Below are positions 1 to 61,032 of a stretch of DNA of 61,032 nt, piece by piece (the first letter of the stretch is position 1; each line of letters starts with the position of its first letter). Below the pieces are notes generated by a model. The model saw nothing but the letters and a program-made list of their open reading frames with translations. It had not been told where the DNA came from and ran no database searches. A program made the translations under genes and the position numbers. This DNA is from an uncultured Bacteroidota bacterium (lineage in GTDB: Bacteria; Bacteroidota; Bacteroidia; Flavobacteriales; Flavobacteriaceae): positions 1 through 61,032 of the forward strand of contig CABYEA010000007.1 of assembly GCA_902517895.1 (NCBI GenBank), given 5' to 3'.

Positions 1-458
1 TTCAGGTAGAACATCCGATTACTGAACAGGTTATTGATTATGATTTAATCAGAGAACAAATTATGGTTGCCTCTGGTGTAAAACTTTCTGGTAAAAATTA
101 CATACCCAAACTTCACTCAATCGAGTGTAGAATAAACGCAGAAGACCCGCATCATGGGTTTAGGCCATCACCTGGAAAGATTACAAACTTACATTTACCG
201 GGTGGCCATGGAATTAGAATTGACACCCATGTATATTCAGGATATACAATACCCCCAAATTACGATTCAATGATTGCTAAGCTTATTACTACTGCACAGA
301 CAAGAGAAGAGGCCATAAATAAAATGAAAAGGGCATTGGATGAATTTGTTATTGAAGGAATTAAAACGACAATACCATTTCACAGAAAACTTATGGATAG
401 CAAAGACTATTTAGAAGGAAATTATACCACAAAGTTTATGGAAGACTTTTCAATGTAA
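1..458 (+). CDS. accC: Biotin carboxylase subunit of acetyl-CoA carboxylase (3' part)
   Basis: The gene is cut by the left edge: the reading frame is open from base 3, so the Met at 63 is internal and not the start. The visible 151 residues begin with [10 protein letters not shown], the ATP-grasp/biotin-carboxylase signature. They continue through [31 protein letters not shown] and GIKTT, in the same order as the C-terminal third of E. coli AccC. The enzyme carboxylates biotin on the carrier protein with ATP and bicarbonate, the first step of fatty acid synthesis, in the cytoplasm. It ends 7 bp before the next gene. A propionyl- or methylcrotonyl-CoA carboxylase biotin-carboxylase domain is possible, since only the C-terminal part is visible. 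Confidence 0.88.
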
Positions 459-465
459 GATTAGT

Positions 466-1998
466 ATGAAAAAAATAGTTGTTGTTGGTTCAGGAATTAA
501 TGGTTTAGTGGTAGCCAATTACTTGGCCAAAAACAATTTTCATGTTACAGTAATTGAAAAGAAGGACAGAGTTGGCGGAGCTTGTGTTAAGGACACAGCT
601 GTAATTAACGGAAAGGACGTCAATTACGCCCATGGTGCTACCGTACTTGGAATGATGCAAAAATTTGTTTTTGAAGAAACAGGGTTAGACAATCATGTAA
701 AAACATATTTTCCAAAAGAACCTAAAATTGTTTATTTCAATGATCCTGAAAATGCTACAAGAATTTTTCAAGACACTAATGATTTATGCTTTGAGTTGAA
801 AGAAAAATGGAATGAAGAAGGAGATGTTAAATCATTTAGAGACGATGAAAATAAAGTAATAGATTATCTACAGAATCTTTACAGAAATGGTACAACTCCA
901 AGTATTGAATCAGCAAGAGAAAACTTAGGACATTATTTAACCAAGCTTTGGGTAGAAGGTTCAGCTCACGATCTATTAAACCACTATTTTACCTCTGAAA
1001 AAACAAAATTATACATGGGTATGACAGTAATCGAAAGTGGTCCAACCTCATTATATGAACATGGGTCTGCTATCAATATACCAATAATGGATTCAGGATC
1101 AATTTTCAATGGCTACTGGGGTTTTGTTAAAGAGGGAATTTGGAAAATTACTGAGAAACTTTCGAAAATAAATTTAGATGTTGGTGTTGATATAATGTTA
1201 TCCACTGAAATTAAAGAAATTGATACCAAAAAGAATATAATTTATTATCTCAAAGATAAAAATGAAAATAAACTTCTCTACGACTACATGTTTTTTGCAA
1301 CTGACCCTATTACTCCATCAAAGATTTTAGGAGACAAACCATTTACAGCAGGTCTTGAAAAAAAAGATTGGATAGGGTCAAGCGGTAAACTCACCTTGTT
1401 TTTCAAAAACCCTGTCAAATGGAAATATTCAGATAAAAAAAACAATTATGACACATCATTTAGATTTATTTTTTCGAATGAAACATTAAAAGAATTTGAA
1501 AAAGGTAGTCAAGATGCTAAAAAAGGACTTAAAGACTATATTCCGGGCTATATACAAATCTACCCTGAAGGAGCTGCTCAAAGAAAAATGGGTAATGTTG
1601 AAGATTTTGACAAAGTAATTTTATTTACAAAGAATTTTTCATTTGAAAATAAAGGGAACAACCTCAATGAAACAAAAAATATAATTATTTCAAGTTTTTT
1701 AAACTTTATTGAAAATCCAGAAGATCTAATAGACTCAAAATTTATAACCCCAAAAGATTTAAATGAAATTTTTCTTTTTCCAAAAGGAAATATAGATCAT
1801 CTTTCACTTACAAAAAATCAAAATTTTGATAAACGTACTTTTTCTAGCAACCCTAATGAAGACTTTTTTAAATACCATGATTATAATAACATATATTATT
1901 GTGGAGCAGGATCATTTCCTTGTGGCAGTGTTGCTGGGACCCCAGCATATATGTCATATAAACAGTTTATAAATAAAGACCTCAAAGAACTTATTTAA
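466..1998 (+). CDS. FAD-dependent oxidoreductase, phytoene-desaturase/carotenoid-isomerase-like
   Basis: A 510-aa flavoprotein. Residues 4-13 form a Rossmann dinucleotide-binding loop (VVGSGINGLV, GxGxxG), followed by the FAD-ribose acidic residue in VIEKKDRVGGA (about 29-39). The C-terminal motif YYCGAGSFPCGSVAGTPAYM matches the FAD-contacting tail of the CrtI/amine-oxidase family. Relatives desaturate or isomerise carotenoids or oxidise amines; the substrate cannot be read from the sequence. No signal peptide is seen, so it is probably cytoplasmic or membrane-associated. It starts 7 bp after accC and may be co-transcribed with it. Its stop codon overlaps the stop of the convergent CotH-like gene. 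Confidence 0.75.
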   Translation: MKKIVVVGSGINGLVVANYLAKNNFHVTVIEKKDRVGGACVKDTAVINGKDVNYAHGATVLGMMQKFVFEETGLDNHVKTYFPKEPKIVYFNDPENATRIFQDTNDLCFELKEKWNEEGDVKSFRDDENKVIDYLQNLYRNGTTPSIESARENLGHYLTKLWVEGSAHDLLNHYFTSEKTKLYMGMTVIESGPTSLYEHGSAINIPIMDSGSIFNGYWGFVKEGIWKITEKLSKINLDVGVDIMLSTEIKEIDTKKNIIYYLKDKNENKLLYDYMFFATDPITPSKILGDKPFTAGLEKKDWIGSSGKLTLFFKNPVKWKYSDKKNNYDTSFRFIFSNETLKEFEKGSQDAKKGLKDYIPGYIQIYPEGAAQRKMGNVEDFDKVILFTKNFSFENKGNNLNETKNIIISSFLNFIENPEDLIDSKFITPKDLNEIFLFPKGNIDHLSLTKNQNFDKRTFSSNPNEDFFKYHDYNNIYYCGAGSFPCGSVAGTPAYMSYKQFINKDLKELI

Positions 1999-3428
1999 TC
2001 CAAATAATTATTTGCTGCATTTGTTCTGTTTTGAGCATGGCTATTAAGTGTTGATACAGCTTCTTGAAAATCAGAAGGAGACTCCAGAAATGTGTACCCT
2101 TGTTGTTCATTTATTACTGAAGATTCAATCATAGAAGCATACTGGGTATAAACAGACTGAATATATGATGTTTGAAAAGCACCATTTATCACACCTAAAA
2201 CGTAGCCGTCATAAATATCACGATATGATGAGTCGTTGTATATAAAACTAATAAGAGGCCAATTGTTTCCAACACCATTAAAGTTAAGAGGTAGCGATCC
2301 ACCCATTTTTCCAAACTGTAGGCTTTCGTTATTGTCCCAAGGAACCCAGGTCAAGATTCCATTATTGTCTGGGTTTCCATACAAATAATAGTTATGCGTC
2401 ATTCTTCCGTAAGTATCCCAATTTTGAATTACAGTATTAACGGCTAAATAATTAAGAAAACCATCTACATCAAAAACTGCCTCTAAATTATTTCTCCAAA
2501 GTTCAGGGTTGTTAATTCTATCATTGCTATGAAGAGCAGAATATATATTTTGAATATCACCCCAGTCTGATTCATTTTCATTGGATTGTTTAACAAAATC
2601 CTCTTCATTAAAACTACCGTAAGAAAAGCTCGCCCCATTTCCGTCAGGTTTATATAAATTTCCTTCATCATTACTAAATTGTGACTCTGCTAATGTATCA
2701 TCTGGTTCCTCGACCATAGTATATAATCCAAAATAAATTGGTCCGGAGCCATGATCAACATAAATTTCATAGAATTGTGTTCTGGGTGATGGGACCCCAG
2801 ATTCTCTAAAAATATCAGCAGCAACTTTTTCTCTAAGCTGTGACTCGTCGTCAAAATTATTTTTCAAACTAAATTGTTTAAAACCATAAAACCTTTGGTT
2901 TTCAATTTCTGGAAAGTCATCTTCGAATTCATCAAAATCGAGTTTGAAGGACATTTTCCAAACACCATTTCTCCATGAAAAAGCAAGACTTGAATTTCCC
3001 TTAAACCTAGCCCCAACTTTATACCATTGAGTTCCATTATAATAAACATCTGCAGGCCTAAAAATTGGATTTTCTGAAGCAAATCCAGGACCACCACCAG
3101 GACCACCACCAGGACCACCGCCTTGACCAAAAGTACCATATAACCCAGACATGTCTTCAAGCATTAAACTCCAGTCTGACGCATCAAAAACAATATCCAT
3201 TCTTCTAACTGTACCATTATTTTCATATACCTCCGTATAATCGGGGTCTATATCATTACTGTGTGTATTCACGGCCCAATCTGATATATCTAAAGCAGTA
3301 GAATCTATATTATCTTCTGAATTATTGGATGAGTTATTATTGTCAATCATAATCTCAGAGTCATCTTTAGAGCAAGAAATAAGAAACAAGGATACAATTA
3401 AAAAAATTGAAATAAATCTTGAAATCAT
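1995..3428 (-). CDS. CotH-kinase-family lipoprotein
   Basis: A 477-aa lipoprotein with a signal peptide ending in a lipobox (LISC, Cys19). A low-complexity Asn/Ser linker follows, then a Gly/Pro-rich segment at 101-116. The remainder matches the CotH family: the nucleotide-pocket region around GARFKGNSS, FSLKNNFDDESQLREK, RTQFYEIYVDHG and a C-terminal helix-rich part. Characterised CotH proteins are atypical protein kinases acting outside the cytoplasm; many Bacteroidota genomes encode lipoprotein versions of unknown target. It is the last gene of a tdk-alr-cotH unit, 7 bp after alr. The Gly/Pro insertion is encoded by a 12-bp tandem repeat. Confidence 0.75.
   Translation of the reverse strand: MISRFISIFLIVSLFLISCSKDDSEIMIDNNNSSNNSEDNIDSTALDISDWAVNTHSNDIDPDYTEVYENNGTVRRMDIVFDASDWSLMLEDMSGLYGTFGQGGGPGGGPGGGPGFASENPIFRPADVYYNGTQWYKVGARFKGNSSLAFSWRNGVWKMSFKLDFDEFEDDFPEIENQRFYGFKQFSLKNNFDDESQLREKVAADIFRESGVPSPRTQFYEIYVDHGSGPIYFGLYTMVEEPDDTLAESQFSNDEGNLYKPDGNGASFSYGSFNEEDFVKQSNENESDWGDIQNIYSALHSNDRINNPELWRNNLEAVFDVDGFLNYLAVNTVIQNWDTYGRMTHNYYLYGNPDNNGILTWVPWDNNESLQFGKMGGSLPLNFNGVGNNWPLISFIYNDSSYRDIYDGYVLGVINGAFQTSYIQSVYTQYASMIESSVINEQQGYTFLESPSDFQEAVSTLNSHAQNRTNAANNYLD
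3085..3120. repeat. Three tandem copies of a 12-bp unit inside the CotH-like gene
   Basis: On the plus strand the unit CCAGGACCACCA occurs at 3085-3096, 3097-3108 and 3109-3120, the last copy with a final G. Read on the minus strand it encodes an in-frame Gly-Gly-Gly-Pro repeat. Slippage by whole units would lengthen or shorten the linker without breaking the frame. Confidence 0.85.
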
Positions 3429-3435
3429 ATTTTTA

Positions 3436-4524
3436 TTAATTAATAATTTTTCTATCTATTCTTTTTGACAAGTTAGTAAGAATTTCGTAAGAAATAGTAC
3501 CAACTGATATTGCAAAGTCTTCAGCGTTATTTTCTTTGTCAAAAATCACTACCTCATCTCCTTCTTTTGATTTAATTCCAGTTAGATTTACCATCATTAC
3601 ATCCATACATATATTGCCAATAGTGAAAGCTTTTTTTCCGTTAACAATAACATATGCCCCTTTTGAAAAAGATCTACTTATTCCGTCTGCATGACCAATA
3701 GGAATTACCCCTATCTTAGTTTTTTCATTACAGATAAAACCTTTGTTGTATCCTACATAATCCCCTTTTTTAGCACTTATTATTTGTGAAATTACAGACC
3801 TTAATCTATGCACAGGGATAAGATCTTCCTTAAGATGATTGTTGTAGCCATATAATCCGATTCCAGATCTAACCATATCAAACTCGCATTCCGGGAAATT
3901 AAAAATTCCAGATGTATTAGACATATGAAGAATTAGATTATAAGAAAGCTCAGACTTTATAATAGAGGATATTTTTTTAAATAAATTTATTTGAGACAAT
4001 GTAAATTTTGATTCTTGCAAATCGTCAGTTGCAGCCAAATGAGAATATAGGCTTATCAACCGAACGGAATCACAGTCTTTAATCTTAGTTATTGCTTTTT
4101 TAGCTTCCTTGTCATTAAACCCAACCCTGTTTAGACCCGTATTAATTTTGAAATGGCAAGGGTAATTTTTTATATTATTAGATTTTAAAAAAGCGATAAA
4201 ATTGTCAAGAAAATAAAACGAGTAGAGGCTTGGCTCTAAATTATATTTTGTGATTTCAGCAAATGATTCAGTTTGAGGGAGTAAAACCAATATTGGAGTT
4301 TTAATTCCAGACCTTCTTAGTGCAGCGCCCTCATTCGCAAATGCAACAGCAAAATAATCTATATTTAAGGACACTAATTTTTTTGCAATTTCTATACTGT
4401 CAGACCCATAACCATTGGCTTTTACCACAGCCATGAATTTTGTTTTAGGCTTTAGCTTAGAAGAAATAACACTGAAATTGTGTTCAAGAGCCTTAAGATC
4501 AATTTCTAATACAGTTTTTTTCAA
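3436..4524 (-). CDS. alr: Alanine racemase
   Basis: A 362-aa PLP enzyme that interconverts L- and D-alanine for peptidoglycan synthesis in the cytoplasm. The N-terminal motif MAVVKANGYGSD contains the PLP-binding lysine (Lys35). The motif MVRSGIGLYGYN and the C-terminal-domain motif VGYNKGF, which carries the second catalytic tyrosine, are both present, as is IPIGHADGISR. Length and motif order are normal for the family. The start ATG overlaps the stop of tdk by 4 bp, so the two genes are probably translationally coupled. The CotH-like gene follows 7 bp downstream. Confidence 0.93.
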   Translation of the reverse strand: MKKTVLEIDLKALEHNFSVISSKLKPKTKFMAVVKANGYGSDSIEIAKKLVSLNIDYFAVAFANEGAALRRSGIKTPILVLLPQTESFAEITKYNLEPSLYSFYFLDNFIAFLKSNNIKNYPCHFKINTGLNRVGFNDKEAKKAITKIKDCDSVRLISLYSHLAATDDLQESKFTLSQINLFKKISSIIKSELSYNLILHMSNTSGIFNFPECEFDMVRSGIGLYGYNNHLKEDLIPVHRLRSVISQIISAKKGDYVGYNKGFICNEKTKIGVIPIGHADGISRSFSKGAYVIVNGKKAFTIGNICMDVMMVNLTGIKSKEGDEVVIFDKENNAEDFAISVGTISYEILTNLSKRIDRKIIN

Positions 4525-5135
4525 TCTTTATTTTTTTTTCTTGAAGCCTTTTTTGCTTTCTTGACAGACTTCTTTACATATGCCGCACGACTTAGAGGCA
4601 TATATTCATCTCCTTTTCCAAGTAGAATTCTTTTTTTACTTTTTGTTTTTCTATAACTATATTGAGCAAGCCCTCCAGTCTTTGGGCAAATCGCATGTAC
4701 CTTAGTAACATATTCAGCTGTTGCCATGAGGTTAGCCATGTTTTTAAAAGGAACCCCCTTATAGTCCATGTCAAGTCCAGCTACTATGACTCTTACTCCT
4801 TGGTCAGCAAGTGTATTACAAACTTCAACAATAGCATCATCAAAAAACTGAGCCTCATCAATTCCAACAACTTTAAAACCTTTTGATTTTTTATAAATTT
4901 CTTTGCTTTTCTTAATTATTGTACACTCAATAAATGACTCATCATGAGATACGACCTTATTTTTTTTGTCCCTAGTGTCTAGTTTAGGTTTAAAAATAAT
5001 CACCCCCAAGTTTGCATATTCAGCCCTACGAATCCTTCTGATCAATTCTTCTGTTTTCCCAGAAAACATTGATCCACAAACAACTTCAATCCACCCGCTT
5101 TGTTTGCTAAAGTTTAAAGTATTTTCAAGAAACAT
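4521..5135 (-). CDS. tdk: Thymidine kinase, type II
   Basis: A 204-aa salvage kinase that phosphorylates thymidine with ATP in the cytoplasm. The P-loop GSMFSGKT lies at 21-28 and the Walker-B-like DEAQFF at 93-98. In most type II enzymes a zinc is held by three Cys and one His in the C-terminal lasso. Here the corresponding stretches read AICPKTGG and MPLSRAAY, so only one of the four ligands seems to remain. The last 20 residues are very Lys-rich. It is the first gene of the tdk-alr-cotH unit and is divergent from rsmI across 112 bp. Confidence 0.92.
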   Translation of the reverse strand: MFLENTLNFSKQSGWIEVVCGSMFSGKTEELIRRIRRAEYANLGVIIFKPKLDTRDKKNKVVSHDESFIECTIIKKSKEIYKKSKGFKVVGIDEAQFFDDAIVEVCNTLADQGVRVIVAGLDMDYKGVPFKNMANLMATAEYVTKVHAICPKTGGLAQYSYRKTKSKKRILLGKGDEYMPLSRAAYVKKSVKKAKKASRKKNKD

Positions 5136-5247
5136 TTTGTAAATTTAAAAAGTTTAATAGCTTAATTGATTCCTAAATTGAATCAAATAAATTTAGTAAA
5201 AAAACAAGCTGATATTAACCCAAGTTAAATTTAATTTAAAGATTTTA

Positions 5248-5916
5248 ATGAGTAAGCTATTTGTTGTACCAACACCAATTGGTAATTTAGGAGATATCAC
5301 CCTTCGTGCAATTGACACTCTTAAGTCTGTTGAATTAATCTTGGCCGAGGACACTAGAACCTCATTAAAGCTATTACATCACTATAATATTAAAAACAGT
5401 ATTCAATCCTTTCACATGCAAAACGAACATAAAAAGCTAAATTCAATAATAGAAAAGCTAAACAGTGGTTGTGAAATTGCATTAATCTCTGACGCCGGAA
5501 CCCCTGGTATTTCTGATCCAGGCTTTTTATTAGTTCGTGAGTGTATTAAGAATAATATTGAAGTTGAATGCCTGCCTGGAGCAACAGCTTTGATTCCAGC
5601 ACTGGTTAATTCAGGTTTACCATCGGACAGATTTTTATTTGAAGGGTTTTTACCTGTAAAAAAGGGAAGAACCAAAAGATTAAAGGAAATTGCAGAAGAG
5701 AATCGGACAGTTATATTTTATGAATCTCCTCACAGGATTTTAAAAACATTAAATGATTTATCATCTTATTATAATGAAGAAAGCCAAATAAGTATATCCA
5801 GAGAATTAACAAAAATTCATGAGGAAACTTTTCGTGGAACAATTAAAGAGTCGATCAAGTATTTTGAAAAAAAGAAACCGAAAGGAGAATTTGTGATTAT
5901 CCTTTCACCAAACTAA
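5248..5916 (+). CDS. rsmI: 16S rRNA (cytidine-1402-2'-O)-methyltransferase
   Basis: A 222-aa tetrapyrrole-methylase-fold SAM methyltransferase that modifies the ribosomal decoding centre. Diagnostic motifs are VPTPIGNLGDITLRA (7-21), LILAEDTRTS, SDAGTPGISDPG and the C-terminal GEFVIIL. The protein lacks the extra C-terminal region found in E. coli RsmI (about 286 aa) and matches the shorter form I associate with Bacteroidota. It opens a tightly packed plus-strand run in which genes are 1-4 bp apart up to 10902. Confidence 0.92.
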   Translation: MSKLFVVPTPIGNLGDITLRAIDTLKSVELILAEDTRTSLKLLHHYNIKNSIQSFHMQNEHKKLNSIIEKLNSGCEIALISDAGTPGISDPGFLLVRECIKNNIEVECLPGATALIPALVNSGLPSDRFLFEGFLPVKKGRTKRLKEIAEENRTVIFYESPHRILKTLNDLSSYYNEESQISISRELTKIHEETFRGTIKESIKYFEKKKPKGEFVIILSPN

Positions 5917-5920
5917 AAAT

Positions 5921-6337
5921 ATGGATACAAATACAGTTATTACAAATTGGAAAAAGGGAACTACGGAATTTGAATGCATAAATCCAAATGGTGTTTCGAC
6001 AATTCTTGGAACAAGCACCGATGGAGAAGAAAAAACAGCTTCACCAAAAGCAATTATGCTTGGTTCATTAGCAGTTTGCTCAGGCCTAGATGTTATTGCG
6101 ATACTAAAAAAAATGAGAATTGAATTAGATGATTTTAAAATAAATACAATAGCATCATTAACTGATGAGCATCCAAGATATTACAATCAAGTCACAGTTG
6201 AGTATCATTTTTTTGGAGAAGGCTTAGATAAAGAGAAAATTGAAAAATCTGTTGATTTGTCAGTAACCAGGTATTGTGGAGTAATGGAAATGTTTAGGGG
6301 ATTTTCCAAAGTAAAAATTGAAATTAAGTACAATTAA
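5921..6337 (+). CDS. OsmC family protein
   Basis: A 138-aa OsmC-fold protein. Members of this family reduce organic hydroperoxides using two conserved cysteines. Here the cysteines are in LAVCSGLDVIAIL (Cys53) and TRYCGVMEMF (Cys119), the positions expected for the redox pair. The segment SPKAIMLGSLAVCSG is typical of the YhfA-like branch, whose role is less well defined than that of Ohr/OsmC. It is cytoplasmic with no signal peptide. It lies 4 bp after rsmI and 2 bp before the nuclease gene. Confidence 0.85.
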   Translation: MDTNTVITNWKKGTTEFECINPNGVSTILGTSTDGEEKTASPKAIMLGSLAVCSGLDVIAILKKMRIELDDFKINTIASLTDEHPRYYNQVTVEYHFFGEGLDKEKIEKSVDLSVTRYCGVMEMFRGFSKVKIEIKYN

Positions 6338-6339
6338 AA

Positions 6340-7119
6340 TTGTTAGCTGAAATTAACAAACATATAAATGATGACAAGATTAGTTTTGATGAGGCTAATC
6401 ATGAATATTTTGTAGATGGGAAAAAAATTAAATTTTCGGTCACAGAAATAATTGACAAGTTTTTTCCAAAATTTGATAAAGCCTATTGGGCAAAGAGAAA
6501 GGCTAAAGAAAAATTAGATAAAGACCATATTGATTATGATTCTGAAATATTAGAGTCAGTGATAAAACAAATTTTGGATGGTTGGGAAAAAAAGAGAGTT
6601 GACGCAGCATCAAGAGGCACTTTGCTTCACGAAAAAATTGAAGACTTCTATAATTCTAAATCTCATAATGAGTATCCACCAGAATTCCAATATTTTAAAA
6701 ATTTTCATAACAAATATAAAAGACTAAAACCCTACAGAACAGAGTGGAGAGTTTTTGACAAAAATCTTTCTTTAGCTGGCACTATTGATATGGTTTATGA
6801 AAAAGAAAATGGCGAACTATTTATTTTTGATTGGAAAAGAACATCAAAATTAGTTGACCAAAATAATCAGCCAATTCTAAAGGATTTCAACTTTGGTTAT
6901 GGCGGCCTGTCTCATGTGGCTGATAATAGTTTTAACAGATATGCGTTACAACAAAATGTTTATAAATATATAATTGAAAAGCACTATCTAAAGAAAATTA
7001 GTTCAATGAACTTACTAGTTTTACACCCCGACTATAATGACTTTATTCATCTAAAATTACCAGACATGAAAAAAGAGGCAGAATTTTTGATTCATCAAGC
7101 AAAAGAATTAACCAATTAG
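6340..7119 (+). CDS. PD-(D/E)XK superfamily nuclease, RecB-like
   Basis: A 259-aa protein starting at a TTG 2 bp after the OsmC stop; no in-frame ATG precedes residue 151, so the TTG is needed. The core is RecB-type. An RGTLLHEKIE helix supplies His97, GTIDMVYE supplies Asp150 and IFDWKRTS supplies Asp164-x-Lys166, the D...D-x-K active site. The N-terminal FSVTEIIDKFFPKFD motif is also seen in phage and repair nucleases of this class. It likely cuts DNA, but the partner and pathway are not visible. No Cas, AddAB or restriction gene is nearby; the neighbours are housekeeping genes. Confidence 0.75.
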   Translation: MLAEINKHINDDKISFDEANHEYFVDGKKIKFSVTEIIDKFFPKFDKAYWAKRKAKEKLDKDHIDYDSEILESVIKQILDGWEKKRVDAASRGTLLHEKIEDFYNSKSHNEYPPEFQYFKNFHNKYKRLKPYRTEWRVFDKNLSLAGTIDMVYEKENGELFIFDWKRTSKLVDQNNQPILKDFNFGYGGLSHVADNSFNRYALQQNVYKYIIEKHYLKKISSMNLLVLHPDYNDFIHLKLPDMKKEAEFLIHQAKELTN

Positions 7120-7120
7120 C

Positions 7121-8383
7121 TTGGAAGAAAAACTAGATCCGTACGCAGCACTAAGATTTAAGGAATTTAATTTTTTTCTTGTCATAAGATTTATTCTTGT
7201 ATTTGGATGGTCAATGCAGTTTATCATTGTTGAGTGGGAGGTTTACAGTTTAACAAAGGACCCGTTATCCTTAGGCTTGATTGGCTTAGCCGAAGTTATA
7301 CCAGCTATTTCAACGGCCTTATTCGCAGGCCACATTGTAGATCAACGAGAGAAAAAAATGCTATTTGTACAATGTATTATAGCATTTTTACTAGTTGCAA
7401 TTGGTTATTATTTTATTACCAGCCCATATGTTTATGATAGCTATGAAAATTCTCAAATTCTAATTGGAATATATATTTTGGTTTTTCTAGGAGGCTTTAT
7501 ACGAGCTTTTATTGGTCCTACAATTTTTTCATTAGTTGCCTTAATCGTTCCAAAAAGAGTTTATCCCAATGCGGCTACTTGGAGCAGTTCAACATGGCAA
7601 TTAGCGGTGGTACTCGGTCCCGCATTTGCAGGATTCTCTATAGCATGGATTGGAGTACACAATTCTATGGGGATAGTACTTGCAACAATAGTAATAGGAC
7701 TTTTATTAATAGGCTTTATAAAAAAGAAACCTATTTTAAACCCTAAGATTGGTGAGCCAATATTCCAAAGCTTGAAAGCAGGATTGAGCTTTGTATATAA
7801 AACTAAAGCTATTTTAGTAGCATTGACTCTTGATATGGTTGCCGTATTATTTGGGGGAGCAATTGCACTACTGCCAATTTACGCACAAGACATACTAAAT
7901 GTGGGGTCTGAAGGATTTGGAATTTTGCGAGCCGCTCCTGCGGTTGGATCGGTATTAATGATGATTGCCTCCGCGCACATACCGCTAACGAGAAACGCCG
8001 GAAAAAAATTACTATTAGCTATTTTTTGTTTTGGGATATCAATAGTAGTATTTGGTATTTCTGATATTTTCTGGCTATCTGTATTTGCGTTATTTATGTA
8101 TGGATTAACAGACGGAGTATCAATGATTATTAGACAAACTATTTTACAGCTAAAAACACCAGATGAGTTTAGAGGAAGAGTTGCTTCGGTGAATTCCATT
8201 TTTGTAGGTTCATCAAACGAACTAGGAGCTTTTGAAAGTGGCGCAACAGCGAAATTAATGGGTACAGTGCCCGCAGTTGTTTTTGGGGGGTTGATGACAA
8301 TATTAACTGTTGGATTTACATCGGTTAAATTCCCAAGCTTTAGAAAATTGGATTTAACAAGAGATATGAACGAAAATAAATAA
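7121..8383 (+). CDS. MFS transporter
   Basis: A 420-aa inner-membrane protein with about 12 hydrophobic segments. The loop AGHIVDQREKKM between TM2 and TM3 is the MFS motif-A region (GxxxDRxxRR). The layout resembles the EntS/MFS_3 branch, which includes exporters of siderophores and drugs, but the substrate cannot be assigned. The start is TTG, 1 bp after the nuclease stop. The next in-frame Met is residue 32, inside TM1, so TTG is preferred. A TonB-dependent receptor lies two genes downstream, which is weakly consistent with a role in metal or siderophore handling. Confidence 0.8.
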   Translation: MEEKLDPYAALRFKEFNFFLVIRFILVFGWSMQFIIVEWEVYSLTKDPLSLGLIGLAEVIPAISTALFAGHIVDQREKKMLFVQCIIAFLLVAIGYYFITSPYVYDSYENSQILIGIYILVFLGGFIRAFIGPTIFSLVALIVPKRVYPNAATWSSSTWQLAVVLGPAFAGFSIAWIGVHNSMGIVLATIVIGLLLIGFIKKKPILNPKIGEPIFQSLKAGLSFVYKTKAILVALTLDMVAVLFGGAIALLPIYAQDILNVGSEGFGILRAAPAVGSVLMMIASAHIPLTRNAGKKLLLAIFCFGISIVVFGISDIFWLSVFALFMYGLTDGVSMIIRQTILQLKTPDEFRGRVASVNSIFVGSSNELGAFESGATAKLMGTVPAVVFGGLMTILTVGFTSVKFPSFRKLDLTRDMNENK

Positions 8384-8386
8384 ATT

Positions 8387-8530
8387 ATGATTTCAGCAAT
8401 TTATATAGTAGGAGGTTGTGTATTTGCAATATATATATTTCTTCAAATATGGGACATTTACAATCAAAAAAAAGGTGATAGTGACAGCGACTCCGGCTAT
8501 TATTCCAGACACAATCAACCAGAAAATTAA
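8387..8530 (+). CDS. Small 47-aa membrane protein
   Basis: The gap between the MFS stop and the TonB-receptor start is filled exactly by an ATG-initiated frame of 47 codons whose TAA directly abuts the receptor ATG. Residues 2-22 form one hydrophobic segment (AIYIVGGCVFAIYIFLQI), followed by a charged and polar tail (KKGDSDSDSG). The exact packing in a tight operon and the membrane-segment-plus-tail design support a real gene. I do not recognise a family. Confidence 0.6.
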   Translation: MISAIYIVGGCVFAIYIFLQIWDIYNQKKGDSDSDSGYYSRHNQPEN

Positions 8531-10519
8531 ATGAGTAGATTTTTAGTTTTATTAATCTTTTTAATTTTTCAAATCAATTTATTTGCTATTCAGCGAGACA
8601 CCCTTAGCTTAGATGAGGTAGTTCTAAAAAGCACTTTAATAAACCAAACTAACCCTGCACTGTCGGTTTCTGAAATATCTTACACGGAGAATGAAATTAA
8701 AGCAGTAAATTTTCAAGACGCCATTGATTTTTCTGCAGGCCTTTGGATTACAAATAGCGAGAATCAAGCACAAGATAATAGAATGTCAATAAGAGGTTTT
8801 GGATCAAGGTCGGCTTTTGGAATAAGAGGTGTTAAAATTATTCTTGATGGAATCCCGCTTACAACCCCAGACGGCCAATCACAAGTTGATAATATTCCTT
8901 TTGAGTTAATTGAAAATATTGAAGTTTTGAAAAGCCTATCTTCCACAAGGTACGGGAACGCTTCTGGCGGCGTGGTGACTATAAATACATTTTCTGTACT
9001 TACTGATAAAATTTCAATAGGAACATTAATCGGAAGTCATGGACATAAAAAAACTCAAGGAACTTATTCAAGTTCAAAAGGTAGTTCCTCAACAATTATA
9101 AATGTATCTCAGCAAGAGAGTGATGGTTATAGAGACCATAGTAGCTACTTAAATAAGTCATTGTTTTTTAAGCATGCAACGAAATTTCAAAATATAAATT
9201 TGAAATTTAATTTGCTTTATTTTGACAGCCCGTATGCTTTTGATCCTGGAGGCTTGACAATTGAATCAGTTGATGAAAATAGATCTCAGGCTAGAGATCG
9301 AAATGTACTTTATAACTCTCAAGAATCTGTAAAGCAATTGCAAACAGGACTGGCCTTAGATTGGAATACTAAAATCGGTCAAGTAAATTCTAACATATAT
9401 TACTGTAATCGTGACTTTGTTGGATTACTACCATTCACATACGGGGGATATGTGGAGTTAGATAGAGATTTTTCAGGAGCAGAATTTAGTTTAAAAAATC
9501 GTTCTAAAAGCTTTGAGTGGATGATTGGAACATCAATTCAGAATCAGGCTGATGACAGAAAAAGATTTGAAAACAACGAGGGTGAAAAAGGAGTGAAAGT
9601 ACTTGATCAAATCGAATCATTTAAGTCTTTTGGAGTATTTGCTTTAGGCTCATACAACAAATCGAAATATAGTATTCAAGCTGGGCTTAGATATGATAGA
9701 CATGAAATTTCATTAGATGATTATATACTCGACATTGGGATAGACCAGCAATATATTGATTATTCAAAATCTTTGAGTGCTTTCTCACCCAGTCTTGGGT
9801 TTGTATATAGCTTATCCAAAAACAGAGAACTTTATATCAATTATGGTTATGCCTATGAAACACCATCTTTAAGTGAGCTTTCAGCGAATCCAAACGGAAC
9901 AGGTTTTAATGAAAATTTATTCCCAATGATTTCAAGTGGCTTTGATTTAGGTTTTAGGAAGAAGTCACAAAATTTATCTTATAGTATTACAGCATTTTAT
10001 ATCGACACAAAAGACGAGATAGTCCGCTATGAATTGGAGGGTTTTGAGGGTATGAATTTTTATAGAAATCTAGGTACTTCTAAAAGACTTGGCGCAGAAC
10101 TAGAGGCAAGTTATAATTTAGGAAAACCAGGACTATTAAATGCTTCATATACACAAGCTAAATATAAATTTGAAAATCAGGGAGTAAGTGGTGATCTTGC
10201 TGGAATTCCAAAATCTAACTTTTCACTCGAGTGGCTTTATGTATACAAGAATCTGGATTTAAAACTGGATTTAAAATATGTAAATTCATTGTTTGCAGAC
10301 AATAACAATGGGGTTAAGGCACCATCATATTTATTATCAAATATTGCCTTGAAAAATAAAGTTAATTTTAAAGGTGTTTTGTTAGACATTGGATTACATA
10401 TAAGAAATTTATTTGATGAAAAATATTATGATAATATTAGAGCCAATGCTTTTGGAAATAGGTTTTATGAGCCCGCTTCACTAAGACAGTTCATCTTATC
10501 AATTAAAACTTCCTTTTAA
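8531..10519 (+). CDS. TonB-dependent outer-membrane receptor
   Basis: A 662-aa receptor with a signal peptide (about 1-19). A TonB-box-like segment DTLSLDEVVL follows, then a plug domain containing IRGFGSRSAFGIRGVK, DGIPLTTPDGQ and the ...EVLKSLSSTRYGNASGGVV motif. A 22-strand-type barrel ends in the expected aromatic residue (SIKTSF). It lacks the N-terminal CarboxypepD-like domain of SusC proteins and has no SusD partner. It therefore resembles metal, siderophore or vitamin receptors rather than glycan receptors. It opens directly after the 47-aa gene, and its stop overlaps the next ATG (TAATG). Confidence 0.87.
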   Translation: MSRFLVLLIFLIFQINLFAIQRDTLSLDEVVLKSTLINQTNPALSVSEISYTENEIKAVNFQDAIDFSAGLWITNSENQAQDNRMSIRGFGSRSAFGIRGVKIILDGIPLTTPDGQSQVDNIPFELIENIEVLKSLSSTRYGNASGGVVTINTFSVLTDKISIGTLIGSHGHKKTQGTYSSSKGSSSTIINVSQQESDGYRDHSSYLNKSLFFKHATKFQNINLKFNLLYFDSPYAFDPGGLTIESVDENRSQARDRNVLYNSQESVKQLQTGLALDWNTKIGQVNSNIYYCNRDFVGLLPFTYGGYVELDRDFSGAEFSLKNRSKSFEWMIGTSIQNQADDRKRFENNEGEKGVKVLDQIESFKSFGVFALGSYNKSKYSIQAGLRYDRHEISLDDYILDIGIDQQYIDYSKSLSAFSPSLGFVYSLSKNRELYINYGYAYETPSLSELSANPNGTGFNENLFPMISSGFDLGFRKKSQNLSYSITAFYIDTKDEIVRYELEGFEGMNFYRNLGTSKRLGAELEASYNLGKPGLLNASYTQAKYKFENQGVSGDLAGIPKSNFSLEWLYVYKNLDLKLDLKYVNSLFADNNNGVKAPSYLLSNIALKNKVNFKGVLLDIGLHIRNLFDEKYYDNIRANAFGNRFYEPASLRQFILSIKTSF

Positions 10520-10902
10520 TGAGAAATATTATTTTACTTTTTTGTTTTTTTGCACAAATTTATTTCTCGCAAGATATGCCGGAAATGAAAGTCTATTTTA
10601 AAAATAATAAAATGGAAAAAGGGTATAGAGTTTTAAAGACTACAATTAAAGACTCTTTGGTTTTCAAAAAAAAGTTTAAAGACAGTAATTATACTTTAGA
10701 TTATGTCCTTAGATATTATTATGCTACTGCGATTGATTTATCATGTAATAAAAATGAATTAATAAGTATGAATGGATTGGTATTTCCAATTGAATCTGAC
10801 ACCCCTGATGAAATTATTGAAGAGGTTATGTCATTAATTGGCAATATGTATTATGGCAGAAAAGAGGATAAAGAATTTAAAAGAAAGATCCAGAAAAATT
10901 AA
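10519..10902 (+). CDS. Secreted protein of unknown function
   Basis: 127 aa with a hydrophobic N-terminus (MRNIILLFCFFAQIYFS) that looks like a signal peptide ending near residue 17, so the mature protein should be periplasmic. The remainder is Lys- and Tyr-rich (NNKMEKGYRVL, YVLRYYYATAIDL) with no family I recognise. Its ATG overlaps the TonB-receptor stop by 1 bp, suggesting coupled expression and a possible accessory role for that receptor. It overlaps the convergent lpxH end by 4 bp. Confidence 0.7.
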   Translation: MRNIILLFCFFAQIYFSQDMPEMKVYFKNNKMEKGYRVLKTTIKDSLVFKKKFKDSNYTLDYVLRYYYATAIDLSCNKNELISMNGLVFPIESDTPDEIIEEVMSLIGNMYYGRKEDKEFKRKIQKN

Positions 10903-11654
10903 TCTTCATACTTTTTTAGTCTCAGTTCATCTCCGTCAAATTCGGCATATGAGAAATGACTAATCCAATCCCCAAGATTAATGTATTTAGATTTACTGTT
11001 TAAATTTAATTCAACCGGAATATGAGAGTGGCCAAAGATGAAATAATTATAATTATTGGTTTCTAGTTTTTTCCTACAGTATTGGGTTAGCCATTGGTTT
11101 TCAATATCACCAATATCTTTTTTTGCTGACATTATTTTCTTTTCTCTTGAAAGAAATTGACCAAGTTTCACGCCTATATCAGGGTGAATCCAGCTAAAGC
11201 ACCATTTAAAAAATTTGTTGTTAGTAATGAATTTTTTCATCAACTTATAAGATTTGTCCCCTGGGCCCAACCCATCTCCATGCCCGATGAGAAAACTTTT
11301 ATCATTTATTTCAAAGGCCTGAGGCTCAGTTATCACTTTTATTCCAAGCTCTTTTTGGAAGTAGTCATTTACCCACATATCATGATTTCCAGTAAAGAAG
11401 TAAACTGGGGTTCCAGAATCAGAAATTTCCGCAATTTTTCCTAAGACCCTGGTAAACCCCTTAGGGATAACAGTTTTGTATTCAAACCAAAAATCAAATA
11501 GATCTCCCAGAAGATAAATTGAATGTGCATCATCCTTAATAATATCCAGCCATTTAACAAACTTCTTTTCGCGAACTAAACTAGATTTTGTGTCTGGAAG
11601 ACCTAAGTGGTTGTCAGATGCAAAATATATTTTTTTTCCTTCAGTTACTTTCAT
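10899..11654 (-). CDS. lpxH: UDP-2,3-diacylglucosamine diphosphatase
   Basis: A 251-aa calcineurin-like metallophosphoesterase that releases UMP to form lipid X in lipid A synthesis at the inner-membrane surface. The metal motifs appear in order: FASDNHLG (Asp14, His16), LLGDLFDFWFEY (Asp51), FTGNHDMW (Asn90, His91), IGHGDGLG (His125) and IFGHSHIPVE near residue 210. The FWFEY extension after GDxxD is typical of LpxH. It is the last gene of the GNAT-MATE-queD-lpxH run, but a separate promoter-like box lies just upstream. Confidence 0.88.
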   Translation of the reverse strand: MKVTEGKKIYFASDNHLGLPDTKSSLVREKKFVKWLDIIKDDAHSIYLLGDLFDFWFEYKTVIPKGFTRVLGKIAEISDSGTPVYFFTGNHDMWVNDYFQKELGIKVITEPQAFEINDKSFLIGHGDGLGPGDKSYKLMKKFITNNKFFKWCFSWIHPDIGVKLGQFLSREKKIMSAKKDIGDIENQWLTQYCRKKLETNNYNYFIFGHSHIPVELNLNSKSKYINLGDWISHFSYAEFDGDELRLKKYED

Positions 11655-11666
11655 GACTTCTTAGCT

Positions 11667-11674
11667 CAAAGATA
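11667..11674 (-). promoter_or_regulatory. Candidate -7 box upstream of lpxH
   Basis: On the minus strand the bases read TATCTTTG, an exact fit to the Bacteroidota -7 consensus TAnnTTTG, 12 bp before the lpxH start codon. No convincing -33 element is visible at the expected distance. Confidence 0.35.
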
Positions 11675-11683
11675 TGTAAAAGA

Positions 11684-12133
11684 TTAATTGTCAGCAGCAA
11701 ACCACTCCGAATATGAAGTTTCCGTTTCTTCCAATTTAAGCGAGTGAAGTTTAATATCATCAGGTAGTTTTGATGAGATTTTATTAGCAAAATCTACTAC
11801 CATTTCTTCTATTGTTGGTTGATAATTAGCCATAATTACTTTATGACCATCATTTATCAAGTTGCTCGCTAGTTCTTTGTGAGGTGAGTTTTTATTGAAA
11901 ATTACAGAATGATCAAAATTATCTATTATTTCAGAATTGACTATTTTTTTTAGATCGCCAAAATCCATAACCATTCCACACTTTACGTTAGAACTATCAC
12001 TAACAGCAAGTCCAATTACAGTCACAAAAAGATTATAGTTATGGCCATGAATGTTCTTGCATTTCCCGTCATAACCATAAAGAGCATGTGCAGCTTCAAA
12101 TCTAAACTTTTTAGTAATTCTAACCTTTGGCAT
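11684..12133 (-). CDS. queD: 6-pyruvoyl-tetrahydropterin synthase / QueD family enzyme
   Basis: A 149-aa T-fold enzyme. The zinc ligands are visible as His16 in FEAAHALYG and His29/His31 in CKNIHGHNY, with the catalytic-type Cys25 just before them. The C-terminal ETETSYSEW supplies the glutamate that grips the pterin. In bacteria such proteins usually make 6-carboxy-tetrahydropterin for queuosine synthesis, though 6-pyruvoyl-tetrahydropterin synthase activity is possible. No other queuosine gene is in the window, so the symbol is tentative. Confidence 0.8.
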   Translation of the reverse strand: MPKVRITKKFRFEAAHALYGYDGKCKNIHGHNYNLFVTVIGLAVSDSSNVKCGMVMDFGDLKKIVNSEIIDNFDHSVIFNKNSPHKELASNLINDGHKVIMANYQPTIEEMVVDFANKISSKLPDDIKLHSLKLEETETSYSEWFAADN

Positions 12134-12152
12134 TTAGCTAATTATTGAGCTC

Positions 12153-12160
12153 CAAATGTA
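12153..12160 (-). promoter_or_regulatory. Candidate -7 box upstream of the queD-like gene
   Basis: On the minus strand the bases read TACATTTG, matching the Bacteroidota -7 consensus TAnnTTTG, about 19 bp before the start codon and just after the MATE stop. This would give a leader of roughly 10-15 nt. A -33 element is not evident. Confidence 0.45.
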
Positions 12161-12166
12161 CATTTT

Positions 12167-13492
12167 TTATGAAAGCTTATTAAATGTTTTTCTGAATTTA
12201 ATTATTAGTGGAATTGATCTTGCTAAAATCCAAAGAGTGAACGCGTAAAAAATTCCATGCAGCCCAAGTTCATAATGGTCAAATAAAATAACAAAGGGAA
12301 CAAAGACTATAAAAGTTGAGAATAGTAATACATTTCTAAGATCTTTCATCCAGCCTAAACCTTTATATAAACCATCAAAAATAAATGCAATTGAACAAAG
12401 CGGCAGCATCACTAGCACAATCCAAAAGACATTGTAAAACTCTTGTAAAACAACTGGGTCATTATTAAATATTCTTCCTAGCGGATAATAAAAAACAAAA
12501 CCGATAATACACATAACAACACCAATTTTGACGCCTATTTTTGTCAAATCATTTCCAAACTTCATCAGCACCCTATATGACTTTTCACCATATAATTTCC
12601 CGGATAGTATTGTCCCTGCGCTTGAGTAGCCATCAATAATAAATGCAACAAGAAACCATAAGTTAATTGCAATTGTATAAGCAGCGATAAACTCATCTCC
12701 ATACTTAGTAGCAAAGGCATTGCAGAAATATAAAGTCACATTAAGTGATGCGGTTCTAATTACTAAATTACCAAACATTTGCATAAAAGATTTAATCTTG
12801 TGATTAAAAGGAAGTTTTATAGCAAGCTTGATGTTTGTTTTTCTGTATAATAATATAACTGCAAGAAATGCCATAGTTATTTGAGCAAATAAGCTAGCAT
12901 AGGCAGCTCCTTGAATGAACATTGGATTTATAAAACCTTCAACTCCATAAACTAAAATTATATCTAATATTATATTCAATATCGTCCCAACAATTGCAAT
13001 TATCATTGGGTAATAAGTATTTTGTAGCCCCCTAAATATTCCAAATATACCTATTGTAAGTAAAGTAAAGGGCAGCCCCCAAACCCTAATATTAAAATAA
13101 TCAACGCAAAATTTTAGAAGATTGCCGCCCGCATTGTAAAATTTAAATAAACCTTCGGAGTTAAAGTATGTTAGCAATATAATCAGAAAGCTACTAAATA
13201 TAATGATTAAAATTCCTTGAGCAGGAAGATCCTCAACTTCCTCTAATTTTTTTTGACCAAGTGCTTGAGCAATAATAGAGGCAATTACACTTCTTGTTTG
13301 ACCAAACACCCAAATTAACATGGAAATAAAACTCCCTACAATACCAACTGCCCCAAGTGAGATAGTTGCATTTTCAGCCATATTGCCAACAATAATTGTA
13401 TCGGTTATTGATAAAATTGGTTCTGCAATACCTGAAATTAAAGCAGGTATTGCGAGTTTTTGAATGTCAGAAATTTTTATAGATTTTGTCAA
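12167..13492 (-). CDS. MATE family efflux transporter
   Basis: A 441-aa polytopic membrane protein with about 12 hydrophobic segments in two similar halves. The N-terminal IPALISGIAEPILSITDTIIVG and GAVGIVGSFISMLIW segments are typical of the MATE/NorM-DinF class, as is the second-half motif FIIDGYSSAGTILSGKLYGE. These carriers export cationic compounds using sodium or protons; substrates cannot be read from the sequence. The start overlaps the upstream GNAT gene by 4 bp, so the pair is probably translationally coupled. Confidence 0.87.
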   Translation of the reverse strand: MTKSIKISDIQKLAIPALISGIAEPILSITDTIIVGNMAENATISLGAVGIVGSFISMLIWVFGQTRSVIASIIAQALGQKKLEEVEDLPAQGILIIIFSSFLIILLTYFNSEGLFKFYNAGGNLLKFCVDYFNIRVWGLPFTLLTIGIFGIFRGLQNTYYPMIIAIVGTILNIILDIILVYGVEGFINPMFIQGAAYASLFAQITMAFLAVILLYRKTNIKLAIKLPFNHKIKSFMQMFGNLVIRTASLNVTLYFCNAFATKYGDEFIAAYTIAINLWFLVAFIIDGYSSAGTILSGKLYGEKSYRVLMKFGNDLTKIGVKIGVVMCIIGFVFYYPLGRIFNNDPVVLQEFYNVFWIVLVMLPLCSIAFIFDGLYKGLGWMKDLRNVLLFSTFIVFVPFVILFDHYELGLHGIFYAFTLWILARSIPLIIKFRKTFNKLS

Positions 13493-13989
13493 AGGATTAG
13501 TTCATAGCAATAAAAAGGAAACTTACTTTGTTTTGGAAAATAAATTCCATCTAACCTATGGTATCCCCTTGATTCGTAAAATTTTAAATTTCTTTTGTTT
13601 TCTGAAAATGTGTCTAGCCGTACTGAAACATAGCTTTTATCTTTTGCATAATTTTCTGCAAAGTCCATCAGGGATTTTCCCAAGCCTTTTTTTTGAAAAT
13701 CAGGATGAACAGCCACTCGATGAACATATAAATTATTATCATTAATTGTTTTCCAATGAACAGGCTCATAAACCTTATCCATTTCTTTGCAAAGAGAAAT
13801 ACATGCGACTACTTTTTCACTCACACAATAAACAAATAACTCATCATTTCTAACGTCATTAATAAATGATGCTTTGTCTGGATAATATTCATTCCACTGA
13901 AATACACCATTATTAATCATATGAAGCGCACAAGACTTTGTAATATCCAGAATCGGCTCAATGTCAGAAATATTTGCAGGTCTTATCAT
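13489..13989 (-). CDS. GNAT family N-acetyltransferase
   Basis: 166 aa with the GNAT acetyl-CoA-binding motif A in VHRVAVHPDFQKKGLGKSLM (about 91-110), where the Q/R-x-x-G-x-G/A loop is QKKGLG. The downstream segment RLDTFSENKRNLKFYESRGY is the usual motif B (substrate side and CoA pocket). The acceptor is unknown. It is the first gene of a minus-strand run with the MATE transporter, which it overlaps by 4 bp. Coupling with an efflux pump could mean a shared detoxification role, but that is inference. Confidence 0.85.
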   Translation of the reverse strand: MIRPANISDIEPILDITKSCALHMINNGVFQWNEYYPDKASFINDVRNDELFVYCVSEKVVACISLCKEMDKVYEPVHWKTINDNNLYVHRVAVHPDFQKKGLGKSLMDFAENYAKDKSYVSVRLDTFSENKRNLKFYESRGYHRLDGIYFPKQSKFPFYCYELIL

Positions 13990-14008
13990 AAATAAGTGAA
14001 TAAAAAAA

Positions 14009-14016
14009 CAAATTTA
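14009..14016 (-). promoter_or_regulatory. Candidate -7 box upstream of the GNAT-MATE run
   Basis: On the minus strand the bases read TAAATTTG, matching the Bacteroidota -7 consensus TAnnTTTG, 19 bp before the GNAT start codon. It lies in an 86-bp divergent intergenic region. AT-rich context makes a chance match possible. Confidence 0.4.
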
Positions 14017-14075
14017 AAATTAAATGGTTTATAAAATCATCTAATTTTAGATAATACTAATTTCAAATTTTTATC

Positions 14076-14297
14076 ATGAAAAATAAATTTAAATATTCAC
14101 TACTATATTCTTTAGCATGTATAGGTGCTTTGTCTTTACTATTATCTATTTCAGAAATTCAAAACAATGAAACAGGAACATATCAAATAGCTACAATGTC
14201 TGATTCAGCCATTTTGTATAGATTAGATACAAGGACAGGAGATATTGTAAGAATTAAAAAAAGCAATATTCCTAAAGTTGACATATATAAAAAATAG
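14076..14297 (+). CDS. Small membrane-anchored or secreted protein
   Basis: 73 aa. Residues 7-26 are hydrophobic (YSLLYSLACIGALSLLLSI) and would act as an uncleaved anchor or signal peptide. The rest is a short polar domain with RLDTRTGDIVRIKKS, a pattern seen in small proteins that report a bound or displayed value, but I do not recognise a family. It ends 3 bp before the next gene, so the two are probably co-transcribed. A lipobox-like LACIG is present but sits in the middle of the hydrophobic stretch. Confidence 0.55.
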   Translation: MKNKFKYSLLYSLACIGALSLLLSISEIQNNETGTYQIATMSDSAILYRLDTRTGDIVRIKKSNIPKVDIYKK

Positions 14298-14300
14298 CAT

Positions 14301-14798
14301 ATGACACTTTTCTTATCAGCAGTTTTAATTTTTGTGTTAAGACTTATCGACCAGTCTCTAACGACAGTTAGGGCCTTAGTAGTTTCAAAAAATCCAGTGT
14401 TAGGCGCATTTATTGGTTTAATTGAATCAGCAATTTGGATTGTTGCCGTTTCACAAGTGATCAAGGATATAAATGACCCATTTTTAATTGCCGCTTATGC
14501 ATTTGGTTTTGCTGCAGGGACATTGCTTGGCATTCAGCTTGAAAAATTTATTGGTTTAGGCAGTGCAGTAGTACGGGTTTTTACACCCTCTAAATCAGCA
14601 AACATTAGTAAGCCACTTAGAAAAAAAGGATTCATGGTAACTGATATTAAAGCAAAAGGTAGAGATGGTGCCGTCACAATTTCATGGTGTATCGTACCTA
14701 GGCGAAAATTAAATAAGGTACTTAATACAATAAAATCCGTTAATCCTGATGCCTATGTAACAACAGATTTTGCAAACCCTACCTCACTAAGAAAGTAG
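14301..14798 (+). CDS. DUF5698/DUF2179-type (UPF0316) membrane protein
   Basis: 165 aa with three hydrophobic segments in the first 95 residues (LFLSAVLIFVLRLIDQS, GAFIGLIESAIWIVAVSQVI, FLIAAYAFGFAAGTLLGIQL) and a soluble C-terminal domain. This is the layout of the UPF0316 family (B. subtilis YebE type). The phrase LRLIDQSLTTVRALVVSKN is characteristic. The C-terminal domain has a small ferredoxin-like look (KGFMVTDIKAKGRDGAVTISW). Function is unknown; it follows the 73-aa gene by 3 bp. Confidence 0.75.
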   Translation: MTLFLSAVLIFVLRLIDQSLTTVRALVVSKNPVLGAFIGLIESAIWIVAVSQVIKDINDPFLIAAYAFGFAAGTLLGIQLEKFIGLGSAVVRVFTPSKSANISKPLRKKGFMVTDIKAKGRDGAVTISWCIVPRRKLNKVLNTIKSVNPDAYVTTDFANPTSLRK

Positions 14799-14801
14799 AT
14801 A

Positions 14802-14981
14802 TTAGTGGAATTTAGATTTAAAAACCTTAACTAGGAATGCTAAAATAATTCCAGAAATAAATATTGAACTGCTGTTTTCTGTTAGTAGCTCGATAATTGA
14901 AAGTACCCCACCAAGTACAATTAAAAAAATAGCCAGATTAAAAAGTCTTCGATAATTGTATGGATTCCAAAAATTACTCAC
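14802..14981 (-). CDS. Possible small 59-aa two-helix membrane protein (GTG start)
   Basis: An open frame of 59 codons beginning at GTG fills the gap between the T9SS gene and the end of the UPF0316 gene. The product reads SNFWNPYNYRRLFNLAIFL, then a polar turn (LLTENSSS), then a second hydrophobic segment and a basic end (KVFKSKFH). Two clean membrane helices joined by a short loop support coding. There is no ATG in frame, and the start is 3 bp after the stop of the upstream gene. Family unknown. Confidence 0.45.
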   Translation of the reverse strand: MSNFWNPYNYRRLFNLAIFLIVLGGVLSIIELLTENSSSIFISGIILAFLVKVFKSKFH

Positions 14982-14984
14982 AAA

Positions 14985-16274
14985 TCATTTTTTTATTAAC
15001 TTAAAAGTTTTACTCTGATTATTTTTCGACAGGGTTAAGAAATATGTACCTTTTTCAGCGTCGGAGAAATTAATCTTTTCAACTCCAGACCCTCTAAATA
15101 TTTCTTTGCCATTAACATCATGTACAACAATGTTTTCCCCACCTTCAATTCCAAAAATATTTATACTTTGATTAAATGGATTGGGGTAAGCTTTGTAGGA
15201 TAAAAAAAATTGATTATAAATACTTAATGCAGAGCCAAACGAAACATTGTCAAAGTAGTAAACCGTATTTTGATTTCCAGAAGACCCAAAATCAAAGAAA
15301 ATTGATGCCATGTCAAAGACAAAACCTGTATTAAGTTCTGCAGTTCCTTCAGACTCATTTGAAAAGTCAAATTCCATTATCTCCCATTCTCCAGCAACTG
15401 TTGTGTTAGTATCGGTTTCAACTGACTGTGTTGGATCTTGTGAGTTTTCGATTTTTAATTTTACAGGAATTCCAACCTCTTCTGATCCAGATACATATAC
15501 GTGCACAAACATCTTAGTGCTTGAATTAGTAATTGGGATATCATTTAAAAAACCTACGCCCGACCCAATCGTAACTCCAGCCCAAGGTTCAGCAACGCTA
15601 TTTTTTTCAACTCTTGCATAGTTTCCTTCAACCGTTTCCAAAATTGTTGAAGGACCATTTCCTCCAAAATCAGTAAGAACATAATATACGCTTGGATCTT
15701 CAAAAGTTACTGGAAGGTCCATTTCGCTAAGTCCTCCACTTGGATCACTTTGATAAATATCATCATAATAAAATGTTGAATCTGCAGTGCCATCACCAAT
15801 ATTTCCAAAATCAAACATTAATACAAGCTTTCTGTATGTGTTGGATGGTTCACCGGAAAAATCCCAAGATAAGATTTCCCATTCATCCGTTTTCGTGGTA
15901 TATGCATCTCTTTCGGTAGCAGGCTCAGAAGGAAAATCTCCGATATCGCCTTCAATTTTAAATTTGACCATTAGACCAGGGTAAGGTGACAACACCCTCA
16001 TGTTTAATGTGTTATTGGTGGAAAAGTCTAAATAATTATCAAGCTCAATATAAGTTCCTGCCCAAATATCTCCCTCGTCTCTAATGACTACCCCAACATA
16101 CTCACTAGGATTATCATTATCAATTTGCGGATTATAAACAACATAACCTGATCCACCGTTAAAATGAACTATGTCTTCATTGGAGATTTGATCGTTCTCA
16201 AAATTAATAGGTAATTCTATTTGTCCAAAAACCATATTAAAAAAAACAAAAGGAAGAGTTAATAATTTTTTCAT
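14985..16274 (-). CDS. T9SS-secreted protein with two carbohydrate-binding-like beta modules
   Basis: 429 aa. A signal peptide (1-17) is followed by two similar beta-rich modules, about 20-180 and 185-345. They share the order WAGTYI/WAGVTI, VKFKIE/VKLKIE, EWEILSWDFS/EWEIMEFDFS, MFDFG/FFDFG and FYYDD/YYFDN. This indicates an internal duplication of a jelly-roll domain like those attached to marine laminarinases and other glycan-active enzymes. A T9SS sorting domain starts at YKAYPNPFNQ (360-429), so the protein should be surface-exposed. No catalytic residues are recognised. It faces susC across a 226-bp shared promoter region and is probably a glycan-capture protein of the locus. Confidence 0.7.
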   Translation of the reverse strand: MKKLLTLPFVFFNMVFGQIELPINFENDQISNEDIVHFNGGSGYVVYNPQIDNDNPSEYVGVVIRDEGDIWAGTYIELDNYLDFSTNNTLNMRVLSPYPGLMVKFKIEGDIGDFPSEPATERDAYTTKTDEWEILSWDFSGEPSNTYRKLVLMFDFGNIGDGTADSTFYYDDIYQSDPSGGLSEMDLPVTFEDPSVYYVLTDFGGNGPSTILETVEGNYARVEKNSVAEPWAGVTIGSGVGFLNDIPITNSSTKMFVHVYVSGSEEVGIPVKLKIENSQDPTQSVETDTNTTVAGEWEIMEFDFSNESEGTAELNTGFVFDMASIFFDFGSSGNQNTVYYFDNVSFGSALSIYNQFFLSYKAYPNPFNQSINIFGIEGGENIVVHDVNGKEIFRGSGVEKINFSDAEKGTYFLTLSKNNQSKTFKLIKK

Positions 16275-16500
16275 TAAATAAAAATAAATAAAAATAAAAT
16301 GCTTGCAATATATTAATAAAAGATTGCACCTCTTTTATGTCATATATGTTATTCAAAATATTTTCTTAAAAAGTCTTTTTTCTACAACAGAAAGCGTGTT
16401 TTTTTAATAAATGATCAAAAAAAAGCTGTATTTGTTGTTATTTTTTTTCAAAATAAAGCTATAATGTTATCTTTAACCACAATAAAAATATTAACCAACC
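16275..16500. promoter_or_regulatory. Divergent intergenic region between the T9SS protein and susC
   Basis: 226 bp of very AT-rich DNA that must hold both promoters. An inverted repeat TGCAAT (16304-16309) and ATTGCA (16323-16328), with a 13-bp spacer, is a weak operator candidate; six-base arms are not rare in a region of this size. The sequence ATTAACCAACC sits directly before the susC ATG. A related AATCAACC precedes the CBM gene at 30468. No exact TAnnTTTG box was found for susC. Confidence 0.35.
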
Positions 16501-19500
16501 ATGAAAAAATTACTTTTAGTACTTATTTTATTTCCGATTTTTGTTTTTTCTCAGACGAAAACGATTTCGGGATCTGTAAATGATGAAAATAACCTTCCAC
16601 TCGTTGGGGTTAATATCACTGTACAGAATTCTAATATTGGTGCACTAACAGATTTTGACGGCAACTATTCTATAATAATTCCCTCTGAAAAGCCAAAGGT
16701 TCTTATATTTTCTTACCTGGGCTATTCAACACAGGAAGTTGATGTCTCTTTGACTGACAGTGTTTCTGTAATGATGATCCCCGACCTTGAGCAGCTTGAA
16801 GAAGTCGTGGTTATAGGTTATGGTTCGGTTCTGAAAAAAGACTTAACAGGCTCATTGTCACAGGTTGAAGTTGATCAAGAAGTTGCAAATCAATCCAATT
16901 CTGTGGATCAGTTATTGCAGGGAAGAGCGGCAGGAGTTCAAGTGATTCAAAATTCAGCCACACCTGGAGCTGGAATCAGTGTTAAGATCAGAGGAACTAA
17001 TAGTCTAAGAGGAAACAACGAGCCACTATATGTTATTGATGGGGTAATTATTTCATCTGCAGGTGAGGATGTATTGCCCGCTGGTGTAGGAAATTCTGGT
17101 CAAGAAAGTCAAAACGGGCTAAGTGGAATTAACCCAAGAGATATTGAAAGCATACAGGTATTAAAGGACGCATCTGCTACTGCAATATATGGTTCAAGAG
17201 GAGCAAATGGCGTTGTATTAATTACAACCAAAAAAGGAAAGTCTGGCAGAATAAATATAGAAACTTTTTCTAATACCTCTGTAAGAGTCATTTCCAAAAA
17301 ATACAATGTTCTAGATCCTTATGGTTATGCTGAATATGTAAATGAAGTAAGGGCAAATGCTGGTGAAGGTCCTCGATATTTTGTAGATGATAATTATGGA
17401 ATTTATGGAGTAGACAACGATGGCACAATTTCAGGAACTGTCGCTAAATCATTTAATTGGCAAGATGAAATATACAGAAGCGGAATTAGCCGAAAAGTTG
17501 GTGGATCTGCTTCAGGAGGTACAGATAATGGAAATTATTATATATCCGCTGGATTTGATGATCAAGAGGGGATAGTTCCAACTTCTTCATTCAAGAGTGG
17601 TGATATGCGAATTAATTTTAACCAGGATTTAAATGACAAACTAATCCTTGAGGCCCGAATGAGCGGCTACATTAGTTCAACAAATTTTGCTGAAAGTGGC
17701 GACCTACTTGGTGGATCTAATCAAAGTTTTATTAAAAACCTGATCTCCTTTAGACCAATTATCGATGAAGAGTTTGAGGATATTGGTGAAGATCTTGAGC
17801 TTTCAAATCCTTATTCCTGGGTAAATGACTTTGAAGATATTTCAAAGGAAAGCAGGTATATTGGAAATCTTGCTCTAACTTACAAGCTACCTGTTCAAGG
17901 GCTTAGATATCAGGTTAAGGTTGGGGGAAACATAAGAACTAAAGAGAGGAGAAGATTTTTTGGAACTACTACTTGGCTGGGGAGTAATGCTAACGGCGCT
18001 TTACAGATAACAGGATTAAATAATTCCTCTTTCCAGGTTGATAATTTCTTGAGATTTAACAGAACTTTTAACAGAAAACACAGAATTAACAGTTTATTAG
18101 GTCTTACGTACGATGTTCGTAAAGTTTCGAATAATATATATGCAGTTGAGGACTTTGTTACAACTCAATTTATGACTCAAAATCCGGCATACGGAAATGT
18201 TATTACCAGGCCTTTAACTTACATAAAGGGTGATCAGCAAATCTTTTCACTATTAGGACGTGTAAACTACACCTATGACAACACTTATATTTTCACTGCT
18301 AGTATTAGAAAAGACGGGGTCTCTAAATTTGCTGATGGCAATAAATACGGTGTATTCCCCTCATTTGCTTTTGCGATGAATATGCATAATGAAATAGATT
18401 TTAAATATTTGGATGAACTTAAGTTAAGATTTGGATGGGGTCAAATCGGTAATCATGGAATTGGATCTTACGGAACCCTTTCTAATTATGGGGTTTCTGA
18501 AAATCTTTATTCAAATTCTGATGGAGGCACGAATGTCCCAATAATTCTTCAGAATATTGCTAATCCAGATTTAACATGGGAAACTACAACCCAGGCAAAT
18601 TTAGGACTAGATTTCGCAACCGTAAACGACAGGTTTTCAGGAACGATTGATGTGTATCATAAAAAAACCACTGATCTATTACAAAGAGTAAACATTCCAA
18701 CATCATCGGGATTTTCAAGTATTTTATCAAATCAAGGAGGTATATTAAATGAAGGGCTGGAGTTATCCCTAGACTACAACCCAATATCAAAAGAAAATTT
18801 TAATTTTTCAGTTGGCGGAAATATAGCATTTAATAAAACTAAAATATCAAATCTTCAAGCTCAACCTTTAGAAGACTTCTATATTGATGGCGTTGCAGAA
18901 CAAAGAAGATTTTACTTTGGGTCAAATATTAGTAGAGGAGCAATATTTCAATATCCTGCAAATGTATTTGTGGAGGGTGAGGAAACAAGTCTTTTCTATG
19001 GTTTTGAAACTGACGGTATTTATCAAACAGGCGATATATTGTTACCGACTTTTGGTCCGGAGACCGCATCACCAGGTGATGTTAGAATCGTAGATCAAAA
19101 TGGTGATGGGCAAATTGATATAAATGATAGAACCTTTATAGGAAACCCTAACCCAGATTTTATTTATGGGTTTAATTTTAATTTAAACTATAAGAGATTT
19201 TCTGCCAATATTTTATTTAATGGAGTATACGGTAATGATATAGTGAATGGAAATTTGCTGCAATTAAATAATGCTGAGGCTCTTACATATTTGAATATAT
19301 TACCTGACGCTTATTATAGTGCATGGAGGCCAGATGCCCAAACCAATTTATTTCCAAGAATTGGATACACGACTAATGGCATGCCAGCAATGACAGATAG
19401 GATAATTGAGGACGGGAGTTATTTGCGTTTGAGCAATCTAACTGTAAGCTACGATGTTGATGTTAACAATATTGATTCGATTAGTAATTTAAAGTTTTTC

Positions 19501-19653
19501 ATTGCCGGTCAAAACTTAATTACTTGGACAAATTATAGCGGATATGATCCGGAAATTTCAAGCTTTTTATACACTGGCCTTATAAACGGGGTTGATTGGA
19601 ATGGTCGTGCAAATGCTAAAACATTCCTTTTTGGGGTAAATGTTGGATTTTAA
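16501..19653 (+). CDS. susC: SusC/RagA-family TonB-dependent glycan transporter
   Basis: A 1050-aa outer-membrane protein. Domains are a signal peptide (1-17), a CarboxypepD-like domain (about 20-95, ISGSVNDENNLPLVGVNI ... DFDGNYSI), a TonB box (LEEVVVIGYG, 99-108) and a plug. The plug carries VKIRGTNSLRGNNEPLYVID and the SATAIYGSRGANGVVLITT motif (about 222-240). A long barrel follows, ending in FGVNVGF. With its SusD partner it imports oligosaccharides of the locus substrate into the periplasm using TonB energy. The adjacent enzymes suggest xylan-derived, possibly sulfated, oligosaccharides. SusD follows 27 bp downstream. The symbol denotes family membership, not starch specificity. Confidence 0.95.
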   Translation: MKKLLLVLILFPIFVFSQTKTISGSVNDENNLPLVGVNITVQNSNIGALTDFDGNYSIIIPSEKPKVLIFSYLGYSTQEVDVSLTDSVSVMMIPDLEQLEEVVVIGYGSVLKKDLTGSLSQVEVDQEVANQSNSVDQLLQGRAAGVQVIQNSATPGAGISVKIRGTNSLRGNNEPLYVIDGVIISSAGEDVLPAGVGNSGQESQNGLSGINPRDIESIQVLKDASATAIYGSRGANGVVLITTKKGKSGRINIETFSNTSVRVISKKYNVLDPYGYAEYVNEVRANAGEGPRYFVDDNYGIYGVDNDGTISGTVAKSFNWQDEIYRSGISRKVGGSASGGTDNGNYYISAGFDDQEGIVPTSSFKSGDMRINFNQDLNDKLILEARMSGYISSTNFAESGDLLGGSNQSFIKNLISFRPIIDEEFEDIGEDLELSNPYSWVNDFEDISKESRYIGNLALTYKLPVQGLRYQVKVGGNIRTKERRRFFGTTTWLGSNANGALQITGLNNSSFQVDNFLRFNRTFNRKHRINSLLGLTYDVRKVSNNIYAVEDFVTTQFMTQNPAYGNVITRPLTYIKGDQQIFSLLGRVNYTYDNTYIFTASIRKDGVSKFADGNKYGVFPSFAFAMNMHNEIDFKYLDELKLRFGWGQIGNHGIGSYGTLSNYGVSENLYSNSDGGTNVPIILQNIANPDLTWETTTQANLGLDFATVNDRFSGTIDVYHKKTTDLLQRVNIPTSSGFSSILSNQGGILNEGLELSLDYNPISKENFNFSVGGNIAFNKTKISNLQAQPLEDFYIDGVAEQRRFYFGSNISRGAIFQYPANVFVEGEETSLFYGFETDGIYQTGDILLPTFGPETASPGDVRIVDQNGDGQIDINDRTFIGNPNPDFIYGFNFNLNYKRFSANILFNGVYGNDIVNGNLLQLNNAEALTYLNILPDAYYSAWRPDAQTNLFPRIGYTTNGMPAMTDRIIEDGSYLRLSNLTVSYDVDVNNIDSISNLKFFIAGQNLITWTNYSGYDPEISSFLYTGLINGVDWNGRANAKTFLFGVNVGF

Positions 19654-19680
19654 TTAAAACATAAACTAAATTCTTTAAAC

Positions 19681-21210
19681 ATGAAAAATTTTAAAATAAT
19701 ATTATTATCAATTTTAGGTTTAACCATATCATCATGTGATCTTGATGAAGACCCAATATTTTTGGATTCAAATGCAGTTTACACTGATGTAGCCATTGCT
19801 AAAGCCGCTTTAGATGGAATCTACCAGTCGGTTACATCATATAATGCTCAAGAATTAAGGACCTGGGTAGATCACGGATTTTCAGGATTGTTTTTAACAA
19901 GCAAACAGGCAGGAGGTAATGGTGCTAACAGCATTAACAATCAAACTTTATATTCATTAAAGCCCGCGTATGATGCACCTTCATCAGATTTATGGGGAGG
20001 ATTATATTCTGTTATAGCGAGATGTAATGGAGCTATACATAATATAAATCCTGTCTTGGAACCCACATCCTCGGATGAATCAAGTTTTAATGATATTGCA
20101 GGACAGGCATATTTTGTTAGGGCATGGTCTTACTTTTACTTAACCAGACTTTGGGGAGACATTCCTCTTTGGTTAACATTGCCAGATAATGAAAATTTAC
20201 ATTTATCTACTACTGCATCAAAAGAAGTATATGCCCAAATAATTTCTGATGCTCAAATGGCTATTAGTTTAATGAACAACTCATTTGGTACAGGATACCC
20301 AAAACAATTTGCAGCTAACATGTTATTAGCAAAGGTTTATATGGCTCTAGCTACTAACCCTAATATAAGAGAAGATGGGTTCTCCGAAGCAGATTATTGG
20401 CAAATGGCATATGATCAGGCAATTCAAGTTTATGGAGAGTATGCTTTAGTTGATGATTATGCAAGTTTATTTACCGACTCCAATGAAAATTCATCTGAGT
20501 CAATTTGGGAACTACAGATAAGTCAAGTTGCTGCTAATTCCCAAATGGGAAGAAATTATACTCCTTGGAAATATAAATTAGGGCAGCACTATGGTTGGTC
20601 TAAAGTGAGGTCTGCAGTTTATGATTTTCATGCTTATACTTACCCTGACGATCCAAGAATAGAGGCAACGTATTTATCCTCATGGGTAAGGGCTGATAAT
20701 GGTAACCCTGTAAATGTATATCCCTCTAATCCAAACAGAAATAGTTGGTTTAATTCTCACCCATATCATTTTAAATTTACTGAAAAAGACACACAACATA
20801 ATAACCAGTATAATGATCAAAACTTGATTATCTACAGATATGGGGAGTTATTGATTATGCTTGCAGAAATTTCAAATGAGTTGGATAATGGTCAACAGTT
20901 AGGCTTTGTTAGTGAGTTATTGTCAAGAGCATCTGTATCATTGGCTCCACATGCAGGTTACTATGGGACTCAAGATGAGTTTAGAGATGCAATTATGTAT
21001 GAATATAGATTTGAATTATTGGGTGAGGGTGAAGATTCCCATCATAATAGAAGACGAGGGTTTGATTATTTTTTAAACAAGACGATCAGCCCAATTAATA
21101 ATTGGCCCGGCAACAATAATCATGATATTATTTCTAGTACAGACCCATCACAGGTTATGTTCTTACAAATACCAATAAATGAAATTAATACAAATACACT
21201 GATTGATTAA
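19681..21210 (+). CDS. susD: SusD/RagB-family glycan-binding lipoprotein
   Basis: A 509-aa surface lipoprotein with a lipobox at Cys19 (ISSCDL). The family's TPR-type helices are recognisable: AGQAYFVRAWSYFYLTRLWG (about 140-160), the AANMLLAKVYMAL helix, and the C-terminal IYRYGELLIMLAEISNEL and YEYRFELLGEGEDSHHNRRR motifs. It caps the SusC barrel and captures oligosaccharides. The spacing (27 bp) and order susC-susD define the core of a polysaccharide utilization locus. The symbol denotes family membership. Confidence 0.94.
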   Translation: MKNFKIILLSILGLTISSCDLDEDPIFLDSNAVYTDVAIAKAALDGIYQSVTSYNAQELRTWVDHGFSGLFLTSKQAGGNGANSINNQTLYSLKPAYDAPSSDLWGGLYSVIARCNGAIHNINPVLEPTSSDESSFNDIAGQAYFVRAWSYFYLTRLWGDIPLWLTLPDNENLHLSTTASKEVYAQIISDAQMAISLMNNSFGTGYPKQFAANMLLAKVYMALATNPNIREDGFSEADYWQMAYDQAIQVYGEYALVDDYASLFTDSNENSSESIWELQISQVAANSQMGRNYTPWKYKLGQHYGWSKVRSAVYDFHAYTYPDDPRIEATYLSSWVRADNGNPVNVYPSNPNRNSWFNSHPYHFKFTEKDTQHNNQYNDQNLIIYRYGELLIMLAEISNELDNGQQLGFVSELLSRASVSLAPHAGYYGTQDEFRDAIMYEYRFELLGEGEDSHHNRRRGFDYFLNKTISPINNWPGNNNHDIISSTDPSQVMFLQIPINEINTNTLID

Positions 21211-21267
21211 ATTTTGAAATAACATTTTTAGCTGATAATTTTAAGGTTAAACCTTATTCAAAATATT

Positions 21268-23430
21268 ATGCACATGGGAAAGTTATTACCAGTATTTATA
21301 TGTAGTATATTATTCCACTCGATAATCTCTCAAAATCAATTACCTCTAGCAAATGGGTTTTTTGAGGATGTTGAAAACAACAATTTTCTATATTGGAGTC
21401 ACCAAGCTATTGAAGGAGGAGATGCTGCATATTCAATTGAATCTGAGAATTTAATTCAAGGAAGTACTAAAGCTTTAAAATGCCAAGTCAACTCCCTTGG
21501 ACAAAATGGATGGCATGTAAGCTCAATAAGCCAATATCCATTTGAAGTTATTGCTGGGCAAAAATATACAGTTACCTTTTATGCTAAGGTTGAGGGAGCT
21601 GACTCAAGACAGATTAAAGTTGTATTTCAGTCTGACGTTTCTGGAAGTTACCAAGGACAAAATATTTGGATCACCAATGAATGGAAAAGATACACTCACA
21701 CCTTCAATGTGGAGCATTCTAGTGAAAATAATACCATTAGATTTTGGTATATGCAGCCAGATGTTACATATTTTTTGGATGAAGTAAGTGTATCACCAGG
21801 TGATAGAATAATATTTGATCCCCTTTATAAGCTACAGACAGTAGACGGTTTTGGCGCAGGAATTAAAAGGAGAACGGAACAATTATACTCCTTAAACGAA
21901 TCATTTAGAGAACAGGTAGAACAGTATTGTTTTAATGACCTTGAGGTCAATATGATCCGTTTTTTTGTATATCACGATTTAGAGCCAGAAAATGATAACG
22001 ATGACCCATATCAATTGGATGAATCACAGCTTGATTGGACTAGATATGATAGCAACCCTAATATTTCGAGGACCAGATATATTGGTGAGGCTTTACAAAA
22101 CGCTTTTGACTTAAGTGTATATGGATTTGATCATATTATAGGAAATTGTAACAGTGCACCTGCTTGGCTAAAGACCAACGGACAACATAATAATGGCGGG
22201 ACTTTAATAGCTGGTGGAGAATCAGAGTTCAGCGAATTCTTAATAGCCTTTTTAAACGGTATGCAATCAAGATATGGAATCAATGTTACTGCTATTTCCC
22301 CAACTAATGAACCTGACTTTGAAGTTTCATATGAGTCAATGAATACCACCCCTTCTGAATTATCAAGCATATTAATAAATTTAAATGCCAGGCTATCAAA
22401 TTCTAGTATGGACCATATTAAGATAGTCTCACCCGAGTGTTTTAGGGTCGAGTCCCAAAACTCAAGCACCTCTACCACAAACTATATTAACTCAATGTTT
22501 CAAAATTCAGCAGTTGAAGAGGCTGTAGATATCATTGGCACACACACATATGCGGACCCTAATCATAATGCTAATTGGGCAGCATTAAAAGAGGCTTCAA
22601 ATGGTAAGCCAGTATGGGTTACTGAGTCTGCAAGTCTTAGTAGCACTGATCAATCAATGACAGATGCAGCAAATTACATTAAGTGGATTATAAGGGGTTT
22701 TAATGAGGGGGGAGTTACTGCATATATGCTTCACTTATTTTATGAAGAAGCTGATAATAATGGATACTCAAGCTTAGTTGCATGGACACCTTTAGGCGAA
22801 ATAATTTTGCCAAAAAGATACTTCTCATTTAAGCATTTTACTAATCTTGTTAAGAAAGGTTATAGTTTAATCAGTTCTTACTCTACAGATGAAAACGGAG
22901 TCTATGTTGCAAGTTTTATTTCAGAGGACGAGTCCAATCTAGTGGTTCAAATATTTAATGAGGGAAATGAAAAAGATTTTTCGATAGACATTCCGATTGG
23001 CGCAATATCAGTGGAAACTTTTTTAACCACTAATAATGACTCTGAAGAGTTTTCATCAATGGGTACAAATGAAATAGATTACTATAATAGGTACTTTACA
23101 ACTTTATTACCTGAGTTGTCTTTAACATCCTTGGTTTTTGATATTGACGAATCCCTTTCAGACAGCGATTATGGTTTTACAAACAATAATCATTTTGAGC
23201 TTGAGATATATCCAAATCCGACAGAAGATCAAATTAATTTGATTTTACCAGATCAATCAAATTATAACATTACGATTTTTGATTTAAAAGGTCAAAAAAT
23301 AATTGATGTAATTAATGAAGATAAAGAAGTAATAATTGATATTTCAATTTTAGAAAAAGGCACGTATTTGTTAAATATTAATTCTTTATTAAACCAAAAA
23401 ATAATAACAAAAAAGATAATTAAACAATGA
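21268..23430 (+). CDS. GH30 glycoside hydrolase with N-terminal CBM and T9SS domain
   Basis: 720 aa: a signal peptide (about 1-21), a CBM-like beta-sandwich (about 28-177), a GH30 (alpha/beta)8 barrel (about 185-460) with its side beta domain, and a T9SS sorting domain (645-720, from LEIYPNPTED). The barrel shows the acid/base Glu348 in SPTNEPDF, the nucleophile Glu453 in VWVTESAS, and the GH30-like phrases TVDGFGAGIKRR and DIIGTHTY. Given the xylan enzymes around it, an endo-xylanase-type GH30 (as in subfamilies 7/8) is likely. T9SS delivery places it on the surface for initial attack. The CBM closely resembles the separate protein at 30468. A second Met (residue 3) could be the real start. 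Confidence 0.85.
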   Translation: MHMGKLLPVFICSILFHSIISQNQLPLANGFFEDVENNNFLYWSHQAIEGGDAAYSIESENLIQGSTKALKCQVNSLGQNGWHVSSISQYPFEVIAGQKYTVTFYAKVEGADSRQIKVVFQSDVSGSYQGQNIWITNEWKRYTHTFNVEHSSENNTIRFWYMQPDVTYFLDEVSVSPGDRIIFDPLYKLQTVDGFGAGIKRRTEQLYSLNESFREQVEQYCFNDLEVNMIRFFVYHDLEPENDNDDPYQLDESQLDWTRYDSNPNISRTRYIGEALQNAFDLSVYGFDHIIGNCNSAPAWLKTNGQHNNGGTLIAGGESEFSEFLIAFLNGMQSRYGINVTAISPTNEPDFEVSYESMNTTPSELSSILINLNARLSNSSMDHIKIVSPECFRVESQNSSTSTTNYINSMFQNSAVEEAVDIIGTHTYADPNHNANWAALKEASNGKPVWVTESASLSSTDQSMTDAANYIKWIIRGFNEGGVTAYMLHLFYEEADNNGYSSLVAWTPLGEIILPKRYFSFKHFTNLVKKGYSLISSYSTDENGVYVASFISEDESNLVVQIFNEGNEKDFSIDIPIGAISVETFLTTNNDSEEFSSMGTNEIDYYNRYFTTLLPELSLTSLVFDIDESLSDSDYGFTNNNHFELEIYPNPTEDQINLILPDQSNYNITIFDLKGQKIIDVINEDKEVIIDISILEKGTYLLNINSLLNQKIITKKIIKQ

Positions 23431-24827
23431 TATTAAACAGGTTTACTCATTTTATTTTAATTATTTTTTTATTGTTTTTCAATAGTTTGTATGCTCAGCA
23501 AGAATCAAAAACTCCAAATGTAATTTTCTATCTTTCTGATGATCAGGATTTACTTGATTACGGCGTTTACGGAAATCCAAAAGTGAGAACTACTAATGTT
23601 GACCTTCTTGCAAGTCAAGGCATGAAGTTTACAAATTTTTATACAGGACAAGCAATATGTGCACCAAGTAGATCCCAAATTTTTACTGGGATGTATCCTG
23701 TGAAAAACGGATGTATGGCTAATCATATTGGTGTAAAGCCTGACATTAAAAGTATTACATCATTATTAAAGGAATCAGGATATGAAGTAGTTTTAGCAGG
23801 TAAGAGTCATGTTAAACCAAATAAAGTTTTTGACTGGACTCATTATTTTCCAAAACTGAATAATAGATACTTACCTCTTTACAAAATTGATGACTATCTA
23901 AAAAAAGTAAATAAACCATTTTGTTTAATTATTGCTTCAGATTATCCTCATGGCCCATATCCAAAAACTTCAAATTACAGTAAAGAAGATATTTTTAAAT
24001 TACCATATGATCCATCTTATGTAGGAAATCATAAGCCAGGGTACTATCAAAATATTCAAGATGACAATGATCAACTAGGGCAAGTTTTAAATATGGTTGA
24101 TAATTATGGTCTTATAGAAAATACAATGTTTATCTATGCATCTGATCATGGATTAAGCGGAAAGTGGAGCTTAAAAGAGCAAGGGCTTCGTGTGCCTTTC
24201 ATTGTCAGATGGCCCGGAAAAATTAAAGCCAATACAACTTCTGAAACTCTACTATCTCTTGTTGATGTTTTGCCGACTATATTAGACGTTTCCGACACTG
24301 AAATTCCGGTCGAAATTGATGGAAAGAGTTTTCTAGAAATCTTAATCGGTAGTAATAGAAAAATTAATGAATATGTTTTTGGGGTTTCAACAAGACAAAA
24401 CATTAGACAATGTAAAATATTTCCGTCAAGAATGGTAAGAGGTGAAAGATATAAGCTTATCAGAAACTTTAATTCCGTTGAAGTTGTTAATTCAAACTTA
24501 GGTGATAATTCAGTAATAAACGCATTTGCTAAAATTGGCGCTGAGTCTTTTCCAAATATTCCCTATGAAGAATTATATGACTTGTCAAGAGACCCCTACC
24601 AAAAAAGAAATTTAATAAATGATCCCAAACACAAAGAGATAAGAATTAGGCTGTCAGTTGCTCTTGAAAATTGGATGAAAAGTCAAGGTGATTTTCTGCT
24701 TGATAATCCAATTTCGTTATTGAAGCCTACTCTCCACCCTTTGGATAAAACATCTAAATGGAACAATGTTCCAGATAATTTAATTGGGAAAATAAACGAT
24801 GTTGATTATGTTAAACTCCATTATTAG
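23427..24827 (+). CDS. S1-family sulfatase (first of three)
   Basis: 466 aa with a signal peptide (about 1-23). The metal-binding LSDDQ (Asp38, Asp39) is followed by the formylglycine signature ICAPSRSQIFTG (Cys78-x-Pro-Ser-Arg82). Later ASDHGLSGKWSLKEQGLRVP supplies the second metal/sulfate-site residues. This type removes sulfate esters from glycans after its cysteine is converted to formylglycine. No lipobox is present, so it should be a soluble periplasmic or secreted form. The start overlaps the GH30 stop by 4 bp. It is followed by two more sulfatases with no gap, suggesting stepwise removal of differently placed sulfates. Confidence 0.92.
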   Translation: MILNRFTHFILIIFLLFFNSLYAQQESKTPNVIFYLSDDQDLLDYGVYGNPKVRTTNVDLLASQGMKFTNFYTGQAICAPSRSQIFTGMYPVKNGCMANHIGVKPDIKSITSLLKESGYEVVLAGKSHVKPNKVFDWTHYFPKLNNRYLPLYKIDDYLKKVNKPFCLIIASDYPHGPYPKTSNYSKEDIFKLPYDPSYVGNHKPGYYQNIQDDNDQLGQVLNMVDNYGLIENTMFIYASDHGLSGKWSLKEQGLRVPFIVRWPGKIKANTTSETLLSLVDVLPTILDVSDTEIPVEIDGKSFLEILIGSNRKINEYVFGVSTRQNIRQCKIFPSRMVRGERYKLIRNFNSVEVVNSNLGDNSVINAFAKIGAESFPNIPYEELYDLSRDPYQKRNLINDPKHKEIRIRLSVALENWMKSQGDFLLDNPISLLKPTLHPLDKTSKWNNVPDNLIGKINDVDYVKLHY

Positions 24828-26484
24828 TGTGTATAAAACAAAACTCATATTATCCTTTTTGTTGCTTTTTTATTCATGCTCTGATAATTTAAGAGTTTCA
24901 GACACGCCCATTAATGTTGTATGGATAAGCTGCGAAGATATGGGGCCTATCTTGGGGTCATATGGAAATGACATAATCAAAACCCCAAACCTTGATAAGC
25001 TTGCTTCTGAAGGGGTTAGATATACTAATGCCTATTCAACCGTTGGAGTGTGTGCACCAAGCAGATTTTCTATTATAACCGGCATGTATTCAGCTAGGCT
25101 TGGAGCTCATAATATGAGAACAGGAGATTTTCATAATTATAAAACCCCCGAACAGTTATCATATAGAAAAAATATCGGGGTTATTGATAAAGAAGGAAAA
25201 AATATTCCCGAGTATGAAGTAGTACCTCCAACATATGTTAAACCCTTTACTGAGATTTTAAGAACCAAAGGATATTATTGTGCCAATAATTTTAAATGTG
25301 ATTATCAATTCAATGCTCCATTTACAGCCTGGGATGAGGTTTCGTCAACAGTAAGTTATCGGGACGCACCAAAAGATAAGCCGTTTTTTTATGTGTGGAA
25401 TACTTTACTAACACATGAATCTAGAATATGGGAAAGAAGTAATCAACCCCTAACGGTCAAACCAGAGGATATTATAATTCCATCATATTTCCCAGATATT
25501 CCAGAAGTTAGAAATGATATTGCAAGAAAGTATTCTAATATTGAAGCAATGGATAAAAAAGTTGGGGAATTGATGGGTCAACTAAAAGAGGATGGATTGT
25601 TGGAAAATACTATTATTATGTTTTGGAGCGACCACGGAGGAAATCTTCTTAGACAAAAAAGAGCTGTCGGAAATAGCGGGCTTAATGTACCTTTAATTAT
25701 TAGATACCCAAATAAAATGGATGCTGGCAAAGTTGATGAAAGAATTGTTTCGTTAATGGATCTAGGCCCTACTTTACTATCTCTTTTAAATATTGAACCA
25801 CCTAAGCATTATGATGGTAAGGCTATAGCTGGACCTTACGAAGATAGCCCTAGAAAATATGCATTTGGAACTGCAGATCGATTTGATGAAAGCACTGATA
25901 TGCAAAGGTCTGTTTTAGACGGAAGATATGTCTATATAAAAAACTTTATGCCAGAGCAACCTTTGATCTATCGTAATAAATATAGAGAGAGAATTACCAT
26001 GAACTCTAAACTTATTCAAATGGACAGTTTAGACATGTTATATGGAGATGCAAAATACATATTTATGAAAACAAAGCCTTCAGAGGAGTTTTATGACCTA
26101 GTTAATGATCCTTATGAGGTTAACAATATTATCGATGACCCAAAACAAGCTGATAGGATAAACAATTTTAGAGTTGCATTAGAAAATTGGCAGAAAGAAA
26201 TTAATGATCAGGGCTTCATTGCTGAAAACAAATTAGTTCAATCATTTTGGCCAAACATGATTCAGCCAAAGACAGAAAATGTTGAGTTTAAAATTAGGGA
26301 TGATGGTTTATACGAATTGACCTCAATTACAGATGGAGCATCAATAGGCTATCAAATAGATGAAAAAATAGGAACGAATAGTTGGAGTTTATACCACACA
26401 CCAATTACAATTGGAGATAAACAAAAAATTGTTGCAAGAGCAATTAGAATCGGATATAAGGCCTCAGAAATCACATCAAACTAA
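24799..26484 (+). CDS. S1-family sulfatase lipoprotein with C-terminal accessory domain (second of three)
   Basis: 561 aa counted from the first ATG, which overlaps the previous gene by 29 bp; the Met at 24808 is an equally good start. A lipobox lies at Cys27 (FYSCSD). The metal motif is ISCEDMG (Glu46-Asp47, rather than Asp-Asp), and the formylglycine motif is VCAPSRFSIITG (Cys85). WSDHGGNLLRQKRAVGNSGL is the second active-site cluster. After the catalytic unit, residues about 495-558 (DDGLYELTSITDGASIGYQI ... ARAIRIGYKASE) look like the chitobiase C-terminal-type beta domain seen on other sulfatases. It likely acts on a sulfated oligosaccharide at the outer membrane or periplasm. Confidence 0.9.
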   Translation: MLIMLNSIISVYKTKLILSFLLLFYSCSDNLRVSDTPINVVWISCEDMGPILGSYGNDIIKTPNLDKLASEGVRYTNAYSTVGVCAPSRFSIITGMYSARLGAHNMRTGDFHNYKTPEQLSYRKNIGVIDKEGKNIPEYEVVPPTYVKPFTEILRTKGYYCANNFKCDYQFNAPFTAWDEVSSTVSYRDAPKDKPFFYVWNTLLTHESRIWERSNQPLTVKPEDIIIPSYFPDIPEVRNDIARKYSNIEAMDKKVGELMGQLKEDGLLENTIIMFWSDHGGNLLRQKRAVGNSGLNVPLIIRYPNKMDAGKVDERIVSLMDLGPTLLSLLNIEPPKHYDGKAIAGPYEDSPRKYAFGTADRFDESTDMQRSVLDGRYVYIKNFMPEQPLIYRNKYRERITMNSKLIQMDSLDMLYGDAKYIFMKTKPSEEFYDLVNDPYEVNNIIDDPKQADRINNFRVALENWQKEINDQGFIAENKLVQSFWPNMIQPKTENVEFKIRDDGLYELTSITDGASIGYQIDEKIGTNSWSLYHTPITIGDKQKIVARAIRIGYKASEITSN

Positions 26485-26491
26485 ATTTATA

Positions 26492-27925
26492 ATGAAAAAA
26501 ATCTTAGTAATTATTTTAGGAGTATTTCTAGTATCATGCGATGATCAATTTGAACAAAAACACAATATACTTTTTATTTCAATTGATGACTTAAGACCAA
26601 CAATGAACTCATATAATTATGAGAAGCAAACAATGATTACCCCTTACATGGATAAGCTAGCATCGCAGGGTGTACAATTTAATAATGCTTTTACCAATAT
26701 AGCAGTTTGTGGTGCAAGTAGAGCAAGTATTATGACCGGTGTGAGGCCTAGCGAGAAAAGGTTTAATGACTTTTCTACAAGAGCATCAGTTGATGCTCCA
26801 TACGCAATTCCACTAAATCAGATTTTTAAGGAAAACGGATATGAAACTATTTCATATGGAAAAATTTATCATCATAATGATGACTTTGCACAACATTGGA
26901 CAGAGAAAGATGGAGGTGCTGATCAAGCTGATTTTCAAGATCCTGAATCTATTAGATTAAGAGACAATGCTGAAACAGGTGAGTACGGAAAGAAAAATCC
27001 AATTGTTGAATATCCGGATGTAGGTGACTATGCATACAATGACGGAAAAATTACACTTAAAGCAATTAAAAAGTTTAATGAGTTTAGTGGTAATGGAAAA
27101 CCTTTTTTTATGGCTATCGGATATGTTTCTCCACATCTTCCTTTTATACAACCCAAAAAATATTGGGATATGTATGATCACGATAAAATTAAATTAGCAG
27201 ACAACACATATCAACCCTTAAATGCCCCTGACATAGCAATTGAAGCACAACATAATTCAGCTGAATTAAGAAAAAATTATCTTGGGATTCCCGGAGATGG
27301 TTTATTAGATAAATCATTATCAAAAGACTTAATTCATGGTTATTATGCCAGTGTTTCATATATGGATGCAATGATTGGAAAATTAATCGAAGGATTAGAA
27401 CAGGCAGGATTAAGAGAAAATACAACAATAATTTTATGGAGTGATCATGGATATTTCTTGGGCGAACATGGTTTCTGGTGTAAGCATAGTACTTTTTACG
27501 AAGCAGTCCAAATTCCGTTGATTATATCTTCTCCAAAATATAGTGCTAAAGAAAATTCAGATTCTTTCGCTGAGTTAGTTGACATATACCCAACTATTTG
27601 TGAACTTGCGGGAATAAAACCACCAAATTATATACAAGGACAAAGCTTAACATCGGTTCTTGAAAACCCAAAAACTATTTTAAAAGATGAGGTTTACACT
27701 AGGTATAAGCAAGGCGAAGCAGTCATAGATAAAAACTATTCTTACACCGAATTTGTAATAGGAGAAAAATATTTAGGAAATATGCTTTATGATATGCAAA
27801 ACGATAAAAAGCAAAATGTAGATATTTCGAAACTCCCTGAAAATAAAGAGTTAGTTAAAAAATATAGTATTAAATTAGAAGAAATGAGAAATTTTGTAAA
27901 TAAGGACCCTTTTCAAAATCAATGA
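26492..27925 (+). CDS. S1-family sulfatase lipoprotein, iduronate-2-sulfatase-like (third of three)
   Basis: 477 aa from the ATG at 26492, 7 bp after the previous stop. An ATG further upstream (26411) is open but would put 27 polar residues before the signal peptide. The lipobox is at Cys16 (FLVSCDD). The metal motif is FISIDDLRP (Asp32, Asp33), and the formylglycine motif is VCGASRASIMTG (Cys73), the C-x-A-S-R variant. Later motifs PHLPFIQPKKYWDMY and WSDHGYFLGEHGFWCKH are typical of the iduronate-2-sulfatase-like S1 branch. The branch differs from the two preceding sulfatases, which suggests a different sulfate position. Confidence 0.91.
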   Translation: MKKILVIILGVFLVSCDDQFEQKHNILFISIDDLRPTMNSYNYEKQTMITPYMDKLASQGVQFNNAFTNIAVCGASRASIMTGVRPSEKRFNDFSTRASVDAPYAIPLNQIFKENGYETISYGKIYHHNDDFAQHWTEKDGGADQADFQDPESIRLRDNAETGEYGKKNPIVEYPDVGDYAYNDGKITLKAIKKFNEFSGNGKPFFMAIGYVSPHLPFIQPKKYWDMYDHDKIKLADNTYQPLNAPDIAIEAQHNSAELRKNYLGIPGDGLLDKSLSKDLIHGYYASVSYMDAMIGKLIEGLEQAGLRENTTIILWSDHGYFLGEHGFWCKHSTFYEAVQIPLIISSPKYSAKENSDSFAELVDIYPTICELAGIKPPNYIQGQSLTSVLENPKTILKDEVYTRYKQGEAVIDKNYSYTEFVIGEKYLGNMLYDMQNDKKQNVDISKLPENKELVKKYSIKLEEMRNFVNKDPFQNQ

Positions 27926-27934
27926 AATTAAGTC

Positions 27935-30442
27935 ATGGCAGTATTTAAAACATATAGATTTTTTCTTTTTTTCATTCTAACTATTCAGTTGGTCAAAGCA
28001 CAGGACTTCTATGTTTCTGATTTAAATGGTTCAGACAATAATTCAGGAACAACTGAGTCTCCTTTTAAGACCATAAATAAAGGAATTTCAATGGTAAGTG
28101 CTGGCGGAACAGTGTATGTTATGGAGGGTATTTATCAAAATGCAAATTATGGTACTGTTGATCCTTCAACCAATACAAACATGAATAATCCACACGTGGT
28201 TACTATAAATAAATCAGGAACCGAGGGTGCGCACATTACATTAAGAAATTACCCTGGACATACACCTAAAATTCAATTTGACGGACGAGGTGGTATCGTT
28301 ATTTCTAATAATATGAATTATATAATCGTTGAGGGATTTGAGGTCGAAGGTCCAGCACAAGATATTGATTATGATATGGCAGAGGCAGATAGAAATTATA
28401 AAATTGAGATGGCAGAGGATGAAGATGATTCTACTAATTATAACCATTCTTATTTTGGAGGAAAAGGAATATGGGGAGGCTACGGAGCTCACCACAATAT
28501 CATAATAAGAAATAATATTGTACACGACACGTGTGGTTCTGCAATTAGATTTAATGACAGTGATCATATATTAATAGAAAACAATATAGTTTATAATTCA
28601 AACTGGTGGACCTCCTCAGCATCAAGCGCAATTGTTTTGGCTGAATCCGTAGCAGTTTCGGGCGATAATACCGATGATATTAAAATGATAATTCGTGGAA
28701 ATATAGTTTATAATAATTGGAATAGGATTAGATTTTATGTGACACAACTACCAGATAATTCAGGTAATAATAATCCAAATTATGGAACAGCAAACTTTCA
28801 ATCAATATGGGATGGTCAAGGAATATATGTAACACGAAGTGATCCTGAGTATAACGGGACTTTCTTATTTGAAAATAACTTATGTTTAAATAATGGTAAA
28901 AACGGAATTAATTTTGACCATTCAGAGTCTGCCTCAGCAATTTATCAAAACAACACACTTTACTATAATGGTGTGCACGAAATTATTCAAGATATCTCCG
29001 AAGCAGAAGGTAATTTAGCGCACAGAGGGCAAAAGGTTGGGGGTATAAAAGCAAATAACGTTTTAAATGCTACAGTTGTAAATAACATTATCGTTACAAG
29101 AGATGATGAGTTTTCTGCACTTGCCCTAAATAATGTTACTGGTACACGGGTCGCTGTTGATAATATAATTGTTAATGGAACATATTCATGGCCAGCTGAT
29201 GAAGAAAACAACCTGATCAATATTGATCCTTTATTTGTTTCACCCCCTGAAACATTGGATGGTCCTTTATCAATCGAAGGCACAGACTTTTCACTTTCTG
29301 AAGGATCCCCAGCAATAAATGCAGGAAATCCAAGTTATAGTCCAACCCATGATATTGAAGGAAATCCAAGGCCAATTCAATCCAGTGCAATTGCATCTAC
29401 GAGTTTTGAAAATGCAACCGGTGGATGGACTGCATTTGGCCCAACAGTTACAGTTCAAACCTCAAATAATGAATCACACTCCGGTGAAAAAAGTTTATTT
29501 ACTACTGACAGAACAGCAAGTTGGCATAGTCCAAGGATTGTATTAAATAACTTATTGAATCAGGGCGATACATATACATTTTATGTTTGGGTAAAATTAG
29601 AAGATGGTGAAACAGGGACCTCGCAATTAACAATAAAAGACGCAGACGAAGATGAGTATTATAATTTAACAGATGTTATTGAAGTTTCTGATCAAGAATG
29701 GACTTTGCTTTCAGGAGATTTTACGCATAATATTTCTAATAATTTCTTTTTGTATGTAAAAGGGCCACCAGTTCAAGGGGGTATCGGAGCCGATTTTTAC
29801 ATTGATGATTTTTCGCTTGTAACACAAGGTTCACCTGCGGTTGATTTTGAAAATGCTGTTGATATAGTCGATATTGGAGCATACGAATTTAGCATAAGTG
29901 AATGCTCAAATGACAACACACCACCTGAAATTTCATGTGATCCCTGCAGTTTTGAGTATGAAATAGGCTCTTTTGATCCCAATGATATTTCAGAAATAGA
30001 GCTGGATATTGAGTCCAGTATCAACTCTTATGATATTTGTGATGGTTATCTTCCAGTCGCAATTACCGACCATAATTTATCTAACACGCCTGGATCATAT
30101 TTTATAATTTTCACAAGCCAAGACTATTCAGGTAACTCTGCAAATATTGAAATTGAAATTGTAGTAGTAGATCCGCTGTCTGTTTCGGAAAACACCATTG
30201 AAAATATATTTTTATTTCCAAACCCTGCAGAAAATATTGTCAGGATTTATAATATTTATTCAGAGACAAATATTTCCATACATGACATATTAGGAAAAAA
30301 TTATAAATCAATTCAAATAAATAATTTTGAAAGTAATTCAATTTCTATAAATATTTCAAGCCTTGATACAGGCATCTATTTTATAAGAATTGAAGACATA
30401 AATACTGGGCATTTAAAAACCCTAAGGTTAATTAAAAAATAA
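27935..30442 (+). CDS. T9SS-secreted right-handed beta-helix protein with CBM22-like module
   Basis: 835 aa. A signal peptide (about 1-22) precedes QDFYVSDLNGSDNNSGTTES, the usual entry of DUF1565/pectate-lyase-like helices. A long region of short beta-strand repeats (about 100-420) follows (e.g. NIIIRNNIVHDT, ILIENNIVYNS). Residues about 485-630 match the CBM22/CBM4_9 pattern (SFENATGGWTAFGPTVTVQT, GDTYTFYVWVKL, EWTLLSGDFTHN, DFYIDDFSLV); CBM22 modules are known xylan binders. A cystine-bearing Ig-like region precedes a T9SS domain (758-835, FLFPNPAENI). The fold is shared by lyases, hydrolases and epimerases, so the activity is unassigned; surface location and xylan binding are inferred. 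Confidence 0.8.
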   Translation: MAVFKTYRFFLFFILTIQLVKAQDFYVSDLNGSDNNSGTTESPFKTINKGISMVSAGGTVYVMEGIYQNANYGTVDPSTNTNMNNPHVVTINKSGTEGAHITLRNYPGHTPKIQFDGRGGIVISNNMNYIIVEGFEVEGPAQDIDYDMAEADRNYKIEMAEDEDDSTNYNHSYFGGKGIWGGYGAHHNIIIRNNIVHDTCGSAIRFNDSDHILIENNIVYNSNWWTSSASSAIVLAESVAVSGDNTDDIKMIIRGNIVYNNWNRIRFYVTQLPDNSGNNNPNYGTANFQSIWDGQGIYVTRSDPEYNGTFLFENNLCLNNGKNGINFDHSESASAIYQNNTLYYNGVHEIIQDISEAEGNLAHRGQKVGGIKANNVLNATVVNNIIVTRDDEFSALALNNVTGTRVAVDNIIVNGTYSWPADEENNLINIDPLFVSPPETLDGPLSIEGTDFSLSEGSPAINAGNPSYSPTHDIEGNPRPIQSSAIASTSFENATGGWTAFGPTVTVQTSNNESHSGEKSLFTTDRTASWHSPRIVLNNLLNQGDTYTFYVWVKLEDGETGTSQLTIKDADEDEYYNLTDVIEVSDQEWTLLSGDFTHNISNNFFLYVKGPPVQGGIGADFYIDDFSLVTQGSPAVDFENAVDIVDIGAYEFSISECSNDNTPPEISCDPCSFEYEIGSFDPNDISEIELDIESSINSYDICDGYLPVAITDHNLSNTPGSYFIIFTSQDYSGNSANIEIEIVVVDPLSVSENTIENIFLFPNPAENIVRIYNIYSETNISIHDILGKNYKSIQINNFESNSISINISSLDTGIYFIRIEDINTGHLKTLRLIKK

Positions 30443-30467
30443 TATTATATAAACTAAATAATCAACC

Positions 30468-31004
30468 ATGAAACCAATTATTAAATTTATTTTATTACTG
30501 TTTACAGTTCTGTTTTATACCAATTCCTATGCTCAAAAAACCTTAGAATTAAAGAATTCAAATTTGGAAGGCGTAAGTCCTGAGGGTAAGTTTTGGTGGT
30601 GGAATAACGTAACACGAAAGGGTGCTGATGCTACATTTTCTGTAGAGGACTTCGACACAAACCCTGGGAGTCAAAGAGCTCTAAAAGTCGAAACACATCA
30701 ACTAGGTGAAAAAGGCTATCACCTAAGTTCACAATTTAATCAAAAGTTTAAGGGAAAGGTAGGAGATGCAGTCACCATAATATTTCATGCTAAGAACAAA
30801 GGAGGAAAGGGAAAAATGAAAGTTGTGATTCAGTCTGATGTTCAAGGTAGTTATCAGGGAAAAGATTTTATATTAACCGAAGACTGGACTAAATATTCCC
30901 ATACTTTTAGTTTAAAATCTGACAGTTCAAATCAAGCAATTAGATTTTGGTACATGACTCAGGGTACTGAATTTTACTTAGATGATGTTTCCATATCAAA
31001 ATAA
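30468..31004 (+). CDS. Free-standing secreted carbohydrate-binding module
   Basis: 178 aa: a signal peptide (1-22) and a single CBM4_9/CBM22-type beta-sandwich with no catalytic domain. It is clearly homologous to residues 28-177 of the GH30 enzyme of this locus. Shared landmarks are MKVVIQSDVQGSYQG versus IKVVFQSDVSGSYQG, WTKYSHTF versus WKRYTHTF, AIRFWYM versus TIRFWYM and FYLDDVSIS versus YFLDEVSVS. It lies 9 bp before the GH10 xylanase, which has no CBM of its own, so it may bind the same substrate in trans. There is no lipobox or T9SS tail, so a soluble periplasmic or released form is expected. Confidence 0.8.
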   Translation: MKPIIKFILLLFTVLFYTNSYAQKTLELKNSNLEGVSPEGKFWWWNNVTRKGADATFSVEDFDTNPGSQRALKVETHQLGEKGYHLSSQFNQKFKGKVGDAVTIIFHAKNKGGKGKMKVVIQSDVQGSYQGKDFILTEDWTKYSHTFSLKSDSSNQAIRFWYMTQGTEFYLDDVSISK

Positions 31005-31013
31005 ACAACTAAT

Positions 31014-32126
31014 ATGAAAAGAATTTTAATTTCTCTATTTATTACCTTACCATTACTTGCTTGCTCACAAGAAAAACCTAACTTAAAAGAAAAATATGCT
31101 GAATACTTTTTAATCGGGGCAACAATTAATCAGCAGGATTATCAAATTATTGATAAAGATGAAAAGATTTTAAAAATTGTTGCTGAAGATTTTAATTCAG
31201 TAACTCCTGAAAATTCTATGAAGTGGATGCACTCTCATCCGGAGTATTCAAAATATACATTTTCAAATGCTCAGAAAATTACAGATTTTGCTAAAGATAA
31301 TGACATGTATTTGTTGGGCCATACCTTGGTTTGGCATAATCAAGTCCCTGAGTATGTTTTGGAAATTAATGATAAAGCTAAATTCAACCTACATTTAAAA
31401 AATCACATATTTCAACTAGTTACAAGATTTAAAGGCAAGGTTGATATGTGGGATGTTGTAAACGAAGCCTTAAATGATGATGGTGCTTTGAGAGAGACTG
31501 TATTTCTTGAAATGATTGGGGATGATTACATTGAAAAAGCATTTCAATATGCAAATGATTCTGATCCAAATGTTGAACTTGCCTATAATGATTATAATCT
31601 ATGGAAACCAAAAAAGAGAAAGGGTGCAATAAAAATTATTAATTCTTTAAAAGAAAAAGGAATTAGAATTGATGCCGTTGGAATCCAAGCTCATTGGGAC
31701 CTTCATTTCCCAAGCATTAAAGAAATTGAAGAAACAATTGTTGATCTAGCAGCAACTGGAGTTGATGTTATGATAACTGAGCTTGACATAACGGTAATTC
31801 CAAACCCTTATGAGTTGGCAGGAATTGCAAGAGAGAAATTTAAAAAATTTGAAGGTAATAAAAAATGGGACCCATATCAATCAGGAATACCTAACAATAT
31901 CCAGAAAAAATTAAGCAAGAGATATAAAGAGATTTTTGAGCTATTTGTAAAGCACCATGATAAAATTAGCAGGGTAACTTTTTGGGGTACCACCGATAAG
32001 TATACGTGGAGAAATGAAAATCCTATTAGAGGTAGAACAGACTACCCCTTACTATTCAATAGACTCTACAATAAGAAGCCTGCATATTTTGAGCTACTTG
32101 ACATTGATCTTTCAAATATTAAATAA
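31014..32126 (+). CDS. GH10 endo-1,4-beta-xylanase lipoprotein
   Basis: 370 aa with a lipobox at Cys17 (LLACSQ). The GH10 barrel is complete. It shows FNSVTPENSMKW (about 60-71), LLGHTLVWHNQVP, the acid/base Glu151 in DMWDVVNEALND, AVGIQAHWDL, the nucleophile Glu256 in VMITELDITV, and FWGTTDKYTWRN near the end. This is the compact single-domain form that hydrolyses beta-1,4-xylan or xylo-oligosaccharides, anchored at the outer membrane. It sits between the separate CBM gene (9 bp upstream) and the sugar transporter (3 bp downstream), so it is probably in one transcript with both. Confidence 0.95.
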   Translation: MKRILISLFITLPLLACSQEKPNLKEKYAEYFLIGATINQQDYQIIDKDEKILKIVAEDFNSVTPENSMKWMHSHPEYSKYTFSNAQKITDFAKDNDMYLLGHTLVWHNQVPEYVLEINDKAKFNLHLKNHIFQLVTRFKGKVDMWDVVNEALNDDGALRETVFLEMIGDDYIEKAFQYANDSDPNVELAYNDYNLWKPKKRKGAIKIINSLKEKGIRIDAVGIQAHWDLHFPSIKEIEETIVDLAATGVDVMITELDITVIPNPYELAGIAREKFKKFEGNKKWDPYQSGIPNNIQKKLSKRYKEIFELFVKHHDKISRVTFWGTTDKYTWRNENPIRGRTDYPLLFNRLYNKKPAYFELLDIDLSNIK

Positions 32127-32129
32127 TAT

Positions 32130-33563
32130 ATGATGACACAACCACTTTCAATAAAAGAAAAAATTGGATACAGTCTTGGAGACTTGTCAGCTAATCTTGT
32201 ATTCCAAACTTTAATTACCTATTTAGCATACTTCTATACTGACATATATGGACTAAATGCAGATGATGCTACTGCAATTATATTTATAGTTGGTACTGTT
32301 GCAGCAATAGGATTTAATCCAATTGTTGGTGCATTGGCTGATCGAACAAATAGTAAATGGGGGAAGTTTAGACCTTGGATATTTTGGACTGCGGTACCTC
32401 TTGGAGTAACGTCAGTACTAGCATTTACCACTCCAGATTTTTCCTATAATGGGAAAGTTATTTATGCTGTTGTGACTTATACACTATTATTACTTTTATA
32501 TGCTGGAAGTAATCTTCCATACTCGGCATTAAGTGGAGTAATTACTGGAGACATGAAAGAAAGAAATAGTATTTCGGCATACAGATTTGTTGCTGTAATG
32601 TTTGCTCAATTTTTTGTTCAAGTATTCATGCTGCCTATCATAATGTATGCTGGAGATGGAGACAAAGCTCTTGGTATAGAAATCACAATGACATGGCTTG
32701 CTATTATCGGAACAATACTTTTGATAATTACATTTATCACAACGAAAGAAAGAATTATTCCTAAACCCGAACAATCATCTAGCTTAATAGAGGATATAAA
32801 AGATTTAATAAAAAATACTCCATGGATAATAATGCTAACGGTTACTATCCTGCTTTTTACAACTTTAGCTATGAAGGGTGGTGCTTATGTTTATTATTTT
32901 GAAAATTATGTTTCAAAAAACTCTTTAAGTGATTTCATTTCTCCAATTATTGATTTTTTGTCAAGTATTGGAATTAACTTTTTTGGGAATGATCCTGTTT
33001 CTGCTGGTTTTGGACTCTTTAATGCCGGCGGTATTATATTTATGATTGTTGGAATTGGCTTATCAAAAACATTAGCAGATAAGTATGGTAAAAGAAATGT
33101 ATTTGGAGTCTTTTTATTTATTTCAACTTTATTCATTTTAGTTTTCTATATTCTTTCGCCCGATTCAATTAGTTTGATTTTTGGAGCTCAGATATTTCAT
33201 GGTTTCTTTTATGGTATAACAATACCTCTTCTTTGGGCTATGATTGCTGATGTAGCAGATTATTCAGAGTGGAAAAATAACAGAAGAGCTACCGCAATAA
33301 TTTTTTCAGCAATGATGGTAGGATTAAAGCTTGGCTTAAGTATTGGAGGCGCATTAGTAGCATCTATATTAGGTAGTTATGGTTACGTTCCCAACAGTGC
33401 TGGTGAGCAAACTGAATCTGCCATTTTAGGTACTAAAATGCTTATTAGCGTATTTCCATCAATACCATTTTTACTAGCAGGAGGACTACTATTCTTTTAT
33501 ATCATTGACAAGAATCTTGAAGATAAAATTGAAAAAGATTTATTGAAAAGAAGAAAGGATTAA
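32130..33563 (+). CDS. GPH-family xylo-oligosaccharide/pentoside:cation symporter
   Basis: A 477-aa inner-membrane MFS protein of the glycoside-pentoside-hexuronide group. The N-terminal IKEKIGYSLGDLSANLVFQT and the loop NPIVGALADRTNSKWGKFRPW (about 56-76, the MelB-type Na/H binding and loop motif) are diagnostic, as is SNLPYSALSGVITGD. About 12 hydrophobic segments are present. It lies 3 bp after the GH10 gene and 11 bp before the cytoplasmic GH43, the same pairing as XynP/XynB-type systems. It most likely imports xylobiose or longer xylo-oligosaccharides. Confidence 0.9.
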   Translation: MMTQPLSIKEKIGYSLGDLSANLVFQTLITYLAYFYTDIYGLNADDATAIIFIVGTVAAIGFNPIVGALADRTNSKWGKFRPWIFWTAVPLGVTSVLAFTTPDFSYNGKVIYAVVTYTLLLLLYAGSNLPYSALSGVITGDMKERNSISAYRFVAVMFAQFFVQVFMLPIIMYAGDGDKALGIEITMTWLAIIGTILLIITFITTKERIIPKPEQSSSLIEDIKDLIKNTPWIIMLTVTILLFTTLAMKGGAYVYYFENYVSKNSLSDFISPIIDFLSSIGINFFGNDPVSAGFGLFNAGGIIFMIVGIGLSKTLADKYGKRNVFGVFLFISTLFILVFYILSPDSISLIFGAQIFHGFFYGITIPLLWAMIADVADYSEWKNNRRATAIIFSAMMVGLKLGLSIGGALVASILGSYGYVPNSAGEQTESAILGTKMLISVFPSIPFLLAGGLLFFYIIDKNLEDKIEKDLLKRRKD

Positions 33564-33574
33564 TCGAATTTATT

Positions 33575-34609
33575 ATGCCTGAAGAAAGTATTGATCATAT
33601 AGATTTTGAAGACTTAAACAAAAGGGCAATTTCTAAGCCCATAGTAACGCATTTATATACTGCTGACCCATCTGCGCATGTCTTTAACGGAAAGATATAT
33701 ATTTATCCATCTCATGATATAGATGCTGGCGATGCATTTGATGATTTAGGCAGTCATTTTGCTATGGCAGACTATCATGTGTTTTCAATGGAAGACATAG
33801 ATAGTGTTGTCAAAGATCATGGAGTTGCATTACATGTAGACAATGTGAAATGGGCTGAAAAACAAATGTGGGCACCAGATGCTAATGAAAAAGATGGAAA
33901 GTTTTATCTGTTTTTTCCTGCTAAAGATTATGATGGTATTTTTAGAATTGGGGTTGCAATTAGCGATAAACCTTATGGACCGTTTATTCCTCAAGAAGAA
34001 CCAATTAAAGGTAGTTATTCAATCGATCCCGCAGTATTTAAAGATGATGATGGATCATACTATATGTATTTTGGTGGAATTTGGGGAGGTCAATTACAAA
34101 GATGGAGATCGGGTATTTTTAATGCTAGTGAGCCAACGAGTCCTACTGCGTTTTTACCTTTAGACAATGAACCTGCTTTACTCCCATTAGTTGCTAAAAT
34201 GTCAAATGATTTATTAGAGTTTAACGAAAAACCAAGGGAAGTTAAAATATTAGATGAAGCCGGTAATTTACTTTTAGCAGGTGATAAAGAGCGGAGATTT
34301 TTTGAAGCGGCTTGGGTTCATAAATATAATGACAAGTACTATTTTTCTTATTCAACAGGTGACACACATTATATATGTTATGGAATTGGAAACAACCCGT
34401 ACGGTCCGTTTACTTACAAAGGAAAAATTTTAAATCCAGTAGTTGGATGGACATCACATCATTCAATATGTGAATTTAAAGGTAAGTGGTACTTATTTTA
34501 TCATGACTCCTCACTTTCAAAAGGGGTCACACACCTAAGATCTGTTAAAATATCAGAACTAAATTATAATGATGATGGCACTATTCAAACATTAGACCCT
34601 TATCTATAA
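33575..34609 (+). CDS. GH43 beta-xylosidase, cytoplasmic
   Basis: 344 aa with no signal peptide. The five-bladed propeller carries the catalytic base Asp31 in YTADPSAHV, the pKa modulator Asp151 in SYSIDPAVF and the acid Glu244 in RRFFEAAWV. The opening THLYTADPSAHVFNGKIYIY and the ending GWTSHHSICEFKGKWYLFYH resemble single-domain GH43 xylosidases of subfamily-1 type. It probably splits imported xylo-oligosaccharides to xylose for XylA. An arabinofuranosidase role cannot be excluded from motifs alone. Its 3' end overlaps the convergent GH10-like gene by 10 bp. Confidence 0.9.
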   Translation: MPEESIDHIDFEDLNKRAISKPIVTHLYTADPSAHVFNGKIYIYPSHDIDAGDAFDDLGSHFAMADYHVFSMEDIDSVVKDHGVALHVDNVKWAEKQMWAPDANEKDGKFYLFFPAKDYDGIFRIGVAISDKPYGPFIPQEEPIKGSYSIDPAVFKDDDGSYYMYFGGIWGGQLQRWRSGIFNASEPTSPTAFLPLDNEPALLPLVAKMSNDLLEFNEKPREVKILDEAGNLLLAGDKERRFFEAAWVHKYNDKYYFSYSTGDTHYICYGIGNNPYGPFTYKGKILNPVVGWTSHHSICEFKGKWYLFYHDSSLSKGVTHLRSVKISELNYNDDGTIQTLDPYL

Positions 34610-35811
34610 TTATCAGCATCATACAGTGCTTTGAGCACAGAATAATAAGCACCTTTTCTTGAATAATCTTTATTTACCATCCAAGCTTTCTGATCTTTTC
34701 TCCATCCTCCATACGGGATATCATCTCTAAAACCCCAATCACTAATTATTTTTACCCCAGCTTCTTTTGCTGTTTTAACAAGGTTGTAATATATTTTATT
34801 TTGCTCCTCAAAAAACCACTTCCAGTCATCCTTGGATTTAATCACGTCAGAAACTTTTTTATGATTTCCAGCCTGCCCCCAAAGATTTAAACCTACGTCA
34901 AGCTCGGTTATATAAACCTCAACTCCTAAATCAATAAATCGTAAAATATTTTTTCTCAAATTTTTATAATTGTAATTTATTCCTGCATTTAAATGACATT
35001 GAAAACCAACAGCATCAACTTTAACGCCGGTATTTTTTAAGTGCTTGATTAATTGGTAAACACCATCAGCTTTTTTCCCTCCAAACGCTATATTAAAATC
35101 TCTGATTTCCAATTTTGCACCGGTTAAATTAGATGCCACATCAAAAACTTTTCTCACAAATATTGGATGTTCGTCATTAATTTTTTGTTCTCCCTCAAGC
35201 CCTGACATGTCTTTTTCAAAACCCATATCCATCCATTTACAATCCTCTTTTTCGTCTCCAGAAACTCTATATTTTCCAGATTTACCCATTGCAAAAATTT
35301 CATTTATTACATTGAATACATCAACTTTGTTTTTATTATCATTAGCATTCAAAACATCAGATACAAATAGCTCAATAATATACTCTAGCTCTTCTGCATT
35401 GTAATCTGTTTTTGAAAACCATGTTGGAAAATATTTATTAGGAAAAATCAAACAATGATGCATTATATGAAATTCATTTTCTACACCCCAGTTAACTAAT
35501 TCATCAAAATATTTTGTTTCAATTTTAAAATTTTTTAATGAACTTGGTTTTTTCTTTGGCCAAAATCCTCCATCCCAAGCTGGGTATATTGATGGCTGTA
35601 TTCCAGTATAATTTTTTAAAACAAACTCTCTGTTTTTTTTAGCTTCTGTACCACGTAAAATTGCCTTGTTTCTCTCACCTCTTACTTGAGTTGTAATAAT
35701 TAAATCTCCTGAGTAATCTTTAAGAAAAGCATCTTTATTATAACTTTGGGATTGTATATCTACCGATATTAAAACAATTATGCATAAAGCACGGGATATT
35801 ATTCCTTTCAT
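34600..35811 (-). CDS. Divergent GH10-type glycosidase
   Basis: 403 aa with an N-terminal hydrophobic signal (about 1-22). Catalytic glutamates of a GH10 barrel are visible: Glu171 in DVFNVINEIF and Glu303 in VYITELDVGL, with VDAVGFQCHLNAG before the latter. The normally invariant ENSMKW segment is replaced by IQPSIYPAWDGGFWPKKK. The acid/base motif WDVVNE is changed to FNVINE, and a Trp-rich C-terminus (WKWFFEEQ, ISDWGFRDDIPYGGWRKD) is unusual. It is therefore probably active but with an altered substrate subsite. It is the only minus-strand gene inside the enzyme cluster. Confidence 0.8.
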   Translation of the reverse strand: MKGIISRALCIIVLISVDIQSQSYNKDAFLKDYSGDLIITTQVRGERNKAILRGTEAKKNREFVLKNYTGIQPSIYPAWDGGFWPKKKPSSLKNFKIETKYFDELVNWGVENEFHIMHHCLIFPNKYFPTWFSKTDYNAEELEYIIELFVSDVLNANDNKNKVDVFNVINEIFAMGKSGKYRVSGDEKEDCKWMDMGFEKDMSGLEGEQKINDEHPIFVRKVFDVASNLTGAKLEIRDFNIAFGGKKADGVYQLIKHLKNTGVKVDAVGFQCHLNAGINYNYKNLRKNILRFIDLGVEVYITELDVGLNLWGQAGNHKKVSDVIKSKDDWKWFFEEQNKIYYNLVKTAKEAGVKIISDWGFRDDIPYGGWRKDQKAWMVNKDYSRKGAYYSVLKALYDADNYR

Positions 35812-35892
35812 ATTTACTATTTAACTTTAAATAAAGTTATGATAATTATTAAATTTTCATGATATTTAATAATAAGAAATTGACCAAAAATC

Positions 35893-37797
35893 ATGATTCA
35901 GCTTCGTCTATTTAACTATTTTTTATTTATATCCTTAACATCATCAGTATTTACCACCCAATCTCAGGAAACGGAAAAACCAAATATTTTATTTATTTCG
36001 GTTGATGACCTAAAACCAAGTATTGGAAGTTTTGGTGATAAGTTTGCGGTAACACCAAATATTGATGAACTTTCAAAAGAAGCAACAGTTTTTTTAAACA
36101 ATCAAAATCAACTTGCTATTTGTGCTGCTTCAAGGGTCAGCTTTTTGACTGGCTTAAGACCTGATAAAACAAAAGTTTGGGATCTGAAAACAAAGATGAG
36201 AGATATGAACCCAGAGGTTTTAACACTACCTGAACATTTTAAAAATAACGGATACCAGACAATTGGCGTTGGAAAAATATATGACCCAAGAGCAGTCGAT
36301 GGCGGGAGAGACAGAAGATCATGGTCAGTTCCTTTTGTAACCCAAAATCAATTAACATTTTCTGATGGATATAGTTTTCCATCTGGGGGTTTTTATCAAG
36401 GTAAAGAGAATAGAGCTATAAGAGCAAAGCTTAGACAAGAGGCTATTGATAAAGGAGTTAACAACTTGAATAAGTACGAGTCAGATAGATTTAAGCCACC
36501 ATATGAAAACGCTGATGTTCCAGACGGAGCCTATATGGATGGGGCAATTGCCAATAGAGCTATCGATTTAATTGATCAAATGGATAGTTCACAACCATTT
36601 TTCTTGGCTGTTGGTTTTTTAAGACCCCACCTTCCTTTTAATGCACCAACAAAGTATTGGAATATGTATCAAGAAGATGAAATTCAATTAGCCGAGTTTC
36701 AAACTAAATCCAAAAATCCTGTAGATATTGCTTATAAAGGTGGATGGGAAATAAACACATATAAAGCCCCTGGAATTGAATATATAGAAAACGATGAAGG
36801 GCTTTTGATTCTCCCTGATGAAATCCAAAGAAAATTAATTCACGGTTATTATGCTGCAACAAGTTATATTGATGCACAGATAGGTAAAGTTATTGCCAAA
36901 TTAAAAGAAAAAGGATTAGATAAAAATACAATTATCGTTTTATGGGGTGATCATGGATTTCATCTAGGTGATCACAGTATGTGGACAAAACATACCAACT
37001 TTGAGCAATCAACTAGATCTCCATTATTAATCAAAGACCCAAGAATTAAAAAAACAGTAAGTGTAAATTCACCTACTGAATTTATTGACGTATTTCCGAC
37101 ACTTTGTGACTTGGCAGAATTAGAAATTCCCAAAGTACTTGACGGAATAAGTTTAAGACCTCAAATAATGGGAGAACAAACAACATCAAAAATATTTGCT
37201 GTCAGTCAATATCCAAGACATGGAAACATTATGGGCTATAGTTTTAGAACTAACAGACACCGATATACCGTGTGGGTAAAAAATAAAAAGAGCACTGAAC
37301 CAATATATGTTGAAGACATATTTGCAGAAGAATTATATGATTATGACAACGACCCCCTTGAAACTGCTAATATCATTAATTACCCTGAGCAACAAAGAAT
37401 CAAGACTACATTTCAAACTTTAGCAGCTAGATTTTTTAATACCCAAATTGTTAATGAACCTGAGCCAGTCACTAATAAATTAAACAAACAATATATAAAA
37501 GCAGCACCAAATAATAAATGGGCAAATGAACGATCAAAAGTTATAACTAGATATGTAGCTACTGAAATGCAGATGAATAAAAATCAAGCTAAATTTTTAC
37601 AAGAAACTCTGTACGATAAGTATGCAAGAAACAATGATCTTACATCTTCTAAAGGTCTTTTGAAGGATCAAATTGAAGAAATATACAGAGAAACTTTTTC
37701 AATGTCTAGCCAACAATTAATGACCAAATTTACAAAGAAACAATTTGAGAGAATTAGCGCACTGGAAAGAGAAATGATGCAACAACTAAGGAATTAA
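35893..37797 (+). CDS. S1-family sulfatase with long helical C-terminal extension
   Basis: 634 aa with a signal peptide (about 1-24). The metal motif FISVDDLKP supplies Asp38/Asp39, and the formylglycine motif ICAASRVSFLTG supplies Cys77 (C-x-A-S-R). LRPHLPFNAPTKYWNMY and WGDHGFHLGDHSMWTKH place it in the iduronate-2-sulfatase-like branch with the gene at 26492. The catalytic unit ends near 505. Residues about 520-634 are an additional, highly charged, predicted all-helical domain (MQMNKNQAKFLQETLYDKYA ... FTKKQFERISALEREMMQQL). The spaced helices resemble Spy/CpxP-like periplasmic proteins. Such a fusion is not one I know for sulfatases. The esterase gene follows 8 bp later. Confidence 0.9.
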   Translation: MIQLRLFNYFLFISLTSSVFTTQSQETEKPNILFISVDDLKPSIGSFGDKFAVTPNIDELSKEATVFLNNQNQLAICAASRVSFLTGLRPDKTKVWDLKTKMRDMNPEVLTLPEHFKNNGYQTIGVGKIYDPRAVDGGRDRRSWSVPFVTQNQLTFSDGYSFPSGGFYQGKENRAIRAKLRQEAIDKGVNNLNKYESDRFKPPYENADVPDGAYMDGAIANRAIDLIDQMDSSQPFFLAVGFLRPHLPFNAPTKYWNMYQEDEIQLAEFQTKSKNPVDIAYKGGWEINTYKAPGIEYIENDEGLLILPDEIQRKLIHGYYAATSYIDAQIGKVIAKLKEKGLDKNTIIVLWGDHGFHLGDHSMWTKHTNFEQSTRSPLLIKDPRIKKTVSVNSPTEFIDVFPTLCDLAELEIPKVLDGISLRPQIMGEQTTSKIFAVSQYPRHGNIMGYSFRTNRHRYTVWVKNKKSTEPIYVEDIFAEELYDYDNDPLETANIINYPEQQRIKTTFQTLAARFFNTQIVNEPEPVTNKLNKQYIKAAPNNKWANERSKVITRYVATEMQMNKNQAKFLQETLYDKYARNNDLTSSKGLLKDQIEEIYRETFSMSSQQLMTKFTKKQFERISALEREMMQQLRN

Positions 37798-37805
37798 GCA
37801 ACATA

Positions 37806-38684
37806 ATGTATTCCTATAGACTTGTACTTTTTTCATTTTTTTTAACAGTCACTCAATTTGTCTATTCGCAAAATAAAAGTGTCAATATAGAATCCGAAAA
37901 GGTTATATATAAGTCAATTGATAATATTGATTTGAACCTTTATATATTTAGACCTACAGATTTTGATAATTCAAAGATATATAATAGTATTATATTTTTT
38001 CATGGCGGGGCTTGGAATACTCAAAATACTAGCCAGTTTAAAAGACATTCAATGTACTTTGCTTCCCGTGGTATTGTTGCAATTACAGCTGAATACAGGG
38101 TTACAAGTATTCACAACTCAACACCTTTTCAATCTTTAGAAGATGCAAAGTCTGCCATTAGATACGTTAGATTAAATGCTAAATCTTTATCTATAAATCC
38201 TGATAAAATTGCTGTCAGTGGTGGTTCAGCAGGGGGCCATCTTGCAGCCGCAGCCGCAAATATTTCCAAATATGATAATATTAATGAGAATCTCAAAATA
38301 AGCTCAAAACCAAATCTTTTAATTTTATATAATCCAATATTGGATACTACACCAAATGCTTGGGGATATGGTTCGTTTATTAGAAGAATAGGAAATAAGA
38401 CAACAGATAACCCAAAAGAGATTTCCCCAATTCATCATATTTCTAAAGATACTCCTCCAACTATTATTTTAACCGGAACTAAAGACAATAAAGTGCCAGT
38501 AAAAAAAATAAATAAATACAAGGAAATAATGAGTTCAAAAGATGTCCGATGTGATGTAATTTTTTATCAAGATGCTGAACATGGTTTTTTTAATAGAGGA
38601 GATTATTTTATAGATACAGTTTTTCAGACAGATATTTTTTTAAAATCTAATTGGTATTTATCAGGGCCACCAACAATAAAATAA
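37806..38684 (+). CDS. Secreted alpha/beta-hydrolase, probable carbohydrate esterase
   Basis: 292 aa with a signal peptide (about 1-21). The oxyanion motif FFHGGAW (HGG at 66-68), the nucleophile Ser141 in VSGGSAGGHLA, Asp227 in LTGTKDNKVP and His259 in DAEHGFF complete the catalytic triad of a hormone-sensitive-lipase/BD-FAE-type esterase. In xylan loci such enzymes remove acetyl (or feruloyl) groups. Acetyl-xylan esterase is the best guess here, though the substrate is inferred from context. It is paired with the preceding sulfatase. Its stop directly abuts the stop of the convergent symporter gene. Confidence 0.82.
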   Translation: MYSYRLVLFSFFLTVTQFVYSQNKSVNIESEKVIYKSIDNIDLNLYIFRPTDFDNSKIYNSIIFFHGGAWNTQNTSQFKRHSMYFASRGIVAITAEYRVTSIHNSTPFQSLEDAKSAIRYVRLNAKSLSINPDKIAVSGGSAGGHLAAAAANISKYDNINENLKISSKPNLLILYNPILDTTPNAWGYGSFIRRIGNKTTDNPKEISPIHHISKDTPPTIILTGTKDNKVPVKKINKYKEIMSSKDVRCDVIFYQDAEHGFFNRGDYFIDTVFQTDIFLKSNWYLSGPPTIK

Positions 38685-40337
38685 TTAGCCAGTAAAATAG
38701 TTTAAAATTGCAACAACTATGATTACTAGAATCACTGATAAAATCAAATCTACTTTTTCATAGCTATTTTTATTTTCTAACTTCTGCTCCTTTGTTAATG
38801 TCCCAAATGATAGACCTGCAATTTTACTATATTCGGGTTCAGTCGTAGAAAGCGTCACACTTACACACAATAGAATTGAAAAAACAAACATCAGTATTGC
38901 CATATGTGAAAAATTAATTGTAGCAAAAACAAACATATAACTATCAACTATTGTATCTGATGATATTTCAGGCTGAAAATAAATTTCTGAACTAAGCCTC
39001 ATAATTAATAGAATTAAACCAGCCATCAGAGTTGTTATAGCTGCTTTTGAATTCACCCTTTTCCATAGAATACCTAAAATGAAAACAGCAGCTACTGGTG
39101 GGGCAATGTAGGATTGAACATTTTGCAGATACTGATACATAACACCACCACCGATTTTTTCCATAATAGGAATCCAAATTATTCCAAGAATCACTATTAC
39201 AGTAGTAGCTAGCTTACCAATATTTAATAATTTTTTCTCTGATTCATTAGGTTTTAATTTTTTGTAAATATCGATTGTAAATATCGTTGAGCATGAATTA
39301 AATACTGATGCAAGTGAGCTCATAAGTGCTGCCATAAGACCTCCTGCAACTAAGCCTTTGAGCCCAACAGGAAGTAAAGTTTTAACAAGCATCGGGAAGG
39401 CTCTATCCGCTTTTTCAACAGAAAACACTTCTGGATTTTGAATTGATAATGCAAATGCAATAATTCCAGGTATCAAGAAAATGAATATAGGCAATAGCTT
39501 TAAATATGCTCCAAAAATAGCACCACGTCTTCCAATTTTAATATTGTTGGCAGCAAGGGTTCTTTGAACAATATATTGATCTGTACACCAATACCAAACA
39601 CCAACTATTGTACCACCAAATAATAATCCAGTCCATGGAAAATCAGGATCTGACATTGGTCTCCACATGTTAAAATGATCAGGACTTGCAGCAACAACGG
39701 TGTTTCTTAATTCAACCCATCCACCGACTTCTTGTAACCCAAGATAAGTAATTATTATTGACCCTAGAATAAGAATAATAGCCTGCAGAGTTTCGGTGTA
39801 AATTACAGCTTTCATTCCTCCAATCACAGTATATATTCCGGTAAAAACAACTACTCCAATAGCTCCGTACCAAAAGGGTATTCCCAGCAATTCAGAAACA
39901 ACAATTCCACCTGCGTAAATAGTAACCGAAACTTTTGTTAATATATATGCAATTAGAGAAAAAAGAGATAAAAACCATCTTGATTTTGAATCAAATCGTT
40001 TCTCCAAAAATTCAGGCATTGTAAAAGCTCCACTCCTAATATAAAATGGTAAAAACAACCAGCCCAATAACAAGACTATCCATGCATGCAGTTCGTAATG
40101 AGCCATAGGAGTTCCAGATTCAAATCCAGTTCCAGCAAGTCCAACCACATGCTCTGACCCGATATTAGAGGCAAAAATTGAAGCACCAATTACAAACCAC
40201 CCAACATTTCTTCCAGCCAGAAAATAGTCTTCTGTGTTATTATTTTTTTGTAAAACAACCCAGACTGCAACAAGAATCAGTGCAAGAAAATATATTCCTA
40301 AGACAATCCAATCTAACCCCTCTAATACTGTTGTCAA
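38685..40337 (-). CDS. Sodium/solute symporter, SSS (SGLT-like) family
   Basis: A 550-aa protein with about 14 membrane segments. The N-terminal NTEDYFLAGRNVGWFVIGAS, IGSEHVVGLAGTG and TMPEFLEKRF motifs are characteristic of SGLT-type sugar carriers. So are AVIYTETLQAIILILGS and ALMSSLASVFNSCSTIFT. It is the last gene after xylB-xylA, starting 6 bp after xylA, so its substrate is probably xylose or another xylan-derived monosaccharide taken up with sodium, as suits a marine cell. It complements the GPH transporter, which probably handles oligosaccharides. Confidence 0.9.
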   Translation of the reverse strand: MTTVLEGLDWIVLGIYFLALILVAVWVVLQKNNNTEDYFLAGRNVGWFVIGASIFASNIGSEHVVGLAGTGFESGTPMAHYELHAWIVLLLGWLFLPFYIRSGAFTMPEFLEKRFDSKSRWFLSLFSLIAYILTKVSVTIYAGGIVVSELLGIPFWYGAIGVVVFTGIYTVIGGMKAVIYTETLQAIILILGSIIITYLGLQEVGGWVELRNTVVAASPDHFNMWRPMSDPDFPWTGLLFGGTIVGVWYWCTDQYIVQRTLAANNIKIGRRGAIFGAYLKLLPIFIFLIPGIIAFALSIQNPEVFSVEKADRAFPMLVKTLLPVGLKGLVAGGLMAALMSSLASVFNSCSTIFTIDIYKKLKPNESEKKLLNIGKLATTVIVILGIIWIPIMEKIGGGVMYQYLQNVQSYIAPPVAAVFILGILWKRVNSKAAITTLMAGLILLIMRLSSEIYFQPEISSDTIVDSYMFVFATINFSHMAILMFVFSILLCVSVTLSTTEPEYSKIAGLSFGTLTKEQKLENKNSYEKVDLILSVILVIIVVAILNYFTG

Positions 40338-40343
40338 AATATA

Positions 40344-41657
40344 TTATAAATACTGGTTCAAAATATTTTCAAACAACTCCTGCTTTCCACTTTCGGGACT
40401 TATTTCGTTTGCATCTTTAGCAATATTATATAAATCATTCAACTCCAATTTTCCATTTTCAAAGTCCTTTCCTTTACCACTATCAAAAGTTTCATATCTT
40501 CTTTTTCTCAAATCAGAATAGGATGATGATGTCATAATTTTATCAGCTGCAATTAGTGCACGTGCAAAAGTATCTGCACCTCCAATATGTGCATAAAATA
40601 TATCCTCGATATCTGTAGAGTTTCTTCTAATTTTAGCATCAAAGTTTATTCCTCCGCCCTTAAGTCCACCTGCTTGAAGGAATACTAACATTGCCTCAGT
40701 TGTCTCAAGAATGTTATTTGGAAATTGGTCAGTATCCCAACCGTTTTGGTAGTCACCTCTATTGGCATCAATACTTCCAAGCATCCCTGCTTTTGCGGCC
40801 ACAGCAAGCTCGTGCTGCATAGTATGCTGTGCAAGGGTTGCATGATTAACTTCAATATTTAATTTAAAGTCTTTATCAAGTCCATATTCTTTAAGAAATC
40901 CAATTGCAGTTGCAGAGTCAAAATCATATTGATGCTTCATTGGCTCCATTGGTTTTGGTTCAATGAAAAAAGTTCCTTTGAATCCTTGAGATCTAGCATA
41001 ATCTTTAGCCATGGTTAAGAACCTAGCCATGTGATCAAGTTCTCTTCCCATGTCAGTATTTAACAAAGACATGTAGCCTTCTCTTCCACCCCAGAACACA
41101 TAATTTTCTCCACCTAAATTAATTGTTGCATCTAAGGCTAATTTTACCTGAGCACCAGCATGAGCAACTACATTAAAATTTGGATTAGTAGCCGCCCCAT
41201 TCATATATCTTGGGTTTGAAAAACAGTTTGCTGTTCCCCAAAGAAGCTGAATTCCACTTTCCTCTTTTTTATTTTTTATGTAGTCAACTATTGTTTCGAG
41301 TCTTTTTTCTGACTCTGAAAACGTTGTAGCTTCCTTTACTAAATCAAAATCGTGGAAACAGAAATAATCAAACCCTATTTTGCCTATAAATTCAAATGCA
41401 GCATCAGCTTTATCTTTTGCAGCTTGAATCGGGTCAGGATTTTTATCCCATTCAAAGTTCAATGTTCCTGGCCCAAAAGGATCAGATCCAACCCCACAGA
41501 ATGAATGCCAATAAGCAATTGCAAATTTGAAATGTTCTTTCATTGTTTTTCCAGCAACTACTTTACTAGGATCATAATATTTAAAAGCAAGAGGGTTGTC
41601 TGAGTCAGCACCCTCGTATTGAATTTTTTCTATCCCCTTATAATATTCTTTACTCAT
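40344..41657 (-). CDS. xylA: Xylose isomerase
   Basis: A 437-aa class II xylose isomerase that converts D-xylose to D-xylulose in the cytoplasm. Recognisable motifs are [19 protein letters not shown] (about 47-65), the catalytic YFCFHDFD (His102, Asp105), FWGGREGY, the metal-binding [31 protein letters not shown] and GSIDANRGD. Length is normal. The gene lies 7 bp after xylB and 6 bp before the SSS symporter. This fixes xylose as an end product of the locus. Confidence 0.97.
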
Positions 41658-41664
41658 AATTATA

Positions 41665-43149
41665 TTATTTGTTTTTTAATATTCCTTGTAAATCTTCTTT
41701 CCATCTAGAATATGCATCTTCATATTCAGATGCATTATTAAGTGGTAAAAATGTCATTACGTGATCGTTTTTAGTTATTTTTTTTCTAAATGAATCCAAA
41801 TTATCATTCATAACTCCTGATGCTCTGGCAGCACCAAACGCACCAGTTGTATTATAGATTTCAATTTCATGACCTATTAAGGTAGCAACAGTATTTGCAA
41901 AAATTTTAGATCTAAATAAATTATCATTACCGGCCCTAACCACATTGATTAACGCATTGTCATTTTTTAAAATTTCCATACCATACATAAACGAGAAAGC
42001 AATCCCTTCTAATGATGATCTGAATAAATGACCATGGCTATGTTGATTCAAATTAATATTACATATATGTGTTCCTATATTTTTATTGTTTAACATTCTT
42101 TCAGCTCCATTACCAAAGGGTATAAGCGAAATTCCTTCAGACCCAACTGCAACACTTGATGCTTCTTCATTCATCTTTTCATATGATTTGCCAATACTAT
42201 GATTTCTTAGCCATCTGTACTGTATACCAGCTCCGTTAATACAAAGTAATTTTCCAATGGATTTGTTATTATCATTATAATTAACATGAGCAAAATGATT
42301 TATTCGAGACGGTTCCTTAGAATTAATATCATTTGTAATTGAATAAATAACCCCTGAAGTTCCACCTGATGCCGCTACCTCACCATTATCAAAAACATTT
42401 AAAGCAAGAGCATTATTTGGCTGATCACCAGCCCTGTAGGTAATTGGAATTCCGATATTTAATCCAGTTTCATCAGATGATATTGAATGGGTAACGCCTT
42501 GATTCGTAAAGTTGTCAACTATATCAGGTGTTAGACTTGGATTGATACCATAGAAATCTAGCAACCAATTTGCAGTTTTATTGTTTTTATAATCCCAAAT
42601 TATTCCTTCAGACAAACCATTTCTTGTTGTGTTAATTTCTCCAGTTAATTTATATGCGATAAAATCTCCGGGCAACATATACTTATGTATTTTTTCATAG
42701 ACCTCGGGTTCATTTTCTTTTACCCATTTTAACTTTGATGCCGTAAAGTTTCCAGGCGAATTTAGCAGATGTGACATGCATTTATCCTCACCCAACTTTT
42801 CATAAGCATCATTTCCAATATTAACGGCTCTGCTATCACACCAAATTATAGAATCTCTAAGAGGGCACCCATTTTTATCCACTATGACTAGTCCATGCAT
42901 CTGATATGAAATACCAATTGAAATAATTTTTTTAGGGTCAATATTAGATTCTTTACAAACCCTTTTTATAGCAGTGCATGTGTAATTCCACCAGAGATTT
43001 GGATCTTGCTCCGCCCAGTCATTTTTTAATGAGCTTATACTCATTTCATTTTTTGGCTCATGTACACTTTGAATACTCTTGCCTGTTTTTGCTTCAACTA
43101 AAGCCGCCTTTACAGAGGAACTACCAACATCTAGACCCAGATAATACAT
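41665..43149 (-). CDS. xylB: Xylulokinase
   Basis: A 494-aa FGGY-family kinase phosphorylating D-xylulose with ATP. The phosphate-1 loop is [16 protein letters not shown] (4-19). The substrate-side [15 protein letters not shown] contains the xylulokinase-typical [16 protein letters not shown] and [14 protein letters not shown] provide the catalytic Asp and adenosine regions. It precedes xylA by 7 bp. The 70-bp upstream gap to the formylglycine-generating enzyme gene contains a 15-bp palindrome, a candidate operator. Confidence 0.94.
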
Positions 43150-43198
43150 TTGAAATTAGTCAGGTTTTTTTATCAATATTAAATATAAAAAAATAGAG

Positions 43199-43213
43199 TA
43201 TTAAACTTTAATA
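43199..43213. promoter_or_regulatory. Perfect 15-bp palindrome upstream of xylB
   Basis: The sequence is TATTAAA-C-TTTAATA, two 7-bp arms around one central base, in the 70-bp gap between the formylglycine-enzyme stop and the xylB start, about 50 bp upstream of the xylB ATG. Position and symmetry suit an operator for a dimeric regulator. The pure A/T arms make a chance occurrence possible. Confidence 0.35.
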
Positions 43214-43219
43214 AAACAG

Positions 43220-44272
43220 CTATTTATTTAGAAGCATTCCTGGTGTTACAACGGTTCTAAATCCAGTATGGTCAGAGCCTGAATCTATACTGACTCCCAT
43301 CCTTGCGGAGATTCTGTAGCTTGCACAGTATGAATCATGACATAAAAAAGAACCACCCTTCATTACATATTGTTTTTCAAACGGGTTACTTGGGTTATAA
43401 CAACTACTAGCGCCTTTGAGATTTTTTAGTTCAGTTTCAGTGCTTATTTCTGAATAGTAATTGACGTTGAATAAATCATCTGTAATTTCCCAAACATTTC
43501 CAACCATATCAAATATACCAATGCTATTTGCAGGAAAAGATTTTACTGGGGCAACCATCTCATATCCATCAATTGATTCATTTTTAATAGGAAAATTACC
43601 TTGCCAGGTATTTGCATTGGAGTTCAATAAATTTACATCATCTCCCCAAGGAAAAACGGCATTTTTATAATTTCCTTGAGCCGCTGATTCCCATTCAGCT
43701 TCAGTGGGTAATCTTCTGTTAGCCCAATCACAGAAGGCTATTGCATCTTCGTATGCAATATGAACCACTGGAAAATTACCCTTATTCTCAATGCTTGATC
43801 CTGGCCCTTTTGGCGCTTTCCAATTTGCACCTGTTTGCCATCTCCACCATTGAAAATAATTTTCCATATTCTCAACGGTTTTTATTTGATCATTAAATAT
43901 TAAACTACCGGGCTGTAAAATCGAGTCGTGTGGTTTTGGTGTTCCAACTGGAAGATTTTTTTTCATTTCTTCCCAATCTATTTCCCTTTCAGCTACTGTA
44001 ATATATCCCGTTTCATCAACAAACTTTTCGAATTGATTATTTGTAACTTCAGTTGCATCAATAAAAAAACCATCAATGTAAACTTCGTGGGGTGGTTTTT
44101 CCCTCATAATTGCAAAAGCGTCATTATTCTTTGCACCCTTTGTGTAAGATTTACCCTCAACCCAAATCATTCCTTCAGGATTAATGAATGAGCTCTCAAC
44201 GGTTTTAGTTACATCACCACAAGAAAAAAGTAATGTAAAAATTAGCAAAAAAAATCTTGATAAGTAATGCAT
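43220..44272 (-). CDS. Formylglycine-generating enzyme (sulfatase-activating), lipoprotein
   Basis: 350 aa with a lipobox at Cys18 (LLFSCGD). The SUMF1/FGE fold is complete: MIWVEGKSYTKG, VYIDGFFIDATEVTNNQF, RRLPTEAEWESAAQG, NTWQGNFP, GIFDMVGNVWEIT and KGGSFLCHDSYCASYR. The last motif holds both active-site cysteines (Cys311 and Cys316, the spacing of human SUMF1 Cys336/Cys341), so it should be catalytic and not a structural GldJ/GldK-type relative. The enzyme uses O2 and copper to oxidise the C-x-P/A-S-R cysteine of sulfatases to formylglycine. Four such sulfatases are in this locus. The lipoprotein signal implies action outside the cytoplasm. Its ATG overlaps the upstream gene's stop by 1 bp. 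Confidence 0.92.
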   Translation of the reverse strand: MHYLSRFFLLIFTLLFSCGDVTKTVESSFINPEGMIWVEGKSYTKGAKNNDAFAIMREKPPHEVYIDGFFIDATEVTNNQFEKFVDETGYITVAEREIDWEEMKKNLPVGTPKPHDSILQPGSLIFNDQIKTVENMENYFQWWRWQTGANWKAPKGPGSSIENKGNFPVVHIAYEDAIAFCDWANRRLPTEAEWESAAQGNYKNAVFPWGDDVNLLNSNANTWQGNFPIKNESIDGYEMVAPVKSFPANSIGIFDMVGNVWEITDDLFNVNYYSEISTETELKNLKGASSCYNPSNPFEKQYVMKGGSFLCHDSYCASYRISARMGVSIDSGSDHTGFRTVVTPGMLLNK

Positions 44273-44727
44273 TAATTTCTACTAAATTTTGCAAAATCAG
44301 GATGAAAATAGAAAGGTAACCCGAAAGGTTTTACAAATTCTTTTAATTCATCAGATGCAGTACCATAAACATCTATTTTGTTAATCGTAAAATGTTCCAT
44401 GAATTTATCAAAATGGGTTTCTAGTGGTCCTCCCTCAGAAATATTTTTACCGTGCTGCATCATCGCATTTCCGTCTAAGTATCTTTCAATTAAAATTACT
44501 TTATCGCCTGAATTGTAAAAACCCCATCCAAGAGAGTTGGGCTCATTCATGTCAATAGCATCTGTGTAATATTTAGAAAACTCAGCAATATCATCTTCTG
44601 ATTTCCCCTCATTTGAATTCATATCCACTACAAAGATTATTTCATTTTTATTGTATTGACTTTTTTCAGGTGTTTCACAATTGAATAAAAGCGCTGCTAA
44701 AACGATTGTAAAAAGAATTTTCTTCAT
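44272..44727 (-). CDS. Lipoprotein with an antibiotic-biosynthesis-monooxygenase-like fold
   Basis: 151 aa with a lipobox at Cys17 (LLFNCET). The body (DAIDMNEPNSLGWGFYNSGD, VILIERYLDGNAMMQHGKNI, ETHFDKFMEHF) follows the dimeric ferredoxin-like ABM pattern seen in small monooxygenases and heme-degrading proteins. Members often act as dimers; no catalytic residues can be named. It is the first gene of the operon with the formylglycine-generating enzyme (1-bp overlap) and then xylB-xylA. Coupled translation suggests a shared extracytoplasmic function, possibly in oxidation chemistry, but this is inference. Confidence 0.65.
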   Translation of the reverse strand: MKKILFTIVLAALLFNCETPEKSQYNKNEIIFVVDMNSNEGKSEDDIAEFSKYYTDAIDMNEPNSLGWGFYNSGDKVILIERYLDGNAMMQHGKNISEGGPLETHFDKFMEHFTINKIDVYGTASDELKEFVKPFGLPFYFHPDFAKFSRN

Positions 44728-44738
44728 GTTATTTTTTT

Positions 44739-44763
44739 TTGGTTAATTGCTGAAATTAATCAA
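44739..44763. promoter_or_regulatory. Imperfect 25-bp inverted repeat upstream of the lipoprotein-FGE operon
   Basis: TTGGTTAATT (44739-44748) and AATTAATCAA (44754-44763) form 10-bp arms with one mismatch and a 5-bp centre. The repeat lies 12 bp upstream of the minus-strand lipoprotein ATG and between divergent genes. It could be an operator or, less likely, a hairpin. No regulator gene is present in the window to pair it with. Confidence 0.35.
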
Positions 44764-44801
44764 AAATTTGATAACTTAAAATATATAATTAAAAGAAAGC
44801 A

Positions 44802-44951
44802 ATGCCTAGTAAATTTTTTGGAAATAGATTTGACAAGCAATCAAATAACAAAGAAAAAAATTCTAATAAAAAATCTGCAAAAAATAAAGCTCAGAATCAA
44901 AACAACAGAGCGAAATCTGGAGGTGTTAGAAAAGTAGGAAGAGGAGGTTAA
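44802..44951 (+). CDS. Small 49-aa highly basic protein
   Basis: An ATG-initiated frame of 49 codons lies in the roughly 310-bp gap between the divergent lipoprotein and the beta-propeller gene. The product starts MPSKFFGNRFDK, continues with an Asn/Lys-rich middle and ends GGVRKVGRGG. About a third of the residues are Lys or Arg, pointing to nucleic-acid or ribosome binding. The non-repetitive start and structured GGVRKVGRGG end argue against a random frame. I do not recognise a family with certainty. The remaining gap bases are AT-rich with nothing else visible. Confidence 0.5.
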   Translation: MPSKFFGNRFDKQSNNKEKNSNKKSAKNKAQNQNNRAKSGGVRKVGRGG

Positions 44952-45034
44952 AATCAAAATAATTTCCTAATATATATTTAAATTTTCAACATATATTTTG
45001 TATTTGTATTTTTACTTAATTAACAAAATAAATT

Positions 45035-48000
45035 TTGAGAAAAGTAATATTCATCCTATTAATCGTTGCAACTAATTTTTCTTTTTCGCAGCAATGGAAA
45101 GAAATGGCATACGATTTCAATGTAAATATTTATGATGTTGTTGATGCTGCTGAAAGATATTTTGAAAATATTGATAAGTCTGAAAAAGGTTCTGGATGGA
45201 AGACATATCAAAGATGGCTTTTTGAAAACGAGCCGAAGTATTTTCCAAGTGGAGACCGAAACTTTCAAAAGCATAACTTCGCAGCAAAAGAATTTAAAAA
45301 TTTCCTATCCAAAAATACACCAAATGTTAAAAATTTAAACTCTAATACTGGATGGGAAGAGCTCGGACCTCATTACATTGAAGAAGTTACAGGTCATTAT
45401 GCTGTTGGTCTTGGCAGAATTGAAGCTTTTTATATTGACCCCCAAAATGAAAATAGGATTTTTTTAGGATCAAGAAGTGGTGGATTTTGGAAGACTATAG
45501 ATGGCGGTCAAACATGGTTAAATACAACAGACTTTTTATTTGCCTCTGGTGTAAATACAATCGCCGTTTCTCCTCATAACCCAAACAGGGTCTTGATTAA
45601 TATTAGAAATTCATATAACTCCACAACACATGGCATTTATGAATCTGTAGATGGTGGCGATACTTGGTCAATTACTAATTTTAACCCTGATGTTTTAGGT
45701 TGGGGTGGATTAGGCACTAATAATAAAATTTATAAGATAATGTACCACCCAACTATTCCTAATCTTGTTTTTGTGGGAACAAGCGAGGGCATATATAGGT
45801 CTGAAAATAATTTTGAATCATTTATATTTTCCACAACCGGTAATCCCTGGGAATACTATCAAAATTATGATTATATTGAGTTTCACCCAACAGATGAAAA
45901 TATAATATATGCATCTACTTTCAATGATGACTCCAAAATATATATTTCTACAGATTTAGGAAATACTTTTATCGCATCAGCAAATATACCAGACAATGAC
46001 AGTAACATTAAACTATCAATTTCCAATGCCTGTGAAAATTGTGTATTTCTGGCATCTAGTGACGGAGTTTGGAAATCAGATAACATAGGTCAAAGTTTCT
46101 CTTTAGTTGGTGACCCAGAAATATCCAATTATGGCGCATTTTCAGTAAGCGATACGGACCCTAATATTATGCTTTTTGGTGATATTGACACCCACATTAG
46201 TAATGATGGTGGTCAAAGTTGGAGTCAGGTTACGTTTTGGGCAACAGGTAATGCCAATTATAATACCACAGGCCAATATGTTCATGCCGATATAAGAGGT
46301 GCAAAAAGTTATAATGGTGTGTTTTGGGTAAATACAGATGGGCTATTAGCAAAGAGCATAGACAATGGAATAACATGGGAAATTTTTGAAGGTCAGTCGA
46401 TAAGAGAAAACTATAGGTTAGGTGTAAGTCAGTCAAATCACTTCAGAACAATTACTGGTTCTCAAGATAATGGAACAAGTATAAAGCATCAGAATACTTG
46501 GATAGAATTTTATGGAGCTGACGGCATGGAAGGCATCATACACCCCTTAAATGATGACTGGATGATTGGGAGTTTACAATTTGGTGGAAAAAGAAGAACC
46601 AAAGACGGCGGCTATAATCAAGATGGAGTAAATCCTGATGATTTTGACGGAGATTGGGTTACCCCCTTAATGTATGACCCAAACAATCAAATGAGTGTTT
46701 TTACAATGACTAATGCTATATACCGTAGTGATGATTTTGGCTCTAATTGGACTGAACTAGGGAATAGTTTTTTTGGAGGGAACATTCAAAATGCAGAAAT
46801 TGCTCAAAATAATTCCAACATATTGGCGATTTCAAATTATAACAGACTTAAAATCTCTGACGATGGAGGTTTAAGTTTTTCTGAAGTTTCTCAGTTTCTA
46901 CCTAATCAATTTATCACTGATATTGCCTTTGACCCAAATGACGATCAAACAATTGTTGTTACATACGGTACTTATGCAGATAATAACCAGAAAGTTTATA
47001 TAACAAATGATCAAGGTATAAGTTGGCAAAATATCACATATAATTTAGGCAATATGCCTGTTAGAAGCGTAGTGATTGATCACACTGAAAATTCAACAAT
47101 TTATCTAGGTGCTGAAATTGGAATTTATAAGAAAGGCATGGCAGATAATAATTGGGAGTTATTTAATCAGAATTTACCAAATACAACTGCCATGGAGCTT
47201 GAAGTAGTTTACGGGTCTAATAGCTTAAGAGCTACTACCTGGGGAAGGGGTCTATGGGAACATTCGCTTTCAGGAAGAGAGAGTTTCCCTTCTATTTTAA
47301 GAACAAGTATTTCCAATCAGCCAACTGATACTCAGCCCAAGCAAGGGATAGATCAGTTTGTAACCTCAGTGATTGAATATGATGGAGATTTAAGTAATGT
47401 TTTTGTAGAATGGCACACTGAATCAAACTCTAACACAATTCCAATGTCCAATATTTCAGAAAACACTTGGGTTAGCAATTCTGCCATTCCAAGTTTTGAT
47501 GCAGGAACAAAAGTTTTTTTTAGGGTTTATGCTGAATCATCTAACGGATCTCTTTCAGAAACATATAAGTTTATGTTTGAGGTAAAAGAAAATATTTTAT
47601 GTACACCTTCAATGAATTGTAATTATAACGATGGCTTTCAATTATTCCAATTACAAGAAATTGATAATAGCTCAGGATGTGAAGGTTACGCTGATTTTAC
47701 ATCAATATCAACCGAGCTAGAGCAAGGGTCAGAATATGAATTAACTGTTACAACGGGATGGGGAGATCAATATATTAAAGTATGGATCGATTATAATGAT
47801 GACTTGGACTTTACCGAAGACGAAGTAATTATTAATAATCATATAATAGCTCCTAATGAGGGCAGTGGAGAATATACTGAAACAATAAGCTTTGTAATTC
47901 CTGAAGATGCTACCCTTGGAGAACATATTTTAAGAGCAAAATCAAATTGGTCCGCAGATGTTCCAATTGATCCATGTATTGAAACTGATTATGGTGAAAC

Positions 48001-48295
48001 AGAAGATTATTCTGTTGTGATTGTAGATTCAATTTTAGGAATTGTTGAAAGTATCTTTTCTATATCTCCACTTATTTATCCGAATCCATCTGATGGTAAT
48101 GTCTCTGTTAATCTAAGAAATAATTACGATAATATTTTTATTGAGTTAACAGATATATTTGGAAAGCAAATAATCAAAAAGCTTTACACTGATGTCAGAA
48201 TTTTTAATTTAAATATTGACCAACCAGCAGGAATTTATTTTCTTTCAATAATTGCAGAAAATAAAAAAGTAGTTTTTAAATTGGTAAAGTATTAA
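45035..48295 (+). CDS. T9SS-secreted sortilin-like beta-propeller protein with GEVED domain
   Basis: 1086 aa starting at a TTG, which gives a clean signal peptide (about 1-18); no in-frame ATG precedes it. Repeated Asp-box/BNR motifs (DGGQTW, DGGDTW, DLGNTF, DGGQSW, DNGITW, DFGSNW) span about 145-720 and define a VPS10/sortilin-type propeller. An Ig-like linker is followed by a GEVED domain (about 885-985, VWIDYNDDLDFTEDEV ... ETEDYSV) and a T9SS sorting domain (1012-1086, IYPNPSDGNV). Such proteins are surface or secreted and may bind proteins or glycans; the target is not readable. It is not obviously part of the xylan operon. Confidence 0.85.
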   Translation: MRKVIFILLIVATNFSFSQQWKEMAYDFNVNIYDVVDAAERYFENIDKSEKGSGWKTYQRWLFENEPKYFPSGDRNFQKHNFAAKEFKNFLSKNTPNVKNLNSNTGWEELGPHYIEEVTGHYAVGLGRIEAFYIDPQNENRIFLGSRSGGFWKTIDGGQTWLNTTDFLFASGVNTIAVSPHNPNRVLINIRNSYNSTTHGIYESVDGGDTWSITNFNPDVLGWGGLGTNNKIYKIMYHPTIPNLVFVGTSEGIYRSENNFESFIFSTTGNPWEYYQNYDYIEFHPTDENIIYASTFNDDSKIYISTDLGNTFIASANIPDNDSNIKLSISNACENCVFLASSDGVWKSDNIGQSFSLVGDPEISNYGAFSVSDTDPNIMLFGDIDTHISNDGGQSWSQVTFWATGNANYNTTGQYVHADIRGAKSYNGVFWVNTDGLLAKSIDNGITWEIFEGQSIRENYRLGVSQSNHFRTITGSQDNGTSIKHQNTWIEFYGADGMEGIIHPLNDDWMIGSLQFGGKRRTKDGGYNQDGVNPDDFDGDWVTPLMYDPNNQMSVFTMTNAIYRSDDFGSNWTELGNSFFGGNIQNAEIAQNNSNILAISNYNRLKISDDGGLSFSEVSQFLPNQFITDIAFDPNDDQTIVVTYGTYADNNQKVYITNDQGISWQNITYNLGNMPVRSVVIDHTENSTIYLGAEIGIYKKGMADNNWELFNQNLPNTTAMELEVVYGSNSLRATTWGRGLWEHSLSGRESFPSILRTSISNQPTDTQPKQGIDQFVTSVIEYDGDLSNVFVEWHTESNSNTIPMSNISENTWVSNSAIPSFDAGTKVFFRVYAESSNGSLSETYKFMFEVKENILCTPSMNCNYNDGFQLFQLQEIDNSSGCEGYADFTSISTELEQGSEYELTVTTGWGDQYIKVWIDYNDDLDFTEDEVIINNHIIAPNEGSGEYTETISFVIPEDATLGEHILRAKSNWSADVPIDPCIETDYGETEDYSVVIVDSILGIVESIFSISPLIYPNPSDGNVSVNLRNNYDNIFIELTDIFGKQIIKKLYTDVRIFNLNIDQPAGIYFLSIIAENKKVVFKLVKY

Positions 48296-48311
48296 CAATT
48301 CCCTTCTTAAA

Positions 48312-48986
48312 TTATTTTCTTGTATAAATTAGCGATAATTTGTTTATTATTTTATTGTCTAAGTATTTATTTTCTTGAGGGAAATACATACAGTTAATCA
48401 TTGCTTTTCCTAAATTACTGCTGCTTGTAATTGACGGAATTTTCTTCATTAATGGAAAGAGGGGAATCATTAAAGTATAAAATAAATTATACAAGATAGT
48501 TTTTGCTTTAATACTATTTTCTGGAACTAATAAACCCAGCCTTATCATATACGCATCTTTGAGACCTTTGTTTAAAATGTAGTTTTCAGCCTTTCCTTTT
48601 ATATTGGCCCATGATATTTTACTTTTTTCGTCTGTACTTGTTCCTTCTCCTGAAACATATGTCATTACAGATTTTGGATTAATCTCATATACAAAATCAG
48701 TTAATGCTTTAGTCATAGTAAAAGTTACCTTATAATAGTAGTCGGCTTTTTGCCCAAACGATGTTATTCCCATACAGTGAAAACATGCATCAATATGATC
48801 AATTTCATTTTTTAATTTACCTAAATTTAAAAAGTCATTAATTACAAACTCAGAAATTTTAGAGCTTTTTAGATCTACAGGAACTCTATTTATAAGAAAA
48901 ATTTTTTTTATTCTATCGTCATTGACACATTCATATAGAACCGATTTTCCTACCATTCCAGTGCTTCCAGTGATTAACACGTACAT
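48312..48986 (-). CDS. NAD(P)-dependent epimerase/SDR-like protein
   Basis: 224 aa with a Rossmann N-terminus VLITGSTGMVGKSVL (GxxGxxG at 7-13). DACFHCMGITSFG follows at the second nucleotide contact, and a Ser/Tyr region VMTYVSGEG near residue 110. Its small size and the NmrA/HSCARG-like layout suggest a nucleotide-sugar or redox-sensing SDR, with no defined substrate. Only 25 bp separate its start from the divergent GH3 gene, so the promoters of the two genes must overlap. Confidence 0.78.
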   Translation of the reverse strand: MYVLITGSTGMVGKSVLYECVNDDRIKKIFLINRVPVDLKSSKISEFVINDFLNLGKLKNEIDHIDACFHCMGITSFGQKADYYYKVTFTMTKALTDFVYEINPKSVMTYVSGEGTSTDEKSKISWANIKGKAENYILNKGLKDAYMIRLGLLVPENSIKAKTILYNLFYTLMIPLFPLMKKIPSITSSSNLGKAMINCMYFPQENKYLDNKIINKLSLIYTRK

Positions 48987-49011
48987 ATTAATTTTTATTG
49001 TAAATTAGAAT

Positions 49012-51210
49012 ATGTGGCAAAGTAAATTAAAATTTTCATTATTTATTCCCCTTTCATTTTTAATTTTATTTGATACGAATTCACAAGAGATAGGCTATAA
49101 CCCCTCTCTTGAGATAATTAATTCGTTTAGTATTACTGCTGACAGCATACTTTCTCTTTTAACAGTTGAACAAAAAGCTTCACAAATGCTAAGCACTTCA
49201 AGATCAATCCCAGAGCATGGGATTGAAATGTATAATTGGTGGAACGAAGCTCTTCATGGCGTAGCCAGATCGGCAAAGGCAACAGTATTTCCTCAGGCTA
49301 TCGCGATGGCCGCCACATTTGACCCAAAGCTAATTAGAAAAACAGCTGATGCAATTTCAACTGAAGCAAGAGCAATGTATAATATTTTTAGCAGTAAAGG
49401 AATTAGAAAAGAATATACCGGGCTAACTTTCTGGTCACCTAATATAAACATTTTTAGGGATCCGAGATGGGGAAGAGGCCATGAGACTTATGGCGAAGAC
49501 CCTTATTTAACTGGAAAAATAGGTAAAGCGTTTGTTAATGGATTGCAAGGAAGTCATCATAAGTATTTGAAAGTTGCTGCTGGTGCAAAGCATTTTGCAG
49601 TACACTCTGGTCCAGAATCCATGAGGCATAGTTTTAATGCAAAAGTCAATATTAGGGATTTAAATGAAACATATCTTCCTGCATTTAAGGAACTAATTGA
49701 TGCAAACGTAGAAATTGTCATGTGTGCCTATAATAGATTAAATGATGAGCCTTGCTGTGGCAGCAAATCATTATTGACAAATATATTGAGAAATAGTTGG
49801 GGATTTAGAGGTCATGTTGTTTCTGATTGTGGGGCCATATACGACATTAAATCAAGTCATAATTTTAAAATTACAGATGAAGAGAGTGTTGCGTACGCGA
49901 TAAAAGGAGGCGTTGACCTTAATTGCGGGTCATTATATAACTTAATTCCCAATGCTATTGAGCAAGGTATTCTACATGAAAAAGATTTAGACAAATCATT
50001 AAAGAGATTATTAATGACACGATTAAAGTTGGGAATATTAAAAAAAGTTAATGATAATCCTTATGAAAATTTGAAAGAGATAGATATTAACAGCAAGGAG
50101 CATATAAAGTTGGCTAGAGATGTGGCATCAAAGTCTATAGTGCTACTAAAAAACAAAGCTGATATCCTTCCTATATCTAAAAACATCAATAGCCTTTTTA
50201 TCACTGGACCAAATGCTGCAAATATTAATACTTTACTTGGGAACTATAATGGTTTAAGCCCAAATATTGTTACTCCTTTAGAGGGTATAACCGCTAAAGC
50301 TTCTAGTGGAACCATTATAAGGTTTAATAAAGGGGTTGATCTTATTTATGATAATGATAGAATGGATTGGTCGGCAAGTTTAGCGGCTTCAAGTGATGCT
50401 ACAATTGCTGTTATGGGAATATCTGCGTTAATAGAAGGTGAGGAAGGGTCAGCAATTTCGTCTGCTGCAAATGGAGACAGAAATTCAATATCCTTTCCTA
50501 AAAATCAGATTAATTACATAAAAAAATTAAGACAAAGTGCTGGCAATAAGCCGATTATTTTGGTTATAAAGTCAGGATCTGCTTTAGATCTATCAGAAGT
50601 TTTTAATTATGTTGATGCTATTGTATACGCTTGGTATTTAGGTGAGCAAGGAGGAAATGCTATTGCTGATATTATTTTTGGTGATATAAATCCATCAGGT
50701 AAATTACCTATAACAATCCCACAATCATTAACACATCTGCCAAAATATGACAATTATGAAATGAAAAATAGAACTTACAAGTTTACAGAGCATAAACCGA
50801 TGTATCCATTTGGATTTGGTTTAAGCTATTCAAACTTCAATTATTCTCCTCTTTCGTTAAAAAAAAATAATATAAATTTTGGCGAATCGATTCAATTGAG
50901 TTTCGAAATTCACAATAACAGCAATATACCTGGTGAGGAAGTTGTTCAAATTTATATAAAGGATATTGTTGCTTCTTTTAGAACACCAAATTCAACTCTA
51001 ATATTCTTTAAAAGAGTTCACCTTGATCCAGGTGAAAAAAAGAAAATAAATTTTGTTATTGATGAAGATATGATGGGATCCTATAATGACATGGGGGTTA
51101 AAGTATTAGAACCAGGAAATTTTAAAATATTTGCTGGAGGTAGTTCGCCTGGTGAAAGAAGCTTTGAGCTTGGGAAGCCAACAAAAGAAGTAATTTTTAG
51201 TGTTAAATAA
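49012..51210 (+). CDS. GH3 beta-glycosidase (beta-xylosidase/beta-glucosidase)
   Basis: 732 aa with a signal peptide (about 1-24). Domain 1 carries NWWNEALHGVARS (76-88), FWSPNINIFRDPRWGRGHET, GAKHFAVHSGPE and the nucleophile Asp272 in HVVSDCGAIYD. Domain 2 has a likely acid/base in LIEGEEGSAISS. A fibronectin-III-like domain ends the protein (about 640-725). The NEALHGV phrase is typical of the GH3 xylosidase/arabinosidase branch. A periplasmic exo-beta-xylosidase would complement the nearby xylan locus, although a beta-glucosidase is possible. Confidence 0.9.
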   Translation: MWQSKLKFSLFIPLSFLILFDTNSQEIGYNPSLEIINSFSITADSILSLLTVEQKASQMLSTSRSIPEHGIEMYNWWNEALHGVARSAKATVFPQAIAMAATFDPKLIRKTADAISTEARAMYNIFSSKGIRKEYTGLTFWSPNINIFRDPRWGRGHETYGEDPYLTGKIGKAFVNGLQGSHHKYLKVAAGAKHFAVHSGPESMRHSFNAKVNIRDLNETYLPAFKELIDANVEIVMCAYNRLNDEPCCGSKSLLTNILRNSWGFRGHVVSDCGAIYDIKSSHNFKITDEESVAYAIKGGVDLNCGSLYNLIPNAIEQGILHEKDLDKSLKRLLMTRLKLGILKKVNDNPYENLKEIDINSKEHIKLARDVASKSIVLLKNKADILPISKNINSLFITGPNAANINTLLGNYNGLSPNIVTPLEGITAKASSGTIIRFNKGVDLIYDNDRMDWSASLAASSDATIAVMGISALIEGEEGSAISSAANGDRNSISFPKNQINYIKKLRQSAGNKPIILVIKSGSALDLSEVFNYVDAIVYAWYLGEQGGNAIADIIFGDINPSGKLPITIPQSLTHLPKYDNYEMKNRTYKFTEHKPMYPFGFGLSYSNFNYSPLSLKKNNINFGESIQLSFEIHNNSNIPGEEVVQIYIKDIVASFRTPNSTLIFFKRVHLDPGEKKKINFVIDEDMMGSYNDMGVKVLEPGNFKIFAGGSSPGERSFELGKPTKEVIFSVK

Positions 51211-51236
51211 TTTTTATGAATGAATTAATGTGTAAA

Positions 51237-51401
51237 TCACCTTATCACAAAGAAATAATAGATAGTGTAGGCAATCATACAAAAACTGATGAAAAAACTT
51301 AACTTCATCAATGATTTGTTTTGAGGATTTTTTCTGATTAGAATTCTGATAATCCAATTTAAAACAAATAATGAGATTATAATTATTAATGGTGTAGGCA
51401 T
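51237..51401 (-). CDS. Small 54-aa two-helix membrane protein
   Basis: An ATG-initiated frame gives a product starting MPTPLIIIIISLFVLNW-like, with a basic loop (RILIRKNPQNKS) and a second helix (FFISFCMIAYTIYYFFVI), ending in Arg. The hydrophobic-basic-hydrophobic design is much more protein-like than the longer frame over the same bases (51214-51408), which has no membrane pattern. It lies 14 bp after the stop of nothing on its strand except the DUF457 gene (ending 51416), so it is probably co-transcribed with that gene. Family unknown. Confidence 0.5.
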   Translation of the reverse strand: MPTPLIIIISLFVLNWIIRILIRKNPQNKSLMKLSFFISFCMIAYTIYYFFVIR

Positions 51402-51415
51402 ATATCAAAATTAAA

Positions 51416-52468
51416 TTAAATTCCTTTTAGTCTCTCATAAAATGCTCTAAATTCTTCAGAATATTCTCTGTTGTTTCTAAAAGATTTTCTCTCTTGAATC
51501 TTCAGCGCATCCATTTTTTCGTTTGCCTCATCGAAGAATATATTTCCATTAATATTACTTTTTATAACATATGACCATATGTACGGAGAAGCGTTTTCGT
51601 CAAACCCTTTTAATCCAAGCTTTAAATTCCAGAAAATTAACTCATTATTTTCATTAGTCATTACGTAATGTCCGTTAGATAGAATTATTAGTTGTTGGAT
51701 TTTTTTCTCATTGATAAATGGTTTTAGCATATCATGATTTTTAGGAAACTTTTTGGTAAAAACAGGCGTTGTTTTATCATATAATGAATAGTATGTGAAT
51801 ATGTAAGAATCCTTTAATTCTATTTGACTTGACCACAAAATACTATTAAAATATGTTGCACTTGTATTAATGTCTATGTATTCGATATTATTTTCCTCCA
51901 GTGCCTTTGCAATTTTATAATGTGCTATCCCTTTGAATGATATAGTAACAAGCAAATATGCTGAGCTTAATATTAACCCTAATGCATTATATAATCTTCT
52001 TTTTTTTGAGAGTCGATTTTGGAAGGCTGTCATTATCAAAAATATTAAGAAGGGAAGAGTATAGATTGGGTCTATAATAAATATATTTTCAATAGCCACA
52101 CGCCATTCAAAAGGCCAAAATAATTGAGTGCCCCATGTAGTCTGTGCATCAAGTAACGGGTGAGTAATGATTGCTAAAAAAAACATTTTAAACCAATCGT
52201 TAAAACTAACGTCTGAATATCTAGAATATATTTTTTTTAAAATCCATGCTAAAATAGGAGCTGCTACAAATGGGAATATTAAAGAGTGAGAAAACCCTCT
52301 GTGCAATACAGATGCAGAAAGATCATCAACAAAAAATCTCGTTATAATATCAAGATCAGGAATAGTACCAGCTATTGCCCCAAGCACTATAGCTTTGTTA
52401 CCTATTTTATTTCCTAGTGTAGCCTCAGCTACTGAAGCTCCTAAAACAATTTGTGTTAATGAATCCAT
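51416..52468 (-). CDS. Membrane-bound metal-dependent hydrolase (DUF457/YdjM family)
   Basis: 350 aa. The N-terminal MDSLTQIVLGASVAEATLG, GTIPDLDII, LHRGFSHSLIFPF and LLDAQTTWGTQLFWPF motifs are hallmarks of DUF457. This is a family of inner-membrane proteins with conserved His and Asp residues, presumed to bind metal. About five hydrophobic segments are followed by a soluble C-terminal domain. Function is not established in the family. The start codon lies directly behind the U-run of the terminator hairpin of the upstream gene, leaving almost no room for a promoter or leader of its own. Confidence 0.85.
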   Translation of the reverse strand: MDSLTQIVLGASVAEATLGNKIGNKAIVLGAIAGTIPDLDIITRFFVDDLSASVLHRGFSHSLIFPFVAAPILAWILKKIYSRYSDVSFNDWFKMFFLAIITHPLLDAQTTWGTQLFWPFEWRVAIENIFIIDPIYTLPFLIFLIMTAFQNRLSKKRRLYNALGLILSSAYLLVTISFKGIAHYKIAKALEENNIEYIDINTSATYFNSILWSSQIELKDSYIFTYYSLYDKTTPVFTKKFPKNHDMLKPFINEKKIQQLIILSNGHYVMTNENNELIFWNLKLGLKGFDENASPYIWSYVIKSNINGNIFFDEANEKMDALKIQERKSFRNNREYSEEFRAFYERLKGI

Positions 52469-52474
52469 AAAAAA

Positions 52475-52504
52475 AGAGGCTTTTAAAAATCCTTAAAAGC
52501 CTCT
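52475..52504 (-). terminator. Rho-independent terminator ahead of the DUF457 gene
   Basis: A perfect 12-bp stem (AGAGGCTTTTAA at 52475-52486 pairing with 52493-52504) closes a 6-base loop. On the minus strand the hairpin is followed by six Ts and then the ATG of the next gene. It should end transcripts of the secreted-protein gene at 52524-53276. Confidence 0.85.
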
Positions 52505-52523
52505 CCAATAATTATACCTTTTA

Positions 52524-53276
52524 TTAATAGGTAATCATTAAACTTTGTTCGCTTACCCATGTTGCAATTGGTTCAGCTTGAATTCTATTCCAGTCTGGAT
52601 CATTTTGTCTTTTTTTGTTTCTTTCCTCTAAATCTTTAAAGTAAGAAGCCCTAGACTCACCTAATATAACCATCATAAATTCTGCTCCATCTTCACCTCC
52701 ATACATTGTCTGAAACATAAATCTTATATAATCATTATTAAGTTTTTTATCATTTTTAATCCCTTCTTTAAAGTTGGCAATAAATTCATTTCTTCTACCC
52801 CAGTCAACATCTATATTGACATGTCTTCTGTAAAGGTTATTTGGAAGCTCTTCCGAAAGGTTAGTGCCCTCTGGAATATAGCTTAAATCCATTCTCATTC
52901 TATAAATATGATTCATAACAATATTAGCACCTGTACCTCCCCAAGGGTTATCCCCAGCCTTTTCTCTCCATTTTTCATTTACTTTTGAATTCCAGCCGTT
53001 ATCTCCCCATCTAGATTGACGATATTTAGTAACTTCTTCCATTGTATCAAATGCTCTACAAAAGTAAATTGTATTTCCGTCCATTTCTGAAAGTAAAAAA
53101 ATTCTTGGGGCATTTTCAACCATAGATTTTTCTAAATCCTTCCACGTATTCATTAACTCAAATGCTTTAGCTTGATCTTTAACTTCAAACTCAGCAACTT
53201 CTACAATTGGTGGAATTTGAGAAAACATTGAAACAGAAAAAATCATACTAAACATCAATAAAATCGTTTTTTTCAT
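52524..53276 (-). CDS. Secreted protein of unknown function
   Basis: 250 aa with a clear signal peptide (MKKTILLMFSMIFSVSMFS, about 1-19). The mature part contains VAEFEVKDQAKAFELMNTW, FCRAFDTMEEVTKYRQSRWG and MNHIYRMRMDLSYIPEG. It then holds a second, similar-looking half (IDVDWGRRNEFIANFKEG ... MMVILGESRASYF). The two halves may be a duplicated ferredoxin-like/ABM-type domain, but I do not recognise a named family. It is probably monocistronic: a strong terminator follows it, and its upstream neighbour is divergent. Confidence 0.75.
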   Translation of the reverse strand: MKKTILLMFSMIFSVSMFSQIPPIVEVAEFEVKDQAKAFELMNTWKDLEKSMVENAPRIFLLSEMDGNTIYFCRAFDTMEEVTKYRQSRWGDNGWNSKVNEKWREKAGDNPWGGTGANIVMNHIYRMRMDLSYIPEGTNLSEELPNNLYRRHVNIDVDWGRRNEFIANFKEGIKNDKKLNNDYIRFMFQTMYGGEDGAEFMMVILGESRASYFKDLEERNKKRQNDPDWNRIQAEPIATWVSEQSLMITY

Positions 53277-53366
53277 CTTAATTTATTTTATTAGTTAGAA
53301 ATTACAATTTAAAAATTTTTTGATTAATTAAGTTTATCTTAATACAAATTATATATAATCTATATT

Positions 53367-53855
53367 ATGAAGAGGTTGATTTTAATTAGACACTCTAAAT
53401 CCTCATGGAAAGACTTGAGCTTAACAGATTTTAATAGACCGTTAAACAGAAGAGGTAAATCAGATGGGCCTTTGATGGCAGATTATTTAAAAAACAAAAT
53501 TGGTAAAATTGATTATTTACATTCTAGTAGCTCTGTAAGGACTTTTGAAACCTCCAAGTACTTTATTAACCAAATCCAATTTCTAAAAATAGAATATGAT
53601 GATTCTTTGTACCATTGCTCTTCGTCATCAATATTAAAGATGATTATGAATTATTCAGAAGATTATCAGTCTGCTATGATTATTGCTCATAATCCAGGAT
53701 TAACTAATTTAATTAATAACATTATAGATATTTCATTAGACAATTTACCTACAACCGGTATTGCAAAAATCAATTTTGATTGTGCTGAGTGGCGTGATGT
53801 TTCATCTAAAAACAGCAATCTGATTGATTTAAAATTTCCTAAGCAATTAAAATAA
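53367..53855 (+). CDS. SixA-like histidine phosphatase
   Basis: 162 aa beginning with the phosphatase signature LILIRHSKSSWKD (catalytic His9 in RHS). The second histidine is in MIIAHNPGLTNL (about 100-115), as in SixA-type phosphohistidine phosphatases. The NRPLNRRGKSDG segment is the usual specificity loop. It is small, cytoplasmic and single-domain. The physiological target, whether a phosphohistidine protein or a small phosphoester, cannot be read from the sequence. Confidence 0.87.
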   Translation: MKRLILIRHSKSSWKDLSLTDFNRPLNRRGKSDGPLMADYLKNKIGKIDYLHSSSSVRTFETSKYFINQIQFLKIEYDDSLYHCSSSSILKMIMNYSEDYQSAMIIAHNPGLTNLINNIIDISLDNLPTTGIAKINFDCAEWRDVSSKNSNLIDLKFPKQLK

Positions 53856-53892
53856 TTTTATATATTTATCCTGCTAACCAAACATTTATTTT

Positions 53893-54261
53893 ATGACACT
53901 TATAATGATTTTACAGCTGATTATTGCAATCGGATTGATAAACGTTTGGCTTTTTAGGTTTAATAAGGCCACAGACTACAGAGGCGGAAATGCAAAAAAT
54001 ATGAAAGAAGAATTTGTTGCATATGGTCTTCCGGTATGGTTAATGTATTTTGTCGGAGTTATGAAAGTATCAATAGCGCTAATGCTGGTTATTAGCTTTT
54101 GGTTTGAACAATTACTTGTTTATAATCTTGTCGCTTTAGCTGCGCTAATGATCGCGGCGGTTCTTATGCATGTTAAGGTTAAAGACCCAATAAAGAAATC
54201 TTATCCCGCACTATCGATTTTATTTATGATAGCTTTGATAATGTATTTCACAATGGGATAA
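53893..54261 (+). CDS. DoxX-like membrane protein
   Basis: 122 aa with four hydrophobic segments (about 3-20, 45-65, 70-92, 98-120). The phrases NVWLFRFNKATDYRGGNAKN and PVWLMYFVGVMKVSIALMLV match the DoxX-like family of small inner-membrane proteins. Function in the family is poorly defined; some members associate with redox or oxidative-stress systems. It lies 37 bp after the SixA-like gene on the same strand and 43 bp before the hydrolase gene. Confidence 0.8.
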   Translation: MTLIMILQLIIAIGLINVWLFRFNKATDYRGGNAKNMKEEFVAYGLPVWLMYFVGVMKVSIALMLVISFWFEQLLVYNLVALAALMIAAVLMHVKVKDPIKKSYPALSILFMIALIMYFTMG

Positions 54262-54304
54262 GAAAATTATCCATACTTATTACAATTTTTTATAAATTGA
54301 AAAG

Positions 54305-55231
54305 ATGAGATACTGCTTTTCATTTATCCTATTCTTAATTTGCAATTTTTATTCACTTTTAGCCAACGACTATATAGTTCAAAGCTATGATAATCATAAT
54401 ATTAATGGCACTCTAATCGAATCGAAAAATTCAAATTCTGCTTTGGCCATTATTATCTCAGGTTCTGGCCCAACTGACAGAGATGGCAATAATACATCAT
54501 TAAAAAGCGATTATTTAAAAATGTTGGCTGAGGGTTTAATTAAAAGTGAAATTAGTTCATATCGATACGATAAAAGAGGTGTGGGTAAAAGTAAAGGGAA
54601 TTTGAAAACAGTCAGTGAAATTAATTTTAATGACTATGTAAATGATGTGGTTAGTATTATTAATCACTTTAAAGAAACAAAAAAGTATAAAAAAATTACA
54701 GTTATTGGTCACAGTGAAGGGGCATTAATAGGGATGATTGCTAGCAAGTCAATTGCTGACAGTTTTATCTCTATTGCTGGAACAGGAGAGGATTATTTAA
54801 CACTAATAGAAAGACAACTCTCAATCCAACCTGAGTATATAAAGTCAATGTCAGCTCCAATTTTAAAGCAACTAAAAAATAAAAAACTAGTTGATTCTGT
54901 GCCGCCACTACTAAACAGTTTATTCAGATCGGATATTCAAATGTATCTAATTGAGGCGTCAAGTTATCAGCCCGCAACTGAGATATCCAAACTGGATATT
55001 CCTGTTTTGATAATTCAAGGAACTAATGATATACAAATTGATATTAATGATGCAATTATATTAGATAAGGCAGCAAAAAACTCACAGTTAAAGCTTATTG
55101 AAGGAATGAATCATGTTTTTAGACAGGCCAGTCAGAACAGATTATTAAATCTTCAAACCTATGGAAACCCACATCTTCCAATTGATAATAATTTAGTTAA
55201 GTTAATATCTGCATTTATTGATAAGAAATAA
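54305..55231 (+). CDS. Secreted alpha/beta hydrolase
   Basis: 308 aa with a signal peptide (about 1-20). The strand-turn motif LAIIISGSGPTDRDGNN (about 46-62), RYDKRGVGKSKGN, the nucleophile elbow VIGHSEGALIG (Ser near 137), the acid in IQGTNDIQID and the His in EGMNHVFRQ define a serine hydrolase. It resembles the FrsA/acyl-transfer-type secreted hydrolases often seen in Bacteroidota. The substrate is not assignable. A bidirectional terminator follows directly after its stop. Confidence 0.85.
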   Translation: MRYCFSFILFLICNFYSLLANDYIVQSYDNHNINGTLIESKNSNSALAIIISGSGPTDRDGNNTSLKSDYLKMLAEGLIKSEISSYRYDKRGVGKSKGNLKTVSEINFNDYVNDVVSIINHFKETKKYKKITVIGHSEGALIGMIASKSIADSFISIAGTGEDYLTLIERQLSIQPEYIKSMSAPILKQLKNKKLVDSVPPLLNSLFRSDIQMYLIEASSYQPATEISKLDIPVLIIQGTNDIQIDINDAIILDKAAKNSQLKLIEGMNHVFRQASQNRLLNLQTYGNPHLPIDNNLVKLISAFIDKK

Positions 55232-55256
55232 AAAAACCGCCCATTGGGCGGTTTTT
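55232..55256. terminator. Bidirectional Rho-independent terminator
   Basis: An 11-bp stem (AAAAACCGCCC pairing with GGGCGGTTTTT, apex ATT at 55243-55245) sits between the convergent hydrolase and outer-membrane protein genes. With A-runs on one side and T-runs on the other, it can terminate transcription from both directions. Confidence 0.9.
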
Positions 55257-55280
55257 AAATTATTTCAATTTTCCTTCTTA

Positions 55281-55844
55281 TTAAAGTTTGAAGAAAACTG
55301 ATAGAGTTGGAGTAGCGCTCATGTTATTGATACTACCTTCCCAGCCAAACATCATAGAAGAATCATCTCCTTGCTTTACATACTGAAGTATGTTTGCTAA
55401 TTGAAAGTTAACGATGATATTTTCACTCATAAAGTAGTTGACACCAATACCAGAACCTAATCTTGTTTGAGCGTCATCAAAACTATCACCACTTGATGTA
55501 CCAAATCCTACAGCCCACCATACTTTAGTTTTTTCTCCTAAATCCATAAAATAGTTATAGTAAGCTAAACCAAAATCAGTGTTTGAAACTTTAGTTCCAT
55601 CAACATCTGTACTCATAAGACCTATATTTAGACCAAGAGCTGAATTCTCATTTAAGAAATATCCAACTTGCGGAGCAATAGTGTTCATTTTAGTTTCAAC
55701 ACCACCCATATCCATAGATCCGAATGTTACTCCACCACCAAGCACCCAGTCACCAGCTTCATAACCGTAGCTAGCATCGTCCTGTGCATTAATAGTAGAA
55801 ATACCGAAAAATAATACTGTAATAAAAAGTAATAATTTTTTCAT
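55281..55844 (-). CDS. Outer-membrane beta-barrel (porin-like) protein
   Basis: 187 aa with a signal peptide (about 1-20). The mature protein alternates hydrophobic/polar residues in strands (WVLGGGVTFGSMDMGG, PQVGYFLNENSALGLNIGL, LGSGIGVNYFMSENIIVNF) and ends with the aromatic/charged LSVFFKL expected of an outer-membrane barrel. It matches the small OmpW/OprF-like 'porin family' barrels common in Flavobacteriia. The dense Gly content and codon use suggest high expression. It is supported by a clear -7 box upstream and the strong shared terminator downstream. Confidence 0.85.
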   Translation of the reverse strand: MKKLLLFITVLFFGISTINAQDDASYGYEAGDWVLGGGVTFGSMDMGGVETKMNTIAPQVGYFLNENSALGLNIGLMSTDVDGTKVSNTDFGLAYYNYFMDLGEKTKVWWAVGFGTSSGDSFDDAQTRLGSGIGVNYFMSENIIVNFQLANILQYVKQGDDSSMMFGWEGSINNMSATPTLSVFFKL

Positions 55845-55872
55845 TTTAAATCAATTTTTAGTTAATATGATG

Positions 55873-55880
55873 CAAATATA
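55873..55880 (-). promoter_or_regulatory. Promoter -7 box of the outer-membrane protein gene
   Basis: On the minus strand the bases read TATATTTG, an exact fit to the Bacteroidota -7 consensus TAnnTTTG, about 28 bp before the start codon. That would give a leader of roughly 20 nt. It is the best promoter match in the window. Confidence 0.55.
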
Positions 55881-56003
55881 CGAAATTATTTAAAAAACTA
55901 CTTTTTTTTTGCGATATCAACAAATAACACCCTCCTTTTTTGCTAAATCCACACCTGTTATAGCTTGATTTGCAAGTGTTTAAGAAAAAATTGTAAAATT
56001 CAC

Positions 56004-56011
56004 TAAATTTG
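56004..56011 (+). promoter_or_regulatory. Candidate -7 box upstream of the Bax-inhibitor-1-like gene
   Basis: The bases TAAATTTG match TAnnTTTG and lie 19 bp before the ATG of the gene at 56031. No clear -33 partner is seen. Confidence 0.42.
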
Positions 56012-56030
56012 ACTAAAAATTAGCTAAATA

Positions 56031-56783
56031 ATGAGGAATCCACATCTCTCTTACAGAACATCTAATCCCGCATTAAATTCCAATACATTTAAGAATGTAG
56101 TTAAAAAAGACTCTTTATCCCTGAATGAAACTATGACAATTAGAGGAACTGTTGATAAAACAGCATTAGCTTTGTGTATGTTAGTAATTTCAGGTTATTA
56201 CAGTTTTTCTCAAGCAAATATAACCCTAATGATGATTGGAATGGGCTTGGGGCTGATATTATTTTTCATGATCATATTCAAAAAAACTTGGGCTCCATTT
56301 ACTGTTCCCCTCTATTCTATTTCACAGGGTTTTGTAGTTGGAGGTATTTCATACTTTTATAATGCTCAGTATGAAGGAATTGTATTACAGGCGGTTTTAT
56401 TGACTGTTTTGGTTTTATTTTCAATGTTATTTGCTTATCGGTCTAAAATAATAAAGCCTACTGAAAACTTTAAATTAGGTGTTTTTTCTGCCATGGGAGC
56501 AATATTCCTATTGTATATTATAAGCCTTTTTATGGGTTTTTTAGGCTCAGGTCTTTCAATATTAGATCCTACAAATTCATCTCTTGCTAGTCTTGGATTT
56601 TCATTTTTTGTAGTTGTAATTGGTGCATTTAGCCTTGTTATTGACTTTGATTTTATTGAGGAAGGAGCAGAAAATGGAGCTCCAAAATATATGGAGTGGT
56701 ACGGTGCTTTTGGTCTTCTGGTTACTCTAATATGGTTATATGTAGAAATAATAAGATTACTTGCTAAATTGAGAAATAGGTAA
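56031..56783 (+). CDS. Bax-inhibitor-1/YccA family membrane protein
   Basis: 250 aa with a soluble N-terminus of about 45 residues carrying LSYRTSNPALN, then seven hydrophobic segments. The family phrases YSISQGFVVGGISYFYNAQYEGIVLQAVLLT, split across TM2-TM3, and GAFSLVIDFDFIEEGAENGAPKYMEWYGAFGLLVT in the C-terminal part are diagnostic of the YccA/BI-1 group. Bacterial members are thought to be calcium-leak channels or FtsH interactors. The stop directly abuts the stop of the convergent small gene. Confidence 0.92.
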   Translation: MRNPHLSYRTSNPALNSNTFKNVVKKDSLSLNETMTIRGTVDKTALALCMLVISGYYSFSQANITLMMIGMGLGLILFFMIIFKKTWAPFTVPLYSISQGFVVGGISYFYNAQYEGIVLQAVLLTVLVLFSMLFAYRSKIIKPTENFKLGVFSAMGAIFLLYIISLFMGFLGSGLSILDPTNSSLASLGFSFFVVVIGAFSLVIDFDFIEEGAENGAPKYMEWYGAFGLLVTLIWLYVEIIRLLAKLRNR

Positions 56784-57032
56784 TCAAATAATATTTGGGA
56801 TTTTCATTATATCAATGACAAACGCAAGACCAAATACTTCTCTCAATTCTACTTTTTTAATTGCGTTATCATCATACAAAGCTTGTATAATCAGAGTTGT
56901 AGACAAATAATCATTTATTTTCATAAATACTGAAAGAGTGTAATCCACATCAATATTATCGGCTTTATATAAATAATCAGAGTATAGGTTAATACTTTGC
57001 TCTAGGGAAATTACAATTAAAATCTTTTTCAC
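56784..57032 (-). pseudogene. Remnant of an outer-membrane barrel gene (DUF3078-like C-terminal part)
   Basis: An 82-codon frame without a convincing signal peptide. Its product (LEQSINLYSDYLYKADNIDV, FMKINDYLSTTLIIQALYDD, VELREVFGLAFVIDI) resembles the last three or four strands of DUF3078-type outer-membrane barrels. In those proteins a line of the form 'NxxxNIDVDW', then 'Y(L)SxxLxxxLIYDD', then 'FKEVxGxGxxY' ends the protein. The first 200 or more residues are missing and the 69 bp upstream hold nothing similar. I read it as a decayed gene. It could instead be a genuine short protein of new function. Confidence 0.45.
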
Positions 57033-57101
57033 TAAATAAAATTTAAAATTATAAATTATTCATTTTTCTTTAAAATTTAGAATTCATAATTTGTTAACTA
57101 T

Positions 57102-59681
57102 ATGACTATCATAAAATTCATCAAATTTCAAATTTTTACTCTTTTTGTGCTATCATGCTCTAATACAAAGCAAGAATGCATAGTTGAGCTAAATTCAAAT
57201 TGGGAATTTAAATCTGAGAATGATAAAGGGTACTTACCTGCATATGTCCCTGGCACAGTACATCTAGATCTATTGAAAAACGGAAAAATTGATGATCCGT
57301 TTTTTAGACTAAATGAGCATCAGCTACAATGGGTAGATAAACTTGATTGGCAATATAGAACAAGTTTTGATGTAAATGATTTTCATTTTGGTTATGATGT
57401 TATAGAGTTAGATTTTTTTGGTTTAGACACATTTGCTGATGTCTTTTTAAATGATTCTCTTATTTATTCATCGGATAACATGTTTATTGGAAAAACAGTG
57501 AATGTTAAGAAAAATATTAAAAAAGGGAAAAATAATTTACTAATAAAATTTAAATCTCCCATTGATGTTGGAATTGAGAAGTATGACAAGTTAGGGTATG
57601 AACTTCCCGATAACGCTAATGATCTTTCAGAAATTGGTAATGTAGCAGAAAATAAAAAGGTAGGAGTTTTTGAGAGAAAAGCCCCCTACTCTTTTGGTTG
57701 GGACTGGGGACCTAGACTAGTAACTTCAGGAATTTGGAGGCCCATAAAAATTAACTTTTGGAATAATTTTCAAATAAAAGACCTTCATTTTACACAAAAA
57801 ATAGTTGAAGATAATGCTTTTATAAAAGCCGAGGTTGAGGTACTTTCCTTTTTAGATAATCAGAACGTGACTGGCAAAATATATGTTGATAATAAAATTA
57901 TTAAAAAAGATCTTGTTCATTTAAAAAATGGAAATAATAAATTCTCAATTCCTTTTACAATTAGCGAAGTCGATAGATGGTGGCCCAATGGTATGGGGAG
58001 TCAGAAACTTTATGATGTAAGGCTAGAGATTTCCCATGAAAACTATATATCTAAAGCCTCAAAATCAATTGGAGTGAGAACGATTGAACTAGTTACTCAA
58101 AAAGATTCAATCGGAAATAATTTTTTCTTTAAGGTCAACGGAATTTCCACATTTATGAAGGGAGTTAATTATATTCCACAAGATGTTTTTTTACCAAGAG
58201 TTAAAGATGATGATTATGAAAATATAATTTCGGCGGCGGTCGATGCTAATATGAATATGATTAGAGTATGGGGGGGTGGAGTTTATGAGAAAGATTTATT
58301 TTATGAATTATGTGATAAATATGGATTACTTGTTTGGCAAGACTTTATGTTTGCCTGTGCGATGTACCCTGGAGATGATAGTTTTTTAAAATCTGTTGAG
58401 CAGGAGGCAATTTACAATGTAAAAAGGATAAGAACACACCCATCACTTGCATTATGGTGTGGTAATAATGAAGTCTTATCAGCATGGGAAAATTGGGGAT
58501 GGAAAAATGATATAATCGAAACTCAATCACAAGAAATAGCAGATACTATTTTTAAGTCTTACAAGCAGATTTTCCATAAAATATTACCCCAGGTTATTCA
58601 AAATTTCGATAGCACTACAGATTATTGGTCTTCTTCGCCAAGTAGCTCAACAGGAGTAACAGAATCCATGACAAGTGGAGATGCTCATTACTGGGGAGTA
58701 TGGTGGGGCAAAGAGCCATTTAGCAAATATGAAGAGAAAATTCCAAGGTTTATGTCAGAATTTGGTTTTCAATCTTTTCCTGAATTTTCATCAGTAAAAA
58801 AATATACTAACCCATCAGATTATGATATTTACTCGGACGTAATGAAATCACATCAAAGATCCACTATTGGAAATAGCACAATTGAAGAATATATGCTGCT
58901 CCATTATAATGTTCCTGATTCATTCGAACATTTTTTATATGTAAGTCAATTACTTCAAGCAGAGGGGATTTCATTAGGGATGGAGGCCCAAAGAAGGAAC
59001 AGAGACATATGTATGGGTAGTCTATATTGGCAATTGAATGATTGCTGGCCAGTTGCATCTTGGTCAAGTATAGATTACTACGGAAAATGGAAGGCACTAC
59101 ACTATTATACGAAAAAGTCATTTGAAGAGTCTATTTTATCATTTCATAAAAATAATAATGAGTTAGTGGTCTATTTTGTAACAGATAAATTAGATAGTGA
59201 AAAATATAAGTATAATCTTCAGTTAATGGATTTTTCCGGGAAAATCTATAATTCTTGGTCTGGTGATTTCAATTCAAAACCTAATAATTCAAAAGTAATT
59301 AGTAATATAAATTTATCATCAGTCAGTGATGATAGTGACTATTTTAATGATAAATTTATCTTCTCATACATAACACTTGATGACGTAATCATTACTCAAA
59401 AAACAGAGTATCTAACATCTTTAAAAAATCTTAAACTAACTAAGCCAAAATTTAATTGCGAAGTTGATATAGAAGGAAATTCTTATGAAATCAAATTAAT
59501 TTCTGAAAATTTGATAAAAAATTTATTTATCGACTCGAACTCAGAATATAATTTTTCAGATAATTATTTTGATCTATTACCAAACAAAGAAAAAGTAATT
59601 AGAATAAATCGAGATAATTTTAGTTCTGCTAGCTCATTTGAAGAAAACCTTCGTTTTATAAGCCTCTACGATACTTATTAA
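57102..59681 (+). CDS. GH2 beta-mannosidase-like lipoprotein
   Basis: 859 aa with a lipobox at Cys19 (FVLSCSN). The N-terminal sandwich domain has LNSNWEFKSEN, YVPGTVHLDLLKNGKIDDPF, LQWVDKLDWQYRTSF and FERKAPYSFGWDWGPRLVTSG, as in GH2 beta-mannosidases. The barrel holds Glu457 in WCGNNEVLSAWENW (acid/base) and Glu553 in RFMSEFGFQSFPEF (nucleophile), with LYWQLNDCWPVASWS near residue 650. It trims non-reducing beta-mannosides in the periplasm or at the outer membrane. It is outside the xylan locus and stands alone with no SusC/SusD. Its 3' end overlaps the convergent integrase-like gene by 26 bp. Confidence 0.9.
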   Translation: MTIIKFIKFQIFTLFVLSCSNTKQECIVELNSNWEFKSENDKGYLPAYVPGTVHLDLLKNGKIDDPFFRLNEHQLQWVDKLDWQYRTSFDVNDFHFGYDVIELDFFGLDTFADVFLNDSLIYSSDNMFIGKTVNVKKNIKKGKNNLLIKFKSPIDVGIEKYDKLGYELPDNANDLSEIGNVAENKKVGVFERKAPYSFGWDWGPRLVTSGIWRPIKINFWNNFQIKDLHFTQKIVEDNAFIKAEVEVLSFLDNQNVTGKIYVDNKIIKKDLVHLKNGNNKFSIPFTISEVDRWWPNGMGSQKLYDVRLEISHENYISKASKSIGVRTIELVTQKDSIGNNFFFKVNGISTFMKGVNYIPQDVFLPRVKDDDYENIISAAVDANMNMIRVWGGGVYEKDLFYELCDKYGLLVWQDFMFACAMYPGDDSFLKSVEQEAIYNVKRIRTHPSLALWCGNNEVLSAWENWGWKNDIIETQSQEIADTIFKSYKQIFHKILPQVIQNFDSTTDYWSSSPSSSTGVTESMTSGDAHYWGVWWGKEPFSKYEEKIPRFMSEFGFQSFPEFSSVKKYTNPSDYDIYSDVMKSHQRSTIGNSTIEEYMLLHYNVPDSFEHFLYVSQLLQAEGISLGMEAQRRNRDICMGSLYWQLNDCWPVASWSSIDYYGKWKALHYYTKKSFEESILSFHKNNNELVVYFVTDKLDSEKYKYNLQLMDFSGKIYNSWSGDFNSKPNNSKVISNINLSSVSDDSDYFNDKFIFSYITLDDVIITQKTEYLTSLKNLKLTKPKFNCEVDIEGNSYEIKLISENLIKNLFIDSNSEYNFSDNYFDLLPNKEKVIRINRDNFSSASSFEENLRFISLYDTY

Positions 59682-61023
59682 TTTTTATTAAAAAGTTTGA
59701 AAATTCCACAGGAGTTTTCACATCCCCTAATCGGACATTACTTAAATCTATTCCTAAAAAAATCAGTTTATTTATTATTACTTGAAATAGTTCATTAACC
59801 GATAATATTATTGAAATTTTATTTTCACATTTTTCAATGTTCTCTTTTAATATATTTGTTTTTTTGTAACCAATAAGCTCAACTTCCTTAGCCTTAGCAA
59901 ATAAAATATCACTTGTTATTTTATTCATTTCAATATCATTTAATTTATCGTAATAGATTACTTTGGCATCACTGAATTTCAAATCGTATACCTCTTTAAT
60001 TTTAACCTGATAGAAGTTCCAAATATTTCTGTAAAGATTATTTTCTTTTTCAATATTAAAATCGAATATTTTATATTGGTTAGAGTAAGAAGAAATTATA
60101 TAAGGATATTTTTTATGATGAGTTATATAAAATAGTGTTTTGACTAGCTGAATAATTTTAATTTTTATGTGATTAAGTTTCACATATTTAAAAACGACTC
60201 CTTTATTTGATTTCTTAAATTTTAAAAAGCTGCTATTATATTCATATATCATTGAACCTAGTAAATCATTCTTATCGTAGTTATTGTGAACCTTGTAATT
60301 CATCAAATCTGAAGGCTTCATTCCACCACAAACCATAAGCATTAAAAAAATTGAAAGTGATTGAACTTGAAATATATTCTCTGATTTGTTTATTGCTTCA
60401 ATAAAATTATCCTTATCAAATAACACTTTATTTAATTTTTTCTCTCTATGTTCTAAGACATATTTGGGTATTACAAACCTTCTTGTAATAAACCCATCAC
60501 GGTAGGCCTGATTCATAATTACACCAATTTTTTTTATATAAGAGTTAACCGATGAGACTTTTACACCACTTCTTTGTGCTTTTAATTTAAATTCTCTTAT
60601 TGTGTTGTTGTCTAAAAGATCATTAAAGCTAATAGTAACTTTATTTAAATGCTTTTTAAACACCTTGATGACATTAAAATAATCGTTCCCTGTTATTATA
60701 TTTTTATTCTTTATAAAGTTATTTTTTACATATTCTTCAATTGAATAAATGTCAATTCCTTTTCTTAAGTAATTCTCAAGCTCAGTAAATGACCAATTAT
60801 TTTCTAAATATTTAGCTAAGGCATCCTCTTTCTTATCTTTTAGTTTTTCTAGCGTAATATTTAAAGCGATGGAAAGAGTAATTTCTGGATTATCAAAATA
60901 CCCATCTTCAATAAAGACCCCTGTATTTATCTTTTTCCTGTAATTTTTTTCACTACAATCATAAATTACAGCTCTTTTATTCTCCTTTGTTTTGTATGTA
61001 GATTTTGTTATTTTTATGTTCAT
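59656..61023 (-). CDS. Tyrosine-recombinase-like protein, apparently catalytically inactive
   Basis: A 455-aa intact frame with the layout of Bacteroidota integrases: an N-terminal arm-binding-like region (1-100), a SAM-like core-binding domain (about 105-195, NDYFNVIKVFKKHLNKVTI) and a catalytic-domain-like region from about 205. The box-I segment reads LMVCGGMKPSDLMNYK, with Lys where the catalytic Arg stands. The HxxR region (FSDAKVIYY) and the LLGH region (ELIGYKKTN) have lost His and Arg, and no terminal Tyr motif follows. The protein is thus probably dead as a recombinase yet open over 455 codons. It is very AT- and Lys/Asn-rich, as a transferred gene might be. The start is 9 bp from the window edge. 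Confidence 0.65.
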   Translation of the reverse strand: MNIKITKSTYKTKENKRAVIYDCSEKNYRKKINTGVFIEDGYFDNPEITLSIALNITLEKLKDKKEDALAKYLENNWSFTELENYLRKGIDIYSIEEYVKNNFIKNKNIITGNDYFNVIKVFKKHLNKVTISFNDLLDNNTIREFKLKAQRSGVKVSSVNSYIKKIGVIMNQAYRDGFITRRFVIPKYVLEHREKKLNKVLFDKDNFIEAINKSENIFQVQSLSIFLMLMVCGGMKPSDLMNYKVHNNYDKNDLLGSMIYEYNSSFLKFKKSNKGVVFKYVKLNHIKIKIIQLVKTLFYITHHKKYPYIISSYSNQYKIFDFNIEKENNLYRNIWNFYQVKIKEVYDLKFSDAKVIYYDKLNDIEMNKITSDILFAKAKEVELIGYKKTNILKENIEKCENKISIILSVNELFQVIINKLIFLGIDLSNVRLGDVKTPVEFSNFLIKINKYRRGL

Positions 61024-61032
61024 AACTTTACA

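Follow-up and report, generated by a model that had tools for sequence, protein, structure and literature searches.

Sulfated-xylan gene clusters were predicted from sequence in 2018–2019 (PMC6298971, PMC6794258), and in the parts of these reports consulted they count among the main polysaccharide utilization locus (PUL) types of bloom flavobacteria, with SusC proteins detected in sea-water metaproteomes. Two gene patterns appear in the relevant section of Krueger 2019, which treats MAGs of Formosa, Aurantivirga and Polaribacter (PMC6794258). Pattern 2, assigned to "sulfated xylans", has a GH30, three sulfatases, a PL9 with CBM22, a GH10 and a GH43_1, while pattern 1 has a GH10 with a sulfatase domain, a GH3 and two further sulfatases. 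PUL136 of Formosa sp. Hel3_A1_48 is likewise predicted to target sulfated beta-xylan, according to an excerpt of Kappelmann et al. 2018 (PMC6298971). Among the papers listed in our literature searches, none gave a laboratory demonstration of growth, enzyme activity or polymer for a sulfated-xylan PUL. The characterised xylose-2-sulfatases work on ulvan rather than xylan. The Formosa agariphila ulvan PUL has P18_S1_7 and P32_S1_8 (Reisky 2019, as cited in PMC9096561).

The stretch of DNA analysed here, called the window below, is 61,032 nt long, and every gene that a first-pass annotation had named at 14985–44727 is an open reading frame with family support (Table 1). Pfam scans covered the 20 genes of this region and 30 window proteins in all; export signals were judged by inspection. 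With SusC and SusD adjacent and accompanied by degradative CAZymes, the locus is a Bacteroidota PUL. Pfam and NCBIfam models bear out the SusC/SusD pair, the two GH10 proteins, the GH43, the esterase, the xylose isomerase and the two transporters. The claimed xylulokinase has the XylB model TIGR01312 as its best match, yet the score is short of the cut-off, and we call it XylB-like. The annotation's description of the substrate as "probably acetylated" is a reading from one putative BD-FAE-type esterase. Absent from that annotation are the beta-helix/CBM22 protein, the CBM4-like protein and the GH3.

Table 1. Genes of the locus and one gene outside it, with positions in the window.
Feature	Position	Strand	Support
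T9SS-tailed secreted protein, probably accessory, not core	14985..16274	-	only PF18962; 12/17 loci
SusC-type TonB-dependent transporter	16501..19653	+	TIGR04056 819 bits; 17/17 genus loci
SusD-type surface lipoprotein	19681..21210	+	PF14322, PF07980; lipobox; 17/17 genus loci
GH30-like enzyme, N-terminal CBM4-like domain and T9SS tail, secreted	21268..23430	+	phmmer; PF18962 tail
Sulf1, S1 sulfatase	23427..24827	+	PF00884; motif CAPSR
Sulf2, S1_8-like sulfatase, lipoprotein	24799..26484	+	9bb9 S1_8A 239 bits
Sulf3, S1_7-like sulfatase, lipoprotein	26492..27925	+	6hhm P18_S1_7 300 bits
Pel9A-like (PL9-like) right-handed beta-helix, CBM22 and T9SS tail, putative lyase	27935..30442	+	PF22842 partial, PF02018, PF18962
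Stand-alone CBM4-like protein, 178 aa	30468..31004	+	1gui CBM4 8e-5
GH10a, canonical xylanase, lipoprotein	31014..32126	+	PF00331 327 bits; TPENSMKW and GHTLVWH
GPH-type (MFS_2) pentoside/oligosaccharide symporter	32130..33563	+	TIGR00792 324 bits, over cut-off
GH43, likely cytoplasmic beta-xylosidase	33575..34609	+	PF04616; N-terminus without signal peptide
GH10b, divergent GH10	34600..35811	-	PF00331 125 bits
Sulf4, S1_7-like sulfatase	35893..37797	+	6hhm 276 bits
BD-FAE-type alpha/beta-hydrolase esterase	37806..38684	+	PF20434
SSF sodium/solute symporter, probable sugar importer	38685..40337	-	TIGR00813 388 bits, over cut-off
XylA xylose isomerase	40344..41657	-	TIGR02630 673 bits, over cut-off
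FGGY kinase, XylB-like	41665..43149	-	TIGR01312 292 bits, below cut-off 380
Formylglycine-generating enzyme (FGE), lipoprotein	43220..44272	-	PF03781 224 bits; 15/16 downstream stretches
151-aa lipoprotein, variable part of locus	44272..44727	-	without Pfam family; 9/16 stretches
GH3, possible accessory enzyme outside 14985–44727	49012..51210	+	PF00933, PF01915

We infer that the locus is likely a PUL for a sulfated beta-xylan, in which the xylose would most likely be sulfated at O-2. The sulfated xylan proposed in the first-pass annotation thus holds up as a prediction, and one argument for it is that matching gene patterns have already been assigned to this substrate in print. Every gene type listed for pattern 2 has a counterpart within 21268–34609, in one direction, taking the PL9 from a partial Pel9A-like match, the GH30 from phmmer and the GH43 at family level. 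Compared with that pattern as described in the section cited, the locus runs on into a second block (GH10b, Sulf4, esterase, SSF, XylA, XylB-like kinase and FGE), and its genus is not named Formosa, Aurantivirga or Polaribacter in its records. Pattern 1, again as given there, is approached by a sulfatase-GH10 fusion at the Sulf4 position in 5/16 genus stretches and by the GH3 at 49012; in the window, however, Sulf4 is unfused (no GH10 domain in the Pfam scan) and the separate, divergent GH10b lies beside it. With PUL136, compared through the excerpt by substrate and gene types only, the locus shares the predicted substrate and the character of a xylose-rich PUL with sulfatases. The sulfated-xylan reading is therefore already published as a prediction, to which this locus adds a further case; new here are the S1_7/S1_8 leads to xylose-2-sulfate, the fusions at the Sulf4 position and the loss of a subsite Trp in the linked GH10s.

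The four sulfatases match PF00884 with 121–153 bits, and their Cys-type motifs (CAPSR, CAPSR, CGASR and CAASR) all fit C-x-[PA]-S-R, so that by domain and motif 4/4 are predicted S1 formylglycine sulfatases. The FGE contains two cysteines in GGSFLC....C, which we take to be the active-site pair, and the NCBIfam models for other members of its fold all score below their cut-offs. The first-pass call of four such sulfatases with their activating enzyme is thereby confirmed at the level of families and motifs. Sulf3 probably starts at 26492 rather than 26411, because of its signal peptide.

The S1_7 and S1_8 labels of Sulf2, Sulf3 and Sulf4 denote the nearest solved sequence only, not a SulfAtlas placement. 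For Sulf2, S1_8A, S1_8B and S1_8C lead at 239, 181 and 169 bits, the best non-S1_8 protein having 113; for Sulf3 and Sulf4 the second-best PDB relative after 6HHM is iduronate-2-sulfatase, at 178 and 229 bits, respectively. Sulf1 has S1_8A as its top match among PDB sequences (126 bits), with the next different protein at 115 bits. P18_S1_7 (6HHM) is an endo-2-sulfo-D-xylose sulfatase, and the S1_8 group includes 2-O-sulfatases, an exo-xylose-2-sulfatase among them. The two S1_7-like and one S1_8-like proteins thus point to xylose-2-sulfate as the target, and this kinship is a second argument for sulfated beta-xylan. Subfamily leaves the sugar unfixed, because S1_7 also has a galactose-4-sulfatase (cgsB), and S1_8 has galactose-2-sulfatases and a sulfamidase. 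The locus makes the prediction testable, in the form of O-2-sulfated xylose and these three sulfatases.

The same relatives raise the question of ulvan, from which S1_7 and S1_8 sulfatases would clear xylose-2-sulfate. Xylose-2-sulfate in ulvan is indeed the substrate of 6HHM, the nearest characterised S1_7, and of one characterised S1_8. The locus resembles the F. agariphila ulvan PUL in that Sulf3 and Sulf4 are nearest to P18_S1_7 and Sulf2 to S1_8 proteins. However, it differs in having GH10, GH43 and CBM22, and an ulvan target leaves the two GH10 proteins, the GH43 and the CBM22 unexplained. There is also no rhamnosidase family among the 30 scanned window proteins, and GH88, the unsaturated glucuronyl hydrolase of ulvan PULs, is over cut-off in none of the 21 genus genomes, which are 56–86% complete (5/21 have matches below it). 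We thus consider ulvan very unlikely.

The GH30 of the first-pass annotation stands by phmmer, where the top match is AcXbh30A (7n6h, 2e-20), followed by other GH30 xylanases, and we keep the name on this ground; Pfam matches here a general catalytic core and GH59 (48.5 bits) but no GH30 model. GH59 is a galactosidase family. The label would fit a sulfated heteroglycan of mixed composition, such as one combining fucose or galactose with beta-xylan or xylose branches; of this, the GH10s would open only the xylan part. Further in its favour, a relative in the order, L124 (SusC 43% identical), has a GH29-type fucosidase (PF01120) beside GH10 and sulfatases, so that related loci may target mixed glycans, and the Pfam-scanned genus relatives include one with a GH5 inside the locus (L110) and one with a GH53 nearby (L102). 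We nevertheless judge a mixed glycan unlikely, since apart from the GH59 match the 20 scanned genes at 14985–44727 include no fucosidase or galactosidase family, and the catabolic genes are of the xylose type. Sulfated beta-xylan is also favoured by SusC neighbourhoods in the order sample, where the two top matches from other genomes (43% identity) adjoin GH3, GH10 and several sulfatases. Next to the SusC of the lower-ranked L127 and L128, no GH10 was matched.

The CBM22 of the beta-helix protein is nearest to xylanase CBM22s (4xup/4xuo), which again argues for sulfated beta-xylan. PL9 lyases are marked by a beta-helix with a catalytic Lys and a calcium site. The PF22842 match spans residues 21–115 only, and no PDB sequence aligns across the helix core. 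The structure model, built from 11 related sequences, is of low confidence (mean pLDDT 51.8), and its Foldseek list, headed by CBM22, says nothing decisive on the helix. A search of 336 order genomes with the PL9-like protein, limited to E 1e-15 or better and to two scored candidates in each genome, yielded one relative outside the own genome, 33% identical and with no further match to locus genes around it.

Conservation of the locus extends across an uncultured genus of marine flavobacteria. The order SusC-SusD-GH30-Sulf1-Sulf2-Sulf3 is retained in 17/22 loci found by the GH30 protein alone, and 4/5 sulfatase genes found in the own genome (68% complete) sit in the locus; the grouping is therefore not due to chance. 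Across the genus loci L001–L017 SusC is 78–85% identical. Upstream loci were picked by their GH30 match and downstream stretches by their GH10b match, so the presence of these two genes is by construction; Sulf1–3 occur in 17/17 of the loci, and Sulf4 and the FGE in 16/16 and 15/16 of the stretches.

These counts bear on the alternative that the locus is a usual xylan locus of the plant type that has gained sulfatases by insertion, with no substrate common to both. GH10a, which is canonical, together with the GPH symporter, GH43, XylA and XylB-like kinase, does form a standard xylan core. Against such an insertion stand the constancy of all four sulfatases and the near-constancy of the FGE, the fusions at the Sulf4 position, and GH115, which is over cut-off in 0/21 of the incomplete genus genomes (56–86%), and we regard it as extremely improbable. 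On the same GH115 result, plant glucuronoxylan as main target was set aside. For sulfated beta-xylan, in turn, speak the xylan core accompanied by four FGly-type sulfatases and the FGE, the conservation of the block across the genus, and the fact that neither GH115 nor GH88 is over cut-off in these genomes.

We now turn to the GH10 enzymes. GH10b retains both catalytic Glu residues (NE and TELD), acid/base and nucleophile, by which it is a predicted GH10, and has lost the glycone-subsite motifs. It has a strong match in 17/21 genus genomes, the own included. Among the 346 order genomes searched, nothing closely related turned up apart from GH10b itself (best 45 bits). The fusions, single frames with sulfatase and GH10 both over cut-off, are those of L110, L111, L112, L114 and L115, three of which were also Pfam-scanned, and the sister lineage has such a frame as well (L118); these fusions in relatives are another argument for sulfated beta-xylan. 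The subsite Trp is kept in 0/15 GH10s fused to or touching sulfatases, rows that are related by descent and not independent, vs 29/29 control GH10s, which are the best matches of GH10b (L024–L052) and not a random sample. All 29 controls have GHxLxW; a pattern finds GHxLxWH in 27/29, and L027 and L031 show GHxLxW by eye. No sulfatase occurs in the flanks of the 29 controls, these flanks being at most about 1.5 kb and some about 0.1 kb. In a tree with 20 of the 29 controls (without L038, L042, L045–L049, L051 and L052), the fusions and sulfatase-neighbouring GH10s form one clade with 100/100 support, and GH10b falls outside it.

One can speculate that the sulfatase-linked GH10s are "sulfoxylanases", with glycone subsites remodelled to take 2-O-sulfated xylose and paired with S1_7/S1_8 xylose-2-sulfatases, which would make 2-O-sulfated beta-xylan a food on which a marine flavobacterial genus with small genomes has specialised; we hold this tentatively, as a proposal that is somewhat more likely to fail than to stand. 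If it is true, the divergent GH10b should favour sulfated over plain xylan. The other GH10 of the locus, GH10a, has canonical subsite motifs.

The place and order of the steps can be inferred as follows. The GH30-like and PL9-like/CBM22 proteins, exported by the T9SS, would bind and cut the polymer extracellularly, and SusC/SusD would take in the oligosaccharides. In the periplasm, the four sulfatases, matured by the FGE, would strip sulfate (Sulf3 and Sulf4 being S1_7-like, Sulf2 S1_8-like and Sulf1 of no set subfamily), while GH10a would cleave unmodified stretches and GH10b modified ones, and the esterase would take off an ester. Xylo-oligosaccharides and xylose would then reach the cytoplasm through the GPH and SSF symporters, and there GH43, XylA and the XylB-like kinase would lead to xylulose 5-phosphate.

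Three further proteins deserve mention. The 151-aa lipoprotein gave nothing convincing among NCBIfam models or PDB sequences. A GH3 is also present in pattern 1 and in the relatives L124 and L125. Finally, the stand-alone CBM4-like protein, whose structure model is weak and beta-rich (mean pLDDT 62.5), is 36% identical to the N-terminal domain of the GH30-like enzyme.

The window forms the start (61,032 bases) of contig C7 in a 1.26 Mb genome that is 68% complete. Every gene that the first-pass annotation had listed for the candidate sulfated-xylan polysaccharide utilization locus (PUL) was borne out (see table). Two of the names call for caution: the XylB-like kinase scores below the cut-off of the XylB model, and the GH30 assignment comes from phmmer (best match AcXbh30A, 2e-20, followed by other GH30 xylanases), while Pfam returns GH59 and a general catalytic core. 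Overlooked at that stage was a Pel9A-like beta-helix protein; this putative lyase is a link to xylan, because its CBM22 is closest to the CBM22s of xylanases. No sensor or regulator family was found among the 20 scanned genes of 14985-44727.

Gene order of the locus and coordinates of further features (each on its own stretch)
Stretch	Position	Strand	Features
Window	from 16501	+	SusC, SusD, GH30-like, sulfatases Sulf1, Sulf2, Sulf3, Pel9A-like beta-helix + CBM22 protein, successive
Window	then	+	stand-alone CBM4-like protein, GH10a (canonical), GPH symporter, GH43, successive
Window	then	-	GH10b (divergent)
Window	then	+	sulfatase Sulf4, esterase
Window	to 44272	-	SSF symporter, XylA, XylB-like kinase, formylglycine-generating enzyme (FGE)
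Window	44272-44727		151-aa lipoprotein, adjoining FGE
Window	57102-59681		GH2 mannosidase-like enzyme outside locus, perhaps of other pathway
L001	19755-21491		578-aa T9SS-tailed protein between small CBM protein and GH10a; not in window
L102			GH53 near GH3
L110	5450-7438		663-aa frame between GH43 and GH10b; T9SS-tailed GH5 (Pfam; scan of L110 only)
L114	3990-5978		663-aa frame between GH43 and GH10b
L118 (sister type)	9448-12405		986-aa caspase (Peptidase_C14) domain protein between Sulf3 and GH30
L129 (own genome, contig C17)	2450-13722		another SusC, sharing 26% identity with that of window, then lipoprotein and secreted proteins; canonical GH10 (GHALIW) close to contig end
L130 (G376, contig C5; one genus member)	6923-15714		altered GH10 (HGPVSP), GH3, Sulf3-like and another sulfatase, canonical GH10

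Protein locations were inferred from the N- and C-termini. The GH30-like and beta-helix proteins should be outside the cell, since both carry T9SS tails, and SusD, Sulf2, Sulf3, GH10a and the FGE look like lipoproteins. Hydrophobic signal-like N-terminal segments are found on Sulf1, Sulf4, GH10b and the esterase; the GH43 has none and for this reason should be cytoplasmic.

The locus is conserved in the window's uncultured marine flavobacterial genus. Used as a query against 84,980 species genomes, a search that detects close relatives only, the GH30-like protein returned 22 loci: 17 with the block (L001-L017), all matching genomes of this genus by their coordinates, four of a sister type (L018-L021), and one, in a record titled Akkermansia (L022), with the GH30 and no rest of the block. 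At a threshold of at least 50% identity, SusC, SusD, GH30 and Sulf1 to Sulf3 each occur in 17/17 of the block loci, the beta-helix protein in 16 and the small CBM protein in 15, the gaps being contig ends (L014 for both proteins, L008 for the latter). The gene at 14985 is probably accessory, since it occurs in 12 of the 17 and a contig end accounts for only one of its five absences (L005). Downstream, 16 genus stretches were fetched around GH10b, together with a 17th of the sister type (L118). Sulf4 is found in all 16, the esterase, SSF symporter, XylA, XylB-like kinase and FGE in 15 (the exception, L105, is a short contig), and the 151-aa lipoprotein in nine; the last is 80-99% identical where present, and no recognisable family was found for it. 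Strong GH10b matches occur in 17 of the 21 genus genomes (own included), all of which are incomplete. The AG- isolates among the relatives we take to be single-cell genomes from the surface ocean.

The closest solved relative of both Sulf3 (300 bits) and Sulf4 (276 bits) is 6HHM, described in passages of PMC9096561 as P18_S1_7, which acts in the ulvan pathway as an endo-2-sulfo-D-xylose sulfatase. Sulf2 is closest to S1_8 sulfatases (239, 181 and 169 bits; the next match has 113), and the S1_8 members named in part of PMC12549532 have galactose-2-sulfate, xylose-2-sulfate and N-sulfoglucosamine as substrates, i.e. position 2. Sulf1 is left without a subfamily (S1_8A 126 bits, next other protein 115). 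Judged by nearest relatives only, the three other sulfatases thus suggest a 2-O-sulfate; the case is less sure for S1_7, a subfamily that also includes a galactose-4-sulfatase (same passages of PMC9096561). The rest of the locus handles xylose as the sugar. Across the 21 genus genomes there is no GH88 over the cut-off (five have sub-cut-off matches) and no GH115 match; at 56-86% completeness a single such absence means little, 21 together mean more, and they would count against other substrates.

In five of the 16 genus stretches (L110, L111, L112, L114 and L115), a single frame 983-994 aa long fills the Sulf4 position; its sulfatase motif lies at residue 77 or 88, that of the GH10 nucleophile at 900 or 911. 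Sulf4 is unfused in the other 11 and in the window. Both domains exceed the Pfam cut-offs in 5/5 fusions in the genome search, and a direct scan of three agrees. A partial sulfatase domain and a GH10 also share one frame in L118, of the sister lineage, where the N-terminal part of the frame is not resolved. The fusion links an S1_7-like sulfatase to a GH10, and it is the same arrangement as the 'sulfatase domain-containing GH10' in passages of Krueger et al. 2019.

We aligned GH10a, GH10b with three orthologues, the five genus fusions, four sister fusions, two sulfatase-touching GH10s (L124, L125) and 20 of 29 control GH10s, the controls (L024-L052) having no sulfatase detected in their flanks, which are short. 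Wherever the sequence can be read, the catalytic glutamates are present in every row; one row contains ambiguous letters. The GHxLxW motif is present in 29/29 controls and GH10a and in 0/15 sulfatase-linked rows, GH10b rows included, in which the ENxMK block is also changed or absent. Both motifs presumably line the -1/-2 subsites, as in xylanase structures. In the tree, the fusions group in one clade with the sulfatase-touching GH10s (100/100), and GH10b makes up a second (100/99). The divergence tracks particular lineages and not mere closeness to sulfatases, because GH10a is canonical in the same locus as sulfatases, and because in L130 the nearest sulfatase is 2.3 kb away from the changed GH10 and separated from it by the GH3, while a canonical one (GHTLIW) on the other side is just 1.2 kb from the sulfatases. 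It is important to note that the rows share ancestry; the motif change may affect specificity.

The window locus belongs to an already described kind of putative sulfated-xylan PUL. Passages of Krueger et al. 2019 (PMC6794258) treat two gene patterns as such, one with GH30, three sulfatases, PL9 with CBM22, GH10 and GH43_1 and one with the sulfatase-GH10 fusion, in Formosa, Aurantivirga and Polaribacter, with signs of expression, and part of Kappelmann et al. 2018 (PMC6298971) predicts that a PUL of Formosa sp. Hel3_A1_48 targets a sulfated beta-xylan; a search of open-licence papers found no biochemical proof of such PULs. To this the present analysis would add a predicted position of the sulfate and the GH10 lineages with altered motifs.

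Outside the genus, SusC was used as a query in 336 genomes of the order, with two candidates scored per genome. The best two matches besides the own genome are in L124 and L125 (43% identity; 847 and 842 bits, the next 603). In both, SusC-SusD-GH3 precedes several sulfatases and a GH10; L125 further contains genes related to Sulf2, Sulf3 and the esterase gene, and L124 one for a fucosidase. Two lower-ranked loci were fetched: L127 has weak matches to Sulf4 and GH43 only, L128 none to the window's enzymes, and neither matches either window GH10. In the own genome, L129 is possibly a second xylan-type locus.
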